From Chaetoderma sp. LZ-2023a (lineage: Eukaryota; Mollusca; Caudofoveata; Chaetodermatida; Chaetodermatidae): a DNA stretch of 64,000 nucleotides. Within the stretch, counting starts at the first letter, position 1. Every line of letters starts with the position of its first letter. A model generated the notes under the pieces. The model did no database searches, was not told where the DNA came from, and saw only the letters and a list, made by a program, of their open reading frames with translations. The stretch is from positions 70,283,786-70,347,785 of the forward strand of contig CM067366.1 in assembly GCA_034401795.1 (NCBI GenBank). The letters are read 5' to 3'. The position numbers and the translations under genes were made by a program. Of the stretch, positions 1 through 64,000 are shown in pieces.

Positions 1-415
1 GATGGCGGTTGTGGTGGCGCTGGACGTTCTGGTGATGGTTGTGGTGGCGGTGGCGGTTGGGGTGGTGGTAGCGGTGGCGGTGGGGGAGGGGAGGGAGGAG
101 TGGGGGGGGGGGGTAGGCGGTTGTGGTGGCGGTGGTGTTTGTGGTGGCGGTGTTGGTTGTGGTAGTTGTGGTGGCGTCGGTGGTGTTTGTGACGGTAGTG
201 GTGGTGGTGGTCGTGGTGGGGCTGGTGGTGGTGGTGATGATGGTTGTGGTGGTGGTGGTAAGGTGTTGGTGGTGGTAGTGGTGGTGTTGGCGATGGTGGT
301 GATGGTTGTTGCGGTAGTGGTAGTGGTGGTGTTGGTGGTGGTCATGATGGTTCTGGCGGGAGTGGTGGTGGTAGTTGTGGCGGCGGTGGTCGTGGTGGTG
401 AGGATTGCCACGCTG
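1..415. repeat. GGT/GTG-rich triplet low-complexity tract
   Basis: Nearly pure G/T triplets (ggt, gtg, ggc) with a run of ten G around 102-111. The open frame across it reads as valine/glycine homopolymer and is a by-product of the composition, not a gene. The guanine runs on one strand could form G-quadruplexes. Confidence 0.9.
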
Positions 416-504
416 ATAGATATGAATCAGCTTATCGGTTTGTTTGTGAAGATGATGTTAGATAACAGGTATGTACAGGTGTTAATGAGCACAGCTTCAC
501 CATA

Positions 505-544
<40 letters not shown>
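505..544. repeat. (ATT)n microsatellite
   Basis: About 13 uninterrupted ATT triplets. Confidence 0.95.
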
Positions 545-547
<3 letters not shown>

Positions 548-708
548 AGAACTGAAATCCGTTGATTTAGCACCTCAATCTTGTGGTCATGACAACCGGT
601 TCAGGTGTCCAGGTTGGTCGCTAATGAAGCGTTTCAGGAAGTGTTAGCATGCTTAGTGATTGTCCTGTCGCTAGGTGGCGCACAATTAACCAGACATACA
701 GAACATTT

Positions 709-873
709 CAGAAATTACTTAACATGTTTCCAAAACAAACTCAGAAACATGTTCGTTAGTACAATTTTAAACACGACGTTAGAAACGCACTGTTTAATAT
801 TTTGGTCATAATAAGATCGAAATATCCAACAGTACGTTTTATTTTGTTTTGGAAACATGTTAAGTTATTTCTG
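709..873. repeat. Foldback element, family P3
   Basis: The arm at 709-739 is the reverse complement, with one mismatch, of the arm at about 842-873, separated by about 100 bp. The shared arm contains AACATGTTTCCAAAACAAA. Related arms recur near 3480-3570, 57330-57515 and 62030-62220, so this is a dispersed palindromic family and not a chance hairpin. No coding capacity. The small open frame at 605-811 runs through it and is not supported as a gene. Confidence 0.75.
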
Positions 874-879
874 AGCTGT

Positions 880-1550
880 ATTTAACGTACATATTTATTG
901 ATTTCTGTTTGGCGCATCTAATACGCGTTACACGGCTTGAGAATGCCAGTGTTAATTAAACCACACGTCCCATTGTTATGAAAGCCGGTCTTGACATGAG
1001 AGTGTGTAGAACCTAACCTTTATGTCTACATCTCTAAGTAATGTGATTCAAACGCAATGCATTTTAAGTTTAGGTAACTATATATTTTGATCAGCAGTGA
1101 CCGATAGGCTATAGGTCTATTTGTTTTGTACAGGCCCAGCGTTTGAGTGATTGGGTGGGTGGGGTGATATGTTCATGAGATGTGTGTGTAGCAAGTGGAG
1201 AGGATGTTATGTGTGGATACCATAGCCCCCCCCCCTCCCCCACCCCGCACAACCACCATCCCCCAACCCTATGGACGCCAATGCGTTGGTTTATCTCCAA
1301 CGTTTCTTCATATTATGTTCTCATATCCCCAATCACGCGATCACCATTCTTTCCAATCGTGGTGAAATGATTTGACTGAGGTAGCTACAATGTTCAGCCA
1401 CATTAGTTTCTAGATATTAGTTTCTGGATCTGATATAATTTACGGGTTTGCTTAATTTTAGCTGAATTTTTGCGATTTCAATTTTCGACGGGTTACGGCA
1501 ATTTTCTTTTACACTAATGAGAAAATGGTATTGTATTCGGCTCTGTCTGT
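880..1550. other. Unassigned spacer with a C-rich tract
   Basis: AT-rich sequence without a recognisable element. It contains a C-rich run at about 1220-1246. Nothing else is supported. Confidence 0.5.
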
Positions 1551-1554
1551 CAGA

Positions 1555-1715
1555 GTGTCAATGCGCGTATGCGTGCGTGCGCGCGCGTGTGTGTGCGTGC
1601 GAGCGTGCGTGCGTGCGTGCGTGTTTGCGTGCGTGTGAGAGTGCGCGCACACGCGTGAGCGTGTATACGTGCATGCGCGGGTGGGGGTGGGGCTGCGAGC
1701 TTGCGTGCGTGCGGG
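1555..1715. repeat. (GTGC)n/(GT)n alternating purine-pyrimidine tract
   Basis: Tetranucleotide GTGC/GCGT repeats degenerating into GT dinucleotides. Alternating purine-pyrimidine composition is the type that favours Z-DNA (known property of such tracts, not shown here). Confidence 0.9.
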
Positions 1716-1787
1716 GGTTGTATTTAGAATCTACTGATTCTATTTAGCTGAATTTATATAAAACAAGTTGGCTCGTATGTACGCACT

Positions 1788-1952
1788 TACATGTTGTATG
1801 CAACAAAAAGTTGGCTAAAAAAATTAGAACAGCGCCCTATTTCCATCCGGCCTTTTCATCCAACAAGTTGTATGCAACAAGCTAGGCCATGTACATGTAT
1901 ATAGGTATATAGTTTTTCTTATCCAACTTGTTGTATCCAACTTGTTGTATGT
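1788..1952. repeat. Cluster of CAACAAGTTG-type palindromes
   Basis: The motif TTGTATGCAACAA and the related CAACTTGTTG or CAACAAGTTG recur about five times in both orientations within 165 bp, immediately left of a P1 copy. It could be the decayed left part of that element or an unrelated small palindrome cluster. Confidence 0.45.
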
Positions 1953-1954
1953 TT

Positions 1955-2241
1955 ACTATGGCAGCAATAGCGGCCAGTCAAATTAGTTTCAAAATATTCA
2001 ACACAAATGTTTATTAAATAGTGAAGACATACAATTCATACAACATGCGTTTAAGACGGAATAAATCGAGTCATTCCTGCAGTAATCGATTGACGCCAGC
2101 CTACACATCATGTAGTTGATAAAGATGTCATATGATTTATGGATAAGCTGGATTTCTTCATTGATTATGACTCCAGCCTACACGTGACCTAGTTGATTAT
2201 GACGTCATATGATTGACTAAGAAACTGGACTCCTCGGTTAT
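1955..2241 (+). repeat. P1 MITE-like element, copy 1 (5' truncated)
   Basis: Begins in the right arm of the P1 palindrome (CAGTCAAATTAGTTTC) and runs through the usual right half, including TGACGTCA near 2199, to the characteristic terminus GAAACTGGACTCCTC. The GC-box half is missing. It is interrupted at 2241 by the small MITE described next. Confidence 0.75.
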
Positions 2242-2438
2242 CAGGGGGCGGATCCAGTAGGTGGGCGGGGGGGGGGGGGGTGTTGGGGGGGGGGGCACCC
2301 AAAATTTCAAGGGAGTTAGCTCTTGAAAATTGGCTCATTCCGCCACCAGCAGGTAGGTAAAAAAAAATCGACAGCCCTGCCCGGGGGGGGGGGGGGTAGG
2401 GGCACGTGCCCTAGAGTGCCCCCTTTGATCCGCCACTG
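2242..2438. mobile_element. Small non-autonomous DNA transposon (MITE), hAT-like termini
   Basis: 197 bp. The left end CAGGGGGCGGATCCAG and the right end TTTGATCCGCCACTG are imperfect terminal inverted repeats. GTTAT lies directly outside both ends (2237-2241 and 2439-2443), compatible with a target duplication. The interior is G-run rich with no real coding sequence. Termini beginning CAGGGGCGGATC are ones I associate with hAT-type MITEs, but hAT usually duplicates 8 bp, so the superfamily call is tentative. It sits in the tail of P1 copy 1 and is younger than that copy. Confidence 0.65.
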
Positions 2439-2854
2439 GTTATTGATGGGACGGTATTTCTTTGAATGTATGCACATACTCCTTATCCAGACGTTTAATA
2501 TATGCCAATCTCGAGTTATCTTCACAATTATTTACCTGTCCTTGGCCGAATCACGCGTGTAATTTCTAATTATTTGCACTTCCCATTGAACATAATAGAT
2601 TAGCCAGATAACTATGCGTGTCATAGCTTAAGAAAAATGGCCAAATATTTACAATAAGAAATTTATCTTTGTATCTGAGTGCCTCTTTCTTAAACAAAGG
2701 ATAATTTAACAATGAAAAGAATAAACAATCAACAGCGACAACGATTTGTTTAAATGTTTGTGAAGATGCGATAAATTATCAATTTTATTAATTTTAATTT
2801 CGTGAAGTCGAGAAGCAAATTCCTGAGATTGTCTAAAACGTTGGTTGACAACAT

Positions 2855-3335
2855 AACCCATGTGCATAATGACAGGTACACCGATGTGCACGGTGACAGG
2901 CACAGTTAACATGACGATAGAACCGATGTGCATAGTGACAGGCACAGTTAACATGACAACAGCACCGACGTGAATAGTGACATGCACAGTTAACATGACA
3001 ACAGAACAGACGACAGGTGACAGGTAGTGTTAACATGACAATAGACCCGATGTGAATAGAGACAGGCACATTTAATATGACAATAGACCAGATGTACATA
3101 GTGACAGGCACAGTTAACATGACAACATACCTGATGTTCATAGTGACAGGCACAGTTAACATGACAACATACCTGATGTTCATAGTGACAGGCACAGGTA
3201 ACATGACAACATAACCGATGTACATAGTGACAGGCACAGTTAATATGACAACGGTACCCATGTGCATAGAGACAGGCACAGTTAACATGGCAACAGAAGC
3301 GATGTGCATAGTGACCGTCACCGTTAACATCAACA
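2855..3335. repeat. 42-bp minisatellite, ~11 copies
   Basis: The core GTGACAGGCACAGTTAACAT recurs at 2893, 2935, 2977 and so on to 3311, a spacing of 42 bp. Because 42 is divisible by three, the minus strand stays open as a 14-residue repeat. The repeats diverge freely and there is no flanking gene structure, so I treat the open frame as incidental. Confidence 0.9.
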
Positions 3336-3410
3336 TCACATTAAGATTGAAGGACAAATACAGTACACTCCAGAAATATCTTTGACTGTTTCCAATGGAA
3401 TAATAAAAAT

Positions 3411-3692
3411 TGGCGCCAGTCTATTAAATATTTTGAACATAATTGGATTGAACAATCCAATTATGTAAATAATATTCAACAGAAAATTTCCTAATTGCTT
3501 AATGCTCTGCTAGCTACCATGTTTCTGTTTTTGTTTTGGAAATATTTCAAGCTATTTCTGAACCATACTGGAGAACAAATACCTAAAGCATATGTGCGAA
3601 ATATAAGGTGACAAGTTGACACCATCGTGTTTGGTCATTTCCAGTGACGTAATTGATTATGACGTCAGGTACTTGAGTGACAGATCGGATCC
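3411..3692 (+). repeat. P1-related element with short perfect hairpin
   Basis: Starts with the palindrome-like stretch GGCGCCAGTCTATTAAATA and ends with the P1 subfamily-1 terminus TACTTGAGTGACAGATCGG followed by ATCC. 3437-3466 is a perfect 13-bp-arm hairpin. TGACGTCA lies at about 3659-3666. The middle has diverged and also contains P3-like sequence (3520-3570). Confidence 0.6.
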
Positions 3693-3929
3693 ATCCATTA
3701 GCAACTAAGCGCATTCGGTCTTAATACGAGTGCCCTGCTATAGATATACCTCTTGGGGGCAGCGGTATGGTATGTTTTGAAAGTGGGGTCTTCTGACCAC
3801 CTGTTTTGGAGAAACGCAATCTTTTTGTTCCAAGAGTTATGTGATTTCTCGCGCCTGGTTGACTGTGCATATTGGGTATTTAGTCGTTTGAGTTCTTCTT
3901 TCTTCTTTTCGTTCGCTAATCATACCGCC

Positions 3930-4115
3930 AGTCCTGTAAGTGACTATCGACATGATCATAAGCGTTAAGTGCGTGGATCCATGGTTTATTAGAGTGCCTG
4001 GAACCTCCGTCTTCAGCACTCGAGGTTTCTGTCAAGGTTATCTCACCCGTACCTCCTTTAGTCGCCTCTTACGACACGCAGAGGATACGGAAGGTGTCGT
4101 TTGAGTTATTCGTTT
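3930..4115 (+). repeat. Possible SINE-derived fragment
   Basis: The stretch AGTCGCCTCTTACGACACGC at 4062-4081 resembles, from memory, a conserved domain near the 3' part of some invertebrate SINEs. I see no clear Pol III promoter upstream, so this would be a truncated copy at best. Confidence 0.3.
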
Positions 4116-4500
4116 GATCTTCTTTATGAATTATAGGTAACGGGCTGTATTGTACCAGTTTTCCATGAGCTACTGTAGATCTATGTATGGTCAAAACACG
4201 TAATTTCGTTCAGTATCAATAAATTTCAAATTTCATTTTCTCTCAATTTCGTCTGTAGACTGTCCATGTATGATTACTGTATTCTAGTAGTAGCATCCTA
4301 CAGCTGCAATCAGTCCTTCTTCGCGTTTGCCCACTGTATCTGGATTTAAACAAGGTTTATTTTTAGTCTATGTGGGAGCACAATAACACATGTCTTATGA
4401 GCGTGTCTCCCACCTACGTACAAATATATTAGATTAAATAAATCAAGAGGCGAATAATAATATTACCAACTGTCACAACAGTAATAACAACAATAACATT
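4116..4500. other. Unassigned AT-rich spacer
   Basis: No open frame of note and no recognised repeat before the purine tract that follows. Confidence 0.4.
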
Positions 4501-4502
4501 AA

Positions 4503-4519
4503 TAATAATAAGAAGAAGA

Positions 4520-4551
<32 letters not shown>

Positions 4552-4612
4552 GTGGAAGAGGAGGAAGAGGAGGAGGAGGAGGAGGAGGAGGAGGAGGGGG
4601 AGGAGGAGAGAT
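4503..4612. repeat. Polypurine GAA/GGA tract
   Basis: About 110 nearly uninterrupted purines (gaa, gag, gga triplets). Mirror-symmetric polypurine tracts can form intramolecular triplexes. The leucine- or serine-rich open frames on the minus strand are artefacts of it. Confidence 0.9.
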
Positions 4613-5099
4613 GTTGTAGGTAGCCTAACGATGACAGAAACAATCTCCGGGAGAAGGAGAAAAGCATGGTTTGACGAATCACAAGGCGGTATAAGGAGAA
4701 AGGAGGAGCTCGATGTGCTGTAGTCACCGGCGCTGGGCCACACTGCATGGCCATCCAACTTCCGCGGCTATGGATATTGTCGACACAATCCATGAGTGGT
4801 ATTTGAAATTACTGTAGTTCATTTAAACCGACAGGTGCCAGTAATATATTGACATAGAATGGTGGGACCGGTGATGTTTAACTCTACACTGTATCTTGTC
4901 CTCAGCCGAAGTCCTTAGCTTCCTCAGATCCATTCTTGACTTGAGTGTACCGAGTCCTCCTTCCTTGAGCTCACCTCACGGCACGCAATGACGTCCTCTC
5001 CTGCCTTTATATTTGCTCTGCGCTGGTGTGTCTTCTGGCATCTTTAGTACATGGCCAAACATGGACCATCTTTGCTGGGTGACATTTGCAAACTGCGGC

Positions 5100-6235
5100 G
5101 ATGTGCTACAAATCCTGTATAGTCTATTCTAGGAAATTATGCTATCTGGCATCAAGTTTGTCTAGAGATACCTTTGGAACTGGGGCTGTTACAGTTAAAC
5201 AACATCAAAGATACGCAGGTTGCGTTGTATAAACAAAGTATTTTCGCCAAGGTCATCTTTGATATTCGAATCCATAGCTTCCCAAAAGTCTGCAAAGCGG
5301 TATTCCGCATGACGCAGCGTGTAGCAATGCCAGCAGAACTACAAAGCAGTGAGACCAGGATCTTACTTTTCCTCCATGGTTCGCCGCCACGAAGTGGATC
5401 GTCATTTTCTTTAGTTTCATGCTTTGTCGATAGGCATATATGTGTGAGCTCTGCTTTAGATTTAATCATAAAGAGATTCTCAATTTTTAGTTTGCTTGCA
5501 ACTATTTGGAGTAGTTCGTCAAGGGATTTCTTTTCCTCGCCTATGAACTCCACATCGTCGGCATATTCCGTCTCTAGCGGCATACCCAGTGTGGACAGTG
5601 GGAGGGGAGGGGAGGGGAGGGGGTTGCTCTTGTGGAATTCCCCGGTACAGATTTCAATGCAGCAGCAAGGCAGCAGGTGAAAAGCACATGATATAGACCA
5701 TCTCCATGTGCGGGGCCGATTGATGTCTCAAACTCCGCAGACTGCACAGACTTAACTCGTACTCTCAGATTGGTGTCTGCAAGTAGTCGTCTCACTAGTC
5801 GTAGCTCATCTTCATCGCAACTGCTCTGCCGTAGTGCATCTAGTATCTTTGAGCGTTTAATTGGTGGAAGGCTTGAGACATACCCATGCCCATTCTGTGG
5901 AAATCCATGTATTTCGTCATGACTAGTGACACAAGCATGCGGTGAACCATACAATGTCGCCGCAGCTGCGTCCACGTTTAAAGATCTTGTCTCGGATGCG
6001 GCATAGAGTAACATTGGATTGAGCTTTTCGTATTCTGTTGACGAGCACAATGTGTCGTAGATTGGCTTGGGTGGCTTCTTGCGCTTGGGTAGTGCTATAA
6101 GGGTGCCTTGGCCTACAGTTTCGATGGGAAATCGGTGCATGAAAGCTGAATTAATTAGCGTGATCGGTGTTGAGATAATGTCACTTGCGCATTGGAATAG
6201 TTCCTGCTCATTGAAATCTCCACACACGAACAATT
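5100..6235 (-). pseudogene. Non-LTR retrotransposon reverse transcriptase relic
   Basis: The minus strand encodes a broken RT. The upstream block (6233-5574) opens with GDFN, then TVGQGTLIALPKRKKPPKP, then a degenerate motif-B stretch ETSIGPAHGDGLYHVLF. After a frame break inside a short GGGGA-rich tract (about 5600-5625) the downstream block (5583-5152) gives TEYADDVEFI, the motif-C YADD box, followed by the palm/thumb-like continuation LRGGEPWRKSKILVSLLC. The order is right for a LINE ORF2, but the endonuclease is essentially lost and the C-terminus stops near 5152. The RT type resembles ORFs common in cnidarian and lophotrochozoan genomes; the clade is not certain. A dead fragment. No poly(A) or target duplication was recognised. 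Confidence 0.8.
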
Positions 6236-6239
6236 GTCA

Positions 6240-6940
6240 ACTAGCTAGGATTGTAATGACGGAACACAGTTCTGCATATATGGAATCTAATATTGATGGA
6301 TTCCCTTTGACCTTTTCAATGGGGCCATATTCATTGACTATGCGACACTTAGTTTAGTGTGGTTTCACATTGTTATGGCCTGGTCGATGAATGCAACGCG
6401 ATCAATGACGTGTCCAAAACTAATGACATGGTATAAGAGCCTTTCACCGCTTACGAAGCCTAAACCCCGATATGTGGCCTGTTTTTGCCCCATGAGTACT
6501 AACTTGTGGCCTGTTTGAGGTTGCTCTTCTAAGTGGGTACCTAGTTTAGTCTTTTGAATGCATCCACATTGCAGTCAGACCACGTACATTCCACGTAGCT
6601 ATAGTATGCGGATGTCGAACACAGTTTCTAATTTGAAGACGGGTATACACATACTCAGAGTTACCTTTGTATACGGATGTCATCCCGCAAGCCTTGATGA
6701 CTTCGTTTCCCATCAAAGTTGGTATTTACGGAGGAAACTGGTGAGGATGTGTCATTTCTCTACCCCATCTCTTGTCCATCCGTATAGACAGTCAGGGGTG
6801 TTTGCTATATGAAGAGGCCTGTTAAACAATCGAGGATCAGTAAAGTGTGTGTACGGTAAAATATACAAATATATGAAAACAACGTACAAATAAAATGCAA
6901 TGAACACACAGAGACGCAAGTGATATTGGGAAGATTGACC
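6240..6940 (-). other. Probable further decayed 5' part of the RT relic
   Basis: The minus strand here has short open pieces broken by stops that continue upstream from the GDFN block, as expected for a decayed endonuclease region. No single domain motif is intact, so the extent is inferred from position only. Confidence 0.3.
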
Positions 6941-7068
6941 AATTCATGGCTACATTTGGCCATGAACATCAAGCTGTTTGCATATTAAATTCCAATTTGC
7001 AGGCAAACAGAATAATATTTTTGATAATTTACCATATGAATGTCTGGCTCTGTTATCGGGCTCGGATT

Positions 7069-7224
7069 TCAATCAAGTTAGTTTCAAAATATTCAACAGC
7101 TTGCTTTCAAAATTACCTTGAAATACTGATTTTGTGGTTTTCAAAGTTTCAAACATATTACAACACGCTTAAAAGTGGGTGGAGGTTACATAGACATGGG
7201 CAAGGCATAGCTAGAAATGGATCC
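7069..7224 (-). repeat. P1 element, GC-box half only
   Basis: Reverse-orientation P1. The palindrome right arm AGTTTCAAAATATTCAACAG is followed by the GC-end (GTGGGTGGAGG, CATAGCTAGAAATGG) and ends in GGATCC. The CRE-bearing half is absent. Confidence 0.65.
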
Positions 7225-7255
7225 AAACATTGTCCGAATTTCCATGTTGAACTCA

Positions 7256-7890
7256 CACAGGACACCCAGTATGTGGGACACCCCATGTGTGGGAGACACA
7301 GTTGCAGGAGACCCAATACGCGGAACACCCAGTATGCAGGAGACCCAGTATGCGGGTCACCCAGCATGTGGAAGTCCCAGAATGCGGGAGAACCAGTATG
7401 CGGGGAACCCAGTATGCTGGAGAACCAGTATGCAGGAGACCCAGTGTGCAGGAGACCCAGTATGCGAGAGACCCACTATGCGGCAGACCCAGTATGCAGG
7501 AGGACCAGTATGTGGGACACCTAGTATGCAGGACACCCAGTATGCGGGAGACCCAGTATGCATGACAGCCAGTATGCGGGAGACCCAGTATGCAGGAGAC
7601 GCAGTATGTGTGAGACCAATTATGCGGGACACCCAGTATGCGAGACACCCAGTATGCAGGAGACCCAGTATGTGGGATATACAGCATGTGGGACACACAA
7701 TATGCGGGACACCCAGTATGCGGGACACCCAGTATACGGGAGACCCAGTATGCGGAACACCCAGTATGCGATAGACCCAATATCCGGGAGACCAAGTATG
7801 TAGGAGAGCCAGTATGCGGGAGACCCAGTATGCGGGACACACAGTATGCGGGACACCCCGTATGCGGGAGACCCAGTATACGGAAGATAC
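7256..7890. repeat. 16-bp minisatellite, array 1 (~39 copies)
   Basis: Tandem GGGAGACCCAGTATGC and close variants. The 16-bp unit has no stop in any frame, so three units make one 16-residue repeat and the plus strand stays open in all three frames. The minus strand is open as well. Simultaneous openness in all frames shows this is satellite DNA and not a gene. Confidence 0.95.
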
Positions 7891-8364
7891 TGTATGTGGA
7901 GACGAGCGTACACTCTCAGATGTACGGACAATCTCAGATGTACGTGCTACCGTTTTTCACCTCAAATTTGACTCTAAATCAGTTTTCCTGGACCATTTCA
8001 CTATACTCTTTTCGTTTAAAATTAATCACAAAATGTCGAGTGCAAATGTTTAGAATATTTATTTGGCATAGCAAGATGTGCTACGTGGTTACATCTGTTG
8101 TTTAAATGACAGAGACAGACAGAGAGAACAGCTTGTTAAACAGTTGATTCATGCGCGGCTCTTAGGCACTTGAAAGGAAAGAAGCAGGAAGCTGTCTTCT
8201 TGTAGCCGCATGAATTATGCTCCCAAGCACCTGTCCTTGGGGCTGTCTGACTTAAGTAATTTATTCAAAACCATTTGTTTTACAATCAACTCTAGATTTA
8301 CCAGTAAAGCCCACAGATAATGTCTCTGGTAAAACATGTCGAATATGACCAACTTTATGCGGTG
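7891..8364. other. Spacer between minisatellite and P1 copy
   Basis: Contains small GACAGACAGA-type repeats near 8108-8130 and otherwise nothing I recognise. Confidence 0.4.
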
Positions 8365-8690
8365 GGATCCGGTTCGAGATATGCCCCGCCCATTTCTGGC
8401 TAAGCTCTGCCCACGCTCTTACGCCTGTTGGGATTAAGTTATATGATTTGAATCCTGAATTCCCAGGATCCTAATTTCAAGGTAGTTATGTAGGTAAGCT
8501 GTTGAATGACAGCAACGGCGCCCAGTCGAATTAATTTCAAAATATTTAACGGACTGTTTATTAAATTGTAAATTCATCAAAAACATACCGTTGGTAAACT
8601 TGGCGGACCTTTCGAGCTTCACGACGGAGTTATGATACATCATGATGATATTTTATTATGGCGTTATATACTCGAGTGACAAATCGGCCT
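8365..8690 (+). repeat. P1 element, subfamily 1
   Basis: Starts at GGATCC (8365) with the GC-end ATGCCCCGCCCATTTC and GCTAAGCTCTGCCCACG, passes a reduced palindrome (8505-8560) and ends GAGTGACAAATCGG. The CRE sites are decayed in this copy. It lies between the two minisatellite arrays. Confidence 0.8.
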
Positions 8691-8700
8691 CTATTAGTTA

Positions 8701-9316
8701 GGTAGACAGATGGTCTCTCAATCCAGGTGCTGGCTACATAAGACAGGAGACCCAGTATACCTGACACCCAGTATGCGGGAGACTCAGCATGCGGGAGACC
8801 CAGTATGCAGGAGGCCCAGTATGCGGGACACCTAGTATGCATAACACCCAGTATACGGGAGACCCAGTATGCGGGAGACCCAGTATGTGTGAGACAAATT
8901 ATGCGGGACAACCAGTATGCGAGACACTCAGTATGCGGGACACCCAGTATGCGAGACACTCAGTATGCGAGACACTCAGTATGCGAGACACTCAGTATGC
9001 GAGACACTCAGTATGCGAGACACTCAGTATGCGAGACACTCAGTATGCGAGACACTCAGTATGCGAGACACTCAGTATGCGAGACACTCAGTATGCATGA
9101 CACCCAGTATACGGGAGATCCAGTATGCGGGAGACCCAGTATGTGTGAGACAAATTATGCGGGACACCCAGTATGCGAGACACTCAGTATGCGAGACACT
9201 CAGTATGCGAGACACTCAGTATGCGAGACACTCAGTATGCGAGACACTCAGTATGCAGGAGACCCAGTATGTGGTAGACAGATGGTCTCACAGTCCATGT
9301 GCTGACTACATAAGAG
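8701..9316. repeat. 16-bp minisatellite, array 2, with flanking direct repeats
   Basis: Same unit family as array 1, here with a homogenised GAGACACTCAGTATGC variant repeated about nine times in a row from about 8950. A segment of about 100 bp is itself duplicated (about 8840-8945 and 9090-9190). The array is bracketed by ~45-bp direct repeats starting GGTAGACAGATGGTCTC at 8701 and 9272. Confidence 0.92.
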
Positions 9317-9560
9317 ACGTGACCATTCTACCACCTGCTATATCGAACCACCATATTTGTGTCCGCTATATACCGGTTTTTATCTGTGTAGCTTACAATG
9401 ATTTGATATGCTCTATCTGACGTTAGGAACGAGGACGCGAGCATGGGAGACATACTACATATTTCAAGCCTACATGGCACAGAGAAAATCCACCATGCTA
9501 AATATTTGTAAATAAATTTGACTGAAAAACATCAGTACCTGCGCCATTGTATACACGATG
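9317..9560. other. Unassigned spacer
   Basis: No recognisable element between the minisatellite and the CAA microsatellite. Confidence 0.4.
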
Positions 9561-9566
9561 AATGGA

Positions 9567-9571
9567 CCTTC

Positions 9572-9629
<58 letters not shown>

Positions 9630-9720
9630 CAACGACGACGACAACGACGACAACGACTACAACAACAATAGCAACGGCAACAGCTATGGCAACAGCGACG
9701 GCAACAGCAACAGCAAAATG
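9567..9720. repeat. (CAA)n microsatellite grading into CGA/CAG triplets
   Basis: About 20 pure CAA triplets followed by ~90 bp of imperfect triplets with a CNNCAA-type rhythm. The polyglutamine or polyasparagine open frames are incidental. Confidence 0.95.
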
Positions 9721-9904
9721 ACAACAATATTAATAATATTAAGGTTTAAACATAGTAGTCAGCCATGTCTAGAAAACTACTCTACCGCTAGATGTCGCTC
9801 CATTCAGACTAGTGGTCGAGTCGGACCACATGCTTTCGAACCCAAATGGAACAAACTGATTAAACAACCACCTGCATTAGTGAACAGGTTCCACTGGGTG
9901 AGTG

Positions 9905-10350
9905 CACAAGATTCCCCATAAACTACCTAAGAATCGATCCGATCTGTTATTCAAGTACCTGATGTCATAATAAAAATGTGTCACTTTTTATCTGACGTTA
10001 TAATCATACAAAGTAAGCAGACAATTGCCCTAGTAACCCGCTTGGTGTCCCACACTGGTTATTCAAGATTTCCCCTAAGCTAGCTAAGAACCGACCCTAT
10101 GTTACCCAAGTACCTGATCTCATAATAGAAATGCGTCAGCTGTTAGCTAACGTTATAGTGTAACGTTAAAATGTGGTCCTCTTAAAGATTTCCCTTAAAC
10201 CAACTAAAAACTGACCCGTCTGTTACCCAAGTTTCTGATGTCATAAAAAACACGTCACATTGTAGCCGACGCCAAAATCATATAATGCAAACAACCACTT
10301 GCCTGAGCAACCAGTTTGGTGCACCACACTGTGGCTATCCAAGAAACAAT
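9905..10350 (-). repeat. Tandem triplication of P1 CRE-end fragment
   Basis: Three related units begin with AAGATTCCCC or a close variant at about 9909, 10067 and 10187. Each carries a decayed reverse-orientation P1 terminus (GATCCGATCTGTTATTCAAG, CTGATGTCATAAT). Units 1 and 3 share the end CTTGGTGTCCCACACTGG or a variant of it; unit 2 lacks it. Confidence 0.65.
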
Positions 10351-10394
10351 AACAAGAAACCTAATTGTAGAAAAATTATAAAGTAACGCGATAA

Positions 10395-10485
10395 GGGACT
10401 GTTTTGTAGATTTAAACACTGGAATGACTGGCACGTTTACCGAGCAAGTCATTCCGGCGGTGAATTTCCAAGATAGTCTCTATCG
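10395..10485. repeat. P2 hairpin fragment
   Basis: ACTGGAATGACTGGCACG followed by a near reverse complement, AGTCATTCCGGCGGTGAAT: the central part of family P2, strongly decayed. Confidence 0.55.
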
Positions 10486-10784
10486 CATTATAAATGGTCG
10501 TTAAGTCTCCATGTCTACTGTTGAAAATAAGGTTATTCTGTATTTTTGCTAAAAATCTCATGCACAGCAATGACCCATTTCTAAGAATACCAATCTGACA
10601 TTTTTTATAATCAGTTATTATATAGTTATTATAATCTAAATTCTGATGACCCCCACAATATGGCCACTATAATTTTAGTACTTTGTAAATTGAGATGGCG
10701 GTACAATAACAGTAGTAATTCTGTCATTACTAATTATGAAGTACGTGTAAATAATAACTGTAACTTTCATAATAATTCTAAGTT

Positions 10785-10824
10785 ACTACTACTACTGCTG
10801 CTACTGCTGCTACTGCTACTACTG

Positions 10825-10918
<94 letters not shown>

Positions 10919-10983
10919 GACTCCTACTCCTACTGCTACTGCTACTTCGACTCCTACTCCTACTGCTACTGCTACTGCTACTG

Positions 10984-11047
<64 letters not shown>

Positions 11048-11052
11048 GACTC

Positions 11053-11133
<81 letters not shown>

Positions 11134-11177
11134 GTGCTACTGCTGCTATTGCTGCTACTACTACTACTACTACTTTT
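10785..11177. repeat. Large (CTA)n microsatellite, ~390 bp
   Basis: Long runs of CTA/TAC with interruptions that repeat: the block beginning TACTTCGACTCCTACTCC occurs twice (about 10913-10975) and a shortened form follows at about 11042. Repeated interruptions suggest segmental duplication inside the microsatellite and not only slippage. Confidence 0.95.
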
Positions 11178-11400
11178 TTTTTCTTTTTTTTAACTTCACG
11201 AAGGAACTCGTTTAAAAAGGCTTGCAAACCCCCCAGAAAGAAAACTGGTGAACTAGTAAGCCTGATTAATATCACACCAAAACAAAAGATAAATAATGAG
11301 CATTAATACAATCTATAAATACATATGGCTTAAATAGTATAGATACAAAACAATAGGCTGATAAAGATCCGATAGCAAAACAAAACTTAACAAAGGCATT

Positions 11401-11892
11401 ACTATTCAACCCAGGTGTAGTAGTAGACCCGTGTGGCGAGTGCAACTATCCAACAAATGAAAAGTGCCTCGTCAATCAATGACAAATAAGTCAATCGTTG
11501 ACGCCAGTGGGCTGATTCTTTAAAGATCAGCGGTCGTAGTAGCATTTGGGTAGTATAATACATGTAGTCGGCAGAAAAATTACAGAAAAATAGATGGCGC
11601 TCTTGTTTACATTTTCGATTTACTTTATTGTAAGGTTTTGTAAATTACCATTCAATCCATGTGTGGTAGTAGGCCCCTGTGGCGAGTGCAACTATTCAAC
11701 AAATGAAAAGTGACTCGTCAATCAATGACAAATAAGTCAATCATTGACGCCAGTGGCCTGATTCTTTAAAGATCAGCCGGCGTAGTAGCATTTGGGTAGC
11801 ATAACATATATAGTCAGCAGGTAAATTACAGAAAAATAGATGGAAATAGATGGCGCACTTGTTTACATTTTTGATTTACTTAGTTGTAAGTT
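11401..11892. repeat. 246-bp direct tandem duplication
   Basis: Two units (about 11401-11646 and 11647-11892) share long blocks such as GGCGAGTGCAACTATCCAAC and CTGATTCTTTAAAGATCAGC with a few per cent divergence. They lie just beyond the 3' side of the LINE and could be part of its 3' UTR or pre-existing flank. Confidence 0.85.
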
Positions 11893-12130
11893 TTTGACTA
11901 CCCGGGAACAAATAACCCTATAAACCCTGTGCAAGTTTCTAAAATTACCCGGGACGATTTTATAATTCAATGGCAACTTACTTTATTGATTGATTATTAA
12001 ATTATCCCAGTCTGTTTATTTGTTAACATGAACTATTAAACATAACAATATCAAAGAGCAGACTAAAATGAATTACAGGACACAGATTAATTAAAAGACA
12101 CAGATAAATCAGCTGTAGTAATTAAATGAT

Positions 12131-15100
12131 TTAAGCTAGTGCAGGCTCATTTATTTTTACAGTTCCCAACTCTATTGAAACTATGTTTGTTTTGCACCAT
12201 ATGTCCGTGAATACTTTTTCTTTACCATGCTGCTTTAATCTAAAATATTCGCAAGGAATATGATTCAGCAGCAATGAACGAAATATTGCCTTTATTTCTC
12301 TATTGTGATTGCCCATAGATGGATTTTTCGTCTGTGCACACCGATGTTTCCAAATGGCCCAAACACCTATGGTTAGCATTGTTATTAAAATAGTCCTTTC
12401 AGACTTTATGGTATTTACACCGCTTGATCCATATTCTCTAAATAAGACTACATGCGTTTCTACAACAATGGGCTTCGCTCCAAATTGTGCCAAGATTTGG
12501 CTGACATAGTCCCAAAATTGTGACGATATTGGACATTCCGAAAATAAATGCTCGATTGTTTCCTCGTCTGTTTGACATAAGTAACATCTATCAGAAGTCG
12601 TAATATTGCACTTGTATGCCAAATGTCCCACCCATAGCCGTCGATGTAGTAATCGCCACGATAAATCACGAGCCATATTTGGTATGTATGGAGAATGTAA
12701 GATTTTCCATACATTTTTCCAACTGGATGGTTTATAGCTTGAGTCATCCCATCTCCTAATTGCTATGGGAGGTGTTACTTGTTTTCGTCTCATAATGTGG
12801 TACCATTCCTTGGATCTCATCTTGTATTTTAACATCTCATCATCAAGAACTAATGCAGGTTGTGGAGTCGAACTATTATTATTTACATTTGGCAGACGAA
12901 ACCATTCAATTGGTACAGCATGTTTTATTTTATTTAGCAACCGCTGGACATCTATATGCCTCATATGTGTTTTTCTAGCGACCTCTTGCCTTGAAATCCA
13001 TCTACGTGTTTGAGGGTGTATCATATCAGATAAATGTTGAATGCCATATTTTGCAAAGGACGGTAGATAAAGTACTGCATTGTTATAACATATATTACTA
13101 TTGCCCCACAATTGCTGTTCTAGTACTTCCTTCCAGCACGTAGGTGAAGGCATGTATCTGTCAAATATTTCTAACTCCTTAACTTGATCTTTAAACACAT
13201 CTGGTATCATTTGGCTATTCGGAGGTGGCTTCTTTGAGGTAAAAACATGCTCCGCCAGAAATGGTTCTACAATTCTCTCCATGAGAGCTCGGGAAACACA
13301 TGCCCACGTCTCATCTGAGGTAATAAGATCATTCAAAAATCTTAACCTTAAAGAAACACATTTCACTTTAATATCAATTAAATCAAGTCCTCCTTCTAAC
13401 TTAGCATTATTGAGAACACGATGGGAAACTAAATGATTATTTTCTTCCCATATGAATGACAATATCAACTCATTAACCTCCCTTTCTACATGTTTTGGCA
13501 TGTGTACAACAGATGCTGTATACCATAGCCCAGATAATACCAAGTTGTTGACAAGAAACACTCTACCAAAAATTGAAAGACGACGACGCTTCCAATTTGC
13601 TAATATTCTCTTAAGCTTAGATACTCGTTCATTCCAATTTTGTGTTGTATTCGGTTTCCTGCTGAAATAGATGCCTAAAATCTTAATGGTATCATTAGAC
13701 CAATTGATTTCAAGTGGTTGGTCATTCCGCTCTTTCCATGGCCCCAAAAATAATCCTTTGGATTTTCCTTTATTGATTTTCAAACCAGATGCATTTTGGA
13801 ACTTTTCTAGTACGTGGTTTAAAATTGCAAAATCATTGTTTGAACTAGCAAACACAGTTCTGTCATTAGCATATTGTGACAGCTTAAGTGGTCTTTCTAT
13901 ACCACGAATACATATGCCTTGAAAGTTATTATTTTGCCTCAATGCTATGCCAAGGGATTCCATCACAATAACAAATAATAATGGTGATAGGGAACACCCC
14001 TGTCTAACACCACATTGTAAGACAATTTCTCTGGATAATTGATTGTTCACTAAATAGCTACTCTTGATATACGTATATAAAATCTTAACCCATTTAATAA
14101 AGTTTGAGCCTAGCCCAAACGATTGCAAAGAATTAAAAAGAAAATCCAATTCCACATGGTCAAATGCCTTTTCGTTGTCCAAGGCAATCACAGCTGAAGC
14201 GATGCTATCCTTCTTAACCAATTATATAAGGTCTCTTATTAACATGGTACTGGTTACAATTGCCCTCCTAGGTACAGCCCATGTCTGCTCTGTTCCAATG
14301 ATTTCTCCTAAAAAACTAACTAGTTTCAATGTTAGTGCTCTGGATATTATTTTGTAGTCTACACATAGTAGAGAAATTGGTCTGTAATTCTGAATTAGAC
14401 GTCTGTCATTTAGTTTATATATTAGCCTTACGTATGCCCTAGCCATAGTTGGTGGTAAATGGCCGTTCTAAAAAATTTAAGTGGCTAATTCTTCCATTAT
14501 TGGACCTACAAGGTGCCAACACGTTTGGTAAAATTCAACTGGAAGGCCATCACACCCCGGTGATTTTTCTAGTTCCTACCTTTAAGGGATTTTGTTAAAT
14601 CTTCTAGTGTTAAGGGTTGATCACAAAATTCACTGCCTGTGTCTGACACCTTTTTGTCTATATTTGCTAACAAATCCAATTTTGCATCTTCATCAATTCC
14701 CTCTGACTTGTACAATGACTCATAGTAATTGCATACAATAGTACTCATTTCATTGTTGGTAAAGACGGTTGAACCATCCGACATGTTTAATGAGCACATC
14801 ACCTTATCTATTGCCCGTGCTTTTTCTAATGTGAAAAAATATCGGGTTGGCTTTTACCCTTCTGTGTGCATCTGGGCTCTTGCTCTAATTTTTGCACCTT
14901 CAAACTCATATTGTTCTATATCTCTTATTTTACTTTTAATTTTAACCAGTAATTCATAATAATTATCTTCACCATTATTTATTTTAGCATTACCTTTCAT
15001 CAGTGATCGTGAAGTGTTTTCTTGCGTTTGCGTATTTCCCGTGCTTTTCTAACAGCATACTTTCGGGAAACATACTTTAAATCCAGTTTTACATCCTCCA

Positions 15101-15957
15101 ACCATTGCAATGTGCTCTTATATGATGCTTTCCTATTAATCCAATGTTGCCAACAACTCTATATTATTCTTATAAAATTCTTCTCCCAACAGTGTTGTGT
15201 TTAATTTCCAAAACCCAACCCCTTTTGTTACCCAATCAGCATTGGCAAAGGTTACACAAACCATGTTATGATCTGAGAATGCGACTGGCTTAATATTAAC
15301 ATCTCTCCAGTACCCTGTCAACAAACTATTCAAATACATTCTGTCGATCTTTGAACCAACTTTACCATCTGCCGAAAAACATGTAAGATCTTTACCATGA
15401 GGATTTGACATTCTATAGGTGTCAACTAAATTTTCATTATCACATATTTCTTTTAAGAGTCTATGTGATGTATCGGTATAAGTTGAAGTTGCATTCCTGT
15501 CATTTTCATTGTCTACGACACAATTAAAGTCACCACTCATTACTAAGTTTTCAGTAATGTTATCTAGTGCTGTTGTAGATATCTCATTAAAAAGATTACG
15601 ACGTAGTTGATGAGATGCAGGTGCAAATATACACAGCAACGTGAAACGTGTTTGTTGTAAATCTAGCGTGACTCTCACTCAGCGACCATTTGCACCTGAT
15701 ACTGAAGAGATTAAATTTAGATAGGCTGAACAACGAGGGAGTATAACAATTGCTACACCTGCACTATTATCTTGAGATAACGAATAGAATATTCTGGATC
15801 CAGAAATCTTTTCTAAATTATTGTATGATTCTGACTTCTGAATTTTTGTTTCCTGTATCAAAGCAATGTCAATCTGCTCATTTTTCAGAGTCTCTAGTAA
15901 GTGACGTTGCTTTATGTCACTATTTAAGCCTCTACAATTAAGTGTGCAAATTAGCAT
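12131..15957 (-). pseudogene. LINE ORF2: APE endonuclease - reverse transcriptase - CCHC
   Basis: The start MLICTLNCRGLNSDIKQ with QETK is the N-terminus of an AP-type endonuclease. SGDFNCVVDNEND (about 15520-15550) and FSDHNMV (about 15262-15282) are its later active-site boxes. RT motifs follow: YRPISLL, ALDNEKAFDHVELDFLF, GVRQGCSLSPLLF and SQYANDRTVF. The C-terminal knuckle CYLCQTDEETIEHLFSEC is at about 12535-12588. About 1,270 codons overall, normal for L1/Tx1. Damage: an in-frame TGA after GANGR (about 15679), a frameshift near 15150, stops around 14850, frameshifts or stops between 14570 and 14447, and a TAA at about 14222. The codon at 13865-13867 is AAT, so the catalytic box reads YAND in place of YADD. 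RT of this type primes reverse transcription at a nicked chromosomal target; this copy cannot. Confidence 0.9.
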
Positions 15958-16091
15958 AAAAATTAATTAAATGATGTGTATAACCGCCATTATTAAGCCA
16001 ACTAGATTTTGTTTTTTTCGACCCTCTCTTAGACCATTTACCTATTTTACTCGCAAACGCTGCACTACTTAGCTCAACCTATTCCAAATGC

Positions 16092-17407
16092 TTAACGTTT
16101 TAATATATCTGAATCATGACGCAGATGCCTATATTTAACCCCTTTTGCCGTCACATATGGAACTAACACCTCTCCTGCCTCTGACCTGTACATGGCCATT
16201 TCATCCTGTGATTTAGAACTCTGTGTTTGAATGGATATATCGGGTTCAGCGACTGACATATTATCGTTTTCTATATCACTCTCCTCTATTTCAGATTCAG
16301 AACTCTCTCCATCTTTCTGTCGCTTTGTTCCACTCAATCGATCCGAGACACCAATTACTTTCGCTATATTATTTAAATCGTCTAGATTGACTGTACTCAG
16401 TGGAAAATCAAAGTTAGTTTCAGTATCTTGCGACCTGAATTTTACTTGTCCTAAATTAAAACTCTCTTCCAGAGGGTATTGATCATCATCTTCAACTTGT
16501 GTGGAATTAACCTCTCTGACATCAGACTTGGATTGACTTGTTACTGGAGTAAGACTTAGCCCCTCATCTAGAACCTCTATTTCATCACCTGCAACTACAG
16601 CGATTGGATTCTTAGTTTTTTCACCATGCTTCTCATTAACATGGACCTCAGCTACAATCTCAGCAACTACTGGTTCGATGACATTTTCTTTAGCAACGTG
16701 CTTCCCATTAACATGGAGTTCAGCTACAATCTCAGCAGCTACCGGTTCTATGACATTCTCTTTAGCGACAACTTGCTCTGCACTTTTATCAGCACCCTTT
16801 TTGACATATTTGTTCTGCGGGCATCGCCACTTAAAACGATCAGATGATCCACAAACTAGACATTTGTTTTTGTTAGGGCAATCTGTTGCAAGATGTTCTG
16901 TGCTTAAGCAGATTCTACACTCTTTGATTTGCCCCCGTACCATAATGGCAAGATAAATCGACCATCTATCGTGACCTTACTTAGGGGAGGTTGTTGTACC
17001 TTTTCGAACCAAATTCTTCTGATGCCATTTTCTAAGGTTCGATCAAATGGAGAGGTCTCATGTTCTACTTTGTCCACTTTGCCATACTGGATCAATTCAT
17101 TGATAACCCGTTCATCTGGGATCTCTAATGGAACCTTCATCTTGACTAATAGACGATCAGAATCTATTTCCTCCACATTACACACCTCACCCTTCACGAC
17201 AAGAACCTCATCGAGGAACTTTTCCTTCACACTTTCATTAACTACGGTGACATTCCATACAGATTTGGAAACGTTAATGAGACCTTGAAGGATCCGTGGC
17301 CCTGTCCCAACTACATCCTTCAACCCATGATACACCTCAATTGCCGAAACACCCCAAGCCTTTGTCGTGATTTTAAGACTCAGGGTACGCTTATAGGAGG
17401 TTGCCAT
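16092..17407 (-). pseudogene. LINE ORF1: nucleic-acid-binding protein with CCHC knuckles
   Basis: Two overlapping open frames make one ORF1. The N-terminal part (17407-16904) ends its useful homology at TIDGRFIL; the frame then shifts near 16945 into MVRGQIKECRICLST (16943-16092). The first zinc knuckle CRICLSTEHLATDC fits CX2CX4HX4C. In the second, CLVCGSSDRFKWRC, the histidine position is arginine, so it should not bind zinc normally. An acidic, serine-rich tail with a duplicated segment (two AKENVIEPV blocks) precedes the stop. Such ORF1 proteins coat the LINE RNA. Whether the frameshift is decay or a natural recoding site cannot be told from one copy; decay is likelier given ORF2. Confidence 0.85.
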
Positions 17408-17700
17408 GGTGTTTTAATAAAAGAGGAAACCCATACTACTACAATATATAAGGGGTAATACAAATATATAATACCAAGACGTCAGGGAAAGAGCTAAACA
17501 CTAAATAAATAGTGTCCCCTTTTGAAACCCTGACACCTACCAACAAATATACGAATAGATAGTACAGTCGTATATTTGTTAGTTTGAACCACTTTCTAAG
17601 TGGTTCACTAACACCTAACCGATTAAAGTGGTTTCCTAATGCATACTAACATTACAGTCATATATTCGTTAGTCTATTCGAGTTGACCGGGGACAGCCAA
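17408..17700 (-). other. LINE 5' UTR-like region with hairpin
   Basis: Upstream of ORF1. 17586-17606 is a perfect 9-bp-arm hairpin (GAACCACTT / AAGTGGTTC with a TCT loop). Two related stretches TATATTTGTTAGT and TATATTCGTTAGT flank it at about 17570 and 17662. It could be a promoter or structural RNA region; no function is demonstrated. Confidence 0.4.
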
Positions 17701-18080
17701 CTGACTATAAAAATTTATAAAGTCAAAGTACTAGGCTTGCGCTTACAAATGACAAAGGAATTAATTCCACTCACTCAAGCGATCTTGCCAAATATAATGC
17801 ACTAGCCAACGAACTATAGAAATAGCATACTGGCGCGGGGAGAAAAGTATTGCATTGACCACAGAAAGAGGAGACCTATTAAATGGCTGAACCTGCCAGC
17901 TAAGATGAGTGCCTTTAGAAAATGGAGACACAAAATGCGAGACAAGACAAGAATTTACAGATTAAACATAAAGTTTGAAAGGAAATACTAATACGAAATA
18001 TATGTATAAAATCTATCTACACAATCGCGCTAGAAACTAGCAAATTCGGGCAGCAATTGCAGAGCTAAATAAACGCGTGC
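17701..18080. other. Unassigned sequence upstream of LINE
   Basis: No recognised family. Short open pieces on the plus strand (about 17800-17990) are interrupted by stops and are not supported as coding. Confidence 0.35.
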
Positions 18081-18087
18081 GTTCACT

Positions 18088-18103
18088 ACTTTGACTACTA
18101 CTA

Positions 18104-18144
<41 letters not shown>

Positions 18145-18145
18145 A

Positions 18146-18195
<50 letters not shown>

Positions 18196-18208
18196 ACTGC
18201 TACTGCTA

Positions 18209-18281
<73 letters not shown>

Positions 18282-18283
18282 CG
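18088..18283. repeat. (CTA)n/(CTG)n compound microsatellite
   Basis: Alternating blocks of CTA and CTG triplets, about 65 triplets in all. Confidence 0.95.
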
Positions 18284-18299
18284 AAAGCACAAACAGTGG

Positions 18300-18443
18300 T
18301 TATATAAATAGATAAATACCAAAATATGTAATTATGAATTGATATATAATGTCTGATCGCCATAACATTTATAACTTCTGTAAATTCATATTCCCCATAT
18401 GCCATTATATGGTCTGGGTGTAAATAAAAAACCTGAATCTGAA
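18300..18443 (+). repeat. Probable LINE/SINE 3' tail
   Basis: AT-rich stretch ending CTGGGTGTAAATAAA, then a short run and tandem CTGAAT units, directly abutting a P1 terminus. Terminal short-repeat tails after an AATAAA-like signal are typical of non-LTR element 3' ends. A similar CTGGGTGAATAAAG occurs at about 24221. Confidence 0.4.
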
Positions 18444-18839
18444 TCCTTTCCATTTTTGGCTATGCCCCGCCCAGCACTAGCTAAGCTCCACCCACACCTC
18501 GCTGTGTTGGGATTGATTGATGACCAAATGCGCTAGCTATCAATTTCCTGAAAACTATACAGGGAAGCTGTTGAATATTTTGTAACTAATTTGACAGGTT
18601 GCTGTTGCTGCCTATGGCAGCAACAGCGCCCAGTCAAATTAGTTTCAAAATATTCAACAGAATATTGATTAAATAGTACAAGTAAACAATTTGTACAACG
18701 ACGCAGAGACCGTCTTCAAATATACGTTCGTGTACTTATCGACGTCATTCATGACGTCATTCATTATGATATCATTGTACACATCGCGCAGTTCATTATG
18801 ACGTCATATGATGGGTGGGTACTCTGGAAAGGTGAATTG
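18444..18839 (+). repeat. P1 element, complete copy
   Basis: Near-complete P1, about 396 bp: terminus CCTTTCC, GC-end CTATGCCCCGCCC and TAAGCTCCACCCAC, 89-bp palindrome at 18570-18658 centred on GCTGCCTATGGCAGC, then three CRE-type sites (about 18758-18808) and terminus ACTCTGGAAAGGTGAATT. The asymmetric order GC-end / palindrome / CRE-end defines the plus orientation used for all copies here. Confidence 0.88.
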
Positions 18840-18952
18840 TGTGTAGAGACGGATAATTCTATCATAGAGACGCCACTATTGACCAAATAGGTTTTGTTAC
18901 TCATAATTTTGAAAAGCAATGTGGTCGAAAAATCTACCTATCATTGGCAAGA

Positions 18953-19341
18953 AATGGACCTTTCATGTCTTAGCTATTCCCCGCCGATCTCTAGCTAGGC
19001 TCCACCCACGCGTTTGGGATCGATTGATCCCTGGACACCCTGGCTACCAATTTCCAGAAAACTATACGGGTAAGTTGTTGATTATTTTGAAACTAATTTG
19101 ACTCGGTGCTGTTGTTGAATACGGCTCAGTCAAGTTTGTTTCAAAATATTCAGCATCATGTGTAATAAATAGTAAAAAAACATACAATTCTTACAACAAT
19201 GGTTAGTCCGTCACCAATTATGCGTTCTTGACGAACTTATCTACGCCATTCATGACGTTACGATAATTATGACGTCATTATACACTTCAGGTGGTTGATT
19301 ATGACGTCATATGATGGATGGACTACCGGGAAAGGTCCATT
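18953..19341 (+). repeat. P1 element with perfect 12-bp terminal inverted repeats
   Basis: 389 bp. Left end AATGGACCTTTC (18953-18964) is the exact reverse complement of the right end GAAAGGTCCATT (19330-19341). Inside: GC-end, an eroded palindrome (about 19075-19155), and TGACGTCA sites near 19269 and 19302. This copy gives the clearest view of the ends. Confidence 0.88.
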
Positions 19342-19470
19342 GACAGAAATGTGTATACCCGCGTATGACAATCATAGGTTTCGTGTTGCATGGTCTTGAT
19401 TCATGTTATATTCTAAGGACTTAAAGTGACATCACTCGAGTCATTAATTGTGTACACTACTATATACAAG

Positions 19471-19846
19471 AATGAGCATTTCCAATTTATCTATCCATCA
19501 TATCATAAACAACTACGCGACGCATAGAATGACATTATAATCAGTTACAGCATGCATGAGCCGATTTAGTCCATTTTAAAAGCTTAGTCGTCTGCCACAT
19601 TGCACGAATTGTATGTCTGTACGATTTAATAAACATTATGGCCAATATTTTGAAACTAATTTGACTGCCATAGGCAGCAATACACCCAGTCAAATTAGTT
19701 TCAAAATATTCAACAGCTTACCTGTATACTTTCCTGGAACTTGATAGTCAGGAACTTCAGGGATCGATCGATCCCAACACGGGCGAAGTGTGGGTGGAAC
19801 TTAGCTAGAGATGGGCGGGACATGGCTAAAACTGGAAACGTCCATT
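19471..19846 (-). repeat. P1 element, complete copy, reverse orientation
   Basis: Mirror order of the previous copies: weak CRE half (19471-19640), palindrome around 19636-19712 centred on TGCCATAGGCA, then the GC-end ATGGGCGGGACATGGC and terminus GGAAACGTCCATTG. With the two copies upstream this makes a local cluster, the third in inverted orientation. Confidence 0.85.
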
Positions 19847-19849
19847 GCG

Positions 19850-20290
19850 TATGCATAACATGTGCTATTTTCATTGATGCGCGTGACAACTTCATGAGTT
19901 AATGCGGGTGCCTACACAAAGTATCACGTAAGCAACATTACATTTTACAAACTTTCGATATTGACAAAATATGCATTTGTACATACATATATTTTCACCA
20001 GTATTTAATTAGTTTAAATTAGTTTTATTTACATAATCCAGATATGTTTTCTTATGCTTATTGTATTTACTTGTTTGTTTATTTGCCATATCCTTATGTT
20101 GGATTCTTGTAATAAAATTTCTATCTAGATGTATAACTTTAAGCAACACATTACATAACATTTTCGTTCCCTCTAATGTAATAAGGTCGAGGGCCAATGA
20201 GGTAAGATGAAACCAATGTATTACGAAGCAGACACCGTCACGTGATTTACGAATGCTGAACTATACTTACCAGCTACATGTCTGTACCTT
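19850..20290. other. Unassigned AT-rich spacer
   Basis: No recognised family. A 60-codon minus-strand open frame (20009-20197) is lysine/asparagine-rich and not supported as a gene. Confidence 0.4.
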
Positions 20291-20294
20291 CATT

Positions 20295-20815
20295 TAATTT
20301 CAAAATATTCAACAAGACATAGATAGATGATTTATTGCAAAATCCAGCATAAGGATAGGGCAATACTCGTACAACCGTGGAAAGAAGCACGATATATAAA
20401 AGACTCGGCCTTATATAAATAAGTAAACACTACTTAATTAAATATATACATATTATACAAAGCAATCCACAACCGGCTTGACTACTGTAAAAGATTGATT
20501 CAATTCTAGCTATGCCCATCATATTTGCGGCTAAGCTCCGCTCACGTTCTGCGAGTGTTGGGGTCGTCGTCGCTGAATATTTTGAAACTAACTTGACTGG
20601 ACGCCATTGCTGCCTACAGCGGCAATAGCGCCCAGTAAGACTAGCTTCAAAATACCCAACAGAATGTTTATTAAGTAGTAAATCCATTCGATCAGCACAC
20701 TTGACGGACTTTTAAATGTTTATAATTGAGTTAGATACGTGATTCATTATCCATTTTGATTGTGATGTACATGTGCCGTAATTAATTATGAAGTGATTTT
20801 GGTGACTGATTGGGT
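20295..20815 (+). repeat. P1 fragments, one partial and one near-complete
   Basis: A palindrome-arm fragment (20295-20322, TTTCAAAATATTCAACAAG) is followed after ~180 bp by a near-complete copy (about 20500-20815) with a degenerate GC-end, a palindrome at about 20572-20655 and a weak CRE half. Confidence 0.65.
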
Positions 20816-21330
20816 CTCTCCAGTAGAGGTATTCATGTACAGCAGTTAAACTTATAAATCTGACGATGAGGTGGGGAACATTACCTTAAGGTATTTCGTT
20901 TCTCCATAATGACATTGACAAATTTTATAATCATTGTAGATATGTCAGAAGAGCCACGATTGCGTGGCATTAAAAAAATAAATTCATGGTGTTAATTTAA
21001 AGAATCAAACTTAGGGCAGCTAGAGGATTCGGAAAATAATGAATGCCTATCATCTTGAAGGTTAGGGCATTATAAGTGTCTCTCATCTTCTACTTTATTT
21101 AGATTGCAAAGATTACAGAGCAGACAGTTATTACATCATGAAGAATGCCGTGTATCTGCGCCTACATGACGTCACAGAAGTCACACGATAGTGTAGAGTA
21201 GAGGCAGAAATAGACGCTCCCACAATGCAATCAACGTTAACGCGGTGTTCACATGCCCCTTGTCGTGATTTAAATAAAGAAACGTGTTTCAGAGTGAATC
21301 TATGTGCTATAATCTATCGGTAACATATGA

Positions 21331-21428
21331 CATTTGAGATGAGTTGGTTATCCTTTAAGATAGTCATTGTTCGGCGAATCATTTGAGGTGAGTTTCTTAT
21401 CCCTTAAGATAGTCATTGTTCGGCGAAT
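21331..21428. repeat. 48-bp tandem duplication
   Basis: ATTTGAGATGAGTTGGTTAT and its near copy start at 21332 and 21380; both continue to TAGTCATTGTTCGGCGAATC. Confidence 0.85.
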
Positions 21429-21559
21429 CGTATCAGTAAATGTCAAGCGTGTCTGGACAATATACTCCGGCCTCGTTCATGCCCTGGTTCAAATACATAC
21501 AATCCGCCACTCTTTCTCTTGATTTCTGCATCAAGCATTATTCTGATGATCTTTGTGTT

Positions 21560-21745
21560 CTTCTACGTAGCCGGTCAAAATCAGCCTCCACCGTGGTCTT
21601 GAGGAATGGCGATTTGCAGGGCAAGAGAAGATTCTTTTTGAAAATTTACTACGGGAATGACTGGATCGATAATCGAACCAATCGTTCCAGTGGCAAATTT
21701 TCAAACGAGTCTTGTCAGGATATGCAAATGAGCATTCAAATAGCA
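21560..21745 (+). repeat. P2 hairpin element
   Basis: P2 copy: the lead-in GTGGTCTTGAGGAATGGCG, the left arm GATTTGCAGGGCAAGAGAAG through TGAAAATTTAC, the centre GACTGGATCGATAATCGAACC, and a complementary right arm to 21740. Open frames on both strands are artefacts of the inverted repeat. Confidence 0.75.
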
Positions 21746-23157
21746 ATTATTTAAAAATAATTTAGCTATTATAAGGGTTAATGCAAGACCCACGACAGAC
21801 CGTGAGCGCATGTTAGAAGAAAATATAAACATTCCATGCCGCGAGACAAAATGGTCTCAATGACTTGGTTCCAAAGATTGGATTCTGTCTTTTAGGAACT
21901 GATTTCTCCGTCTCTTCTCTTCTTGCCATCTGAGACTGATTTAACGACGTGATGGAATGGCCATCCTGTAGTCTAGGGTCATTATTTATTTAGCGGACAC
22001 CCCAGTTTGAACGGGTCGCTGTCGTGTTCGTAGAAAATTGCTTAATCATGGTACATGTTCTAAGACCAATATGTGCGTCGCAAGTGAATCATGGTAACTG
22101 GAATTTCTACCTACTGCCAGTATCTAATGTATTACCTTGGTAATCAATATTGAATGAAAAAATAGTTCTTGCCTTATTTCTCGTTGTTTTGCTATGGTTA
22201 CGTAGCAAATAATATTGGTCGCCTTTTCGTGTAGGTCCCTATCTTTCTGTAATATTCCACAATCCCAGATTTGGGAAAGGCTACAGTCCAGACAAGTGCT
22301 TATCAACTGTGTTGGATGATTGCTTAATTCAGAATTATTACAGGCAAATATGATTTAGCGCAGACATCAATATCTCATACCTTACAGAACACATACACCG
22401 ATCGTTGGTCATTTCATCAATGAGCGAACTGAAGATTCTAATAGGGTATATGTCTAAACAGATTTAATTAACTTCTTTGCCTTGTAAGAGAGGGAAAAGG
22501 ATATCTGAATTTAGATGTCCATTTTGAGACAGCCAACATTGATTGAATATATGCTAGCTTTTGACTGTCTGGTGTGTACTGCCGATGATCATTGGCATAA
22601 AACCGACTGCATGGCAAAGGTGTGATTGCACAGTCAGGGGTTGATGGCCTGTTCTGTAGCTGGCAGTTTGCACATCGGACAAGTTACGCGACCAACCAAG
22701 CTAGCAGGAGAGCAGTATTGTGCAATCAAGCTCGGTTTGTCTAGGCATGCATGCAAAAATGCAAGTGACAGTTAAAAATCTTAAAAATAAGCTATCTATG
22801 GCATAGACAATGTTTTCTTTATATTCTCTGACAATATCCATAATCAGGACACAATTTTTGATGCCGAACCATGTTTCATTGTTCATTGTTCATGGAAAAT
22901 GTGTGGGTGGTTGATGCATAGATAATATCGAGACAAGCAAATATTTGAATTGTATTCACAGAAAAATGTTCATTACACATTTACTTTATCTACAGTGGAT
23001 TAGCCCGTATTGCAAGTTTACAGGAACAAATAGATTTAAGACATATTGCAAACCTTTTTTTCTTTAGCGTCTGTGAGAATGTCCACTCAGCCAGAAGTGC
23101 AAAGGAAAACGCACATCATCAGGAAACGTGTCTAATCGAGGGATCAGATACATAGGC

Positions 23158-23340
23158 AGCCCGCAGCCAAATTAGTTTCAAAATATTCAGAACAGCTTAC
23201 CGGAATAGTGAACTTGAGATTGGGATTATGAGATGCTGATTATTCAGGGTTCAAAGTATATAAATCGATTCAAACGCACGTGCAATGTGGGCGGAGCTTA
23301 ACCATAAATGTGCAGAGCATAGCGTGAAATGGATCGCCAT
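23158..23340 (-). repeat. P1 GC-half in duplication copy 1
   Basis: AAATTAGTTTCAAAATATTC, then TATATAAATCGATTC, GTGGGCGGAGCTTA and terminus ATGGATCGCC. The palindrome left arm and CRE half are missing, in the same way as in copy 2. Confidence 0.75.
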
Positions 23341-24327
23341 GTCCACGAACACCTGACCTCATCTTGAGTGACAGACTGTGCGGGCCACAAGAGAGTGGTT
23401 CTGTAAGACGGGTGGTCGACAATGACACTATTTTGTAGTCCAAAAGTCACGTGTTATGGTGACTATTTTGTATTAATCCTCTTACGTGCACCGATCATTG
23501 GCCATTTCATCGATGAGCAAACTGAAGATGCTAATAGGGTATATGTCTAAACGGATTTAATTAACTTCTTTGCTTTGTAAGACAGGGAAAGGGAAATCCT
23601 AATTTACATGTCCATTTTGAGACAGCCAACATAGATTGAATATATGCTAGTTTATGACTGTTTGATGTGCACTGTCGATGATTACAGGGTGCTGGGTGGG
23701 TGGGATAAAACCGACTGTATGGCAAAGGCGTGATTGCGCAGTCAGGGTGGATGGCATGCTAGGGGTAGCTGACGTGTTTGCACATCGGACAAGTCACGCG
23801 ACCTGCAATCGAGCTCAGGTTTGTCTACTCATGTATGCAAACATACAAGTGACATTCAGAAATCTAAAAAATAAGCAAGCTATGGCATAGACTACTCGAT
23901 TCACCCCTCGGCAAAATGTTTTCGTTCTATTCCCTGACAATATCCATAACCACTTCCAAAGCCTTATTCGATGCCGAACCATGTTTCATTGCTCATTTAT
24001 TTATACAAAATGTGTTGGTGGTTGATGCATAGAAAATAACGAGACAAGCAAATATTTGAATTGTATTCACAGAAAAATGTTCATTACACATTCAGTTTTA
24101 TCTAAAATGGATTAGCCCGTAATGCAAGCTTGCAGGAATACATAGATTTAAGACATAATGCAGACGGTTTTTGTTTACCATTTGTGTAATAATGTCTACC
24201 CATATGATATGTAAATGGCCTGGGTGAATAAAGAAAAGTGAGCTGAAACTTAGAATTTCCACACATCCCTTAGTATAACAGTACATCATCAGGAACGTGT
24301 GTCATGGACGGATCCGATCCATAGCGA

Positions 24328-24515
24328 ACAACAGTCCGCAGTCAAACTAGTTCCAAAATATTCAAAACAGATTATCAGTATAAGAACCTTGAAATTTGGA
24401 TTATGAGATTCTGGATATTCATGGCTCAAAGCATATAAATCGATTCCAACGCATGCGCAATGTGGGCGGAGATTAGCTAGAAATGCGCAGAGCATAGCGT
24501 GAAATGGATCGCCAT
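24328..24515 (-). repeat. P1 GC-half in duplication copy 2
   Basis: Same truncation and the same internal features as the copy at 23158-23340 (TATAAATCGATTCC, GTGGGCGGAGATTA, ATGGATCGCC), confirming duplication of an existing insertion. Confidence 0.75.
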
Positions 24516-24569
24516 GTTCAGAAACACCTCATCTTGAGCGACAGTCTGCGCGGGTTAAACTTTAGCGTT

Positions 24570-24935
24570 TGCTGATTAGCCCAAACGGCAACTGCAATGG
24601 TCTTGTGGAATGTTCATTTGCAGGCTAAGAGAAGACTATCTTTTAAATTTACTGCTTGAATGACTGGCTCGGTGACCGAGTCAGTAATTCCAGTCGTAAA
24701 TTTTCGAAAATATTCTCTTGACTTGCTAATAGACACTGGGTAAGCAGAAGCTTTTCTTAACCATTGCGCCTTAGATAGCCAAGCCGACAAAAACGTCTCC
24801 CGCAGTGGCTTTGAAGAATGCCCATAGCAAGAGGACAGAAATTATCTTTCTTAAGTTCCAGTAGTAAATTTACCAAAATATTCTTCTCTTGGCCTGACAA
24901 ATTGAAGATGGTCTTGGGAAAATTGACCATTAAAG
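24570..24935 (+). repeat. Two P2 hairpin copies in tandem
   Basis: First copy about 24590-24738, with centre ACTGGCTCGGTGACCGAGTC and well matched arms. Second copy about 24778-24935 is more decayed but keeps CAAAAACGTCTCCCGCAGTG and the right arm GTAAATTTACC through CTTCTCTTGGCCTG. Confidence 0.7.
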
Positions 24936-24939
24936 TGTT

Positions 24940-26420
24940 CATAGATATGACTAAAATCTAAGAGCTTTGATGCGCTGTTGACACGAGGGGCGGAGGGGGC
25001 AGAGACAGCATCCGCTCTGGAGATAATTTTTGTCGCATCTTTAGATGGCTAATTAGAACGGATTTGATAGCTACAATAACTATCAATAACACATCTCACA
25101 GCGCGCTCTCAGGACGACATTCATTGTGATTTTCACCTGTATCGGATTCATGTCATTAATTATTGATACAGACTGAGTTCTAATTCCGATATATTAAACC
25201 TCGAAATCGCTTTCTCCCACGTCAATGCGGTATTATATCGGTATTAGAGCTTGTGCTAAATACCAATTTACTATGGAAGAACGGTGTCCGGATGGCACAT
25301 ACATGTACATTATTGACGCGTGGGTTGACATGATGCGACTGTCCAACTACAGCCAGACACGCAACACCATGCATTGGTAGAATCGTTATCCCTGATGGAA
25401 CGCAATCAATTGTCTATTCTTGTCAGGATGATATCTGCATTGCATAGTAGCATATACCTAATTATTCATCAGGTCTGGCGTATTCAGCTGCAGTTGTTTA
25501 ACTAAGGTGGTGAATGGGTGGGGAAGGATCGGAAGTGTAGAGCAGAAGTATTTCCACTTGCCCGAGGTCCGTGCGACGATTTTTTTAGTTTTTACTGAAT
25601 GACATTCAAATTTTGGCACACTTGTTGTCCTGGGGGACAACCTAACTAGTTTGATATGTTCAGGAAATGCATTAATACTCATGTTGTAGGTTTATTTAGT
25701 CTGTTATTATAATGGTTAATGTGCTTTTGCAAGTATTCTGTAGTCTGTATAATTTACAAGAAAATCTATTGTCAACAGACTTAAATTTACAGAGATGGGC
25801 CAACCTGGAAACAGTCATGCAACCTAATTTAAATACTTGCCCCTGGGGCTAACGAGGGGCGCCGGAAGCAAATTTGAGGGGCGGGGACAGGTTCCACGAA
25901 AAGGGCACGCTGGATGGCATTGTCTGGAGGAAGATATGAAATGTGTGTGCACGGTGACCTGCGCTGTTTGTCTTGAAAATATTTAATTGGGCCTCAGTTA
26001 CTAATTATATTTGCAATCAGCGGGATTTAGAGGAAAAGTGTTTTTTTGTGAAAATTAGGTTATCCAAGGCAAATCTACCAATCATTTTGAACATGTTGTA
26101 GATATGGGATTGTCTTGTGGGAAGTCATGACCCCACTGGATATCTTATATTTACGAGTAAGTCCTAAATGAAATTCATATTTGAAAATACCAGGTGAGCT
26201 AATGGACCGAGTCACTATGTATATTATTATTATTTAGATATGTATTGTCAGCACTGGATGACCGGCACTGGTTGACATTAGCTGATGAGGCGCAGTTACA
26301 GTTTCGGCGAAACTGAACCGAAACTGATGAGGATTGACGGATGATATTTAGCATCCAAGTTTAAATGATGGAATTGAATAGAATAGGACCTCCGGTTCTG
26401 AGTTGATGGGTATCTGGCAA
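24940..26420. other. Unassigned region with one dispersed-repeat end
   Basis: 25840-25910 (TTGCCCCTGGGGCT, GGGGCGCCGGAAGC) resembles, in inverted orientation, the end of the GC-rich element at 28830-28975. The minus-strand frame at 25458-25682 is open for 74 codons but matches nothing I know. Otherwise nothing recognised. Confidence 0.35.
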
Positions 26421-26429
26421 TAGTTGAGA

Positions 26430-27900
26430 CAAAAGTTGTTGCTGCGGAATCAGCACACACTTTTATATTATTCAGCAGTCGTATTGATCAGTAGTTTAGG
26501 AAATAATCAAGGGACAAGAATCGACGGAATCGTACGTGACAAACTGACTATTGTCGATGACGACAGGCATTCTGATTCTCATACGAGAATAGAACAACAC
26601 CAGCTGGCAATGAGGTCATACAGCTCATGTGCCTATTAACGATCGTATCCTACAGGCTTATTCACGATAGGCAATGGACAGGACAGAGGCACGGTAGCGT
26701 CCTGTAGGAATTAATAACACAATCGAAATTTGTATATCAACTATGTGCCAATCATTCAATGGCATGCTACAACAACACATTCCGTAATGTTGTTAGTTAG
26801 CTGACAGATCGCATCAAATCAGAACCAGCCAACACCGCTTTGCCTATGTGTAGCAGTAGCTCCATAGAAGAGAAGCCCAGAGTTTGATTGGTAAGAATGA
26901 GGTCATGATCAATGAGCGTCGATCAAACTCTGTGGCAGAGAATTAGGAAGAACGAGTTTCAAAGAAAGAATCGAAATATAGATGATCATTGATTGGTCAG
27001 AACGACCAACAGTAATAGGTAGAAGCTTCTAGGAGGGAATAAGCAGACGTTGACTGGCGGACTGATTACCCAGACCAGTCAAGCTGTGCTTATAACCTAC
27101 CAAGAAGAATCATGAGAACAAAGAATATATATTACGATATGTATATAACTATATATCGTAATATGTATAGAACTTCAGAGTTGCTGAAGTGTATAAATAA
27201 GGCACTTTGCCGTTTATCAAATCAATCAATCCAACATCAGGGTTCCGTAGCTATCATCATTGATGCTGCGTTAGCTAGTTGTAGGTTATACTTGTTGAAG
27301 TATAGTATTGAAAGTTATCAAGTAGATAATCAGAGTTAGTTGTTGTCGAAATTATCAGAGTCTTTGCTAGTCGAAATTATCAGAGTCTTTTATATCATCA
27401 CAGTAATTATTCATAATTTGTCAAGTCTTTTAATAGTTAGTGTACAGTTAGAATAGGATATAATAAAAGCATCCTCTTGATTTGCAAGACAATAGTTTGG
27501 GTTGTGTTTGAATAGGAACTCCAGAGAAACACTTCACCGAAGCCAGGAATCTTCAATTAGTCAGATAGGCCCGATTGTCAATACAAATATCGTTACGTCC
27601 ATCTAGTAACGAGGCGAGCCGGCAATCATAGTTCTACTGCTTCGTTGGTAAGAAGGTTGTCGCAGCAACCATCACATCATATCTTACCATCGACGGAGTA
27701 GAAAAGTAATCATCACCCGGAGATCCAAAATCTTCAATGTGAACAAGGTTTGTTCAGCTCTTGCCTTAGATGAAGACCATTACGTTTCTTGAGTTTCATG
27801 CCAAGCAGTTTCACAGATGGTATTTAAATGTAATTTTTGAAGTAGTGCAAAATCCAAGATGGCCACCAGCAAAATCGATCAAGCAGATTTCCGGGACTAG
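26430..27900 (+). mobile_element. Possible LTR-retrotransposon 5' end (LTR and leader)
   Basis: A TATA box (TATAAATA, 27192-27199) and a polyadenylation signal (AATAAA, 27462-27467) are spaced as in a long terminal repeat, with a tandem TCGAAATTATCAGAGTCTTT pair (27346 and 27371) between them. About 390 bp further on an ATG (27859) opens MATSKIDQADFRD before a TAG at 27898, resembling a broken gag start. LTR borders, primer-binding site and a second LTR were not found, and no pol follows, so this is a truncated element or chance resemblance. Confidence 0.35.
27120..27166. repeat. AT-rich hairpin
   Basis: ATTACGATATGTATATAACT and the following ATATATCGTAAT form inverted arms just upstream of the TATA box. 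Confidence 0.6.
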
Positions 27901-27989
27901 CCATGGATCTGACCCTATGGATCCTTCCTGCCCAGCAGTTCCTAAGGAATCGCTTAAAGAATACAATGGACATATACTGGATGAATAGA

Positions 27990-28825
27990 CAGAGGAGGTA
28001 GCAACACAATTACGTCAAATTAGTAACAAACTATACAACTGCTATTGTGTATGTAATGCGTAATTTAAATTATGATTTCGCATCCCCTTACTTAGCCATA
28101 TTGGCGTGTGGGCGTCAGAGGTACATTTGGCACGGGCTATCAAAAGAGGCCTTCAAATGTCTGATTTTGTTTACGTGTGGATGGTGGAATCATCTTTTAT
28201 GCTTCGGACTCAAAGGGATTGACATGGCTAAACATATTTGTCACGACCTTGCGAGTTGGTATGGGTGGTGGGGGTGGGGTGGTGGGTGGTAGGAGAGATG
28301 GCTTAAAAGCGCATCTAATTTTTACATTCTTTCGACGGAGGTCCCAGCCACACCATCCTCCCATTTTATATCATCAACAAATCTTAGACACATTCCTCAA
28401 ATACACATCCGCTTCACACGCCAATTAACAATTTGAGTTTGAGAGTTGCTGTTAATTCTAATATCCCTTAGTGTTTCCACGTCGCTGCACGCAGCCGCCC
28501 ATCATTGCACATATATTCTATTCTACCCACTAAGCAAGGCATTAACTGAGCGTGGGCCGGTATCATTTCAAAAATTCAAATAGCATATGTATCTTACCTT
28601 TACTTACAAGGATACATGAAACGCCTACAGGAAAAAGTGTCACTATGTCACGTGTAACTGCCACTACATAAATAGCGTTTGCATTCATTGATGATTTGAT
28701 TCGGCCTAGAAGCACTCCCATATTCCTTGATGGACTTGTGTTTATGTCAAAACAACCGAACTTTAATACAACTGCTCAGTCTGCTCTGAATAAACTAAAA
28801 CTCTTGTTTAAAGTTCTAAAGTAAA
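27990..28825. other. Unassigned spacer
   Basis: A GGGTGG-rich patch at 28262-28290; no other recognised element. Confidence 0.35.
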
Positions 28826-28829
28826 GTTT

Positions 28830-28975
28830 ACAAATTTTTCGCATGGAAACGGGTAAAGGGCACAGCTGCCCCCGCTTCCCCGCCCTGTCCAAAGGACACC
28901 GGGGGGGGGCAGCTGCCCCCGCTCCACCCCCACTCCGTGCTTCCGGCTCCCCTGGGGGCAACCCTATATTTGAAT
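28830..28975 (-). repeat. GC-rich dispersed repeat (MITE-like end)
   Basis: Reading on the minus strand it begins TTGCCCCCAGGGGAGCCGG and runs through two AGCTGCCCCC-type stretches. The beginning matches 25842-25875 on the plus strand. GC content is far above the surroundings. Confidence 0.5.
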
Positions 28976-29239
28976 AATGCTCAAGCCCTGGAGTGTGGGC
29001 GTTTCAAAGTCTCATATCAGGGACGCTTTTGTGAAAAATCTAATATTCTGCAAAACGTGATTGTCATGAAATGCAAAATTCAAACTTGTTAGGCCTATCT
29101 TGGTTGATTTTCTAATATTTTAATATTCCGTAAAATTCGAAATGAATTTGATATCCTATCATTCATCTATCTGGAAATGTCGCAGAATGAAGATGTGCTA
29201 GACAATACAGCTCATAATACAAATGTAAATCAAATATCT

Positions 29240-29655
29240 TACGTCATAATCTAATACGTAACATGTTACGTGACGTCACAATCACAATGGCGCATAGCTC
29301 CGTCATGCAAGTCGAAACGTCCTTCAAGTGTACTAATTGTAGGCATATGTCTTTGAAGGATTTGCAGTTTAATAAACAATCTGCTGAATATTCTGAAACT
29401 AATATCACTAGGATATACTGTTGCCATAGACACCAACAGTCAGACGGGCAAATTAGTTTCAAAATAGTCAACAAATTTCCTATATGGTTACTTTGAAATT
29501 GGGATTCTGGCAATTCAGATTTCAAAGTATATAAATTGATTCCAACACACGTGAAATGGTGGGCGGAGCTTAGCTAGAAATGGGTGGGGCATAGCTAGAT
29601 ATGGGTGGGGCATAGCTAGATATGGGCGGGGCATAGCTAGATCCTCCATTGATTT
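29240..29655 (-). repeat. P1 element with fourfold GC-box amplification
   Basis: CRE half with GTGACGTCAC (about 29270), an eroded palindrome (29380-29470), then the GC-end in which a ~21-bp unit containing GGGTGGGGCATAGCTAGA is repeated about four times (29567-29643). Confidence 0.8.
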
Positions 29656-29741
29656 ATGTTGTCTAACTTGCAGCAGACAAGTAGATGAATGAATACATAT
29701 TTATGATAATAACAGCATAATTGAGTTAGCTAATTAATACG

Positions 29742-30095
29742 CCCAATTTCCTAGTCAATCATATGAGGTCATAATCAACGTCATACGTAGGCTGACTTCA
29801 TAACCAATTACGATATGAATGACGCGATTTAGTCCGTCATAAACGCTTAATGATCGGTCAAGTTGTACGGATTGTATGTCTAATAAACATTCAGTTGAAT
29901 AGTTTGAATCTAATTTGACTGGGCGCTGTTGCTGCCATAGGCATCAGTTTCAAAATATTCAACAATTTACCTGTATAGTTTTCTGGAAATTGAGATTCAG
30001 AGAGTGCAGGGCGGATTCATCACAACACATGCAGAGCGTGGGTGGAGCTTAGTTAGAGATGGACGGGGCGTAGCAAAAGCTGGACTCATCCATTC
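29742..30095 (-). repeat. P1 element
   Basis: Weak CRE half, palindrome partly deleted on the right (about 29900-29970; GGGCGCTGTTGCTGCCATAG retained), GC-end GTGGGTGGAGCTTAG and GGACGGGGCG. Confidence 0.78.
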
Positions 30096-30171
30096 TCGCA
30101 AATCTCCCAGAAAAACTCTCTTCACAACTAAGTTGAACAACATTTTACAATGAATAACTGTTGCACGTGGC

Positions 30172-30257
30172 TTCATATGGTTTGTGGGACTAGTACATAT
30201 GGTTTGTGGGACTAGTACATGTGGTTTGTGGGACTAGTACATGTGGTTTGCGGGACC
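30172..30257. repeat. 22-bp tandem repeat, ~3.8 copies
   Basis: Unit ACATATGGTTTGTGGGACTAG plus T. Variation is limited to a few positions, so it is probably young. Confidence 0.9.
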
Positions 30258-30259
30258 GC

Positions 30260-31020
30260 CTCTCCCTCCGACTTCTATCACCAAGCTACCAATATTCACC
30301 TGGAAGTCCCATTCAACAACATCGTATGTGTCAATAGAGACAAAGTCTATTTACTGTGAAAGTTCATTATTTGACAATACAAACATGTTTTATGCTATAA
30401 TTGGATTACTCCTAAAGGTCAAATTGTATGCGATTAGCGGTAGAACGGAGAGAATGGAGATTTAGTGAAAGAGGGTGGGAATGACAGATCTAGTACAAAA
30501 GCTGTGATAGAATGGGCTCATCGCGAGTACGCAATCCCTGCATTGTGTGCTTTGTCAAGCCACTTACCGCGTTAACTCTGACCACAGGCGTGACCGACCA
30601 AATGTTAAAGTTGTTAGCGCGTTGCTAACCCATTTTAGATACGTCATCATTTTCTGATGTTAAAGTGTCGGCCCTATAATCGAAAGCATATACACATTTC
30701 TTTTCAAATATCAGGATTTTAAATGCGTTTGGAGAAAAAAAGGCTGTTTGGGTCTGTGTATCTTTCCCCAGACCCCTTGGTTCTATTTATGTTGCTTTGT
30801 ACAGGAGGCGCGTAACAGATGGGTATTCCCCTAAGCTGGGCTTTCACAATATCGATTTTAATTCTGAAGAAAAAGAATGGCAAAAAAATCCGAAAAAAAA
30901 TTTGTGTTTTCTCGTTTTCCCTTGAACTGGAGTCGTGTTTGTATTACAAATGGTGCTGTTCAAACCTTGTGCTAGTAACAGCATTTACCTTGGCAATGCT
31001 AACGAAAGCTACAGCATGCT
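30260..31020. other. Unassigned spacer
   Basis: AT-rich. Open frames of 70-74 codons at 30241-30465 and 30819-31031 show no recognisable domain. Confidence 0.4.
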
Positions 31021-31026
31021 ACAATG

Positions 31027-31325
31027 GATAGATCCTATCTGTCACTCAATTATATGACGTCATAATCAATTCCGTCACATGTAGGCTAATGCCACAATCA
31101 AAATGCGTAATGAATCAGCTATCTGGCTCCGTCGTGAACATTTAATAGTACATCAGATGTACGAATTGTAAGTTTTTACAGTTTAATAAACGGTATGTTG
31201 AATATTTTGAAATTTAATTTGACTGGACGTTGTTGATGCCTATAGCCTTTGGGAATCTAGGCTCAAAACAGAAATGGGGGGACTTAGCTAGAAATGGGTG
31301 GAGCTTAGCTAGAAATGGGCGGTGA
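31027..31325 (-). repeat. P1 element, subfamily 1
   Basis: Starts GATCCTATCTGTCACTCAA with ATGACGTCATAATC (31047-31060); the left palindrome arm TTGAATATTTTGAAATTTAA is present and the right arm is deleted; then GC-end motifs AGAAATGGGTGGAGCTTAGC and GAAATGGGCGG. Confidence 0.78.
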
Positions 31326-31915
31326 TGTAACTGTATATTGATATCTATATTTGATATGTATAGAATCTATAAGCATTGACCAGCCGCAGCATCTCAATCT
31401 CTCACATAAATAAAGGCCTTCTAATAATCAATGTTTATAATCAGCATCTATACAATCTGCACAGCCCACCCGCTTGGTAAAGCTGTCTGGTCGATGGCTA
31501 ATTAACCAATTATCGCCCACACCTGATAATATAGAACCACAGGTAGCGTGTGACGTACAATACATCCAGTGATAAAGCGCAGCCACCAGCTGGCAATACC
31601 TAACACTTCATTACATCATCTTCCAGGCTTATCTGAAACGTATGAAGCAATGATTCTGATTTACAAGCGTCAGCCCAGGACAATTATAATAACTGATTAG
31701 GGATTCCGGGGAAGGTGTCGTATTCCAGTACCAGTGAATAAGAATAGCTGCGACACCAGGGAGGGTCTAAGCCAGCATGGATTTCTGATGCTTTGAGCGT
31801 AGTCGAGTATAGGTTTGCGTCCCGGTGAGGGAAATATCACACGCATCACCTCCAAATCAATAAACCACTGCATTTGAATAAGGTGTATTAACCGCTACCG
31901 ATAAGTAACTGCTAC
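31326..31915. other. Unassigned region, possible LTR-like fragment
   Basis: ATAAATAAAGGCCTTC (about 31406) could be a TATA or polyA-type signal, and TAGTCGAGTATAGG lies near 31800. Too little to call an element. Confidence 0.25.
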
Positions 31916-31924
31916 TGATGCTGC

Positions 31925-32033
31925 TGCCGCTACAGCTATCGCTACCGTATCTACTACCGTGGCTATTGTTGCTACTGCTACTGCTACTGCTACTGCTACT
32001 GCTACTGCTACTGCTACTGCTACTGCTACTTCT
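31925..32033. repeat. (TGCTAC)n microsatellite
   Basis: Hexanucleotide TGCTAC repeated about nine times without interruption (about 31974-32028), preceded by imperfect units. Confidence 0.92.
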
Positions 32034-32509
32034 GTTGAAACAAACACAGAGATAACAAACTTAGTGAGTTATACCACACAGTAGGAGAGTCCTAGTAGAA
32101 ATACTGTAATAGATAAGCTAATGCGCCATTTCTTTAGAATATACGCCAGTTAGAGGAAGTAACATGGCCATACAAAAGAGGTTTCACACCCAAAGCACTT
32201 AAATACAATAAAAAAATCCAACATAATTTGGCATAAAATACCTTCCTAGTGGTTATTAGTCAAGTCAAACCTGTCTATAAACGGACACTGTATGGGCCAT
32301 TAAATATGGTCACAAAAGACAGATGGACGCTTAACACAGCTCTTTTACCACGTGAGATGGTTGGATATAAATGACCACAGTATTAAAGAATCGCCACTCG
32401 TTTGGACCCAAAGCGAGTGTCCGGTATAGAGAGGCGTGACTACATTCTGGGAACTCACGTGGTTCATTGTCTGGGCTCACATTTCTGGGATGCACACGTT
32501 CAATGGGAG

Positions 32510-32960
32510 GGTCCATTTCTAGCTATACTCCGCGTATTTCTAGCTATACTCCGCGCATTTCTAGCTATGCCGCGCCCATTTCTAGCTATACTCCGCCCCT
32601 TTTTAGCTTCGCTCCGCCCACTCTTTACTCGATTTGATACTTTGACACCTTACCTTTCCGGAATCTAAATACAAAGGTAAATATATGTATAAGCTGTTGA
32701 ATATTTTGAGACTAATATGTCTTTGGGCTATTGGTTCCTTTGGCAACAACAACTCCCAGTCAAATTAATTTCAAAGTATTCAAAAGTATTTTTTATTAAA
32801 TTGTGAAGTCATGAAAGACATACGATTCGTACACTTTGTGATCGATTCTTCAATTTTCATGACGGAGTCTAAGTCATTATGATTTTGATGTCAGCTATCT
32901 AGTGACATAATTGATTATGACGTCAGATACTTGAGTCGAGTGACAGGCCACATATCGGAA
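32510..32960 (+). repeat. P1 element with amplified GC-box end
   Basis: The GC-end unit TTTCTAGCTATACTCCGC is repeated about five times (32516-32600). A palindrome follows (32697-32782, loosely matched), then the CRE half with CATGACGG, TGATGTCAGC and TATGACGTCAGATACTTGAG. Confidence 0.82.
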
Positions 32961-33369
32961 CCTTACATTCGAGGCACAATCGGTTATAGAATCAATTCCT
33001 GCTCTAGAGCTTTTGTCATAACAAATAAGTACCCATCTGAACACTTTTCTCTGGAAAGAAACCTGGATTCAATATGCTTGGTCGTTTTGGCCAGTTTGGT
33101 CATGATCATTTTGTCTGGAGATAATGTGTCCTTATGCAACCACAGTCTTATAGAAAGTCAAATAGCCTATCTAATTCGTTGGAACGTTGTAAACCAAACT
33201 TGACGTGGAAGTGATGGTACCAAATCGGAGATTGGTCAAGGTGGGCGTGGCTGGGAGAGGGTGTCACAGAGTGTTTGATAAGGGGTATGTGGGAAAGAAA
33301 AACGTCGACGCCAGCAACGATTATCAACACGACGTCTCTCAAGTGACCATCAGTTATACTATGATGTAT

Positions 33370-33605
33370 AAACCATTTAACCATCAGATTTACTCAAGAA
33401 AATTTCAGTTTTTAAATTCATAAAAATTTTCCATTTGCAGATCAAGATAAGATTATTTGGGAAGATTTAACATTGTAATGACTGGCTCGGTCATCAAGCC
33501 AGCCATTTCAGTTGTAGCTTTTCATCTTCTATTTACAAATGGGCATTTCTCATTGCCGATACAGAAGTCGTTTTTGGCCGGATTGAACGTTAAATGGATA
33601 AAGTA
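33370..33605 (+). repeat. P2 hairpin element
   Basis: Lead-in ACTCAAGAAAATTTCAG, left arm CCATTTGCAGATCAAGATAA, centre ACTGGCTCGGTCATCAAGCC, right arm to about 33545 and the flank GATTGAACGTTAAATGG. Confidence 0.72.
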
Positions 33606-33702
33606 TTATATAAGACTGCCAGCGATAAACAGTCACAAACTCGCTAATCAATGATTGTCATAAATGGTTATATGAGGGGTATTTATACTTGCCGCCAAAA
33701 GG

Positions 33703-33900
33703 TTATCTGCAAAAAGCCGTAGATGAAGGTTTTAAGAGGATCTTAAGGATGGTATAACCGTCTTGTATTTTGAGATTATCCGCTATCTCTTCATCTTTAG
33801 CGCCGTGAAGTACACCGCGTGTCAACATACCTGTGATGGGCGCGCGGGACATTGGGGGTAGGTCAGCTTGTAGCTCATGTACCTTGTGACGTGACGTCAC
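33703..33900 (-). pseudogene. Unrecognised open frame, possible exon relic
   Basis: 65 codons with a mixed composition unlike the repeat-driven frames nearby. The C-terminal part GAKDEEIADNLKIQDGYTIL reads like ordinary protein. On the minus strand, CCCATCACAG lies within it and could act as a splice acceptor. I recognise no family, there is no partner exon nearby, and a chance open frame of this length is plausible. Confidence 0.15.
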
Positions 33901-34191
33901 GTAACGTCAAGATTTGCATGAAAGATAACTTTATGGTGGTCTTGGCTTTCTATATATGGTTCCTTAAGGCAGGTGGTCCTAATGTATAGTATATGGTGAG
34001 CGATTTACAGTGCTCACGTGATTTACCCAGTTTTAATCATTTAACTATAAATTTTGTTCAAGAAAATTTTCATTTTCTCAGAGAAGGGTAAGATTATGTC
34101 TTAAAAAAACAGCACAAACCGACGTCACAAGAATTCACAAGAATTCAACAGAAACCATGAAGGCCAGGCTTGAGTCTAGACCCTAGTATTG

Positions 34192-35307
34192 GGAACTAGC
34201 ATATAAACGCCTTAAATATTACAACACACACACATTATGTCTTAAATGTTCTATCACTGGGATGTGTAAAGTCTTATCTCATGCAGTCGTAAATTTAAAA
34301 AGAAATGTGTGTTACTGGTTTGTAAATGAACATTTCGTTATGTGATACCCTTTATTTCTTTATTGTTCATAACATTAGATTAATTGTTTCTTTATTAACT
34401 TATTTATTAAATTATTGACTACTAACTATTAAGTAATTACTTGCATAAAATATACCGGTAAATAAATACACAGTTTGATTCAGTTCTCACATGGAGACGG
34501 TTATCAGCTAGACTGCCACGTTCGGTTAAGTTTGATTTCGGTATATTCCTTAAACTGTGGGGATGACCTGAACCCCACACTCAAGAGCCATTTTTCGGCA
34601 CCTTGAGTCTTAAAGGGTTAAATAATTGCCCAAAGTTACACATTGACCACCTTGGCCGAATTTTGTTACCGATGCTTCCTGACCACATCCACTAGATTTC
34701 CCAAACTGGGAGTCAATTTGTCAAACATCCATAGAATGTACAAGGGAAGAGGATTTTAAAATTGTTGCGTGGTGGCGAGTTTAGATCCCATATTTCGAAT
34801 ACAAATCTTTATATGGATCCGCCACATAGCACGCCCCATGGGGGGATCACCATGCTTTGAAATCAATCTGGAAAACCCGCGGAGAGCTGTTCCGCCGAAA
34901 CCGATTTTCAAGACCGGTGTCCATTGTGAATTTTGCACCCGGACTGATTGTGAGATGGACCACCATTAACAACAAATCGATTTCGAAAGTCTTGGTCTAT
35001 TCCACGCCTACACCCTGAAACTGATTTTCATAATAGTTGGCCAGGCTACGTACTGGATTATGAACTTTCTAACCACCTAGGAGTGGATAGTTCTTTCAGC
35101 TGCAATCATGTATCTTCAACATTTTCAACTGTGGCTTGTCCGCTGTAAGTGTGCTACGCTCATTATAATCTGTTCCGTATTTAGTGGTTTTAGATTCCGT
35201 TTTCAGGTTTTATCGCAAAACACTGCCTTAGCAAGTTGGTGTTATATGACGTCCTATGCTTACCTGTGTGTGTGTTGTAATATTTAAGGCGTTTATATGC
35301 TAGTTCC
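34192..35307. mobile_element. Non-autonomous DNA transposon with perfect 42-bp TIRs
   Basis: 34192-34233 and 35266-35307 are exact 42-bp reverse complements, beginning GGAACTAGCATATAAACGCC at the outer left. The element is 1,116 bp. No transposase is encoded: the longest internal frames are about 60-66 codons and overlap on both strands (34756-34969). Perfect arms in a region where other repeats are heavily decayed point to recent activity or arm conversion. I saw no clear target-site duplication, so the superfamily is open. Confidence 0.75.
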
Positions 35308-35617
35308 TCATACGCTTACCTGGTCCGATTGGCAATTTAAATGCTGTCTGAAATGACATATTTTTTGGTATTCTAAGAACATGTCTTAGCTGTTACTCTA
35401 CCCTCTGTGAGAGTCGAACTGTGCTGCGCAGTATGTAAAATGGGGAGTTTGACGTTTATCCAGCAGCGCGCGATTTGTGGTCATTCGCAAGTGTTTCAGG
35501 CATCGATGTATTGCTCTCGGTCGGATACTTAGCAACGGTCGGGAAATACAAAATTTATGCGCGACGTGGAAGGCTGACCAGACCACAAATCACAAGTGTC
35601 GCCAATAGTACCCACCA

Positions 35618-35735
35618 TTTAATATTTAATGTTTAATATTTTGGGGCTAATATGGCTGGACGCAGATGCTGCCTTAGGTAGCTACAGCGTCCGGTCAAAT
35701 TAGTTTCCCAAAATATTTTAACAGCTTACCTTTAC
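35618..35735 (-). repeat. P1 palindrome fragment
   Basis: TTTAATATTTTGGGGCTAAT, then a centre GCTGCCTTAGGTAGC, then CGGTCAAATTAGTTTCCC: both arms of the P1 core with little flank. Confidence 0.7.
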
Positions 35736-35754
35736 CGTGAAGAGACTCGCAACT

Positions 35755-36000
35755 AGTATAAGTCTGCCTGTCTGCCTCCCTACATGTCTGCCTGCCCGCC
35801 TTCCTGTCTGCCTGCCTTCCCGCCCGCCTGCGTGTCTCAGTGAGTGCGTGCACGCGTGCGTGTAAGTGCAATTATTGTACATATGTCTATTTGTACATAC
35901 CTGGCGTGTATATAATTATATATGATTGTACATAATGTATATATGTTTTGAGGGCCTCGGGAACATCAGGCCACTGACGATGTACCCTCTTGAAATAAAG

Positions 36001-36069
<69 letters not shown>
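35755..36069 (+). repeat. CTGC-rich tract and LINE-type 3' end with (ATT)n tail
   Basis: Pyrimidine-rich CTGCCTGTCTGCC units (35763-35835) are followed by AT-rich sequence. Then GGGCCTCGGGAACATCAGGC, ACCCTCTTGAAATAAAG and about 22 ATT triplets (36002-36069). A short GGCC hairpin, an AATAAA and a triplet tail are the form I know for CR1/RTE-like LINE 3' ends; no RT sequence remains. Confidence 0.5.
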
Positions 36070-36235
36070 GATGCTGCAGGGGTGTAGGAACGCGCCTTAA
36101 CCTGGGGAAAAAGCTATGGGTAGGGCTAAAACTTTGGGGGTCTATGGGGATACACTATGGGAGATTAAAAACCGGGGTGGGGATATCGCCCCCTTTTCCC
36201 ACCCATGTTCATGCGCATATGTGCTGAATGGAAGG

Positions 36236-36955
36236 ATCTGACTGGTTACTCAAATATCTGACATCAGGATCAAATACGTCACTTGTTAGCTCACGTCACA
36301 GTCAAAATTACATATGTCCGTCACGAGCGTGGAAATAGCACGTCACGAAGTGGAAATAGCACGTCACGAAGTGCAAATTGCACGACACGAAAGTGACTGA
36401 ATTGTAAGTCTTTGAATAAGTTACAAATAAATAAAAAGAAATTTTAAATATTTTGAAAATAACAGGTTAGGTCTACCTGTATAATTCACATTTCCAGAGT
36501 ACCCACCCATCATATGACGTCATAATGAACTGCGTAATGTGTACAATGACATCATAATGAATGACGTCATGAATGACGTCGATAAGCACGTCACGAACGC
36601 ATATTTGAAGACGGCCTATGCGTTGTTGTACAAATTGTTTGCTTTTTGTTTGCTTTTACTATTTAATAAATATTATGTTGAATATTTTGAAACTAATTTG
36701 ACTGGGCGCTGTTGCAGCCATAGGCAGCAACAGCACCCAGTCAAATTAGTCACAAAATATTCAATAGCTTCCCTGCATAGTTTTCAGGAAATTGATAGCT
36801 AGAGCATTTGGGGATCTGCCAATTCCAACACGGCGAGGTGTGGGTGGAGCTTAGCTAGTGATGGGTGGGGCATAGCTAAAAATGGAAAGGTCCATTGCCT
36901 TGAAATTTAGATTTCGGTGACAAAGCTTCAACCCGATTCCAACACGTGTAACAGT
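36236..36955 (-). repeat. P1 subfamily-1 copy interrupted by a second P1
   Basis: The outer copy runs 36236-36486: start GGATCTGACTGGTTACTC, a 21-bp tandem GTCACGAAGTGGAAATAGCAC repeated ~3.5 times at 36316-36385, and a collapsed core. It resumes at 36894 with TTGAAATTTAGATTTC and CCGATTCCAACACGTG. The inner copy (next feature) splits it. Confidence 0.72.
36487..36893 (-). repeat. P1 element, complete copy nested in another P1
   Basis: 407 bp: terminus CACATTTCCAGAGTACCC, CRE sites at about 36511-36580 (ATGACGTCATAATG, GAATGACGTCATG), 85-bp palindrome at 36678-36762, GC-end GTGGGTGGAGCTTAG and GATGGGTGGGGCATAGC, terminus GGAAAGGTCC. ATT is present on both sides (36484-36486 and 36894-36896), a probable 3-bp target duplication. 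Confidence 0.88.
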
Positions 36956-36959
36956 GTGT

Positions 36960-37925
36960 GGTACTAGGAATAGATGCCTATATTCTTTCACTAATTACAA
37001 ATTCCACTCACGTGATTTAGCTAATCTTCTCCACTCAGGTACTCAGGTGTCAAGCCAGTTGACGTGACTGCGCATATCAACAATAGCATTATGGAATATA
37101 ACCAAATTATCGCTAGCGCACCATATAGCCGGACGTATTTACAGAAGGTTTATCACTGAAAATTGAAATTTTAAACGATTTAGCCTCTGGTCAGTGAAAG
37201 AGATGGTGAATATACTGCTCCGAAACACGAGTGGACATCTGGATGTGTTTATGTTATAGATGACCTGGCCAGAATGTAAAGATAACGTTATTTACCAGGC
37301 GGTTTCTGTCTACATAATAGGATTTATTTCATTATAAAGTTGAGTATCTGCAAGTGTGTTATTAAATCTGACAGATTGGGATTTGAATTATATGTCTCCT
37401 GATCTACACGTCAACAATTTATAGTCATAGTTTGAACAGAGACAATGATAATGAAAGAGGCAAAAATACATAAACAAAGAACCCCAGGAGCACAAGCTAC
37501 AATAGCAACTGCGACGCCAACCACACCGACAGTAACCACGGCAACGACTAACGAAAGAGGCGCAAGATCAACAAGAGAAGTCAGAGATTGCAGATCCTCG
37601 CCCTCCCCTTTTTGTCACGCTGTAAAAGGTTCGGATTTTCCAGATTATTTTATTTTCTGACATTTTTCGAATTTTCCAGATTTGTCTGATCACGCTTAAA
37701 GTTCTGGAATTCGACGCTATGGACGCACCCTTTCTCGTGTTAAAACCTGAACAAAATCGGATCAGAAGTTTGCTAGATATCCATGGATAGAAAATGTGAT
37801 CAGATCCGTATCCCGGTTCTTTTATCCGGATCACGGCCTACGTCTAAAACTCCTCTTGCACGGAAGACTACTTCCCTGTGTTAAAATCAGAGCCAAGTCC
37901 TATCAGTATTTTTTTAGATACAGGT
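36960..37925. other. Unassigned region
   Basis: No recognised element. 37445-37600 has a weak ACA/ACG triplet bias. The minus-strand frame at 37568-37834 (88 codons) is repetitive (KIRKM, KIRTF) and is not supported. Confidence 0.35.
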
Positions 37926-37937
37926 GCAGCCAGACAT

Positions 37938-37972
37938 ACAGACGGACAGACGGACGGACGGACGGACGGGAT
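37938..37972. repeat. (GACG)n short tandem repeat
   Basis: GACGGACGGACGG run directly preceding the 67-bp satellite. Confidence 0.9.
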
Positions 37973-37974
37973 CA

Positions 37975-39019
37975 GCATTATGGAACGTACAACGTATTGA
38001 AAGTAGGAATACAAATGTGAGAAAGCGGCCACGCGAGGTTAGCGTTATGGAACGTACAACATACTGAAAGTAGGAATACAAATGTGAGAGAGCGGCCACG
38101 CGGGGTTAGCGTTATGGAACGTACAACGTATTGAAAGTAGGAATACAAATGTGAGAGAGCGGCCACGCGGGGTTAGCGTTACGGAACGTACAACGTATTG
38201 AAAGTAGGAATACAAATGTGAGAGAGCGGCCACGCGGGGTTAGCGTTACGGAACGTACAACGTATTGAAAGTAGGAATACAAATGTGAGAGAGCGGCCAC
38301 GCGGGGTTAGCGTTACGGAACGTACAACGTATTGAAAGTAGGAATACAAATGTGAGAGAGCGGCCACGCGGGGTTAGCGTTACGGAACGTACAAAGTATT
38401 GAAAGTAGGAATACAAATGTGAGAGAGCGGCCACGCGGGGTTAGCGTTACGGAACGTACAACGTATTGAAACTAGGAATACAAATGTGAGAGAGCGGCCA
38501 CGCGGGGTTAGCGTTACGGAACGTACAACGTATTGAAAGTAGGAATACAAATGTGAGAGAGCGGCCACGCGGGGTTAGCGTTACGGAACGTACAACGTAT
38601 TGAAAGTAGGAATACAAATGTGAGAGAGCGGCCACGCGGGGTTAGCGTTACGGAACGTACAACGTATTGAAAGTAGGAATACAAATGTGAGAGAGCGGCC
38701 ACGCGGGGTTAGCGTTACGGAACGTACAACGTATTGAAAGTAGGAATACAAATGTGAGAGAGCGGCCACGCGGGGTTAGCGTTACGGAACGTACAACGTA
38801 TTGAAAGTAGGAATACAAATGTGAGAGAGCGGCCACGCGGGGTTAGCGCTACGGAACGTACAACGTATTGAAAGTAGGAATACAAATGTGAGAGAGCGGC
38901 CACGCGGGGTTAGCGCTACGGAACGTACAACGTATTGAAAGTAGGAATACAAATGTGAGAAAGCGGCCACGCGGGGTCAGCGTTACGGAACGTACAACGT
39001 ATTGAAAGTAGGAATAAAA
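37975..39019. repeat. 67-bp satellite, ~15.5 copies
   Basis: GGAACGTACAACGTATTG recurs every 67 bp from about 37982 to 38987. Interior units are nearly identical and the edge units vary (extra A in GAGAAAGC, T-to-C at GTTACGG). The last unit ends in the variant GGAATAAAAATG. Overlapping 62-codon minus-strand frames spaced 67 bp apart are artefacts. Strong homogeneity suggests recent expansion or ongoing conversion. Confidence 0.97.
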
Positions 39020-39169
39020 ATGCAATGATAATCAAACTAGAAGATATAGAAACATTATCTGAAACCATGAAAGATGTCACAATGCAAAAAAACCGAACGA
39101 AGAACCAATTCTTTAAAAATGTCGAAATAATCACACACATTTGATTATGGGAAATGCAAAATCCTTTCT

Positions 39170-39205
39170 CCAGAGAAGACATATATATATATATGTCTTC
39201 TCTGG
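39170..39205. repeat. Perfect 36-bp palindrome with AT centre
   Basis: Arms CCAGAGAAGAC and GTCTTCTCTGG around seven AT dinucleotides; cruciform-prone. Confidence 0.95.
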
Positions 39206-39543
39206 AATGTAGAGCATGTTTAAAACCTAAAGACCAACATGCGTGTGGAGTCGCGAATGCGCTACAAACACCAGGCTAACCTAAAGGACTCACCGGCAAC
39301 ATATGATCACAGCTTCTATACAGAGATGTGATTGGTCAATTTCATTAGCGGGCAGCTTACATTTATGAAAATGTTCAAGAAATCACTGAAAAGAAAACTT
39401 CTTGTTAACTGCTGGACTTATTTCAACACATCAACCAAACATGGCTGGGAAGTAAGAAATGGTAATCCTTAGAACGTTCATATATAATTCTTATTAGCCA
39501 CTTTCTTTTAAGGCCATCTTGGGCTTCCGAAAGATGTCAAGGA

Positions 39544-39571
39544 AACGTATTGAAAGTAGGAATAAAAATGT
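39544..39571 (+). repeat. Orphan fragment of the 67-bp satellite
   Basis: About 27 bp starting AACGTATTGAAAGTAGGAAT and continuing AAAAATG, identical to the variant found only in the last array unit (about 38997-39023). Confidence 0.85.
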
Positions 39572-39653
39572 GCAAAAACAGACTCATTAGTCATTGGACC
39601 TTTATTAACCTAACTTATATGAAAGGACCTCAGAAGCCGAGAAGAGTCGTAGG

Positions 39654-39693
<40 letters not shown>

Positions 39694-39865
39694 GCTGCTG
39701 CTGCTGCTGTTGTTGTTGTTGTTGTTGCTGTTGTTCTTTTTGGTGGCGATGGTCGTGGTGGTGGTTGTGATGGTCATGGTGGTGGTGGTGGTGGTGGTGG
39801 TGATACTGTTGGTGGTGATGATACTGATTGTGGTGGTGGTTGTCGTGCTGGTGGTGGTGGTTGGA
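39654..39865. repeat. (TTG)n/(GGT)n compound microsatellite
   Basis: TTG triplets, then CTG, TTG and finally GGT triplets. Open frames are valine-, leucine- or glycine-rich artefacts. A GGGTGG-rich patch follows to about 39965. Confidence 0.95.
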
Positions 39866-39954
39866 TCTTGGTTATTGAAGAATGAATCTTGATAATATCA
39901 TATGGGGTGGGGGTTGGCTGAGGGTGGATGGGGGTGGTGTAGTGTGGTGTGGGT

Positions 39955-40500
39955 GTTGGAGTGGGGGTTTCTCGTGGTAACTACCGGCCTCAATACGGAT
40001 ACCAAATTTCGATTCACTACAACAGTGGGGTTTTAAAAGTCGGCCCGTCCCACAATTAAATATTAAAATCACTACTCTTCCGTTGTTGGTAAATGGGTTT
40101 CGATAAAATTAATCTCGTTATGACTTGAAAGAGGTATTCTTTGGGTAAAATTCTATACCATCACGGAGTTCGATATTCGATTCGCGACCTGGTGGTTTGG
40201 AATGGTGCCCCACCCGTAAAAATTAAAAACGCTACTTCTACGTTATTGATGAACGAATGTTGATAAGACTCGACGCGAATATTCTAGTGATAGCTATCGA
40301 CATGAGAGTGGAGGCTAATCTTTCATTTGTCAGAATTGAATTTTAAAATCGCTACTGCTTAGTTACTATGTACATGGATCTCGATGAAACATGAGGAATA
40401 TTCTCGGGGTAGGGCTCGACGTCATAACCGAGTCCGAAATTCAATCCACCCAGTTGTCGGGTTTAGAAGGACGCCCATCCTTCAATTAAAACTCTTTTTG
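39955..40500. repeat. Degenerate ~120-160-bp tandem repeat
   Basis: Recurring landmarks: CTACTCTTCCGTTGTTGG (40071), CTACTTCTACGTTATTGATG (40232) and CTACTGCTTAGTTACT (40354); also the GCCCGTCCCACAATTAAA-type segment near 40042, 40210 and 40475. A single related unit occurs at 63345-63475. Runs directly into the RT relic. Confidence 0.65.
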
Positions 40501-41740
40501 GAACGTTCCGAATCTGTCGCCAATTCTTTTCAGTCTTTATATAAACGATCTCACCGACTATCTAGACAGCAAAAATTGTAAAGGAACAGAAATAAAATAT
40601 AACGCCATTTTATACTTAAAACTGCTGGTTCTACATTATGCTTGTGACACAACCATTATTGCAGAGTAAAGCAGGACTTTCAAAATATGCTCGACGAGTA
40701 CTGCTAATACTGTAATCAATTGAACCTAAAACTAAATGCAGAAAAAACTAAAATCGTTGTATCTGGCGGCACCATGCGTCTTATAAGATCGCTTAGTTTT
40801 AACATGCAAAATATCCAAATAGAAATTGTAAATACACATAAACACTTAGGTATATATTTCAAACGCTAAATTTACAGATGCAATTTAACACCTTAGAGAC
40901 CAATGTAGAAAAGCTATGTACTGCCTACTTCGGCGCATTACCGATTTAGATCTGACAATAGACTGTAAACTCCAATTATTCGATTCAACAATATCCCCAA
41001 TAGCAGAATATGCCAGTGAGATATGGGGCTTTGAAAATACCAAAATATTAGAAGGTATCCATTTAGAATTTTTGAAATTTATATTGAAAGTTAAAAAAAC
41101 CACCCCATTATACATGGTATATGGCGAATTGGGAAGATACAACATGCAGATAAGATTCCAATGTAAAATGTTAAACTTTTGGGCATCACTTGTAATGGGA
41201 AATCGTAATAAACTGTCGTATAAGATCTACAAATATATATATATATGATAAATATACAATAGATGGAGCACCATACACATGGGTTAAAAGTATAGAGTCA
41301 GTGCTTAATACTATCGGGTTTGGGAACATTTGGATTGAACAACAAATAATAGGAGATAGAAAAACACTATAAAACTGATTAACCAGCGACTTGTTGACCA
41401 ATATATATACAAATGTGGAATAGACTACTAGAAACTCATCTAAAGGTAGGTCATATAAAATATTCAAGGTAGAACTTAATATTGAACCATATCTTTTAAA
41501 ACTAAATGACAACAACAGGATAGCGCTTACTAAATTCCGAACTTCAAACCACAGACTGCCAATCGAAACCGGAAGCTGGACAAATATCCCCATGGTAGAT
41601 AGGAAATGCATATTATGTGATCAGGATGATATTTATTTGTGACTACTTCGCGGAAATCCGAAAATCAACAATTCCCAAATACTACTATCTGCTGCCAAAT
41701 TATTTCAAATTTAAATAATTACTTGGAACAAATAAACTAA
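40400..41740 (+). pseudogene. CR1-like non-LTR reverse transcriptase relic
   Basis: Reading through frame breaks on the plus strand: LSPILFSLYINDLTDYL (RT motif B and after), a damaged motif C (YACDTTIIAE where YADD is expected), LNLKLNAEKTKIVVSGG, HKHLGIYF, then an intact thumb-like segment 40916-41248 with LFDSTISPIAEYASEIWGF and LKFILKVKKTTPLYMVYGE, and finally FRTSNHRLPIETGSWTNIP (about 41535-41590). The order is that of a CR1/L2-like LINE C-terminus common in molluscs and other marine invertebrates. Stops at several points; the N-terminal RT half and endonuclease are absent (5' truncation is usual for LINEs). Confidence 0.85.
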
Positions 41741-41860
41741 GCTTATTACAGAAATTATGTTCTCTTATTCGGAGAATCCTTGCAGAATTTAACCTTCACA
41801 CTATGCTTATTTTGGGATGCTATTCACGTCAAAACCAGACTTATATTGTATAACCTTATA

Positions 41861-41915
<55 letters not shown>

Positions 41916-42016
41916 TGCAACATGATAAATGCTTGTCCACCACAATATGATGCAAACATTATGTAACTCACATATTTGTAAAAGTCTTGGTGTAAATAAA
42001 TTGAATTGAATTGAAT
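41741..42016 (+). repeat. 3' UTR and tail of the CR1-like element, with (AAT)n
   Basis: After the RT relic comes AT-rich sequence with an (AAT)n tract (41860-41915), ending TGTAAATAAATTGAATTGAA followed by a further TTGAAT unit (41989-42016). Short tandem tails are typical of CR1-like 3' ends. Confidence 0.65.
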
Positions 42017-42109
42017 AGAATCTTAGCTCGCATGAGCCAGTTTTAGTTTATTACGTATGAGCAATCAATCACGATATTCACAAAATGTTTACTCCAACCC
42101 CCCACCGCC

Positions 42110-42131
42110 CAAACACCTCCCCCCCCCCCCA
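42110..42131. repeat. Poly-C tract
   Basis: About 14 consecutive C within a C-rich patch. Confidence 0.9.
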
Positions 42132-42249
42132 CAGTTGCTAGCCGGTGAGCGGCTGGGTTATATAGGTCTACCTCTCCTGTCCCCTCATATGCTGCCTCGA
42201 TAGCCTGAGTGTAATAAACGTGAAACTGAAACTGTCACACATATTCCCC

Positions 42250-43620
42250 TAGTTCATTCAGTAGCGTTAGGGTATAACGCTCTATCAGTATCTTAATGTA
42301 AAATAAATGTAACAGCTTTCTATCAAATTGATTCGTGTATGAATTCAACAAGGAGCAATGGATCCATGATGGATACAAAAAAATCATTTGAAAGTCGTTC
42401 CTTTTATTTTATATATAGGCCTATATATATTTTAAAAATGTTTAATTAATTAAATTTTTCATATTCTCTATACTTGAGCATGTGTATTTTTTCGCTTCGT
42501 TTGGTTTTTATTTCACGAAAGAAATAACTGCACTTATCTTGCCGTAACGTCTTCGCAAAAGTTGTCTCAAGAGCCGCTGTCACCCGAAATACTCGCTCTG
42601 CCATTGGATACGCAATAACGGCTATAAAATTCTGATTTGTCAACGCCTAATAACGTTAACAAGTCGATAGATACTTTGCCAATATGTAAAAGGCCTGGGG
42701 AAACACGCCGAATAAGCCAGCTCTAGTCGCATTTAGTATTGATCGGTTTACTCCAAGTCGCGGGAACAATCGCCCATCAAATCACAGTCGTGCGCCAGTT
42801 CTAATACTGTATTACGCTAGAGTATCGCCGCCTCTTATCTAGGACGCGTTATTGGTCCGTGGGATTTCTCGCCGCGTATGAATCGACTTGAGAGACAGTT
42901 TGCTAAAAACTCCACACGCATCCGCAGCCTCTCGTGTAACCTGTGTTGCGATTGCGTGCGTGATGCTACTACGGCCACTACTCTCTAGCTCGCAATCTAC
43001 TAGGATTATTTAATGATTACAGCGAGCAATCACAAACGATTAACATCATCACCTCAGAATACATCACCACGCGATAGCCGAAAAGAGAATTAAACCTGAC
43101 TTTCTGATGTCAGTCTTGCGATAGGCTTAATATATATATATATATATTTTGGAGTTTTTGGTGATAGAACGTGCGATGCTGACAATGGTTTGTTGATATT
43201 TACAGATGTTCCTCATGTGATATTCTGCACGGGGATTTACAGATTTCATGTTATGTAAGTATTTACTATAAATACATACTTGCCTTATAGATCGTCATCT
43301 TGCGCTACTGGTCACTAACGGCGTCCGCGCACACACTGCACAGACTAGCCTCTGGTCAGTCAGTATAGTGAGCATGCGAACATCGTTACACCGACATCAT
43401 CACCAGTGCCAATAACAAATATATCAAACACGCCTTGCTCATTGCCACATCATACTATGCTGCACCACGTGTATGATTACAAGCTTAGATCACCACCATC
43501 TCCCCCACAACCACTATATTCAAACCATCGACATCAACACCAACAACGGTAGACCCTTACAATGGCCACAATTCACTCACCATCCACACTGTCGACACCA
43601 CTGTCAAAATCTAAAGACAT
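42250..43620. other. Unassigned region
   Basis: No recognised element. Contains (TA)n at about 43130-43147. The 65-codon minus-strand frame at 42446-42643 is unsupported. Confidence 0.35.
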
Positions 43621-43629
43621 GTATATGGT

Positions 43630-44085
43630 CTGGTGGAGGGTTTGGTGTGCGAGTGAGAGGGTGTGCTTGGGGCGGGTTAGGTGTATGGGTACGAGGGGTG
43701 GCGGTGCGTGTGCGTGCGTGTGTGTGTGCGTGCTGTGTGGTGTGCGTGGGGAGGGGTTGGTGTGTGAGTGTGGGGGTGACAGGGTGTGTATTTCATGGTT
43801 CAAAACCTATGCGAGCTATGTGTTCAATGCACGTGTGCGGGCCCACACACGTAAGCGCACACTTGTGTACCAAGCACGCACAGACGCACGCCGCAGCTTA
43901 CTCGGGTATTATCCATAGTTTCATATATTCATAAGATCTGTATCAGTATTTGAACCTCATAACGACATTGCAGATGACTACACATAGTCTATACAAGCAT
44001 GCATCACGACCGCATTCGCAAGTACGCATACGCACACGCACTCACACGCACGCGCGCGAACACGCGCGGACGCACGTACTTTTAA
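43630..44085. repeat. (GT)n/(GCGT)n and (CA)n/(CACG)n tracts
   Basis: GT/GC-rich on the plus strand to about 43790, then CA/CG-rich between 43830 and 44085, so the two tracts are in inverted orientation and could pair. Coding frames across them are artefacts. Confidence 0.85.
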
Positions 44086-45045
44086 GTAAACGTGACTGTC
44101 ACAGGGATTCCTAGTTGCAGCCGTGAGTCGTGGTGTGATACACGCATAATCTGCCTCCCACACGCGCGCGCTAAAGCTTCTGTCTCCGTCACACGCGGGG
44201 TATAACCCTCGCCTTTACATCAATGTCCTCAAATCAATGATCACCGTTACATCGCCATGCATAGACCGATCTGCCGCTAGCTGTCTCCAGTCTCCAAGCG
44301 GTGGAGAATTTCCAATTTTAGTACACATATGACAGATAAAGTGAGGCCTACCCATGTCATAGTGCGATTGCATCGAGCCACCGCATAATAATGACATATA
44401 TCAAAACCAAAATATAAAATTCATGATTTAAGCTGATTGTGAGAAACTGGTCAGCATGGTTCTATAGATCCGATTGGATCACATTTTTTTTGGTGTAAGT
44501 GGACCCAGCAACTGTGACTCACCAGATTCCGTTTATTTTGGACTATGTCAAAGGTCGCATATAGCCATGTAAGATCCAGCAATTGAGTTATTCATAATAT
44601 TAATTCAGGATTTGTTGATTGAATGATTGATGTATAATTAATTTCAAGAATGTGCTCCAACATCTGTTTGTTGTACTTATATCAAGAGATGGCGCTCTAT
44701 AGCAATAATAGAAATCAGCTCTATTGGGTTAGTGGCCATGAAACACATGATTGCAGTAATTAGAAAGATCTACTAGGCGTATTGGGTGCTATAAGCTACA
44801 AGTTCTATTTGTGTATTATATTAATGATCTGTCGATAAATTAATCATGGTTAAAAACTTCTATTTATTGATGACCATCGATTTCCTCTACTAATATACAT
44901 AAGGAAGGGTTACTCACCCGTGCACCCAGATAATATATCAATTGTCTAATGGGAATCGAGCCGTTGTAGGCCTACTCTACATCGGGTATATCATCCAGAC
45001 AGCTTTAAGACGATCGGTGCTAGCGAGCTAGATATTGAGACAGAC
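44086..45045. other. Unassigned AT-rich spacer
   Basis: No repeat family, RNA gene or open frame supported. Confidence 0.4.
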
Positions 45046-45048
45046 AGA

Positions 45049-45049
45049 C

Positions 45050-45082
<33 letters not shown>
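45049..45082. repeat. (GA)n microsatellite
   Basis: About 16 GA dinucleotides, followed by purine-rich sequence to about 45180. Confidence 0.95.
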
Positions 45083-45085
<3 letters not shown>

Positions 45086-45417
45086 GGCGAAGAGGAGAGG
45101 AGATGATGGCGGGGTGGGGTGAATGTAAACAGATTGAGTTAGGAGTGGGTGGGTGGGTGGGAATACAGAGGGTTGTGTCGGAATTGAAGGGGTTACCTCA
45201 ATTTCTTCCATATACTCATTTTGAAGATATCACTTAAGGGCCGTGAGTAATATATTGTCGAGTTACACTTTCGGTACGACACAATTAGTTTAGTGGTGAC
45301 ACTGCTACAGACACAAATTCCATTCGTACAGACAGACTGTGCTTGAAAACCGCATCACACAGAAGATATAAGCAACTTAAAGCTTTTAACGCCTACATTT
45401 GTTACGGAAAATATCTT

Positions 45418-45480
45418 ACTTACATAAAATTCCAATTTGCAGACGAAGAGAAGACTGTTTCTGCTAAATCAGCCAAGTGA
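45418..45480 (+). repeat. P2 left-arm fragment
   Basis: AAAATTCCAATTTGCAGACG followed by AAGAGAAGACTGTTTCTG; the right arm is absent. Confidence 0.55.
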
Positions 45481-45748
45481 TTAGTGGGGTGGAATCGTTT
45501 AAACAATTTCCTGAACATCTTCGTAAATCAAAAATGGACACCGAATGAATTGATCAAACATTTGTCTGTATTTAAGTTCTGAAACACACCACCCTAGCGT
45601 CCTTTCAGCCCATTATTTGTTAGTAAGCTTTCAAACACAATGGCGACTCATCAAGTCCTGATGAAGCACATTTATGGGCGAAAGATTGTCGAATCAAAAG
45701 AGTTATATTTAGCGCGCGGTACATTGGAGTGCTGTTATAATAATGTAT

Positions 45749-45955
45749 TAATTTCTAGCCATGCCCGCCCATTTCTAACTAAGCTCCGCCCACTGTTTAC
45801 GCGTTTGCATTGCTTTAACCCGTTGGACTCGGAATTTCCACTTCTCAGAATCCCAATTCAAATGTAATTATACAGGTAAGCTGTTAAAGTCAAATTAGTT
45901 TCAAAATGCTCAACAAAATGTGTGTTTAATTGTAAATTAGAAAACGGTATATAAT
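45749..45955 (+). repeat. P1 element, 3' truncated
   Basis: GC-end CATGCCCGCCCATTTC and AAGCTCCGCCCACTG, deleted palindrome (GTTAAAGTCAAATTAGTTTC), start of the CRE half only. Confidence 0.75.
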
Positions 45956-45961
45956 GGAGAA

Positions 45962-46315
45962 ATACAGTTTTAGCTATGTCCCGCCCATCTTTAGCTAAGG
46001 TCCACCCACACTTCGCCCGTGTTTTGGATCGATGAACTCCCTGATCTACAGACAAGCGGTTGAGTATTTTGAAGCTAATTTGACTGGATAGGCCCTACTC
46101 TTGCTGCTTGTCAAGTTAGTTTCAAAATGTTCAACAGTATGTTTATTAAATAGTAAAGATATACAATTCGTACAACAACGCTTAGTCCGTCATCAACTAA
46201 GCGGTCGTGACGAACTTAGCCACGTCATTCCTGACGTAATTGATTATGACATCATCCTACACGTCGCGAAGTTGATTATGATGTCATATAACAGACTGAG
46301 AAACTGGAATCCTCC
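45962..46315 (+). repeat. P1 element, near complete
   Basis: Follows the previous copy head-to-tail. GC-end CTATGTCCCGCCCATC and AAGGTCCACCCACAC, short palindrome (46050-46140), CRE half with decayed sites (TGACGTAA, TGACATCA, TGATGTCA), terminus GAAACTGGAATCCTCC. Confidence 0.8.
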
Positions 46316-46369
46316 ACTAAGCTGCTTACTGTCGGACGTTTGTCTCTTTCGTTTCGGATCTACATCATT

Positions 46370-46440
46370 TGTATGTGACGTCAGTTAATAAGTGACGTAC
46401 TTTGATTATGACGTCAGATACTTGAGCGATAAATCGGACG
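46370..46440 (+). repeat. P1 CRE-end fragment
   Basis: GTGACGTCAG, then GTGACGTA, then TATGACGTCAGATACTTGAG and the subfamily-1 terminus ATAAATCGG. Confidence 0.75.
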
Positions 46441-46984
46441 CTTCCTATGCCACACTCGTTAAAGATTTCGGTAATTCTAAAAGTAGTAGATGTGTTAAGA
46501 CGACATCTGTAATGTCTCGCGCCATCCTTTCTCAAGGAATTCGTTCCATCGCCCAAATCTGTAACATTTTTCAGAACATAAATTTTCTCAAACGACCAGC
46601 ATACGACATAATAATAACCGTTACCTACCGAGTGACCATAGTTAACATCGATGTTTCACGCTGACAAAACAGGGTTTTAATGTACTGTTCAGTTGCGAAT
46701 GTGGCTACTTTGTCCGAAGTGGCTGCATATATCATTCCTAAGAGCCTGTAAACGAGGCTAGGTTGTCAAGCTCCTCTACATGAACGTGAATCTATGTAGC
46801 TGGACCAGCCGTTATGTTAAGTGTCTATCCTCTCTGATCTACGCATAGGTCTGCCGTTTCTTAATAATGGGGGATCCTCTTTGTTTACCAAACAGACTGA
46901 CTGACCGCCGGTCAAGGCAGATACAGGAGGAATTTTAGCTCATTTCTCACACTAAGGAATATAACTCTCTGCAGATAAAGTTAC
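46441..46984. other. Unassigned spacer
   Basis: No recognised element. Confidence 0.4.
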
Positions 46985-47080
46985 ATTAAATATTTCTAAA
47001 GTAATTTGACTGAAATTGGGTCCTGTCAATGGCAGCGACGATTTTCATTCAAATTGCTTTTGAAATATTCAGCGGCTTTC
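46985..47080. repeat. P1-like palindrome, divergent
   Basis: AAATATTTCTAAAGTAATTT through CAAATTGCTTTTGAAATATT: arms related to the P1 core but with a different centre. Similar divergent palindromes lie at 49655-49735 and 50175-50265. Confidence 0.5.
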
Positions 47081-47359
47081 CTACTTTGTCATTTTGAAAG
47101 AAATCTCTCTGAAAAAAGGACACAGTTGCAAAATTGTCTTTCTGGTGAGTCTGGTAATATTTCTGACAGTAAAAGTACACAGTGATTTGGGATGTTTTGA
47201 GATCTTACTTATTGGTCTCGCCCGGTCTCACACACTTACTGCTGAAATGACATCAATCCACCCTATGTATTATAACACACTGTGGATGTCGATAACGAGG
47301 CTGCTGAGGGCTGTTTTTAAAGCTACGTTGCTGGTGGATCAGCGCTTACTATATAGCTT

Positions 47360-47530
47360 AGAGTACCACCAATGTGCGACAAAGTCGCTCTTACAGTACC
47401 ACCAATGTGCGACAAAGTCGCGCTTAGAGTACCACCAATGTGCGACAAAATCGCGCTTAGAGTACCACCAATGTGCGACAGAGTCGCGCTTAGAGTACCA
47501 CCAATGTGCGACAGATTCGCGCTTAGATCG
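47360..47530. repeat. 33-bp tandem repeat, ~5 copies
   Basis: Unit contains GTACCACCAATGTGCGAC and a GCGACAAAGTCGC-like mini-palindrome. In-frame length gives an 11-residue repeat on both strands; no other coding evidence. Confidence 0.93.
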
Positions 47531-47589
47531 GCTACCGGACCACATGAGATATATGTAGCGACCCTGTCCACATTACGCCAATATGCAAT

Positions 47590-47925
47590 TGGATGTCCAA
47601 TCTCATATTTGTACCAATATCCAAATGATATCGGTGCAAGGACCAATATGCACATGGTATCGGTGCAAGGACCAATATGCACATAATATCGGTACAAGGG
47701 CCTATAATCAAATGATATCAGTGCAAAGGCCACTAATTAAATGATATCGGTGCAGGGATCAATAACCAGATGATATCGGCGCAAGGACCAATATCCACAT
47801 GATAGCAGTGCCAGGACCAATATCCACATGATAGCAGTGCCAGGACCAATATCCACATGATAGCAGTGCCAGGACCAATATCCACATGATGGCAGTGCCA
47901 GGACCAATATCCACATGATCCATGT
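47590..47925. repeat. 29-bp tandem repeat, ~11 copies
   Basis: Core GGACCAATATCCACATGATA spaced 29 bp, homogeneous at the right (47785-47920) and degenerate at the left. It shares GACCAATATC..GATATC with the 50-bp array that follows. Confidence 0.93.
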
Positions 47926-47939
47926 AACGCCCCACTACC

Positions 47940-48235
47940 GAATTTGCACCGTTTGCCAATGGCGCATGGACTAATATCAAATTTGATATTGGCGCACCCG
48001 TTGGTCAATGGTGCAAGCCCAGTAATGAATTTAATATCGGCGCGCCCGTTGGTCAACGGCACAGGGGACCAATATCGAATATGATATCGGCGCGCCCGTT
48101 AGCCAACGGCACAGGGGGCCAATATCGAATTTGATATCGACGCGCCCATTGGCCAACGGCGCAGGAGACCAATATTGAAGTTGATATCCGCGCGGCCGTT
48201 GGCCAACGGCTCAGGGGACTATTATCGAAATCGAT
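47940..48235 (+). repeat. 50-bp tandem array, ~6 copies (left arm)
   Basis: Spacing of CCAACGG-type motifs is 50 bp (48053, 48103, 48153, 48203). Each unit has GTTGGCCAACGG (palindromic CGTTGGCCAACG) and ATATCGAATTTGATATCG. Confidence 0.92.
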
Positions 48236-48577
48236 ATATTTGGGACGATATGAAACAGTATCAAAGTACACAAATTTCTGTTTCCAATCGAATCTTATTA
48301 ATAGCTGGCGAACACAAGACAAAACTAACTAAATAAATAAAACGCCATAATCTTAAATTTCAATACTTTAATAACACAATTCCGTATAACCATGAAATCA
48401 AATAGCACAATAGCACACAATGTTATATACTCTTAAAAGGTGAAAATGCACACCAAAATCCTTGAAAATAACATTGTTATCAATGATGTTTTGACCGTAG
48501 CGAACTGATCTAGAGCAAATTTCTCCATGTCAATAATTAATATGATTTTCAGACCCACATGAGTAGGCTACATGTCA

Positions 48578-48770
48578 AAATTTACTGAGTAGATTTAGCG
48601 AAGCCATGCTTGATTCTTGACTTTCAAATGTGGACATCGATGTCGCCGCTACGTATTCTTTTGTTTCCACATTTTTATTGAAACGGAAACCAAGTCCATA
48701 TTCACTTCTAAAAACTTTGGAACCTTTTGTATCTTTCCTACACCGCCACTGCGATACAACATTGTGTAAA
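48578..48770 (-). pseudogene. Possible terminal exon between inverted arrays
   Basis: Minus-strand frame of about 62 codons after a candidate splice acceptor (TTGTTTACTCAG, about 48776-48787): WRCRKDTKGSKVFRSEYG early, TFESQESSMASLNLLSKF at the end, then a stop. The Ser-rich ending and basic start would suit the cytoplasmic tail of a membrane receptor, but no transmembrane segment or family motif is present. It is the only gene-like stretch in the ~600-bp interior. No upstream exon recognised; a chance open frame remains likely. Confidence 0.18.
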
Positions 48771-48839
48771 AACACCTGAGTAAACAACCTTAGGTAGATA
48801 TGCAATCAGAAACTTGTGTAATTCGATAATGGTCCACTG

Positions 48840-49110
48840 CGTCGTTGGCCAACGGGCGCCCCGATATTAAATTCGATGTTGGTCCCCGCGCCGTTTGCCA
48901 ACGGGTGCGTCGATATCAAATTCGATATTGGTCCCTGCGCCGTTGGCCAACGGGCGCGCGGTTATTGAATTCGATATTGGTTCCTGCGCCGTTGGCCAAC
49001 GGGTGCGTCGATATCCAATTCGATATTGGTCCCTGCGCCGTTGGCCGACGGGCGCGCCGATATCAGATTCGATATCGGTCCCGTTTGCCAACGACGCAAA
49101 TTCGATATTG
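48840..49110 (-). repeat. 49-bp tandem array, ~5.5 copies (right arm, inverted)
   Basis: CCAACGGG or close variants at 48849, 48898, 48947, 48996 and 49045 (49-bp steps). The units are the reverse complement of those at 47940-48235, so the two arrays face each other across about 600 bp. Confidence 0.92.
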
Positions 49111-49182
49111 GCGCGTTACATCTACATGATATCTTAAATATCCCAACATAACCATCCATCGTTTACCCATTTAACCATCAAA

Positions 49183-49380
49183 GAAAATGTCTATTTGCAG
49201 ACCAAAAGAAGACTATTTTTGAAAATTTGCCACTGTAATAGCTGGCTCGGTTATCGAGCCAGACATTCCAGTGGTAAATTCTCAAAAATACTCTGCTCTT
49301 ACTCTGCATATGGATATTTCCCAGAACCCTCGGAGGAGACGATCTTGTCCGGCTTTAAAGCGTTACGATCGCCTTCAATT
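49183..49380 (+). repeat. P2 hairpin element
   Basis: Left arm CTATTTGCAGACCAAAAGAA, centre GCTGGCTCGGTTATCGAGCC, right arm to about 49300 and a flank with GTCCGGCTTTAAAGCG. Confidence 0.8.
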
Positions 49381-51520
49381 CTAACATATCAACGAGTCCG
49401 GTACGTGAAGAAATATAATAATTTGAAATTAACCTTATTTTCATTTCACAATTGTCGACATGTTGCGCAAAGTGCGATTAAGGACACTTCATAACCACCA
49501 ACCCAAGGGCACACTTGGACACTCCATAACCGCTACCGCAGGGCACACTCGGGTTCCTGACACTCACCAATATCAACCAAATGCCCAATCGAATGATTCC
49601 ATTCAATTCAGTATAGTTTGCAAACAGTTTTCTATTACGCCACATAGTTAAAATTAGGCTGAATTTATTCAGTACAATTTTGACTGAAACGTGATATTGC
49701 CCTACCCAGTCAAATATGTCAGTCAAATCATATTTAGATAATAGTTAGCGGGATGGAGGAAGTTTAAGGTGAATTTAGGCTGAGAGAAAAAGTGTCCTCG
49801 CTTCCAAGCGCCTGGGGACATATGTGTGACACTTACGCAGACCTAGCCAACACAATGAAAGCAAGCTTAATTCTGCACCGAAATTCCAGTTAGTATGCGA
49901 GTCTATTTAGCGATCTCTTGAAAAGGACAAGAGCTGTTTATAAATAAACGCTCTTCTAAAGAATGCACTCGCTTAATTGACCTTCAGAAAATAAATTGAG
50001 TGTCGGAAATTTCTGCCATTTCCACATACCATGAACAGACGACAGGATCACCCGAGGCGAGGTATGACCGTGTACCTTGGCCCGAGGGCGGAGCTTAGGC
50101 AAATATTCGGGCTGACCCCTTTCAGGGCTGCATCCGAGGTATATTCAACAGACGACAATTAATTACGCCGTATTAAATTCTCGGCTGATTTCTTTGAAAA
50201 TAATTTGACTGAAAATTGTTTGAACTATTACCAGCAATAAATTCCAATCAAATTATGTTCCGAATATTAAAGTCTACCCTGTTAAAGCTGTTTTTTAAAA
50301 CATATTTTCGGATCTTAGCTGTAAAAGGGCTAACCATTTCTTCCCGCAGGCACCACTTATCGGTTCTGTCACCTGCCCTCTTTATAAATCATCATGCCAT
50401 TCCGTAATGCATGCTGTGATTAGGAACAGCAACGCGAACATTATTTCCCCTTGTTCGATGAGTTGTTTATAATGATTTATATTATTGCAACAAATTATGC
50501 CCTGTAGGAGTGTTCACACTTCTACATATGTCAGATTTCAATAAATAAATGGAAATATTTACAAAGACAAGCCTCTCTGATTGGTGGATTGCAATTCTTG
50601 TTTTTTAGTATGATTGAGTTTCAGTATTTGGTTTGCTTAAATATATAACAAATATGGATATTATTTCTAGATAACATCTTTGAGGAAATTACTTCAAATT
50701 AGCGCCACAAAATAGTGTAATGTCTATATATACGGATATATTTAAAAACTGAGCCCTGCTTAGAAAGAGGAATTATAAAACGCAATGTCACCGGCGCCTT
50801 CAACAACGACTGTCACCATCCTAAATCTTATTTTCACTTAATTTAGGTCGAGTGATATTGTGAGTTAACCTACAGACACAAGAAAGACACATTGCAAAAG
50901 CAGACGAGATTTAGCTCAAAGCAGCAGACGACCATCGCTAGGATCAGCCGCCACTTCAAGGTGATTCCAGCAGGTAAGACAAACACGCAATAATTACACG
51001 TCTTAGGATTAACCCTTTCACGGACATATCCATGAAAAAGTAAATTCCTTGCGATATAAACGCACCGGTTTCCATCCAAATTAATTTCAATATATTGAAT
51101 ACAGTCTTCCTGTATGATTCCGATATAATTAATCTGTGAAAGGGTTATTAACTTCAATAACTTCTCTCGTTATCTTGACGACATAAGAACATGGATATTC
51201 GTAATTAGATTGACTATGAAAGCGACATCAGCTGCTTCTATTACGCCTATGCATGGATACTGGTTTCGGCTGTAATTGGAATACGCCTAATTACGGCGAG
51301 TCATAGCGTGCCGAGTGTAATGTGTTATTCGGAGCTGCGTTTGACATGATATGCACTATATATACTCATCAATTCTAACAGATTCTCATTATGTAGCTTG
51401 CTATAAGTAGCCTTCTTTCTTGTAGGCCTAATATGTTGGTGCTAAGTAAGAAACTTAAGGATGCTAAAAGTCGCAGATGCGTCGGCTGCACATGGCAGTA
51501 GACATTTTCAATCAACTGAC
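49381..51520. other. Unassigned region with divergent palindromes
   Basis: Two P1-like divergent palindromes (49655-49735; 50175-50265) and a short related arm at 51065-51112 (CCAAATTAATTTCAATATAT). The remaining sequence is unassigned; no open frame is supported. Confidence 0.4.
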
Positions 51521-51524
51521 GAGC

Positions 51525-52075
51525 TGCAGGCCAAAAGAAGAGTATTTTTGAAGATTTATCTGTGAGATTGGAATAATTGGCTTGGTCGGCTTGGTCATCG
51601 AACCAGTAATTCACCTTTCCAGAGTATCCATCCATCATCTGACCTCGTATGACGTCATGATCAGCTCAGCGCGTGCATGATAACATCACAATCATTACGT
51701 CACAAAAGGGTTACTTATAGACCGTCATCAAATCTCAAATAGTCCGACACGTTGTATGAATTGTATGTCTTTGTAATTCTTTGCTATTTAATGAACATGC
51801 TGTTGAATATTTTGAAACTAATTGGACTTGGCGCTATTGCTGCCTTAGGCGGCAACATCACCCAGTCAAATTAGTTTCAAAATATTCAACAGCTTACCAG
51901 TGTAGTTTTTTGGAAATTGATAGTCATGGTGTTCAGAAATCAATCGATCCCAACACGAGCGAGGTGTGGGTGGAGCTTAGCTAGACATGGGCGGGGCATA
52001 GGTCCATTCCACTGTTAAATCTTCAAAAATAGCATTCTCTTGGCCTGCAAATGAACGTTCCTCAAGACCACTACT
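51525..52075 (+). repeat. P2 hairpin element split by a P1 insertion
   Basis: P2 left arm 51525-51611 (GCAGGCCAAAAGAAGAGTAT through ATCGAACCAGTAATT). P2 resumes at 52006 (ATTCCACTGTTAAATC through TCTTGGCCTGCAAATGAACG, then CTCAAGACCACT). Removing 51612-52005 restores a continuous P2 hairpin, so P1 inserted after P2. Confidence 0.85.
51612..52005 (-). repeat. P1 element, complete copy nested in P2
   Basis: 394 bp: terminus CACCTTTCCAGAGT, CRE site TATGACGTCATGATC, 89-bp palindrome at 51802-51890 with centre GCTGCCTTAGGCGGC, GC-end GTGGGTGGAGCTTAGC and ATGGGCGGGGCATAGG, end GGTCC. ATT flanks both sides (51609-51611 and 52006-52008). Confidence 0.9.
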
Positions 52076-52104
52076 GAGACTAGTTTTGTCTGTCTTGGCC
52101 AGTA

Positions 52105-52250
52105 AGAGACTGTATATTAAATAGTAATGCGTACAATTGATGGACGCTTCAACTCCATGACGGATATTGATACGTCACTATGTATGCTAACATCAGCCTC
52201 CATTTGACGTAATTGATTATTACATGATATACTTGAGCGGCAGATGGGAT
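52105..52250 (+). repeat. P1 CRE-end fragment
   Basis: ATTAAATAGTAATGCGTACA, CATGACGG, TGATACGTCACT, TTTGACGTAATTGATTAT and terminus ACTTGAGCGGCAGATGGG. Confidence 0.65.
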
Positions 52251-52401
52251 CTTTTCACTGTCTAATGCCTATCACTATAGGACTATGTTTAATGCAGGAT
52301 TATACTGTAACATATAATTATTGTGTATGGACTGTATTCGAGGAGCATGCTCGAGATATCGATTTGGGTATTTCCCTTGCAATAAAAAGACAACAATTAA
52401 A

Positions 52402-52686
52402 GATGCATATTCACACTAAATCTTGAAAATAAAATGGTTAAAATTTTATACTTTTAGCTGCTTAACTCGTGTGCTTAGATGTAATGAAACGAAATAAATC
52501 TTAACAATTGAGGATTTCATCCCTAATTCAACATCACAACCAAATGTTTTTAATTAATTTATACGTAATGAAATAGTCAATTGCTAAGATTTATTTCGTT
52601 TTATTACATTGAGGTACACAACTTAAGCCTCTAAAAGTATACAATTTTAACAGTTTTATTTTCAAGGATTTAGGTGTGAATATGCA
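52402..52686. mobile_element. Foldback element P4, ~108-bp inverted arms
   Basis: Left arm 52402-52510 (ATGCATATTCACACTAAATC, TACTTTTAGCTGCTTAA, GAAACGAAATAAATCTTA) is the imperfect reverse complement of the right arm 52579-52686, roughly 85% matched by eye, with a ~70-bp centre. A related stretch (AATGCACACCAAAATCCTTG) occurs at about 48444-48480. No coding sequence. Confidence 0.8.
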
Positions 52687-52689
52687 CCA

Positions 52690-53490
52690 TTAAGAATGGT
52701 TTGGAAACACCATTCTAAAATTTTAAAATATTAGTTATTTAATTATTATCAAGCAATAGGAAAGAATACGAACTGATTCTACTATCCCAAATACTCAATA
52801 TCTAAGACCTCACCGTCCCGCTCGTGGTAAGATTACTGGGAATTTATCTATTTAACCTACATGCTCCTGTGACAGGACATCAAAGGTGTTGTATTTCTTT
52901 GATTGTGTTGTATTTCTTGGATTTGAATGGCATACACATATAACGTTATTATTAGATAATTGGATGAGATATAATACATGTGAACGTTTGGAGCAGATAA
53001 TTTACAGCGATAGTCTCTAGGTTAAGGTAATCGATATTAGGCCAAGGTAGAGGTGTGTTGTGACTGTACATGGATAAAGCATATAGGCTATAGGGTAAAT
53101 TCCAGAACCCTCTCCCTAGACAAGGAATACTTGCTTTTTAAGAACCTGATGGAGAACAATAATTAAATTGATTTTACGTCTTCAAAACGATATACGACTG
53201 AACGAGGTTGTTGGTTGTTGTTATAGCGCGTTGATTATTCTCTCTATACCATGCATTTCCCTCGCCTCCAGGGATGTATTCTTTTGCAAACTTTGCTGTT
53301 ATCTACACCTACACGAACTTAGATTGGCTGACCATCAGCATGTTGTCCGCAAATTCTTTCCCTAACATTATTCATAGATACACATGTATATACAATCTGA
53401 GATGTTATTGACATTTAATATAGATAGTACAATACGGATCTCTTCCCGTAGCAGGCAACAAAGCCACATTTGCCATATACGTCATTGCGA
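52690..53490. other. Unassigned spacer
   Basis: No recognised element apart from a short GGTTTGGAAACACC hairpin near 52700. Confidence 0.4.
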
Positions 53491-53493
53491 TGA

Positions 53494-53711
53494 TGACGTC
53501 AGTTAACTAGTGGCATAATTGATGATTATGACGTCAGCTAACTAGTGACATAACTGATGGTTATGACGCCATCTAACTAGTGACATAATTGATGGTTATG
53601 ACGTCAGCTATCTAGTCCCATAACTGGTGATTATGACGTCAGCTATCTAGTGACATAATTGGTGATTATGACGTCAGCTATCTAGTGACGTAATTGATAA
53701 TTATGACGTAA
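53494..53711 (+). repeat. 35-bp tandem array of CRE-like palindromes (7 sites)
   Basis: TGACGTCA or a one-base variant begins at 53494, 53529, 53564, 53599, 53634, 53669 and 53704, exactly every 35 bp. Five are perfect; 53564 is TGACGCCA and 53704 TGACGTAA. A secondary TGACATAA/TGACGTAA half-site sits between most. The flanks (CTTGAGTGACAAATCG at the right) show it is an amplified P1 subfamily-1 CRE-end. Confidence 0.95.
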
Positions 53712-55070
53712 CTTGAGTGACAAATCGAGTCCCAGTATTGGCCATGTAAGTGAGGGAGATGTGACCAAAGATCACCGATAGACATCTTACTGATCATCTA
53801 CCATGACAGCCGCATGAATGACCAACAGCACTACTATCAGAACCAAGTCACTGAAATTATTATATCAATGAGACTGGCCGTCAACACAATAAACACTAAT
53901 AATACTACAACACCCAGCAATGGCTGTTAGCGCAGTGACCATGTACAGTGCTACTATAAAGCCCACCAACACTACATGGCTGAGAGTGATCAACACAATG
54001 AACACAATGGCCATCAATAGCAACAGCCGCGTGAATAACCATGTGGCCATGTACAGTACACATATCAGAACCAACAGCACTACTACCAGAATCAGAAGCA
54101 AGATTAAGAAAGCGAACGATATCAAGCACATCATCATTATCATGGCTATCAGGATTATACCACATCATGGTCCTCAATGTTACCCGTTCTGGAGACAGCA
54201 ACGGCAGCAGAACCAGCCACTATAATAATCAATCGGTCCATCACTATGAATCGCGTTGAACATTACCAGCATGACAAACAGCAAACCATTGGCCTAGTTT
54301 GAATGTAAACAACAGGAGCCGATTAATTCTCCTCACATTGTGGCCTAGAGCTAATGAATACTAGGAAAAGATATATAGATACACGCTGTCGATATTATTA
54401 GCATCGCCACACTATATCTATTGATTATGAGGTACGGGTATCATGGTATGGTAGACAAGACATTTGGGACGTGTCCATCGAGAGTAATTAATAATGAGCG
54501 CTGGAAGCGACACTACGGACAACGATAGGCCAAACCCCCTGATGCATTCGCATTACTAGATTTGAATTAGAACGTCATATAACAAATGTACAAAGCAACC
54601 ACGGATGTCACTGCACCTCTTCACATTCAAACACACAATTCAATCAATATATTCAACAACAAGATCCGATAGAGGTGTCAATTGGCTCATTATGCCTTTC
54701 ATCTATGCGAAAAACAATGTATTGTTGGTAAATCTTCAGGCAATATGATATATCATCGTGCGATATCTGTCACTTCGGACTCTCGGTAGATCTGTTATTC
54801 TCTACATGCCCCCACGTGCCCTCAAATCAGGGAATAGACCTTGAACATACGAGATTGGAATTGATCCGTTACCAACACCCTCTGTTCCACTATAAAATGG
54901 TTGTCCTGTAAGAAGCGATATCAGAAGACCATTTCTCCCAATAGAACCAGAGTATAGGAGGCCATAAATGATATATGTTATAACAGATGGTCTCCATTAA
55001 GATCCCAGTTCTTTTTATTCGACCATTTTAAATTCCTGGCCACTAGCGACTCATGGCGGAGCTGGCCAAA
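53712..55070. other. Unassigned region
   Basis: 53865-54259 is open in two plus-strand and two minus-strand frames at once and contains repeated CAACAGCACTACTA and ACCATGTACAGTGC words, suggesting a degenerate repeat and not a gene. No other element recognised. Confidence 0.35.
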
Positions 55071-55165
55071 GCCTCTGCAGTGTTTTTGATGAATGTTAAT
55101 TTTCTCACCAAGAGAAGACTATTTTTGAACAGTTACCGCTTGAATACCTAGCTAGATGATGTCTC
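55071..55165 (+). repeat. P2 left-half fragment
   Basis: TCTGCAGTGTTTTTGATGAA, then ACCAAGAGAAGACTATTTTT and TTGAATACCTAGC; the right arm is missing. Confidence 0.6.
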
Positions 55166-55960
55166 CATGTATTGTCTGTGCTAGTAGAATTTAGCATCTT
55201 AAATAAATCCAGATATTTAATGGAATCAAGATATATGGAGAATTCATGCCCCTAGTCGTGTGGTTGCCACGTAATTTAGTTAGTCAATTAGAGTTTATGT
55301 TGCAGGCATACTTGAGCATTAAACACACAATCACATGGATAGATTGTTGGCAATAAATGCAGCATCGATCGGCTTACGTAACTGAGCAGATGCGATTCTT
55401 TACGATACAGCCAGGTTTCTGGTAATTGGTCCCATGTGGCGAATATCGACCCATTATTCCCTCACTGAGAGCTATTTTGATCGTCTGTTGATTAACTGAC
55501 TATCCGACTAGACACAGACAGTTGACATTTATGCCTTACAGAAACAAGTTATAGTTGGTAGGAACCTCTCGTCATAGCCGCCATGATGGATTATACAGAC
55601 GAGCTAGAGACGTTCAACTGTCTTTGAAGTATTTAACTATTGTCATGTACCAGTAAATGTAATGAATAATTGGAAATGTGGGTGCTTTCATTTATTCCGA
55701 AATGGAACAATATCCTTGGGCGCTAAATCTCTTTGTCCACATCATGGAACCCACAAATCAATAATCGGTATAAATATTTGAACAGACTTGAAGAAAGGAT
55801 AATGTGCATTTTTAGAAAAACTGTTGACAGAAGCAGCAGCATCTTCCAACAGCAGTCTTGTGAAAGTCGATGATAAAACAGGGATCCTTTTCTCGTAGGC
55901 TCAGCCCACTTTGTACACGTGATTGTAACACTTTGAACAATGAAATCCCAGGATCGCAAT
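55166..55960. other. Unassigned spacer
   Basis: No recognised repeat. The 80-codon minus-strand frame at 55723-55965 has no identifiable domain. Confidence 0.35.
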
Positions 55961-55969
55961 CTCAAAGTA

Positions 55970-56178
55970 ACTACACAGGTAATTAATCTTTTGAATATTT
56001 TAAAACTAATTTAACTGGGGGCTGTGAATTCAATAAAGACATACAAGTCAGAGACTTATTGTCAGACATTTCGTGACACAGTCGGAAGCTATGTCATTTG
56101 GTTGTGACGTCAGATAACCGGTGACGTATTTTGATTATGATGTCAGATACTTGAAAATGGGTCTCTCCATTATCCCAC
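55970..56178 (+). repeat. P1 element, internally deleted
   Basis: ACACAGGTAATTAATC, TTGAATATTTTAAAACTAAT (left palindrome arm), the right arm deleted, then GTGACGTCAGATAACCGGTG and TATGATGTCAGATACTTGA. Confidence 0.72.
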
Positions 56179-56204
56179 CGCATCGCTTAATGAACACTCA
56201 TATC

Positions 56205-56425
56205 AGCCAAAAACGTCTTCTGCAGTGGTCTTGAGAAATGTCCATTTGCAGAACAAAAGAAGATTATTTTTGAAAATTTACCACTGGAATGGCTGGCTCG
56301 ATAACCGAGCCAGTCATTCCGGGGGTAAATGTTCAAACATAGTCTTCTCTTGGTCTGCAAATGGACATTTTCTATGAGAATATGGAACTTTTCTTTAACA
56401 AATTTGAGGGTTAAATGTTTAAGAC
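56205..56425 (+). repeat. P2 hairpin element, best copy
   Basis: Inverted arms span 56238-56370 (133 bp): ATGTCCATTTGCAGAACAAA through CTGGCTCGATAACCGAGCC to GGTCTGCAAATGGACATTT. Outer flanks CAAAAACGTCTTCTGCAGTG (left) and ACAAATTTGAGGGTTAAATG (right) recur at other copies, so the full element is about 220 bp. Confidence 0.88.
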
Positions 56426-56818
56426 TACACTGTTATTCAGCATGGTTAGAACTGCTGGTCGGTCAGTCGGATCGGAATTGATCGGGTAATTTCAAATTAT
56501 TTTTGGAGTTGAAATCGATAGATACAAAGACGCTGGAATTTCCCTTGAAATTGATAGATATGAATATGATGCCAGAGATATACATTGTTTGTATATACAG
56601 TAGGTCTGTAGCTGAGGGCGCGCATCTCAATGAATATTATACAAAAGCGGGTAGTATTGCCCAGAGCATGCCCATTAGACAAGAACTCGAATTCAACGAA
56701 AACAGATAGTTCTTATAGAACATGTATATACTATATTTTATTCTAATAATACAATTCTCAACAGAAAATTATATTCTCGTAGAAGAGAGAACACACCAAT
56801 GAACTTGCATCAGACTCG

Positions 56819-57205
56819 TTACTTCCGACAGACCTTTATATTCGCTGTGGTAAATACTCCATCAACGAGACAGCCTAAGTGCTCCAAAACCTCCTTAGCT
56901 GTCTCAGAATCCCAGTTATCCAGCTCTCCGTTTTCCTTCTGTCGTCCACTCTGATAGAACAACGCCCGCTCCCAGAATTGTGGAACCAAGGACAAATAGG
57001 CAATCTGATTAAGAATAGGAACCGTCCTCATTGAAGGACCCGCGATCAGATGAGTGCTGGAGTTCTCTTCAAATCCCCCAGAATTATCAGGCTTCATATG
57101 AGTGAATCTTGAGCATGTTTCGGGAAACCTCGTCATTGCGGATCAGCATTGCGTGAAGTACATTGGCCGGGATAATCACGTGTGTACCCGAGTAGAAAGA
57201 TCGTC
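56819..57205 (-). pseudogene. Unrecognised protein-like sequence, probably frameshifted
   Basis: The minus-strand frame 57136-56819 (105 codons) has balanced composition, e.g. PSMRTVPILNQIAYLSLVPQ and NWDSETAKEVLEHLGCLVDG, ending VCRK and a stop. Just upstream, in another frame, SGTHVIIPANVLHAMLIRND then EVSRNMLKIHSYEA also reads as protein and meets the first at about 57100. A single frameshift would join them into ~140 residues. This is the most protein-like non-transposon stretch in the window, yet I recognise no family and there are no obvious splice borders. It may be a gene relic or an exon. Confidence 0.3.
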
Positions 57206-57329
57206 AAATGGATAGTTAGCTCTTTTTAATCCGCGCGTATTCTGGTATTGCCTTATTGATTCTTCCGAAATAAGCATGGAATGAAAGGAAACATTCAAGA
57301 CTCTTGTAAATGATTGTCTGTGGCAGTAG

Positions 57330-57515
57330 TGGTACAGTACAGCTCTGAAATAACTTAATATGTTTCCAAAAAACAAAGAAATCCAAGACACATGTTGGTT
57401 AGTAAGAACGGTCTTTAGTAATGTCTTCCAATGCAATTATGTTAAACATATTCAACAGAATGTTACATTTGGTTTTGGAAACGTCCTATGTTATTTCTAA
57501 TCTGTACTGTATCTC
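57330..57515. repeat. P3 foldback element
   Basis: Left arm CTGAAATAACTTAATATGTT then CCAAAAAACAAAG (about 57345-57380); right arm TTTGGTTTTGGAAACG then ATGTTATTTCTAATCTG (57468-57505). Same family as 709-873. Confidence 0.7.
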
Positions 57516-57799
57516 CCACCTGCAGTAGGATCGTCATGCATCGCAAAGTATGTTTGGTTGGCAATGCAAAATCTTTCCCATGTGCACTGGTGCTAGGTAT
57601 GGTTTGATAGCGGATATAAGGTAATACCGTTCGAGAGATCACGTGCCTTTTGTAGCCAAACATGGTGGTTCGTTATTATAGACGGTCGAACATACACCTT
57701 TCTTAAAGAACCACTCTTATATGATTTTGCTCCAAATCACACTGCACATGCTGTTACACAGCACATCATAGACGGATACTGGTGCAGATTTTAACCCGT

Positions 57800-57970
57800 C
57801 ATCGCTCAAATCGCCCGAAACGGCTTCCGCCGCGGGCTTGGGAAATGCCCATTTGCTCTGCAAGAGAATACAATTTCATTAACAATTTAACTCTGGAATG
57901 ACTGGCAAGGACATTTTTCTTGATAAAATTGACATTTTCTTGAACAGATTTAAGCGCTAAATGGTTAGTA
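57800..57970 (+). repeat. P2 element, right arm lost
   Basis: CCCGAAACGGCTTCCGCCGC, ATGCCCATTTGCTCTGCAAG, AACTCTGGAATGACTGGC, then the outer right flank TTTTCTTGAACAGATTTAAG without the right inner arm. Confidence 0.65.
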
Positions 57971-58650
57971 TAGTACAGTTGACCATCGCCCGTAGTTTGT
58001 ATGGTGGATTCTGTCATGCATGTATTACAATGATGTTGATGTTGACTAATGAGCGTGGGTGCTACACGTCAGCTTTGCTCGCTTCATGAAGAATAATTGT
58101 ATTTATTTGATGACGGGCCAGGAATAAATGAAATTATCGTTATCAAAGCCATCATCAGGAATTTGTTCCCGAACTTCTGATTTGATATAGCGAATGTATA
58201 GCATGAGAAGAGCGCGGTGAACCTTTTGCGATGTCATTGTATGCTCCGCATCATTACACATTTACACCTGATCTGCATGCACACAGTAAGACCAGTCTGC
58301 GAAAGATAGATACCCTATTCACGAACCATTGGAATAGTGGGAACAATTTCTAGCCATGCCACGCCCATTTATATCTAGTCCCAGTCCACATTTATGGACA
58401 GATCCCTCAATTGACACTAAGGGCACATGCCCCTTGCCAGTAGGGGTAACTGTCGCTTCTCCTGGCGATATGATTCAAGTTCAAGTTCGCTTTATGTCGC
58501 CCAGGTTATTACAATAGAATATGGGGGTGGGTGGGGGGGGGGTTAACAGTTATTACACACAATATGTATGGCAGCGGCGCTATTTCACATATAACCTAGT
58601 AGTTTAAAATCTGTTTATTTTATGATAGTTGTGGGAACCCTGGGCTCTGT

Positions 58651-59785
58651 GGAAGTAAATAACTAGGCAATTTGTTATGACAGTGGAGATAAAATATATG
58701 CGTTTAATTATATAATGCGCAATAATATTATACATGCCTAGGGCTTACATATCAATAATCATACGTTCATATTAACGCTTAGAACCGCGAGTTCGCAGAA
58801 TCTCGGTTTCAACGTAGCTGTAGAGTAACACTGCTGCATATTTCAAACAGATCCGACAGGAACCTGTTTCTGCCATAAACAGCAACAGTTCCCAGTCAGG
58901 CCAGCTCGAAAATATCCATCGGAATATAGTGGATGAGTTTCGTGTTTGCCATTTGGTTTGGGGGGTTTATTATTCTTGGCTTGCACTAGAGTTAGAAAAT
59001 GTTAGTGGAGCCATTGGCCAAGTTTAATGAGCCTCATGTTGGACGAAAATTGGGTGCTTCAGAATGATGGTCAATGGGCTAGTCCGATAAGAACTTATCA
59101 TTTGCCATATTCAGTGGGTAGTACATGTTTGTAATATTTTAATTTTCGAGAGCTATAAGTGTAATTTGCATAATTTTAATAGGCCTGATGCATTTGGATA
59201 GCATGTGGAGGGAAATAAGTAGGCAATTTGTTTTGACAGTGGGGGTAGAATATATGCAATTAATTACACAAATAAATATATACATACTTAGGGCCTACAT
59301 AACAATATTCATACACTCATATTAACCCTTCGAACTCTGAGTTTCCAGAATCTCAATTTCAACGCTACTATACAGGAAAACTGTTGAATATTTTGAATCA
59401 AATTTTACAGGAACTTGTTGCTACAATGCCGCCATAAGCACCCCCACACCACACCACACCCCGCCCCCCAGTCGGGTTAGCCTGAAAATACCCAACATAA
59501 TATCGGGAATGATTTTGGTGTGTTGACCTTTCGGGCTGATAGGGTTAATATTATTGGCTCGCACTCGAGTTGCATAAAGTTACTGGAGGCATTGGCCCAG
59601 TTCAGTGAATATCATGTTGGGCGAACTTTAGATAATTTAAGGTGATAAACAGTAAGCGAGCCCGATAATCACTTATTAGTTGACAATCATATTCATTAGA
59701 GCATGCATATTTGCCATATTTTCATTGCAGAAAATTTTAAAAATTTGCATAATTTTATGTAGACGGGCCTATTGCATACTTTGAA
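58651..59785. repeat. Tandem segmental duplication (~550-580-bp unit)
   Basis: Copy A about 58651-59200 and copy B about 59205-59785. Shared landmarks: AGGCAATTTGTTATGACAGT at 58675 versus AGGCAATTTGTTTTGACAGT at 59221, GCTTGCACTAGAGTT versus GCTCGCACTCGAGTT, ATTTGCATAATTTTA at 59164 versus 59742. Each carries a decayed P1 core (58855-58925; 59390-59500). More diverged than the 22-24 kb duplication. Confidence 0.85.
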
Positions 59786-59844
59786 GAGTTAATTTTCTCG
59801 TCGGTAATGTTATTTATGCAATATTGTGGTACGTATTGCTGTGC

Positions 59845-60415
59845 TGTGCAATTCGTTCTCCGATGCGATGCGCCCCCTTAATATCTCCGTTATATTCTTT
59901 CTGCAATGCGATGCGTTCTACAATGCGATGCGTTCTGCGTTGTGATGAAATACGATGTGTTTTTGGGGTGGTGGGTGAGTGGGGTGGTGGTAGTGATGAG
60001 TTCTGCGATGCGATGCGCCCCCGTAATAAGATGCTTTCTGTGATGTGATGAATTCTGCGATGCGATGCGCCCTGTGATGTAATGCATTCTGTGATGAGAT
60101 GCATTCTGTGACGTGATGCGTTCTGCAATGCAATGCGCTCTGTGATGTGATGCATTCTGTGATGTGATGCGCCCTGTGATGTGATGCATTCTGTGATGTG
60201 ATGCGCCCTGTGATGTGATGCATTCTGTGATGTGATGCGTTCGGCGATGTGATGCGCTCTACGATGTGCGATGTAATGCATTCTGCGATGTGATGCCTTC
60301 TACGATGTGATGCGTTCAACGATGTGATGCATTCTGCGATGCAATGCATTCTGCGATGCGATGCATTCTACGATGTGATGAATTCTGCAATGCCATGCGT
60401 TCTGCGATGCAATGA
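59845..60415. repeat. 17-bp minisatellite, ~30 degenerate copies
   Basis: Unit TCTGTGATGTGATGCAT with variants TCTGCGATGCGATGCGC and others. Interrupted by a GGTGG-rich patch at about 59960-59990. The minus-strand 17-residue His/Ile/Thr repeat frames are artefacts. Confidence 0.92.
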
Positions 60416-60419
60416 ATCT

Positions 60420-60895
60420 TCTCTGTTCAAGCATGGTATGAATCGCGTGCTGCAATTGTGACAATAAAACACGACGATTGCCGTAACAGATTCCTTTATA
60501 AAAAACAACAACAAGAAATATGTTTGTGACGTACTAAAAGTTTTTCTCTATGCAAGCGATTGTCTTCTGGTTTAGCAGCAGACTTCATGCCAAATCTCAT
60601 AGTATTGCTTTTCCAAGTCCCTGGAGAAAGATCAAACGCCAGGGCTATTGCAATTATTTGCACGAAACACAAGAAGGTAACACACGTAATATCAGGTTTA
60701 AAAAATTATTAATCCTGTATAGATCTACCATTGGTGTTTATCCATGTATGTTGACTATGTTCATCTAGTCTCGTTCTGAACTTTTGTTATCTGGACATTA
60801 GTCCACCTGCCTAATTTTTGTGACGGTTTCGAATTCCATGGCCTAGTGATGCTTTGCAACTTTAACCCTATAATAACAATACAATTGGTGTGTGG
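60420..60895. other. Unassigned spacer
   Basis: No recognised element. The 72-codon plus frame at 60550-60768 has no known domain. Confidence 0.4.
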
Positions 60896-60897
60896 CT

Positions 60898-61067
60898 TGT
60901 CTACGCCATGAATCACGAGTCATTGAGGGAGGGAACAACATGACGTCATGAAACACGGGTTCATTGAAGGAAGGAACAGCATGACGTCATGAGTCACGGG
61001 GCCATTGAAGGCGGGAACAACATGACGTCATGAGTCACGTGGCCATTGAAGGCGGAAACAACATGAT
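60898..61067 (+). repeat. 41-bp tandem array with perfect CRE palindromes
   Basis: CATGACGTCATG starts at 60939, 60980 and 61021, exactly 41 bp apart, with a decayed first unit at ~60898 and a truncated fourth at 61062. The rest of each unit contains GAGTCACGGGGCCATTGAAG. The unit is not the 35-bp unit of the array at 53.5 kb. Confidence 0.93.
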
Positions 61068-61254
61068 CTTTGCTTCTTTTACAATGTATGGGGTTATTGT
61101 TCTCTTGCATACATGTTGAGGACACGCTATTCCAAAACAAACATGGCTGACCACCGTTAACAAACATATCGTGTGTTGTACCTAAAAGCAATAGGGGTAA
61201 TAGGAAAAGGAAATGACAGAGTAAAATAGTTGACATAATTACGCTTTTACAAGA

Positions 61255-61450
61255 TGCGACGACATCTAGTTAGTTTCAAAAATCTTCAGTAGAATATTTA
61301 GTGAATATTAAATTCATCAATGACATACAATTCAGGTGCGTACAGTCAGACCTGTGCCACTTTCGAACCTAAATGCCATTTGATTGTGACGTCAGCTAAC
61401 AAATAATGTATTTTAGTTATGACGTCAGATGCTTGAGTGCCAGATCACCC
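61255..61450 (+). repeat. P1 CRE-half
   Basis: TAGTTAGTTTCAAAAATCTT (right palindrome arm), then GTGACGTCAGCTAAC, TATGACGTCAGATGCTTGAG and terminus TGCCAGATC. Confidence 0.72.
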
Positions 61451-61930
61451 CATTAGTTATTATGGACATGTGGTTACTTTAATACAAGCGACTTGTTATG
61501 CTGGTCATTTTGTAGTCAAACTATATGCCCCACACACGTGCGTTAAAGAACCACCGCATTTTGTCAACAAAGGCAAGTGGTCTATTATACAGGCCTGGCA
61601 GTATCTATGCTATCTGTTATCACGCAGCTCATATACGCCCTATGGATTAACCTCGGGTTTGATTAATGGACTTCTGCCAGCGTTTCAGACCAAATATAGT
61701 TTTACGTACATATGATGGGGGCTGTAATGTGACATGAGGACACGCCACATCTATGTCGCTCTCTATCAAGGCAGTTGTTATCGCGTTAGTCGCAATCTAA
61801 TATCGATGGCACATTGCCATGATCGTCACTCGAGCATTAGATGAGATTGCTGCAGCGGAACCACAGACACTGAAGATCTTTGGCTCGTCAGATAGCCAGC
61901 GTAAGAGTCAGGCAGTGAGAGTGTCCCGCC
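61451..61930. other. Unassigned spacer
   Basis: A 92-codon frame begins in the P1 end (61437-61715) and shows no recognisable domain. Confidence 0.35.
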
Positions 61931-61934
61931 GCGC

Positions 61935-61970
61935 CCCCCCCCCCCCCCCTCCCCCCTCCCCCCCCCCCCA
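61935..61970. repeat. Poly-C tract
   Basis: C-runs interrupted only by T. Confidence 0.92.
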
Positions 61971-62024
61971 ACTATCTTAGAGAGATTTTGTTCTGCGTCC
62001 TGCTCTCTTCTCCTGATTCCTACA

Positions 62025-62222
62025 CTACAGCTCAGAAATAAGCTATAATGAAAACAAAACAGAACGCACTGTTGCCTATTTTGAACATACTTGGATTGAA
62101 GCACATTGCTACCCAAGGCATCAATGTCTACAAACTACAGAATATTTCTTGCTAACTAAGATTCTATTGGTTCAGTTCTGGAAACACGATACTGCATTTC
62201 TGAGCTGTACCGCACGATGATG
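62025..62222. repeat. P3-related foldback element
   Basis: ACAGCTCAGAAATAAGC (62028) faces GCATTTCTGAGCTGTAC (62191-62207) across ~150 bp. Confidence 0.65.
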
Positions 62223-62407
62223 GCTCTGGTTTTTACTGCTGTGTCGAAACGGAAACACTTATTGATTGAGTCTCCATTCGTGTTACTGCGGGGATGATAA
62301 TAGCCGGAATGCGGTCGCTGTCTGCCTAGACGATATCGTCTTCCTACCCAGGCCTTATGGCGGGCTATTTGGAATATTAGGGCCATTTCCTACGTGGTTT
62401 ATACCGC

Positions 62408-62500
62408 TACCATCATCATCATCACCACCACCATCATCATCATCATCATCATCATCATCATTAGCGGCAGCAACAGCATCAGCATCAGCAGCAGCATTGC
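62408..62500. repeat. (CAT)n/(CAG)n microsatellite
   Basis: CAT/ATC triplets grading into AGC/ATC triplets. Confidence 0.93.
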
Positions 62501-63155
62501 TCGAGCTCAGATGACCGCGCAAGCTGAATGCTGTTCTGGTGAATATAAAACTAAACATCTAGACTCTTCGTGGAGTGTCCTCTTGCACGATTGCTGTGTC
62601 TGGAAGATAGGCGTTCTCCAGCCTCCGTGTTAGGATCTTCGGACCCTTAGCTGTTGATTGTGTCATTCAGAAGCACACTTATTTGGCCAATCACGCCAGG
62701 CATCTGTCTGTGTTTTGCGTCTATATTCTCACCACGCTTGCGCAGACGACCCCTTGATTTCCGATCCCACTTCCGTGACATTATTTTGTACTTAGTGCTA
62801 AATATCAGACTCTGTTCCTGCTGAATCAAAATCTTGCATCGATGTAGAAGTTCATATAGCATATTTATTTATCGGGGCTCATTTTGCACACGACAGTGAT
62901 TCTATCTGTTCTCGTCCAGGCTAGCGACAGTTTGAAGACCACTGTTCTAGAACTGATTTCCAGATCGCGACCACCACAAAATGATTTCAAAAGACTGTTG
63001 GTCGCCTAATTTGAAGTGTGTGGAATCGTGAATGTGAAGGAACCATGCATAATCTGAATTTTATGCCGAGATATTAACAATACCCCCTCAATCACCGACT
63101 TATCATGATCATGGTCGCTCAAGGCAAAACTATAATGCTAGGTTTGAACGTAATT
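62501..63155. other. Unassigned spacer
   Basis: No recognised element. Confidence 0.4.
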
Positions 63156-63159
63156 CTAG

Positions 63160-63325
63160 GCACCCCGTCCCACTCCATTTCTACCTAAGCTACTCCCACC
63201 TTTTCATGTGGACTGGAATCGGTTTGAAACTAATTTGACTCGGGGCTGTTGCTGCAACAGCTCCCAGTCAAATTAGTTTCAAAATATTCATATGAATTTT
63301 TATTAAAATTGAAAAGACATTCACT
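63160..63325 (+). repeat. P1 element, short copy
   Basis: GC-end ACCCCGTCCCACTCC, TAAGCTACTCCCACC, compact palindrome (63223-63290, CGGGGCTGTTGCTGCAACAG as centre), TTTTTATTAAAATTG and truncation. Confidence 0.75.
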
Positions 63326-63339
63326 GCTCATCTGGATTT

Positions 63340-63475
63340 TAGAATGGTGCCCCGCTCTTAATTTTAAAATTGTTACTCCTTCATTATTACCGAACCTCAT
63401 AACAGCGCCGATTTTCGGTTCACCTCATGATTGGGGTTAGAAGGGCACCCGGCATTAAGATTGAAAATCTATTGA
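63340..63475. repeat. Single unit of the 40-kb degenerate repeat
   Basis: TTGTTACTCCTTCATTATT, GGGGTTAGAAGGGCACCCGG match the landmarks at 39955-40500. Confidence 0.55.
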
Positions 63476-63597
63476 CAAGTTGAGGAACGTTGCAGATCTT
63501 AGCTCATACGAGCTTTTTTCTATTTTGGGAAAATGTTAAGCTACTCGAATACTTTCTGTTCTACTGTATCTGTGAAACTCTGTCAGTCCTGTGGTAC

Positions 63598-63800
63598 AAT
63601 AATTATAGAGCGCCATGCGCCTCCTGCTTGAGGAACTCAATAATGGGGAAAATCAATACATGAAGAAATAAATGATTAAATTCTTGGTGAATTGCCGGGG
63701 AATCGAACCCACAACTCGCGGCAGCGCCTAGCACCATAGCGTCCAAACTCTTCCACCGCATCAACGCCACATGACTTCCTGGTGCAGTTAAAGAGAACGA
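63598..63800 (-). mobile_element. tRNA-derived SINE
   Basis: On the minus strand a tRNA-like head (from about 63795) contains GCGGTGGAAGAGTTTGGACG, then the Pol III B box GGTTCGATTCC at 63709-63699, an exact consensus match. The A box is degenerate (TGGCGTTGATGCGG, about 63760-63773). A ~100-bp AT-rich body follows to about 63598. No intact acceptor stem is seen, so this is not a functional tRNA gene. Confidence 0.65.
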
Positions 63801-63837
63801 TACCAAAATTTATATATTTGCCTTGTTGGGGTTTAAG

Positions 63838-63955
63838 CCTTAAATCCTAGAATTTATTCAAGAAAATATTCTCATCGAAAATGTCCATTTGCAGACAAAA
63901 AGAAGACTCTTATCGAGCCAGTCATTGCAGTGGTAAATTTTCAAAAACACTGCAG
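63838..63955 (+). repeat. P2 element with central deletion
   Basis: Lead-in TTCAAGAAAATATTCTCATC, left arm TGTCCATTTGCAGACAAAAA then GAAGACTC, directly joined to ATCGAGCCAGTCATTGCAGT and GGTAAATTTTC. Confidence 0.7.
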
Positions 63956-64000
63956 AAACCGTTTATGGCTCATATGTGTGTTAGAGAGTTAATAAATGTG

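Follow-up and report, generated by a model that had tools for sequence, protein, structure and literature searches.

P1, a highly abundant ISL2EU-type MITE of Chaetoderma with an inner body apparently common to TTAA-flanked elements

ISL2EU DNA transposons are defined, in the parts of Han et al. (2015, PMC4482050) drawn on here, by an AT target site duplication (TSD) within A|AT|T and by terminal inverted repeats (TIRs) starting with GG, and their gene set comprises a DDE/HTH/THAP transposase and a YqaJ protein. Transposase homology yielded 3,647 ISL2EU copies over the surveyed genomes, a count in which MITEs might be missed (PMC4482050, same parts). Coral CMITEs, in the portion of Wang et al. 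(2010, PMC2872659) used here, comprise six TTAA/piggyBac-like families about 100 bp long.

An earlier note took a repeat in the 64,000-nucleotide stretch analysed here (the window) for a family of non-autonomous DNA transposons that carry promoter-type motifs. This description was borne out, the motifs being present, and can be sharpened, since the evidence supports P1 being a roughly 400-bp non-autonomous DNA transposon, an ISL2EU-type MITE, and as such a non-coding derivative of a cut-and-paste element. Taken jointly, it is very probable that P1 is a very abundant, old, composite MITE mobilised by an ISL2EU-group (PHIS superfamily) transposase and carrying a body in common with a second family, K1.

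Copies, termini and abundance of P1

A profile search of the window found 36 pieces of P1 or its sister subfamily P1b, covering 7,288 bp (11.4%), 12 of which (7 P1, 5 P1b) matched to at most 40 profile positions from both ends, confirming that the repeated family is real (Table 1). The P1 core is an 87-nt palindrome, and in folding 97 nt of the consensus formed one uninterrupted hairpin. The P1 body of about 156 bp, made up of about 45 bp of left flank, the 87-nt hairpin and a short right flank, lies between asymmetric ends, one of GC-box type (GC end) and the other with CREs (CRE end). Base composition would give 0.84 TGACGTCA sites in the window; 27 were present, 22 of them inside P1/P1b. 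Of the 14 GGATCC sites in the window, four were inside a P1/P1b piece and three more within 20 bp of one. Among the literal motifs listed earlier, AAGCTCCGCCCAC (three exact matches), AATGGACCTTTC (three) and TACTTGAGTGACAGATCGG (one) were recovered in the window, but ATGCCCCGCCCATTTCTAGC had no exact match; the core 20-mer had six.

Table 1. P1, P1b and K1 features located in the window
Feature	Position	Strand	Basis
P1 copy, near-complete but with degraded left TIR; 89% identity with copy at 36484	18445..18837	+	
P1 copy, complete, both TIRs	18953..19341	+	
P1 copy, complete	19472..19845	-	
P1 copy, both ends; deletion within hairpin	29739..30093	-	
P1 copy, complete	36484..36895	-	
P1 copy, both ends	45954..46316	+	
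P1 copy; deletion adjoins left TIR	51609..52002	-	
P1b copy, both ends reached	8360..8704	+	profile
P1b copy, both ends reached	20483..20829	+	profile
P1b copy; 21-bp GC-box tandem array (29560-29642) extends GC end	29221..29613	-	
P1b copy, both ends; without stretch from GC end to mid-hairpin	31020..31321	-	
P1b copy; 21-bp GC-box tandem array at 32513-32627	32557..32954	+	
P1 fragment, hairpin to CRE end; duplicated CRE end	1950..2235	+	
P1 hairpin fragment	63223..63325	+	
P1b CRE-end fragment, TGACGTCA...TACTTGAGTGACAGATCGG	3622..3703	+	
P1b CRE end grown into 35-bp tandem array, five TGACGTCA	53459..53742	+	
P1b fragment, CRE end	61268..61450	+	
K1 element, TTAA-type MITE with P1's body	59318..59552	+	
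K1 element, near-complete	58768..58969	+	
K1 fragment, hairpin	35583..35738	-	
K1-like element, weak match (39.9 bits)	50117..50334	-	

Across the 2.44-Gb genome, the hairpin core 20-mer occurred 147,279 times and the GC-end 24-mer 4,909 times as exact matches, with no match to either reversed control, and a perfect AAT directly preceded 4,110 (83.7%) of the GC-end matches. The best 40 places measured 349-419 bp and were spread over many contigs. P1 is thus short, dispersed and similar in length, with TIRs and a high copy number, as expected of a MITE. By extrapolation, this genome would contain on the order of 10^5 to 10^6 pieces of P1 and P1b. The genome-wide count of GATTATGACGTCA, 109,808, is an upper bound for P1, because most GATTATGACGTCA sites in the samples fell outside profile matches: only one of four lay in such a match (a second resembled a P1b end by eye), so that equating every GATTATGACGTCA with P1 was rejected. 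A tandem duplication confined to this locus was likewise discarded, given the genome-wide core and GC-end counts; with common termini and copies on many contigs, neither of the outcomes named in the earlier note as contrary to a transposon family was found. An apparent strand clustering, with only plus-strand matches beyond roughly 1.08 Mb on contig 1 among the matches listed, was taken for a listing effect, because whole-genome counts per strand were nearly equal. A single mini-element family, from a transposon group whose earlier tallies ran to thousands of copies, appears to account for several per cent of this 2.4-Gb genome.

The ends were analysed in 51 near-complete copies from the window and 48 genome loci, 40 of which passed a loose end filter (AATGG-like left, CATT/AATT-like right; 11 dropped). 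The consensus TIR is AATGGACCTTTCCAGTTT, with ends of the form A[AT]GGACC...GGTCC[AT]T; inside AAT, the TIR GGACCTTTCCAGTTT starts with GG and extends up to 15 bp in the consensus, within the 6-259 bp used for ISL2EU membership. The two end types reported before proved to be two subfamilies with different TIR cores and CRE ends, one with TIR AATGGACCTTTCC and CRE end ...GATGGATAAACTGG, the other with TIR AATGGA(TG/GG)AATCC and CRE end ...TACTTGAGTGACAGATTGG. Left/right TIR types in the 51 copies were a/a in 24, b/b in 8 and mixed b/a in 6, the remaining 13 being unassignable on at least one side.

Target site and transposon group

Mobility, previously deduced from nesting, is now supported by paralogous empty sites. 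At the filled site GAACAT-AAT|P1|AAT-GGATT, empty paralogs read GAACAT-AATT-GGATT (L049) and GAACAT-AACT-GGATT (L023); of the four aligned paralogs, the other two were gapped at the junction (L050) or, with AATT, poorly conserved nearby (L051). At a second site within a tandem array, TTTGCTC-AAT|P1|ATT-GTGACT (L056), the five array units carried AATT (three), ACTT (one) or AATG (one) between TTTGCTC and GTGACT. The 40 filtered copies showed AAT/ATT flanks conserved at 92-98% per base, with Y at -1 in 80% and R at +1 in 88% (P about 2e-4 and 1e-6 against 50%). The empty sites, the 40 copies and the GC ends together indicate the ISL2EU target feature, a 2-bp AT duplication in A|AT|T. An ISL2EU-group enzyme would recognise the GG-starting TIRs and cut the target at A|AT|T, leaving the AT duplication, target and duplication being those seen in the empty sites.

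It is very improbable that P1 belongs to a different DNA transposon group that has a comparable target, such as Spy or a Harbinger-like group, with AAT/ATT as bases of the element. Such an origin would agree with the lack of any duplication outside AAT...ATT in the 40 copies, where the best position pairs gave at most 19% excess with no run of positions, leading to the rejection of TSDs farther out, and with Spy elements inserting into AAATTT without a TSD, according to the same parts of PMC4482050. Nevertheless, empty sites keep a single AATT, the tetranucleotide to be expected when A|AT|T is the target and AT is duplicated, whereas Spy-type insertion with AAT on one side and ATT on the other would require an AATATT empty site. 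Membership of Spy itself, with insertion between AAA and TTT and no duplication, conflicts with the AATT empty site and the duplicated AT, and a piggyBac-type MITE with TTAA duplication conflicts with the YAAT/ATTR flanks of P1.

The genes expected for the ISL2EU assignment were found in the genome, where DDE_Tnp_4 (PF13359) was present (150 scored of 2,519 candidates) and YqaJ (PF09588) gave 67 matches. Among these matches, DDE and YqaJ formed 13 convergent pairs separated by 1.2-1.9 kb, one pair separated by 3.3 kb and two divergent pairs, and one transposase had a THAP match at its N-terminus. The transposase-bearing relative with P1's ends that the earlier note proposed to look for was not found; in eight short stretches (0.55-0.9 kb) surrounding four of the ISL2EU gene pairs, no P1-like element end was seen, and element termini were not located there. 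An autonomous partner would be expected to end in AAT|GGACCTTTCCAGTTT or AAT|GGATGAATCC. Speculatively, remnants of two progenitor promoters, one per side, for the transposase and the YqaJ protein, may survive in P1 as its GC boxes, donor-like CAG|GTAAGC and CREs.

The body common to P1 and K1, and the hairpin of K2

Positions 90-245 of P1 aligned with positions 19-174 of K1 with a score of 149 (best of 500 shuffles, 35), and P1 scored 90 against K2 (shuffle maximum, 28). The P1-K1 left flank outside the hairpin was matched by none of 1,000 shuffles; the right flank outside the hairpin, taken alone, was not significant (371 of 1,000 shuffles as good for P1, 68 of 1,000 for P1b). K1 is a MITE of 211 bp flanked by TTAA, its ends are piggyBac-like, and TTAA directly preceded 147 of 245 exact K1 end 20-mers. 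It forms a family, the best 40 of 5,943 candidates, which may include P1 hairpins, being all at or near full length. K1 resembles piggyBac-type MITEs in the TTAA at both ends of all three fetched copies and in its consensus termini CCCTTTC, which fit the CC[C/T]T pattern. K2 is a second TTAA family whose hairpin is homologous to that of P1, but its ends (TTAACTGTCT...) differ from CC[C/T]T. Judged by alignment, the inner 156 bp of P1, hairpin included, is homologous to the K1 body, so that one body sits on two kinds of transposon ends. Its sharing across ISL2EU-type and TTAA-type elements is a new finding; neither the P1 family nor such a body was described in the literature covered, which lay outside subscription journals, Repbase and Dfam. 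Other palindromes (Q; 49185-49319 and others) were rejected as P1/K1 relatives, since their scores of 17 and 20 did not reach those of the best shuffles (27 and 25).

In the simplest history, a chimera would have arisen when a K1-like MITE either landed inside an ISL2EU-type MITE or recombined with it, and would then have multiplied until it made up a few per cent of the genome. The K1 outer ends were not clear inside P1 (92% of shuffles as good on the left, 74% on the right), which leaves nested insertion unproven relative to other kinds of chimerism; in P1b the left end was weakly similar (0.9% of shuffles as good) and the right was not (30%). A body-less copy (L009) was rejected as an ancestor and is probably a deletion, because it is closer to P1 than to P1b and its junction lacks TTAA.

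Instead of one joining of the whole body, the hairpin might have been exchanged repeatedly between neighbouring palindromic MITEs by gene conversion or template switching, which we regard as unlikely. Hairpins do mark places of rearrangement in this genome: two ISL2EU copies, L053 and L055, 97-99.5% identical where aligned, differ in two segments, one of which starts at a hairpin apex, and the six P1 copies with mixed TIR types also fit such exchange. However, the P1-K1 homology reaches about 45 bp of left flank beyond the hairpin, which hairpin exchange alone does not predict, and the best 40 K1 places align over the whole body, although they were chosen for that. It is also conceivable, though unlikely, that the hairpin body is a module spread across unrelated systems, ISL2EU-type (AATT) and at least two TTAA families, boosting the success of the ends attached to it. 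It may act as a transposition enhancer, or fold into single-stranded hairpins during excision or replication; in that case the body, far from being filler, would live on MITEs as a hyperparasite. The composite body bears on the open question of where the internal sequence of MITEs originates and whether amplification depends on it, and allows one body on different transposase ends to be compared inside one genome.

Regulatory motifs and comparison with known systems

The GC-box and CRE motifs of P1 are real, and their promoter role is putative. Domestication, in which P1 would be kept for CRE/GC-box promoter or enhancer action or for hairpin transcription, is most improbable. The concentration of TGACGTCA in P1/P1b in the window and its genome-wide excess (398,896 against 41,418 for the reversed control, 9.6-fold) are consistent with it, but in 20 sample stretches of 10 kb P1/P1b held only 7 of 23 TGACGTCA sites, and CREs also occur in other repeats. 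Identity was higher in the core (0.90) than in other parts (0.65-0.87; 17 copies from the window and samples), a difference confounded by subfamilies, and core conservation was therefore rejected as a sign of selection. P1 also spreads intact CRE and GC-box motifs and is a candidate source of regulatory sites.

Compared with ISL2EU elements as presented in the parts of Han et al. (2015, PMC4482050) used, P1 has the same A|AT|T target, AT duplication and GG-starting TIR, with the A and T outside the duplication conserved, and the genome likewise has paired DDE and YqaJ genes; P1 differs in being a MITE of about 400 bp and in its extrapolated number of pieces in one genome, set against the 3,647 copies counted there by transposase homology. 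P1, K1 and K2 also resemble coral CMITEs, within the portion of PMC2872659 covered, in being short families with a conserved internal region and differing TIRs, a likeness that rests on the P1-K1 and P1-K2 alignments. Tandem arrays are common to both, and K1 in particular shares the TTAA sites and CC[C/T]T ends. In that portion, however, the coral CMITE body is common to TTAA families only, whereas here the body spans TTAA-type and AATT-type (ISL2EU-like) elements.

Anatomy and abundance of the P1 family

The P1 consensus comprises 404 positions, from AAT-GGACCTTTCCAGTTTTAGC at the left terminus to AAACTGGAAAGGTCC-ATT at the right. At its GC end, the GC box CCCCGCCC is accompanied by the near-GC box CTCCACCC, a pattern reversed in the sister subfamily P1b (CCCCACCC and CTCCGCCC). 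The left flank ends, before the hairpin core, in ACAGGTAAGCTG, a donor-like motif. The core is an 87-nt palindrome, whose consensus region gives a single hairpin fold, and it is followed by a right flank containing TTTATTAAATAGTAAAG and by the CRE end, which carries one TACGTCA and three TGACGTCA. P1b has the same layout, but its TIR core is TGAAT/GGAAT, its CRE end reads ...TACTTGAGTGACAGATTGGATTCATCCATT, and the part to the left of its hairpin is longer. Tandem expansion is possible at both ends, by a 21-bp GC-box unit at one and a 35-bp CRE unit at the other.

The abundant element family claimed by the earlier note was borne out by self-comparison and by profiles made from copies in the window and elsewhere in the genome. 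Profile search detected 36 P1/P1b pieces in the window (11.4% of the sequence), 12 of which reached both profile ends (at most 40 positions short), and 52 pieces (3.85% of 200 kb) in twenty 10-kb stretches picked blind at round coordinates. Since 6 of these 20 samples lacked any match to the P1 profile, the copies are clumped, and this window is rich in them. Naive scaling of the sample count to the 2.44-Gb assembly (contigs 1-17, each 73-278 Mb long; window on contig 8, 70.28-70.35 Mb) gives a rough figure of ~630,000 pieces. Exact-word counts, which cover the whole genome and require no scaling, were 147,279 for a core 20-mer (at most two per copy, given the palindrome) and 4,909 for a GC-end 24-mer, with 0 for either reversed word. 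The 40 best genome places were 85-90% identical to the first consensus; none was nearer, and therefore the family is old.

The motif TGACGTCA occurs 398,896 times genome-wide (reversed word, 41,418). P1/P1b contain 22 of its 27 sites in the window but 7 of the 23 in the samples; P1 is thus one among several carriers of CRE motifs.

No tRNA genes were found in the window by ARAGORN. The DNA comes from a eukaryote, probably an animal. The second palindromic repeat was ruled out as a P1 relative by alignment score. By eye, it was also seen in L057, an ISL2EU stretch elsewhere in the genome that matches at least seven other loci.

Tandem arrays and other features of the window and of two outside stretches (L018, L057)
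Feature	Stretch	Position	Remark
21-bp GC-box tandem array	the window	29560-29642	
21-bp GC-box tandem array	the window	32513-32627	
21-bp GC-box expansion	L018	about 7990-8750	repeated self-matches
35-bp CRE-unit tandem array	the window	53489-53709	
41-bp tandem repeat	the window	60903-61066	outside P1; three units with TGACGTCA, another carrier of CRE-like sites
Non-LTR-type reverse transcriptase	the window	12131-14221 (-)	long reading frame with RVT_1 and zf-RVT domains
Frames upstream of the RVT_1 frame	the window	15136-15678; 16092-16943	no Pfam match; may belong to the same non-LTR retrotransposon
Second palindromic repeat (AAATGTCCATTTGCAGACCAAGAG...)	the window	49185-49319; 56236-56370; 21593-21737; 24598-24735; 33418-33524	
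Second palindromic repeat	L057	413-590	
67-bp tandem repeat	the window	37967-39022	~16 units, 97% match; more uniform than most arrays in the window
Related 16-bp tandem arrays	the window	7260-7887; 8763-9271	~0.9 kb between; long open frames arise through repetition
~1-kb direct duplication	the window	22396-23384; 23489-24554	79-81% identity; P1b fragment in each half
~50-bp tandem arrays	the window	47949-48237; 48820-49082	inverted pair

Insertion sites of P1 and ISL2EU gene pairs

In 40 copies that passed an end filter, AAT and ATT were near-invariant at the ends (choosing by AATGG raises the left AAT figure), the adjoining TIR bases were variable, the outer base was Y in 80% (left) and R in 88% (right), and no direct repeat flanked the element. 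In a count free of copy selection, AAT precedes 4,110 of the 4,909 GC ends genome-wide.

The first filled site analyzed reads GAACAT-AAT...AAT-GGATT. Its empty paralogs read GAACAT-AATT-GGATT (L049; 73% identical overall, with an identical junction) and GAACAT-AACT-GGATT (L023); of two further paralogs, L051 carries AATT, but in poorly conserved surroundings, and L050 has a gap at the junction. At a second, independent site, a copy within a local tandem array is filled as TTTGCTC-AAT...ATT-GTGACT, and five intact units of this array carry AATT, ACTT, AATT, AATG, and AATT. This copy sits just upstream of a YqaJ-coding stretch and, judged by eye, is probably in an intron. The paralogous empty sites at these two loci show that the P1 target is A|AT|T, with a 2-bp AT duplication.

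Among the matches listed, at least 13 pairs of DDE_Tnp_4 (PF13359) and YqaJ (PF09588) genes are convergent and 1.2-1.9 kb apart, together with at least one convergent pair at 3.3 kb and at least two divergent ones. No P1-like element end was found in eight short stretches around four gene pairs, in which those elements' termini were not located. Upstream of two near-identical transposase genes (L053, L055), the P1 match is confined to the core region. These two ISL2EU copies are 97-99.5% identical where aligned and differ by two segments upstream of the transposase-coding part, one beginning at a hairpin apex; a hairpin-associated deletion is possible. In the C5 ISL2EU element, the THAP N-terminus is uninterrupted. 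Judged by eye, part of its YqaJ-side protein (L059 173-901) is rich in Cys/His in a manner similar to a SWIM zinc finger; a Pfam search of a 242-aa piece returned no match.

A body shared with TTAA-flanked families

Copies matching the P1 middle alone included other families with ends of their own. K1 (211 bp; TTAACCCTTTCACxGATAAATTCC...GGGATTTGTCGTTGAAAGGGTTAA) had TTAA at both ends in 3/3 fetched copies, and near both ends in 7 of 12 near-complete copies in the genome loci analyzed (about 5% expected); TTAA precedes 147 of 245 exact K1 end words, and K1 is matched over all or nearly all of its length at its 40 best places in the genome. K2 (TTAACTGTCTGACTGCT...AGCAGTCAGACAGTTAA) is rarer, with five distinct copies, two of them with TTAA near both ends; the 20 samples held 22 K1 and 8 K2 pieces.

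Positions 90-245 of P1 align with 19-174 of K1 with a score of 149, versus 35 for the best of 500 shuffles. The match extends ~45 bp beyond the hairpin on its left side, where none of 1,000 shuffles did as well; the right flank by itself showed no significant similarity in the shuffle test. The hairpin common to P1-K2 and to K1-K2 scored 90 in each case (shuffle maxima, 28 and 32). The palindrome that seemed the hallmark of P1 thus belongs to a body that P1 has in common with TTAA-type MITEs. The P1 body may derive from a whole-K1 insertion; a trace of the K1 outer ends is at most weak and one-sided, in P1b.

By mechanism, the nearest known system is ISL2EU, whose published signature comprises A|AT|T, a 2-bp AT duplication, and GG-starting TIRs (PMC4482050); P1 shares its target, duplication, and TIR start. 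By the common body, the nearest are the coral CMITEs, six TTAA families with a common internal region of unknown origin (PMC2872659). Unlike that of the CMITEs, which are TTAA only, the body of P1/K1 crosses target-site types.
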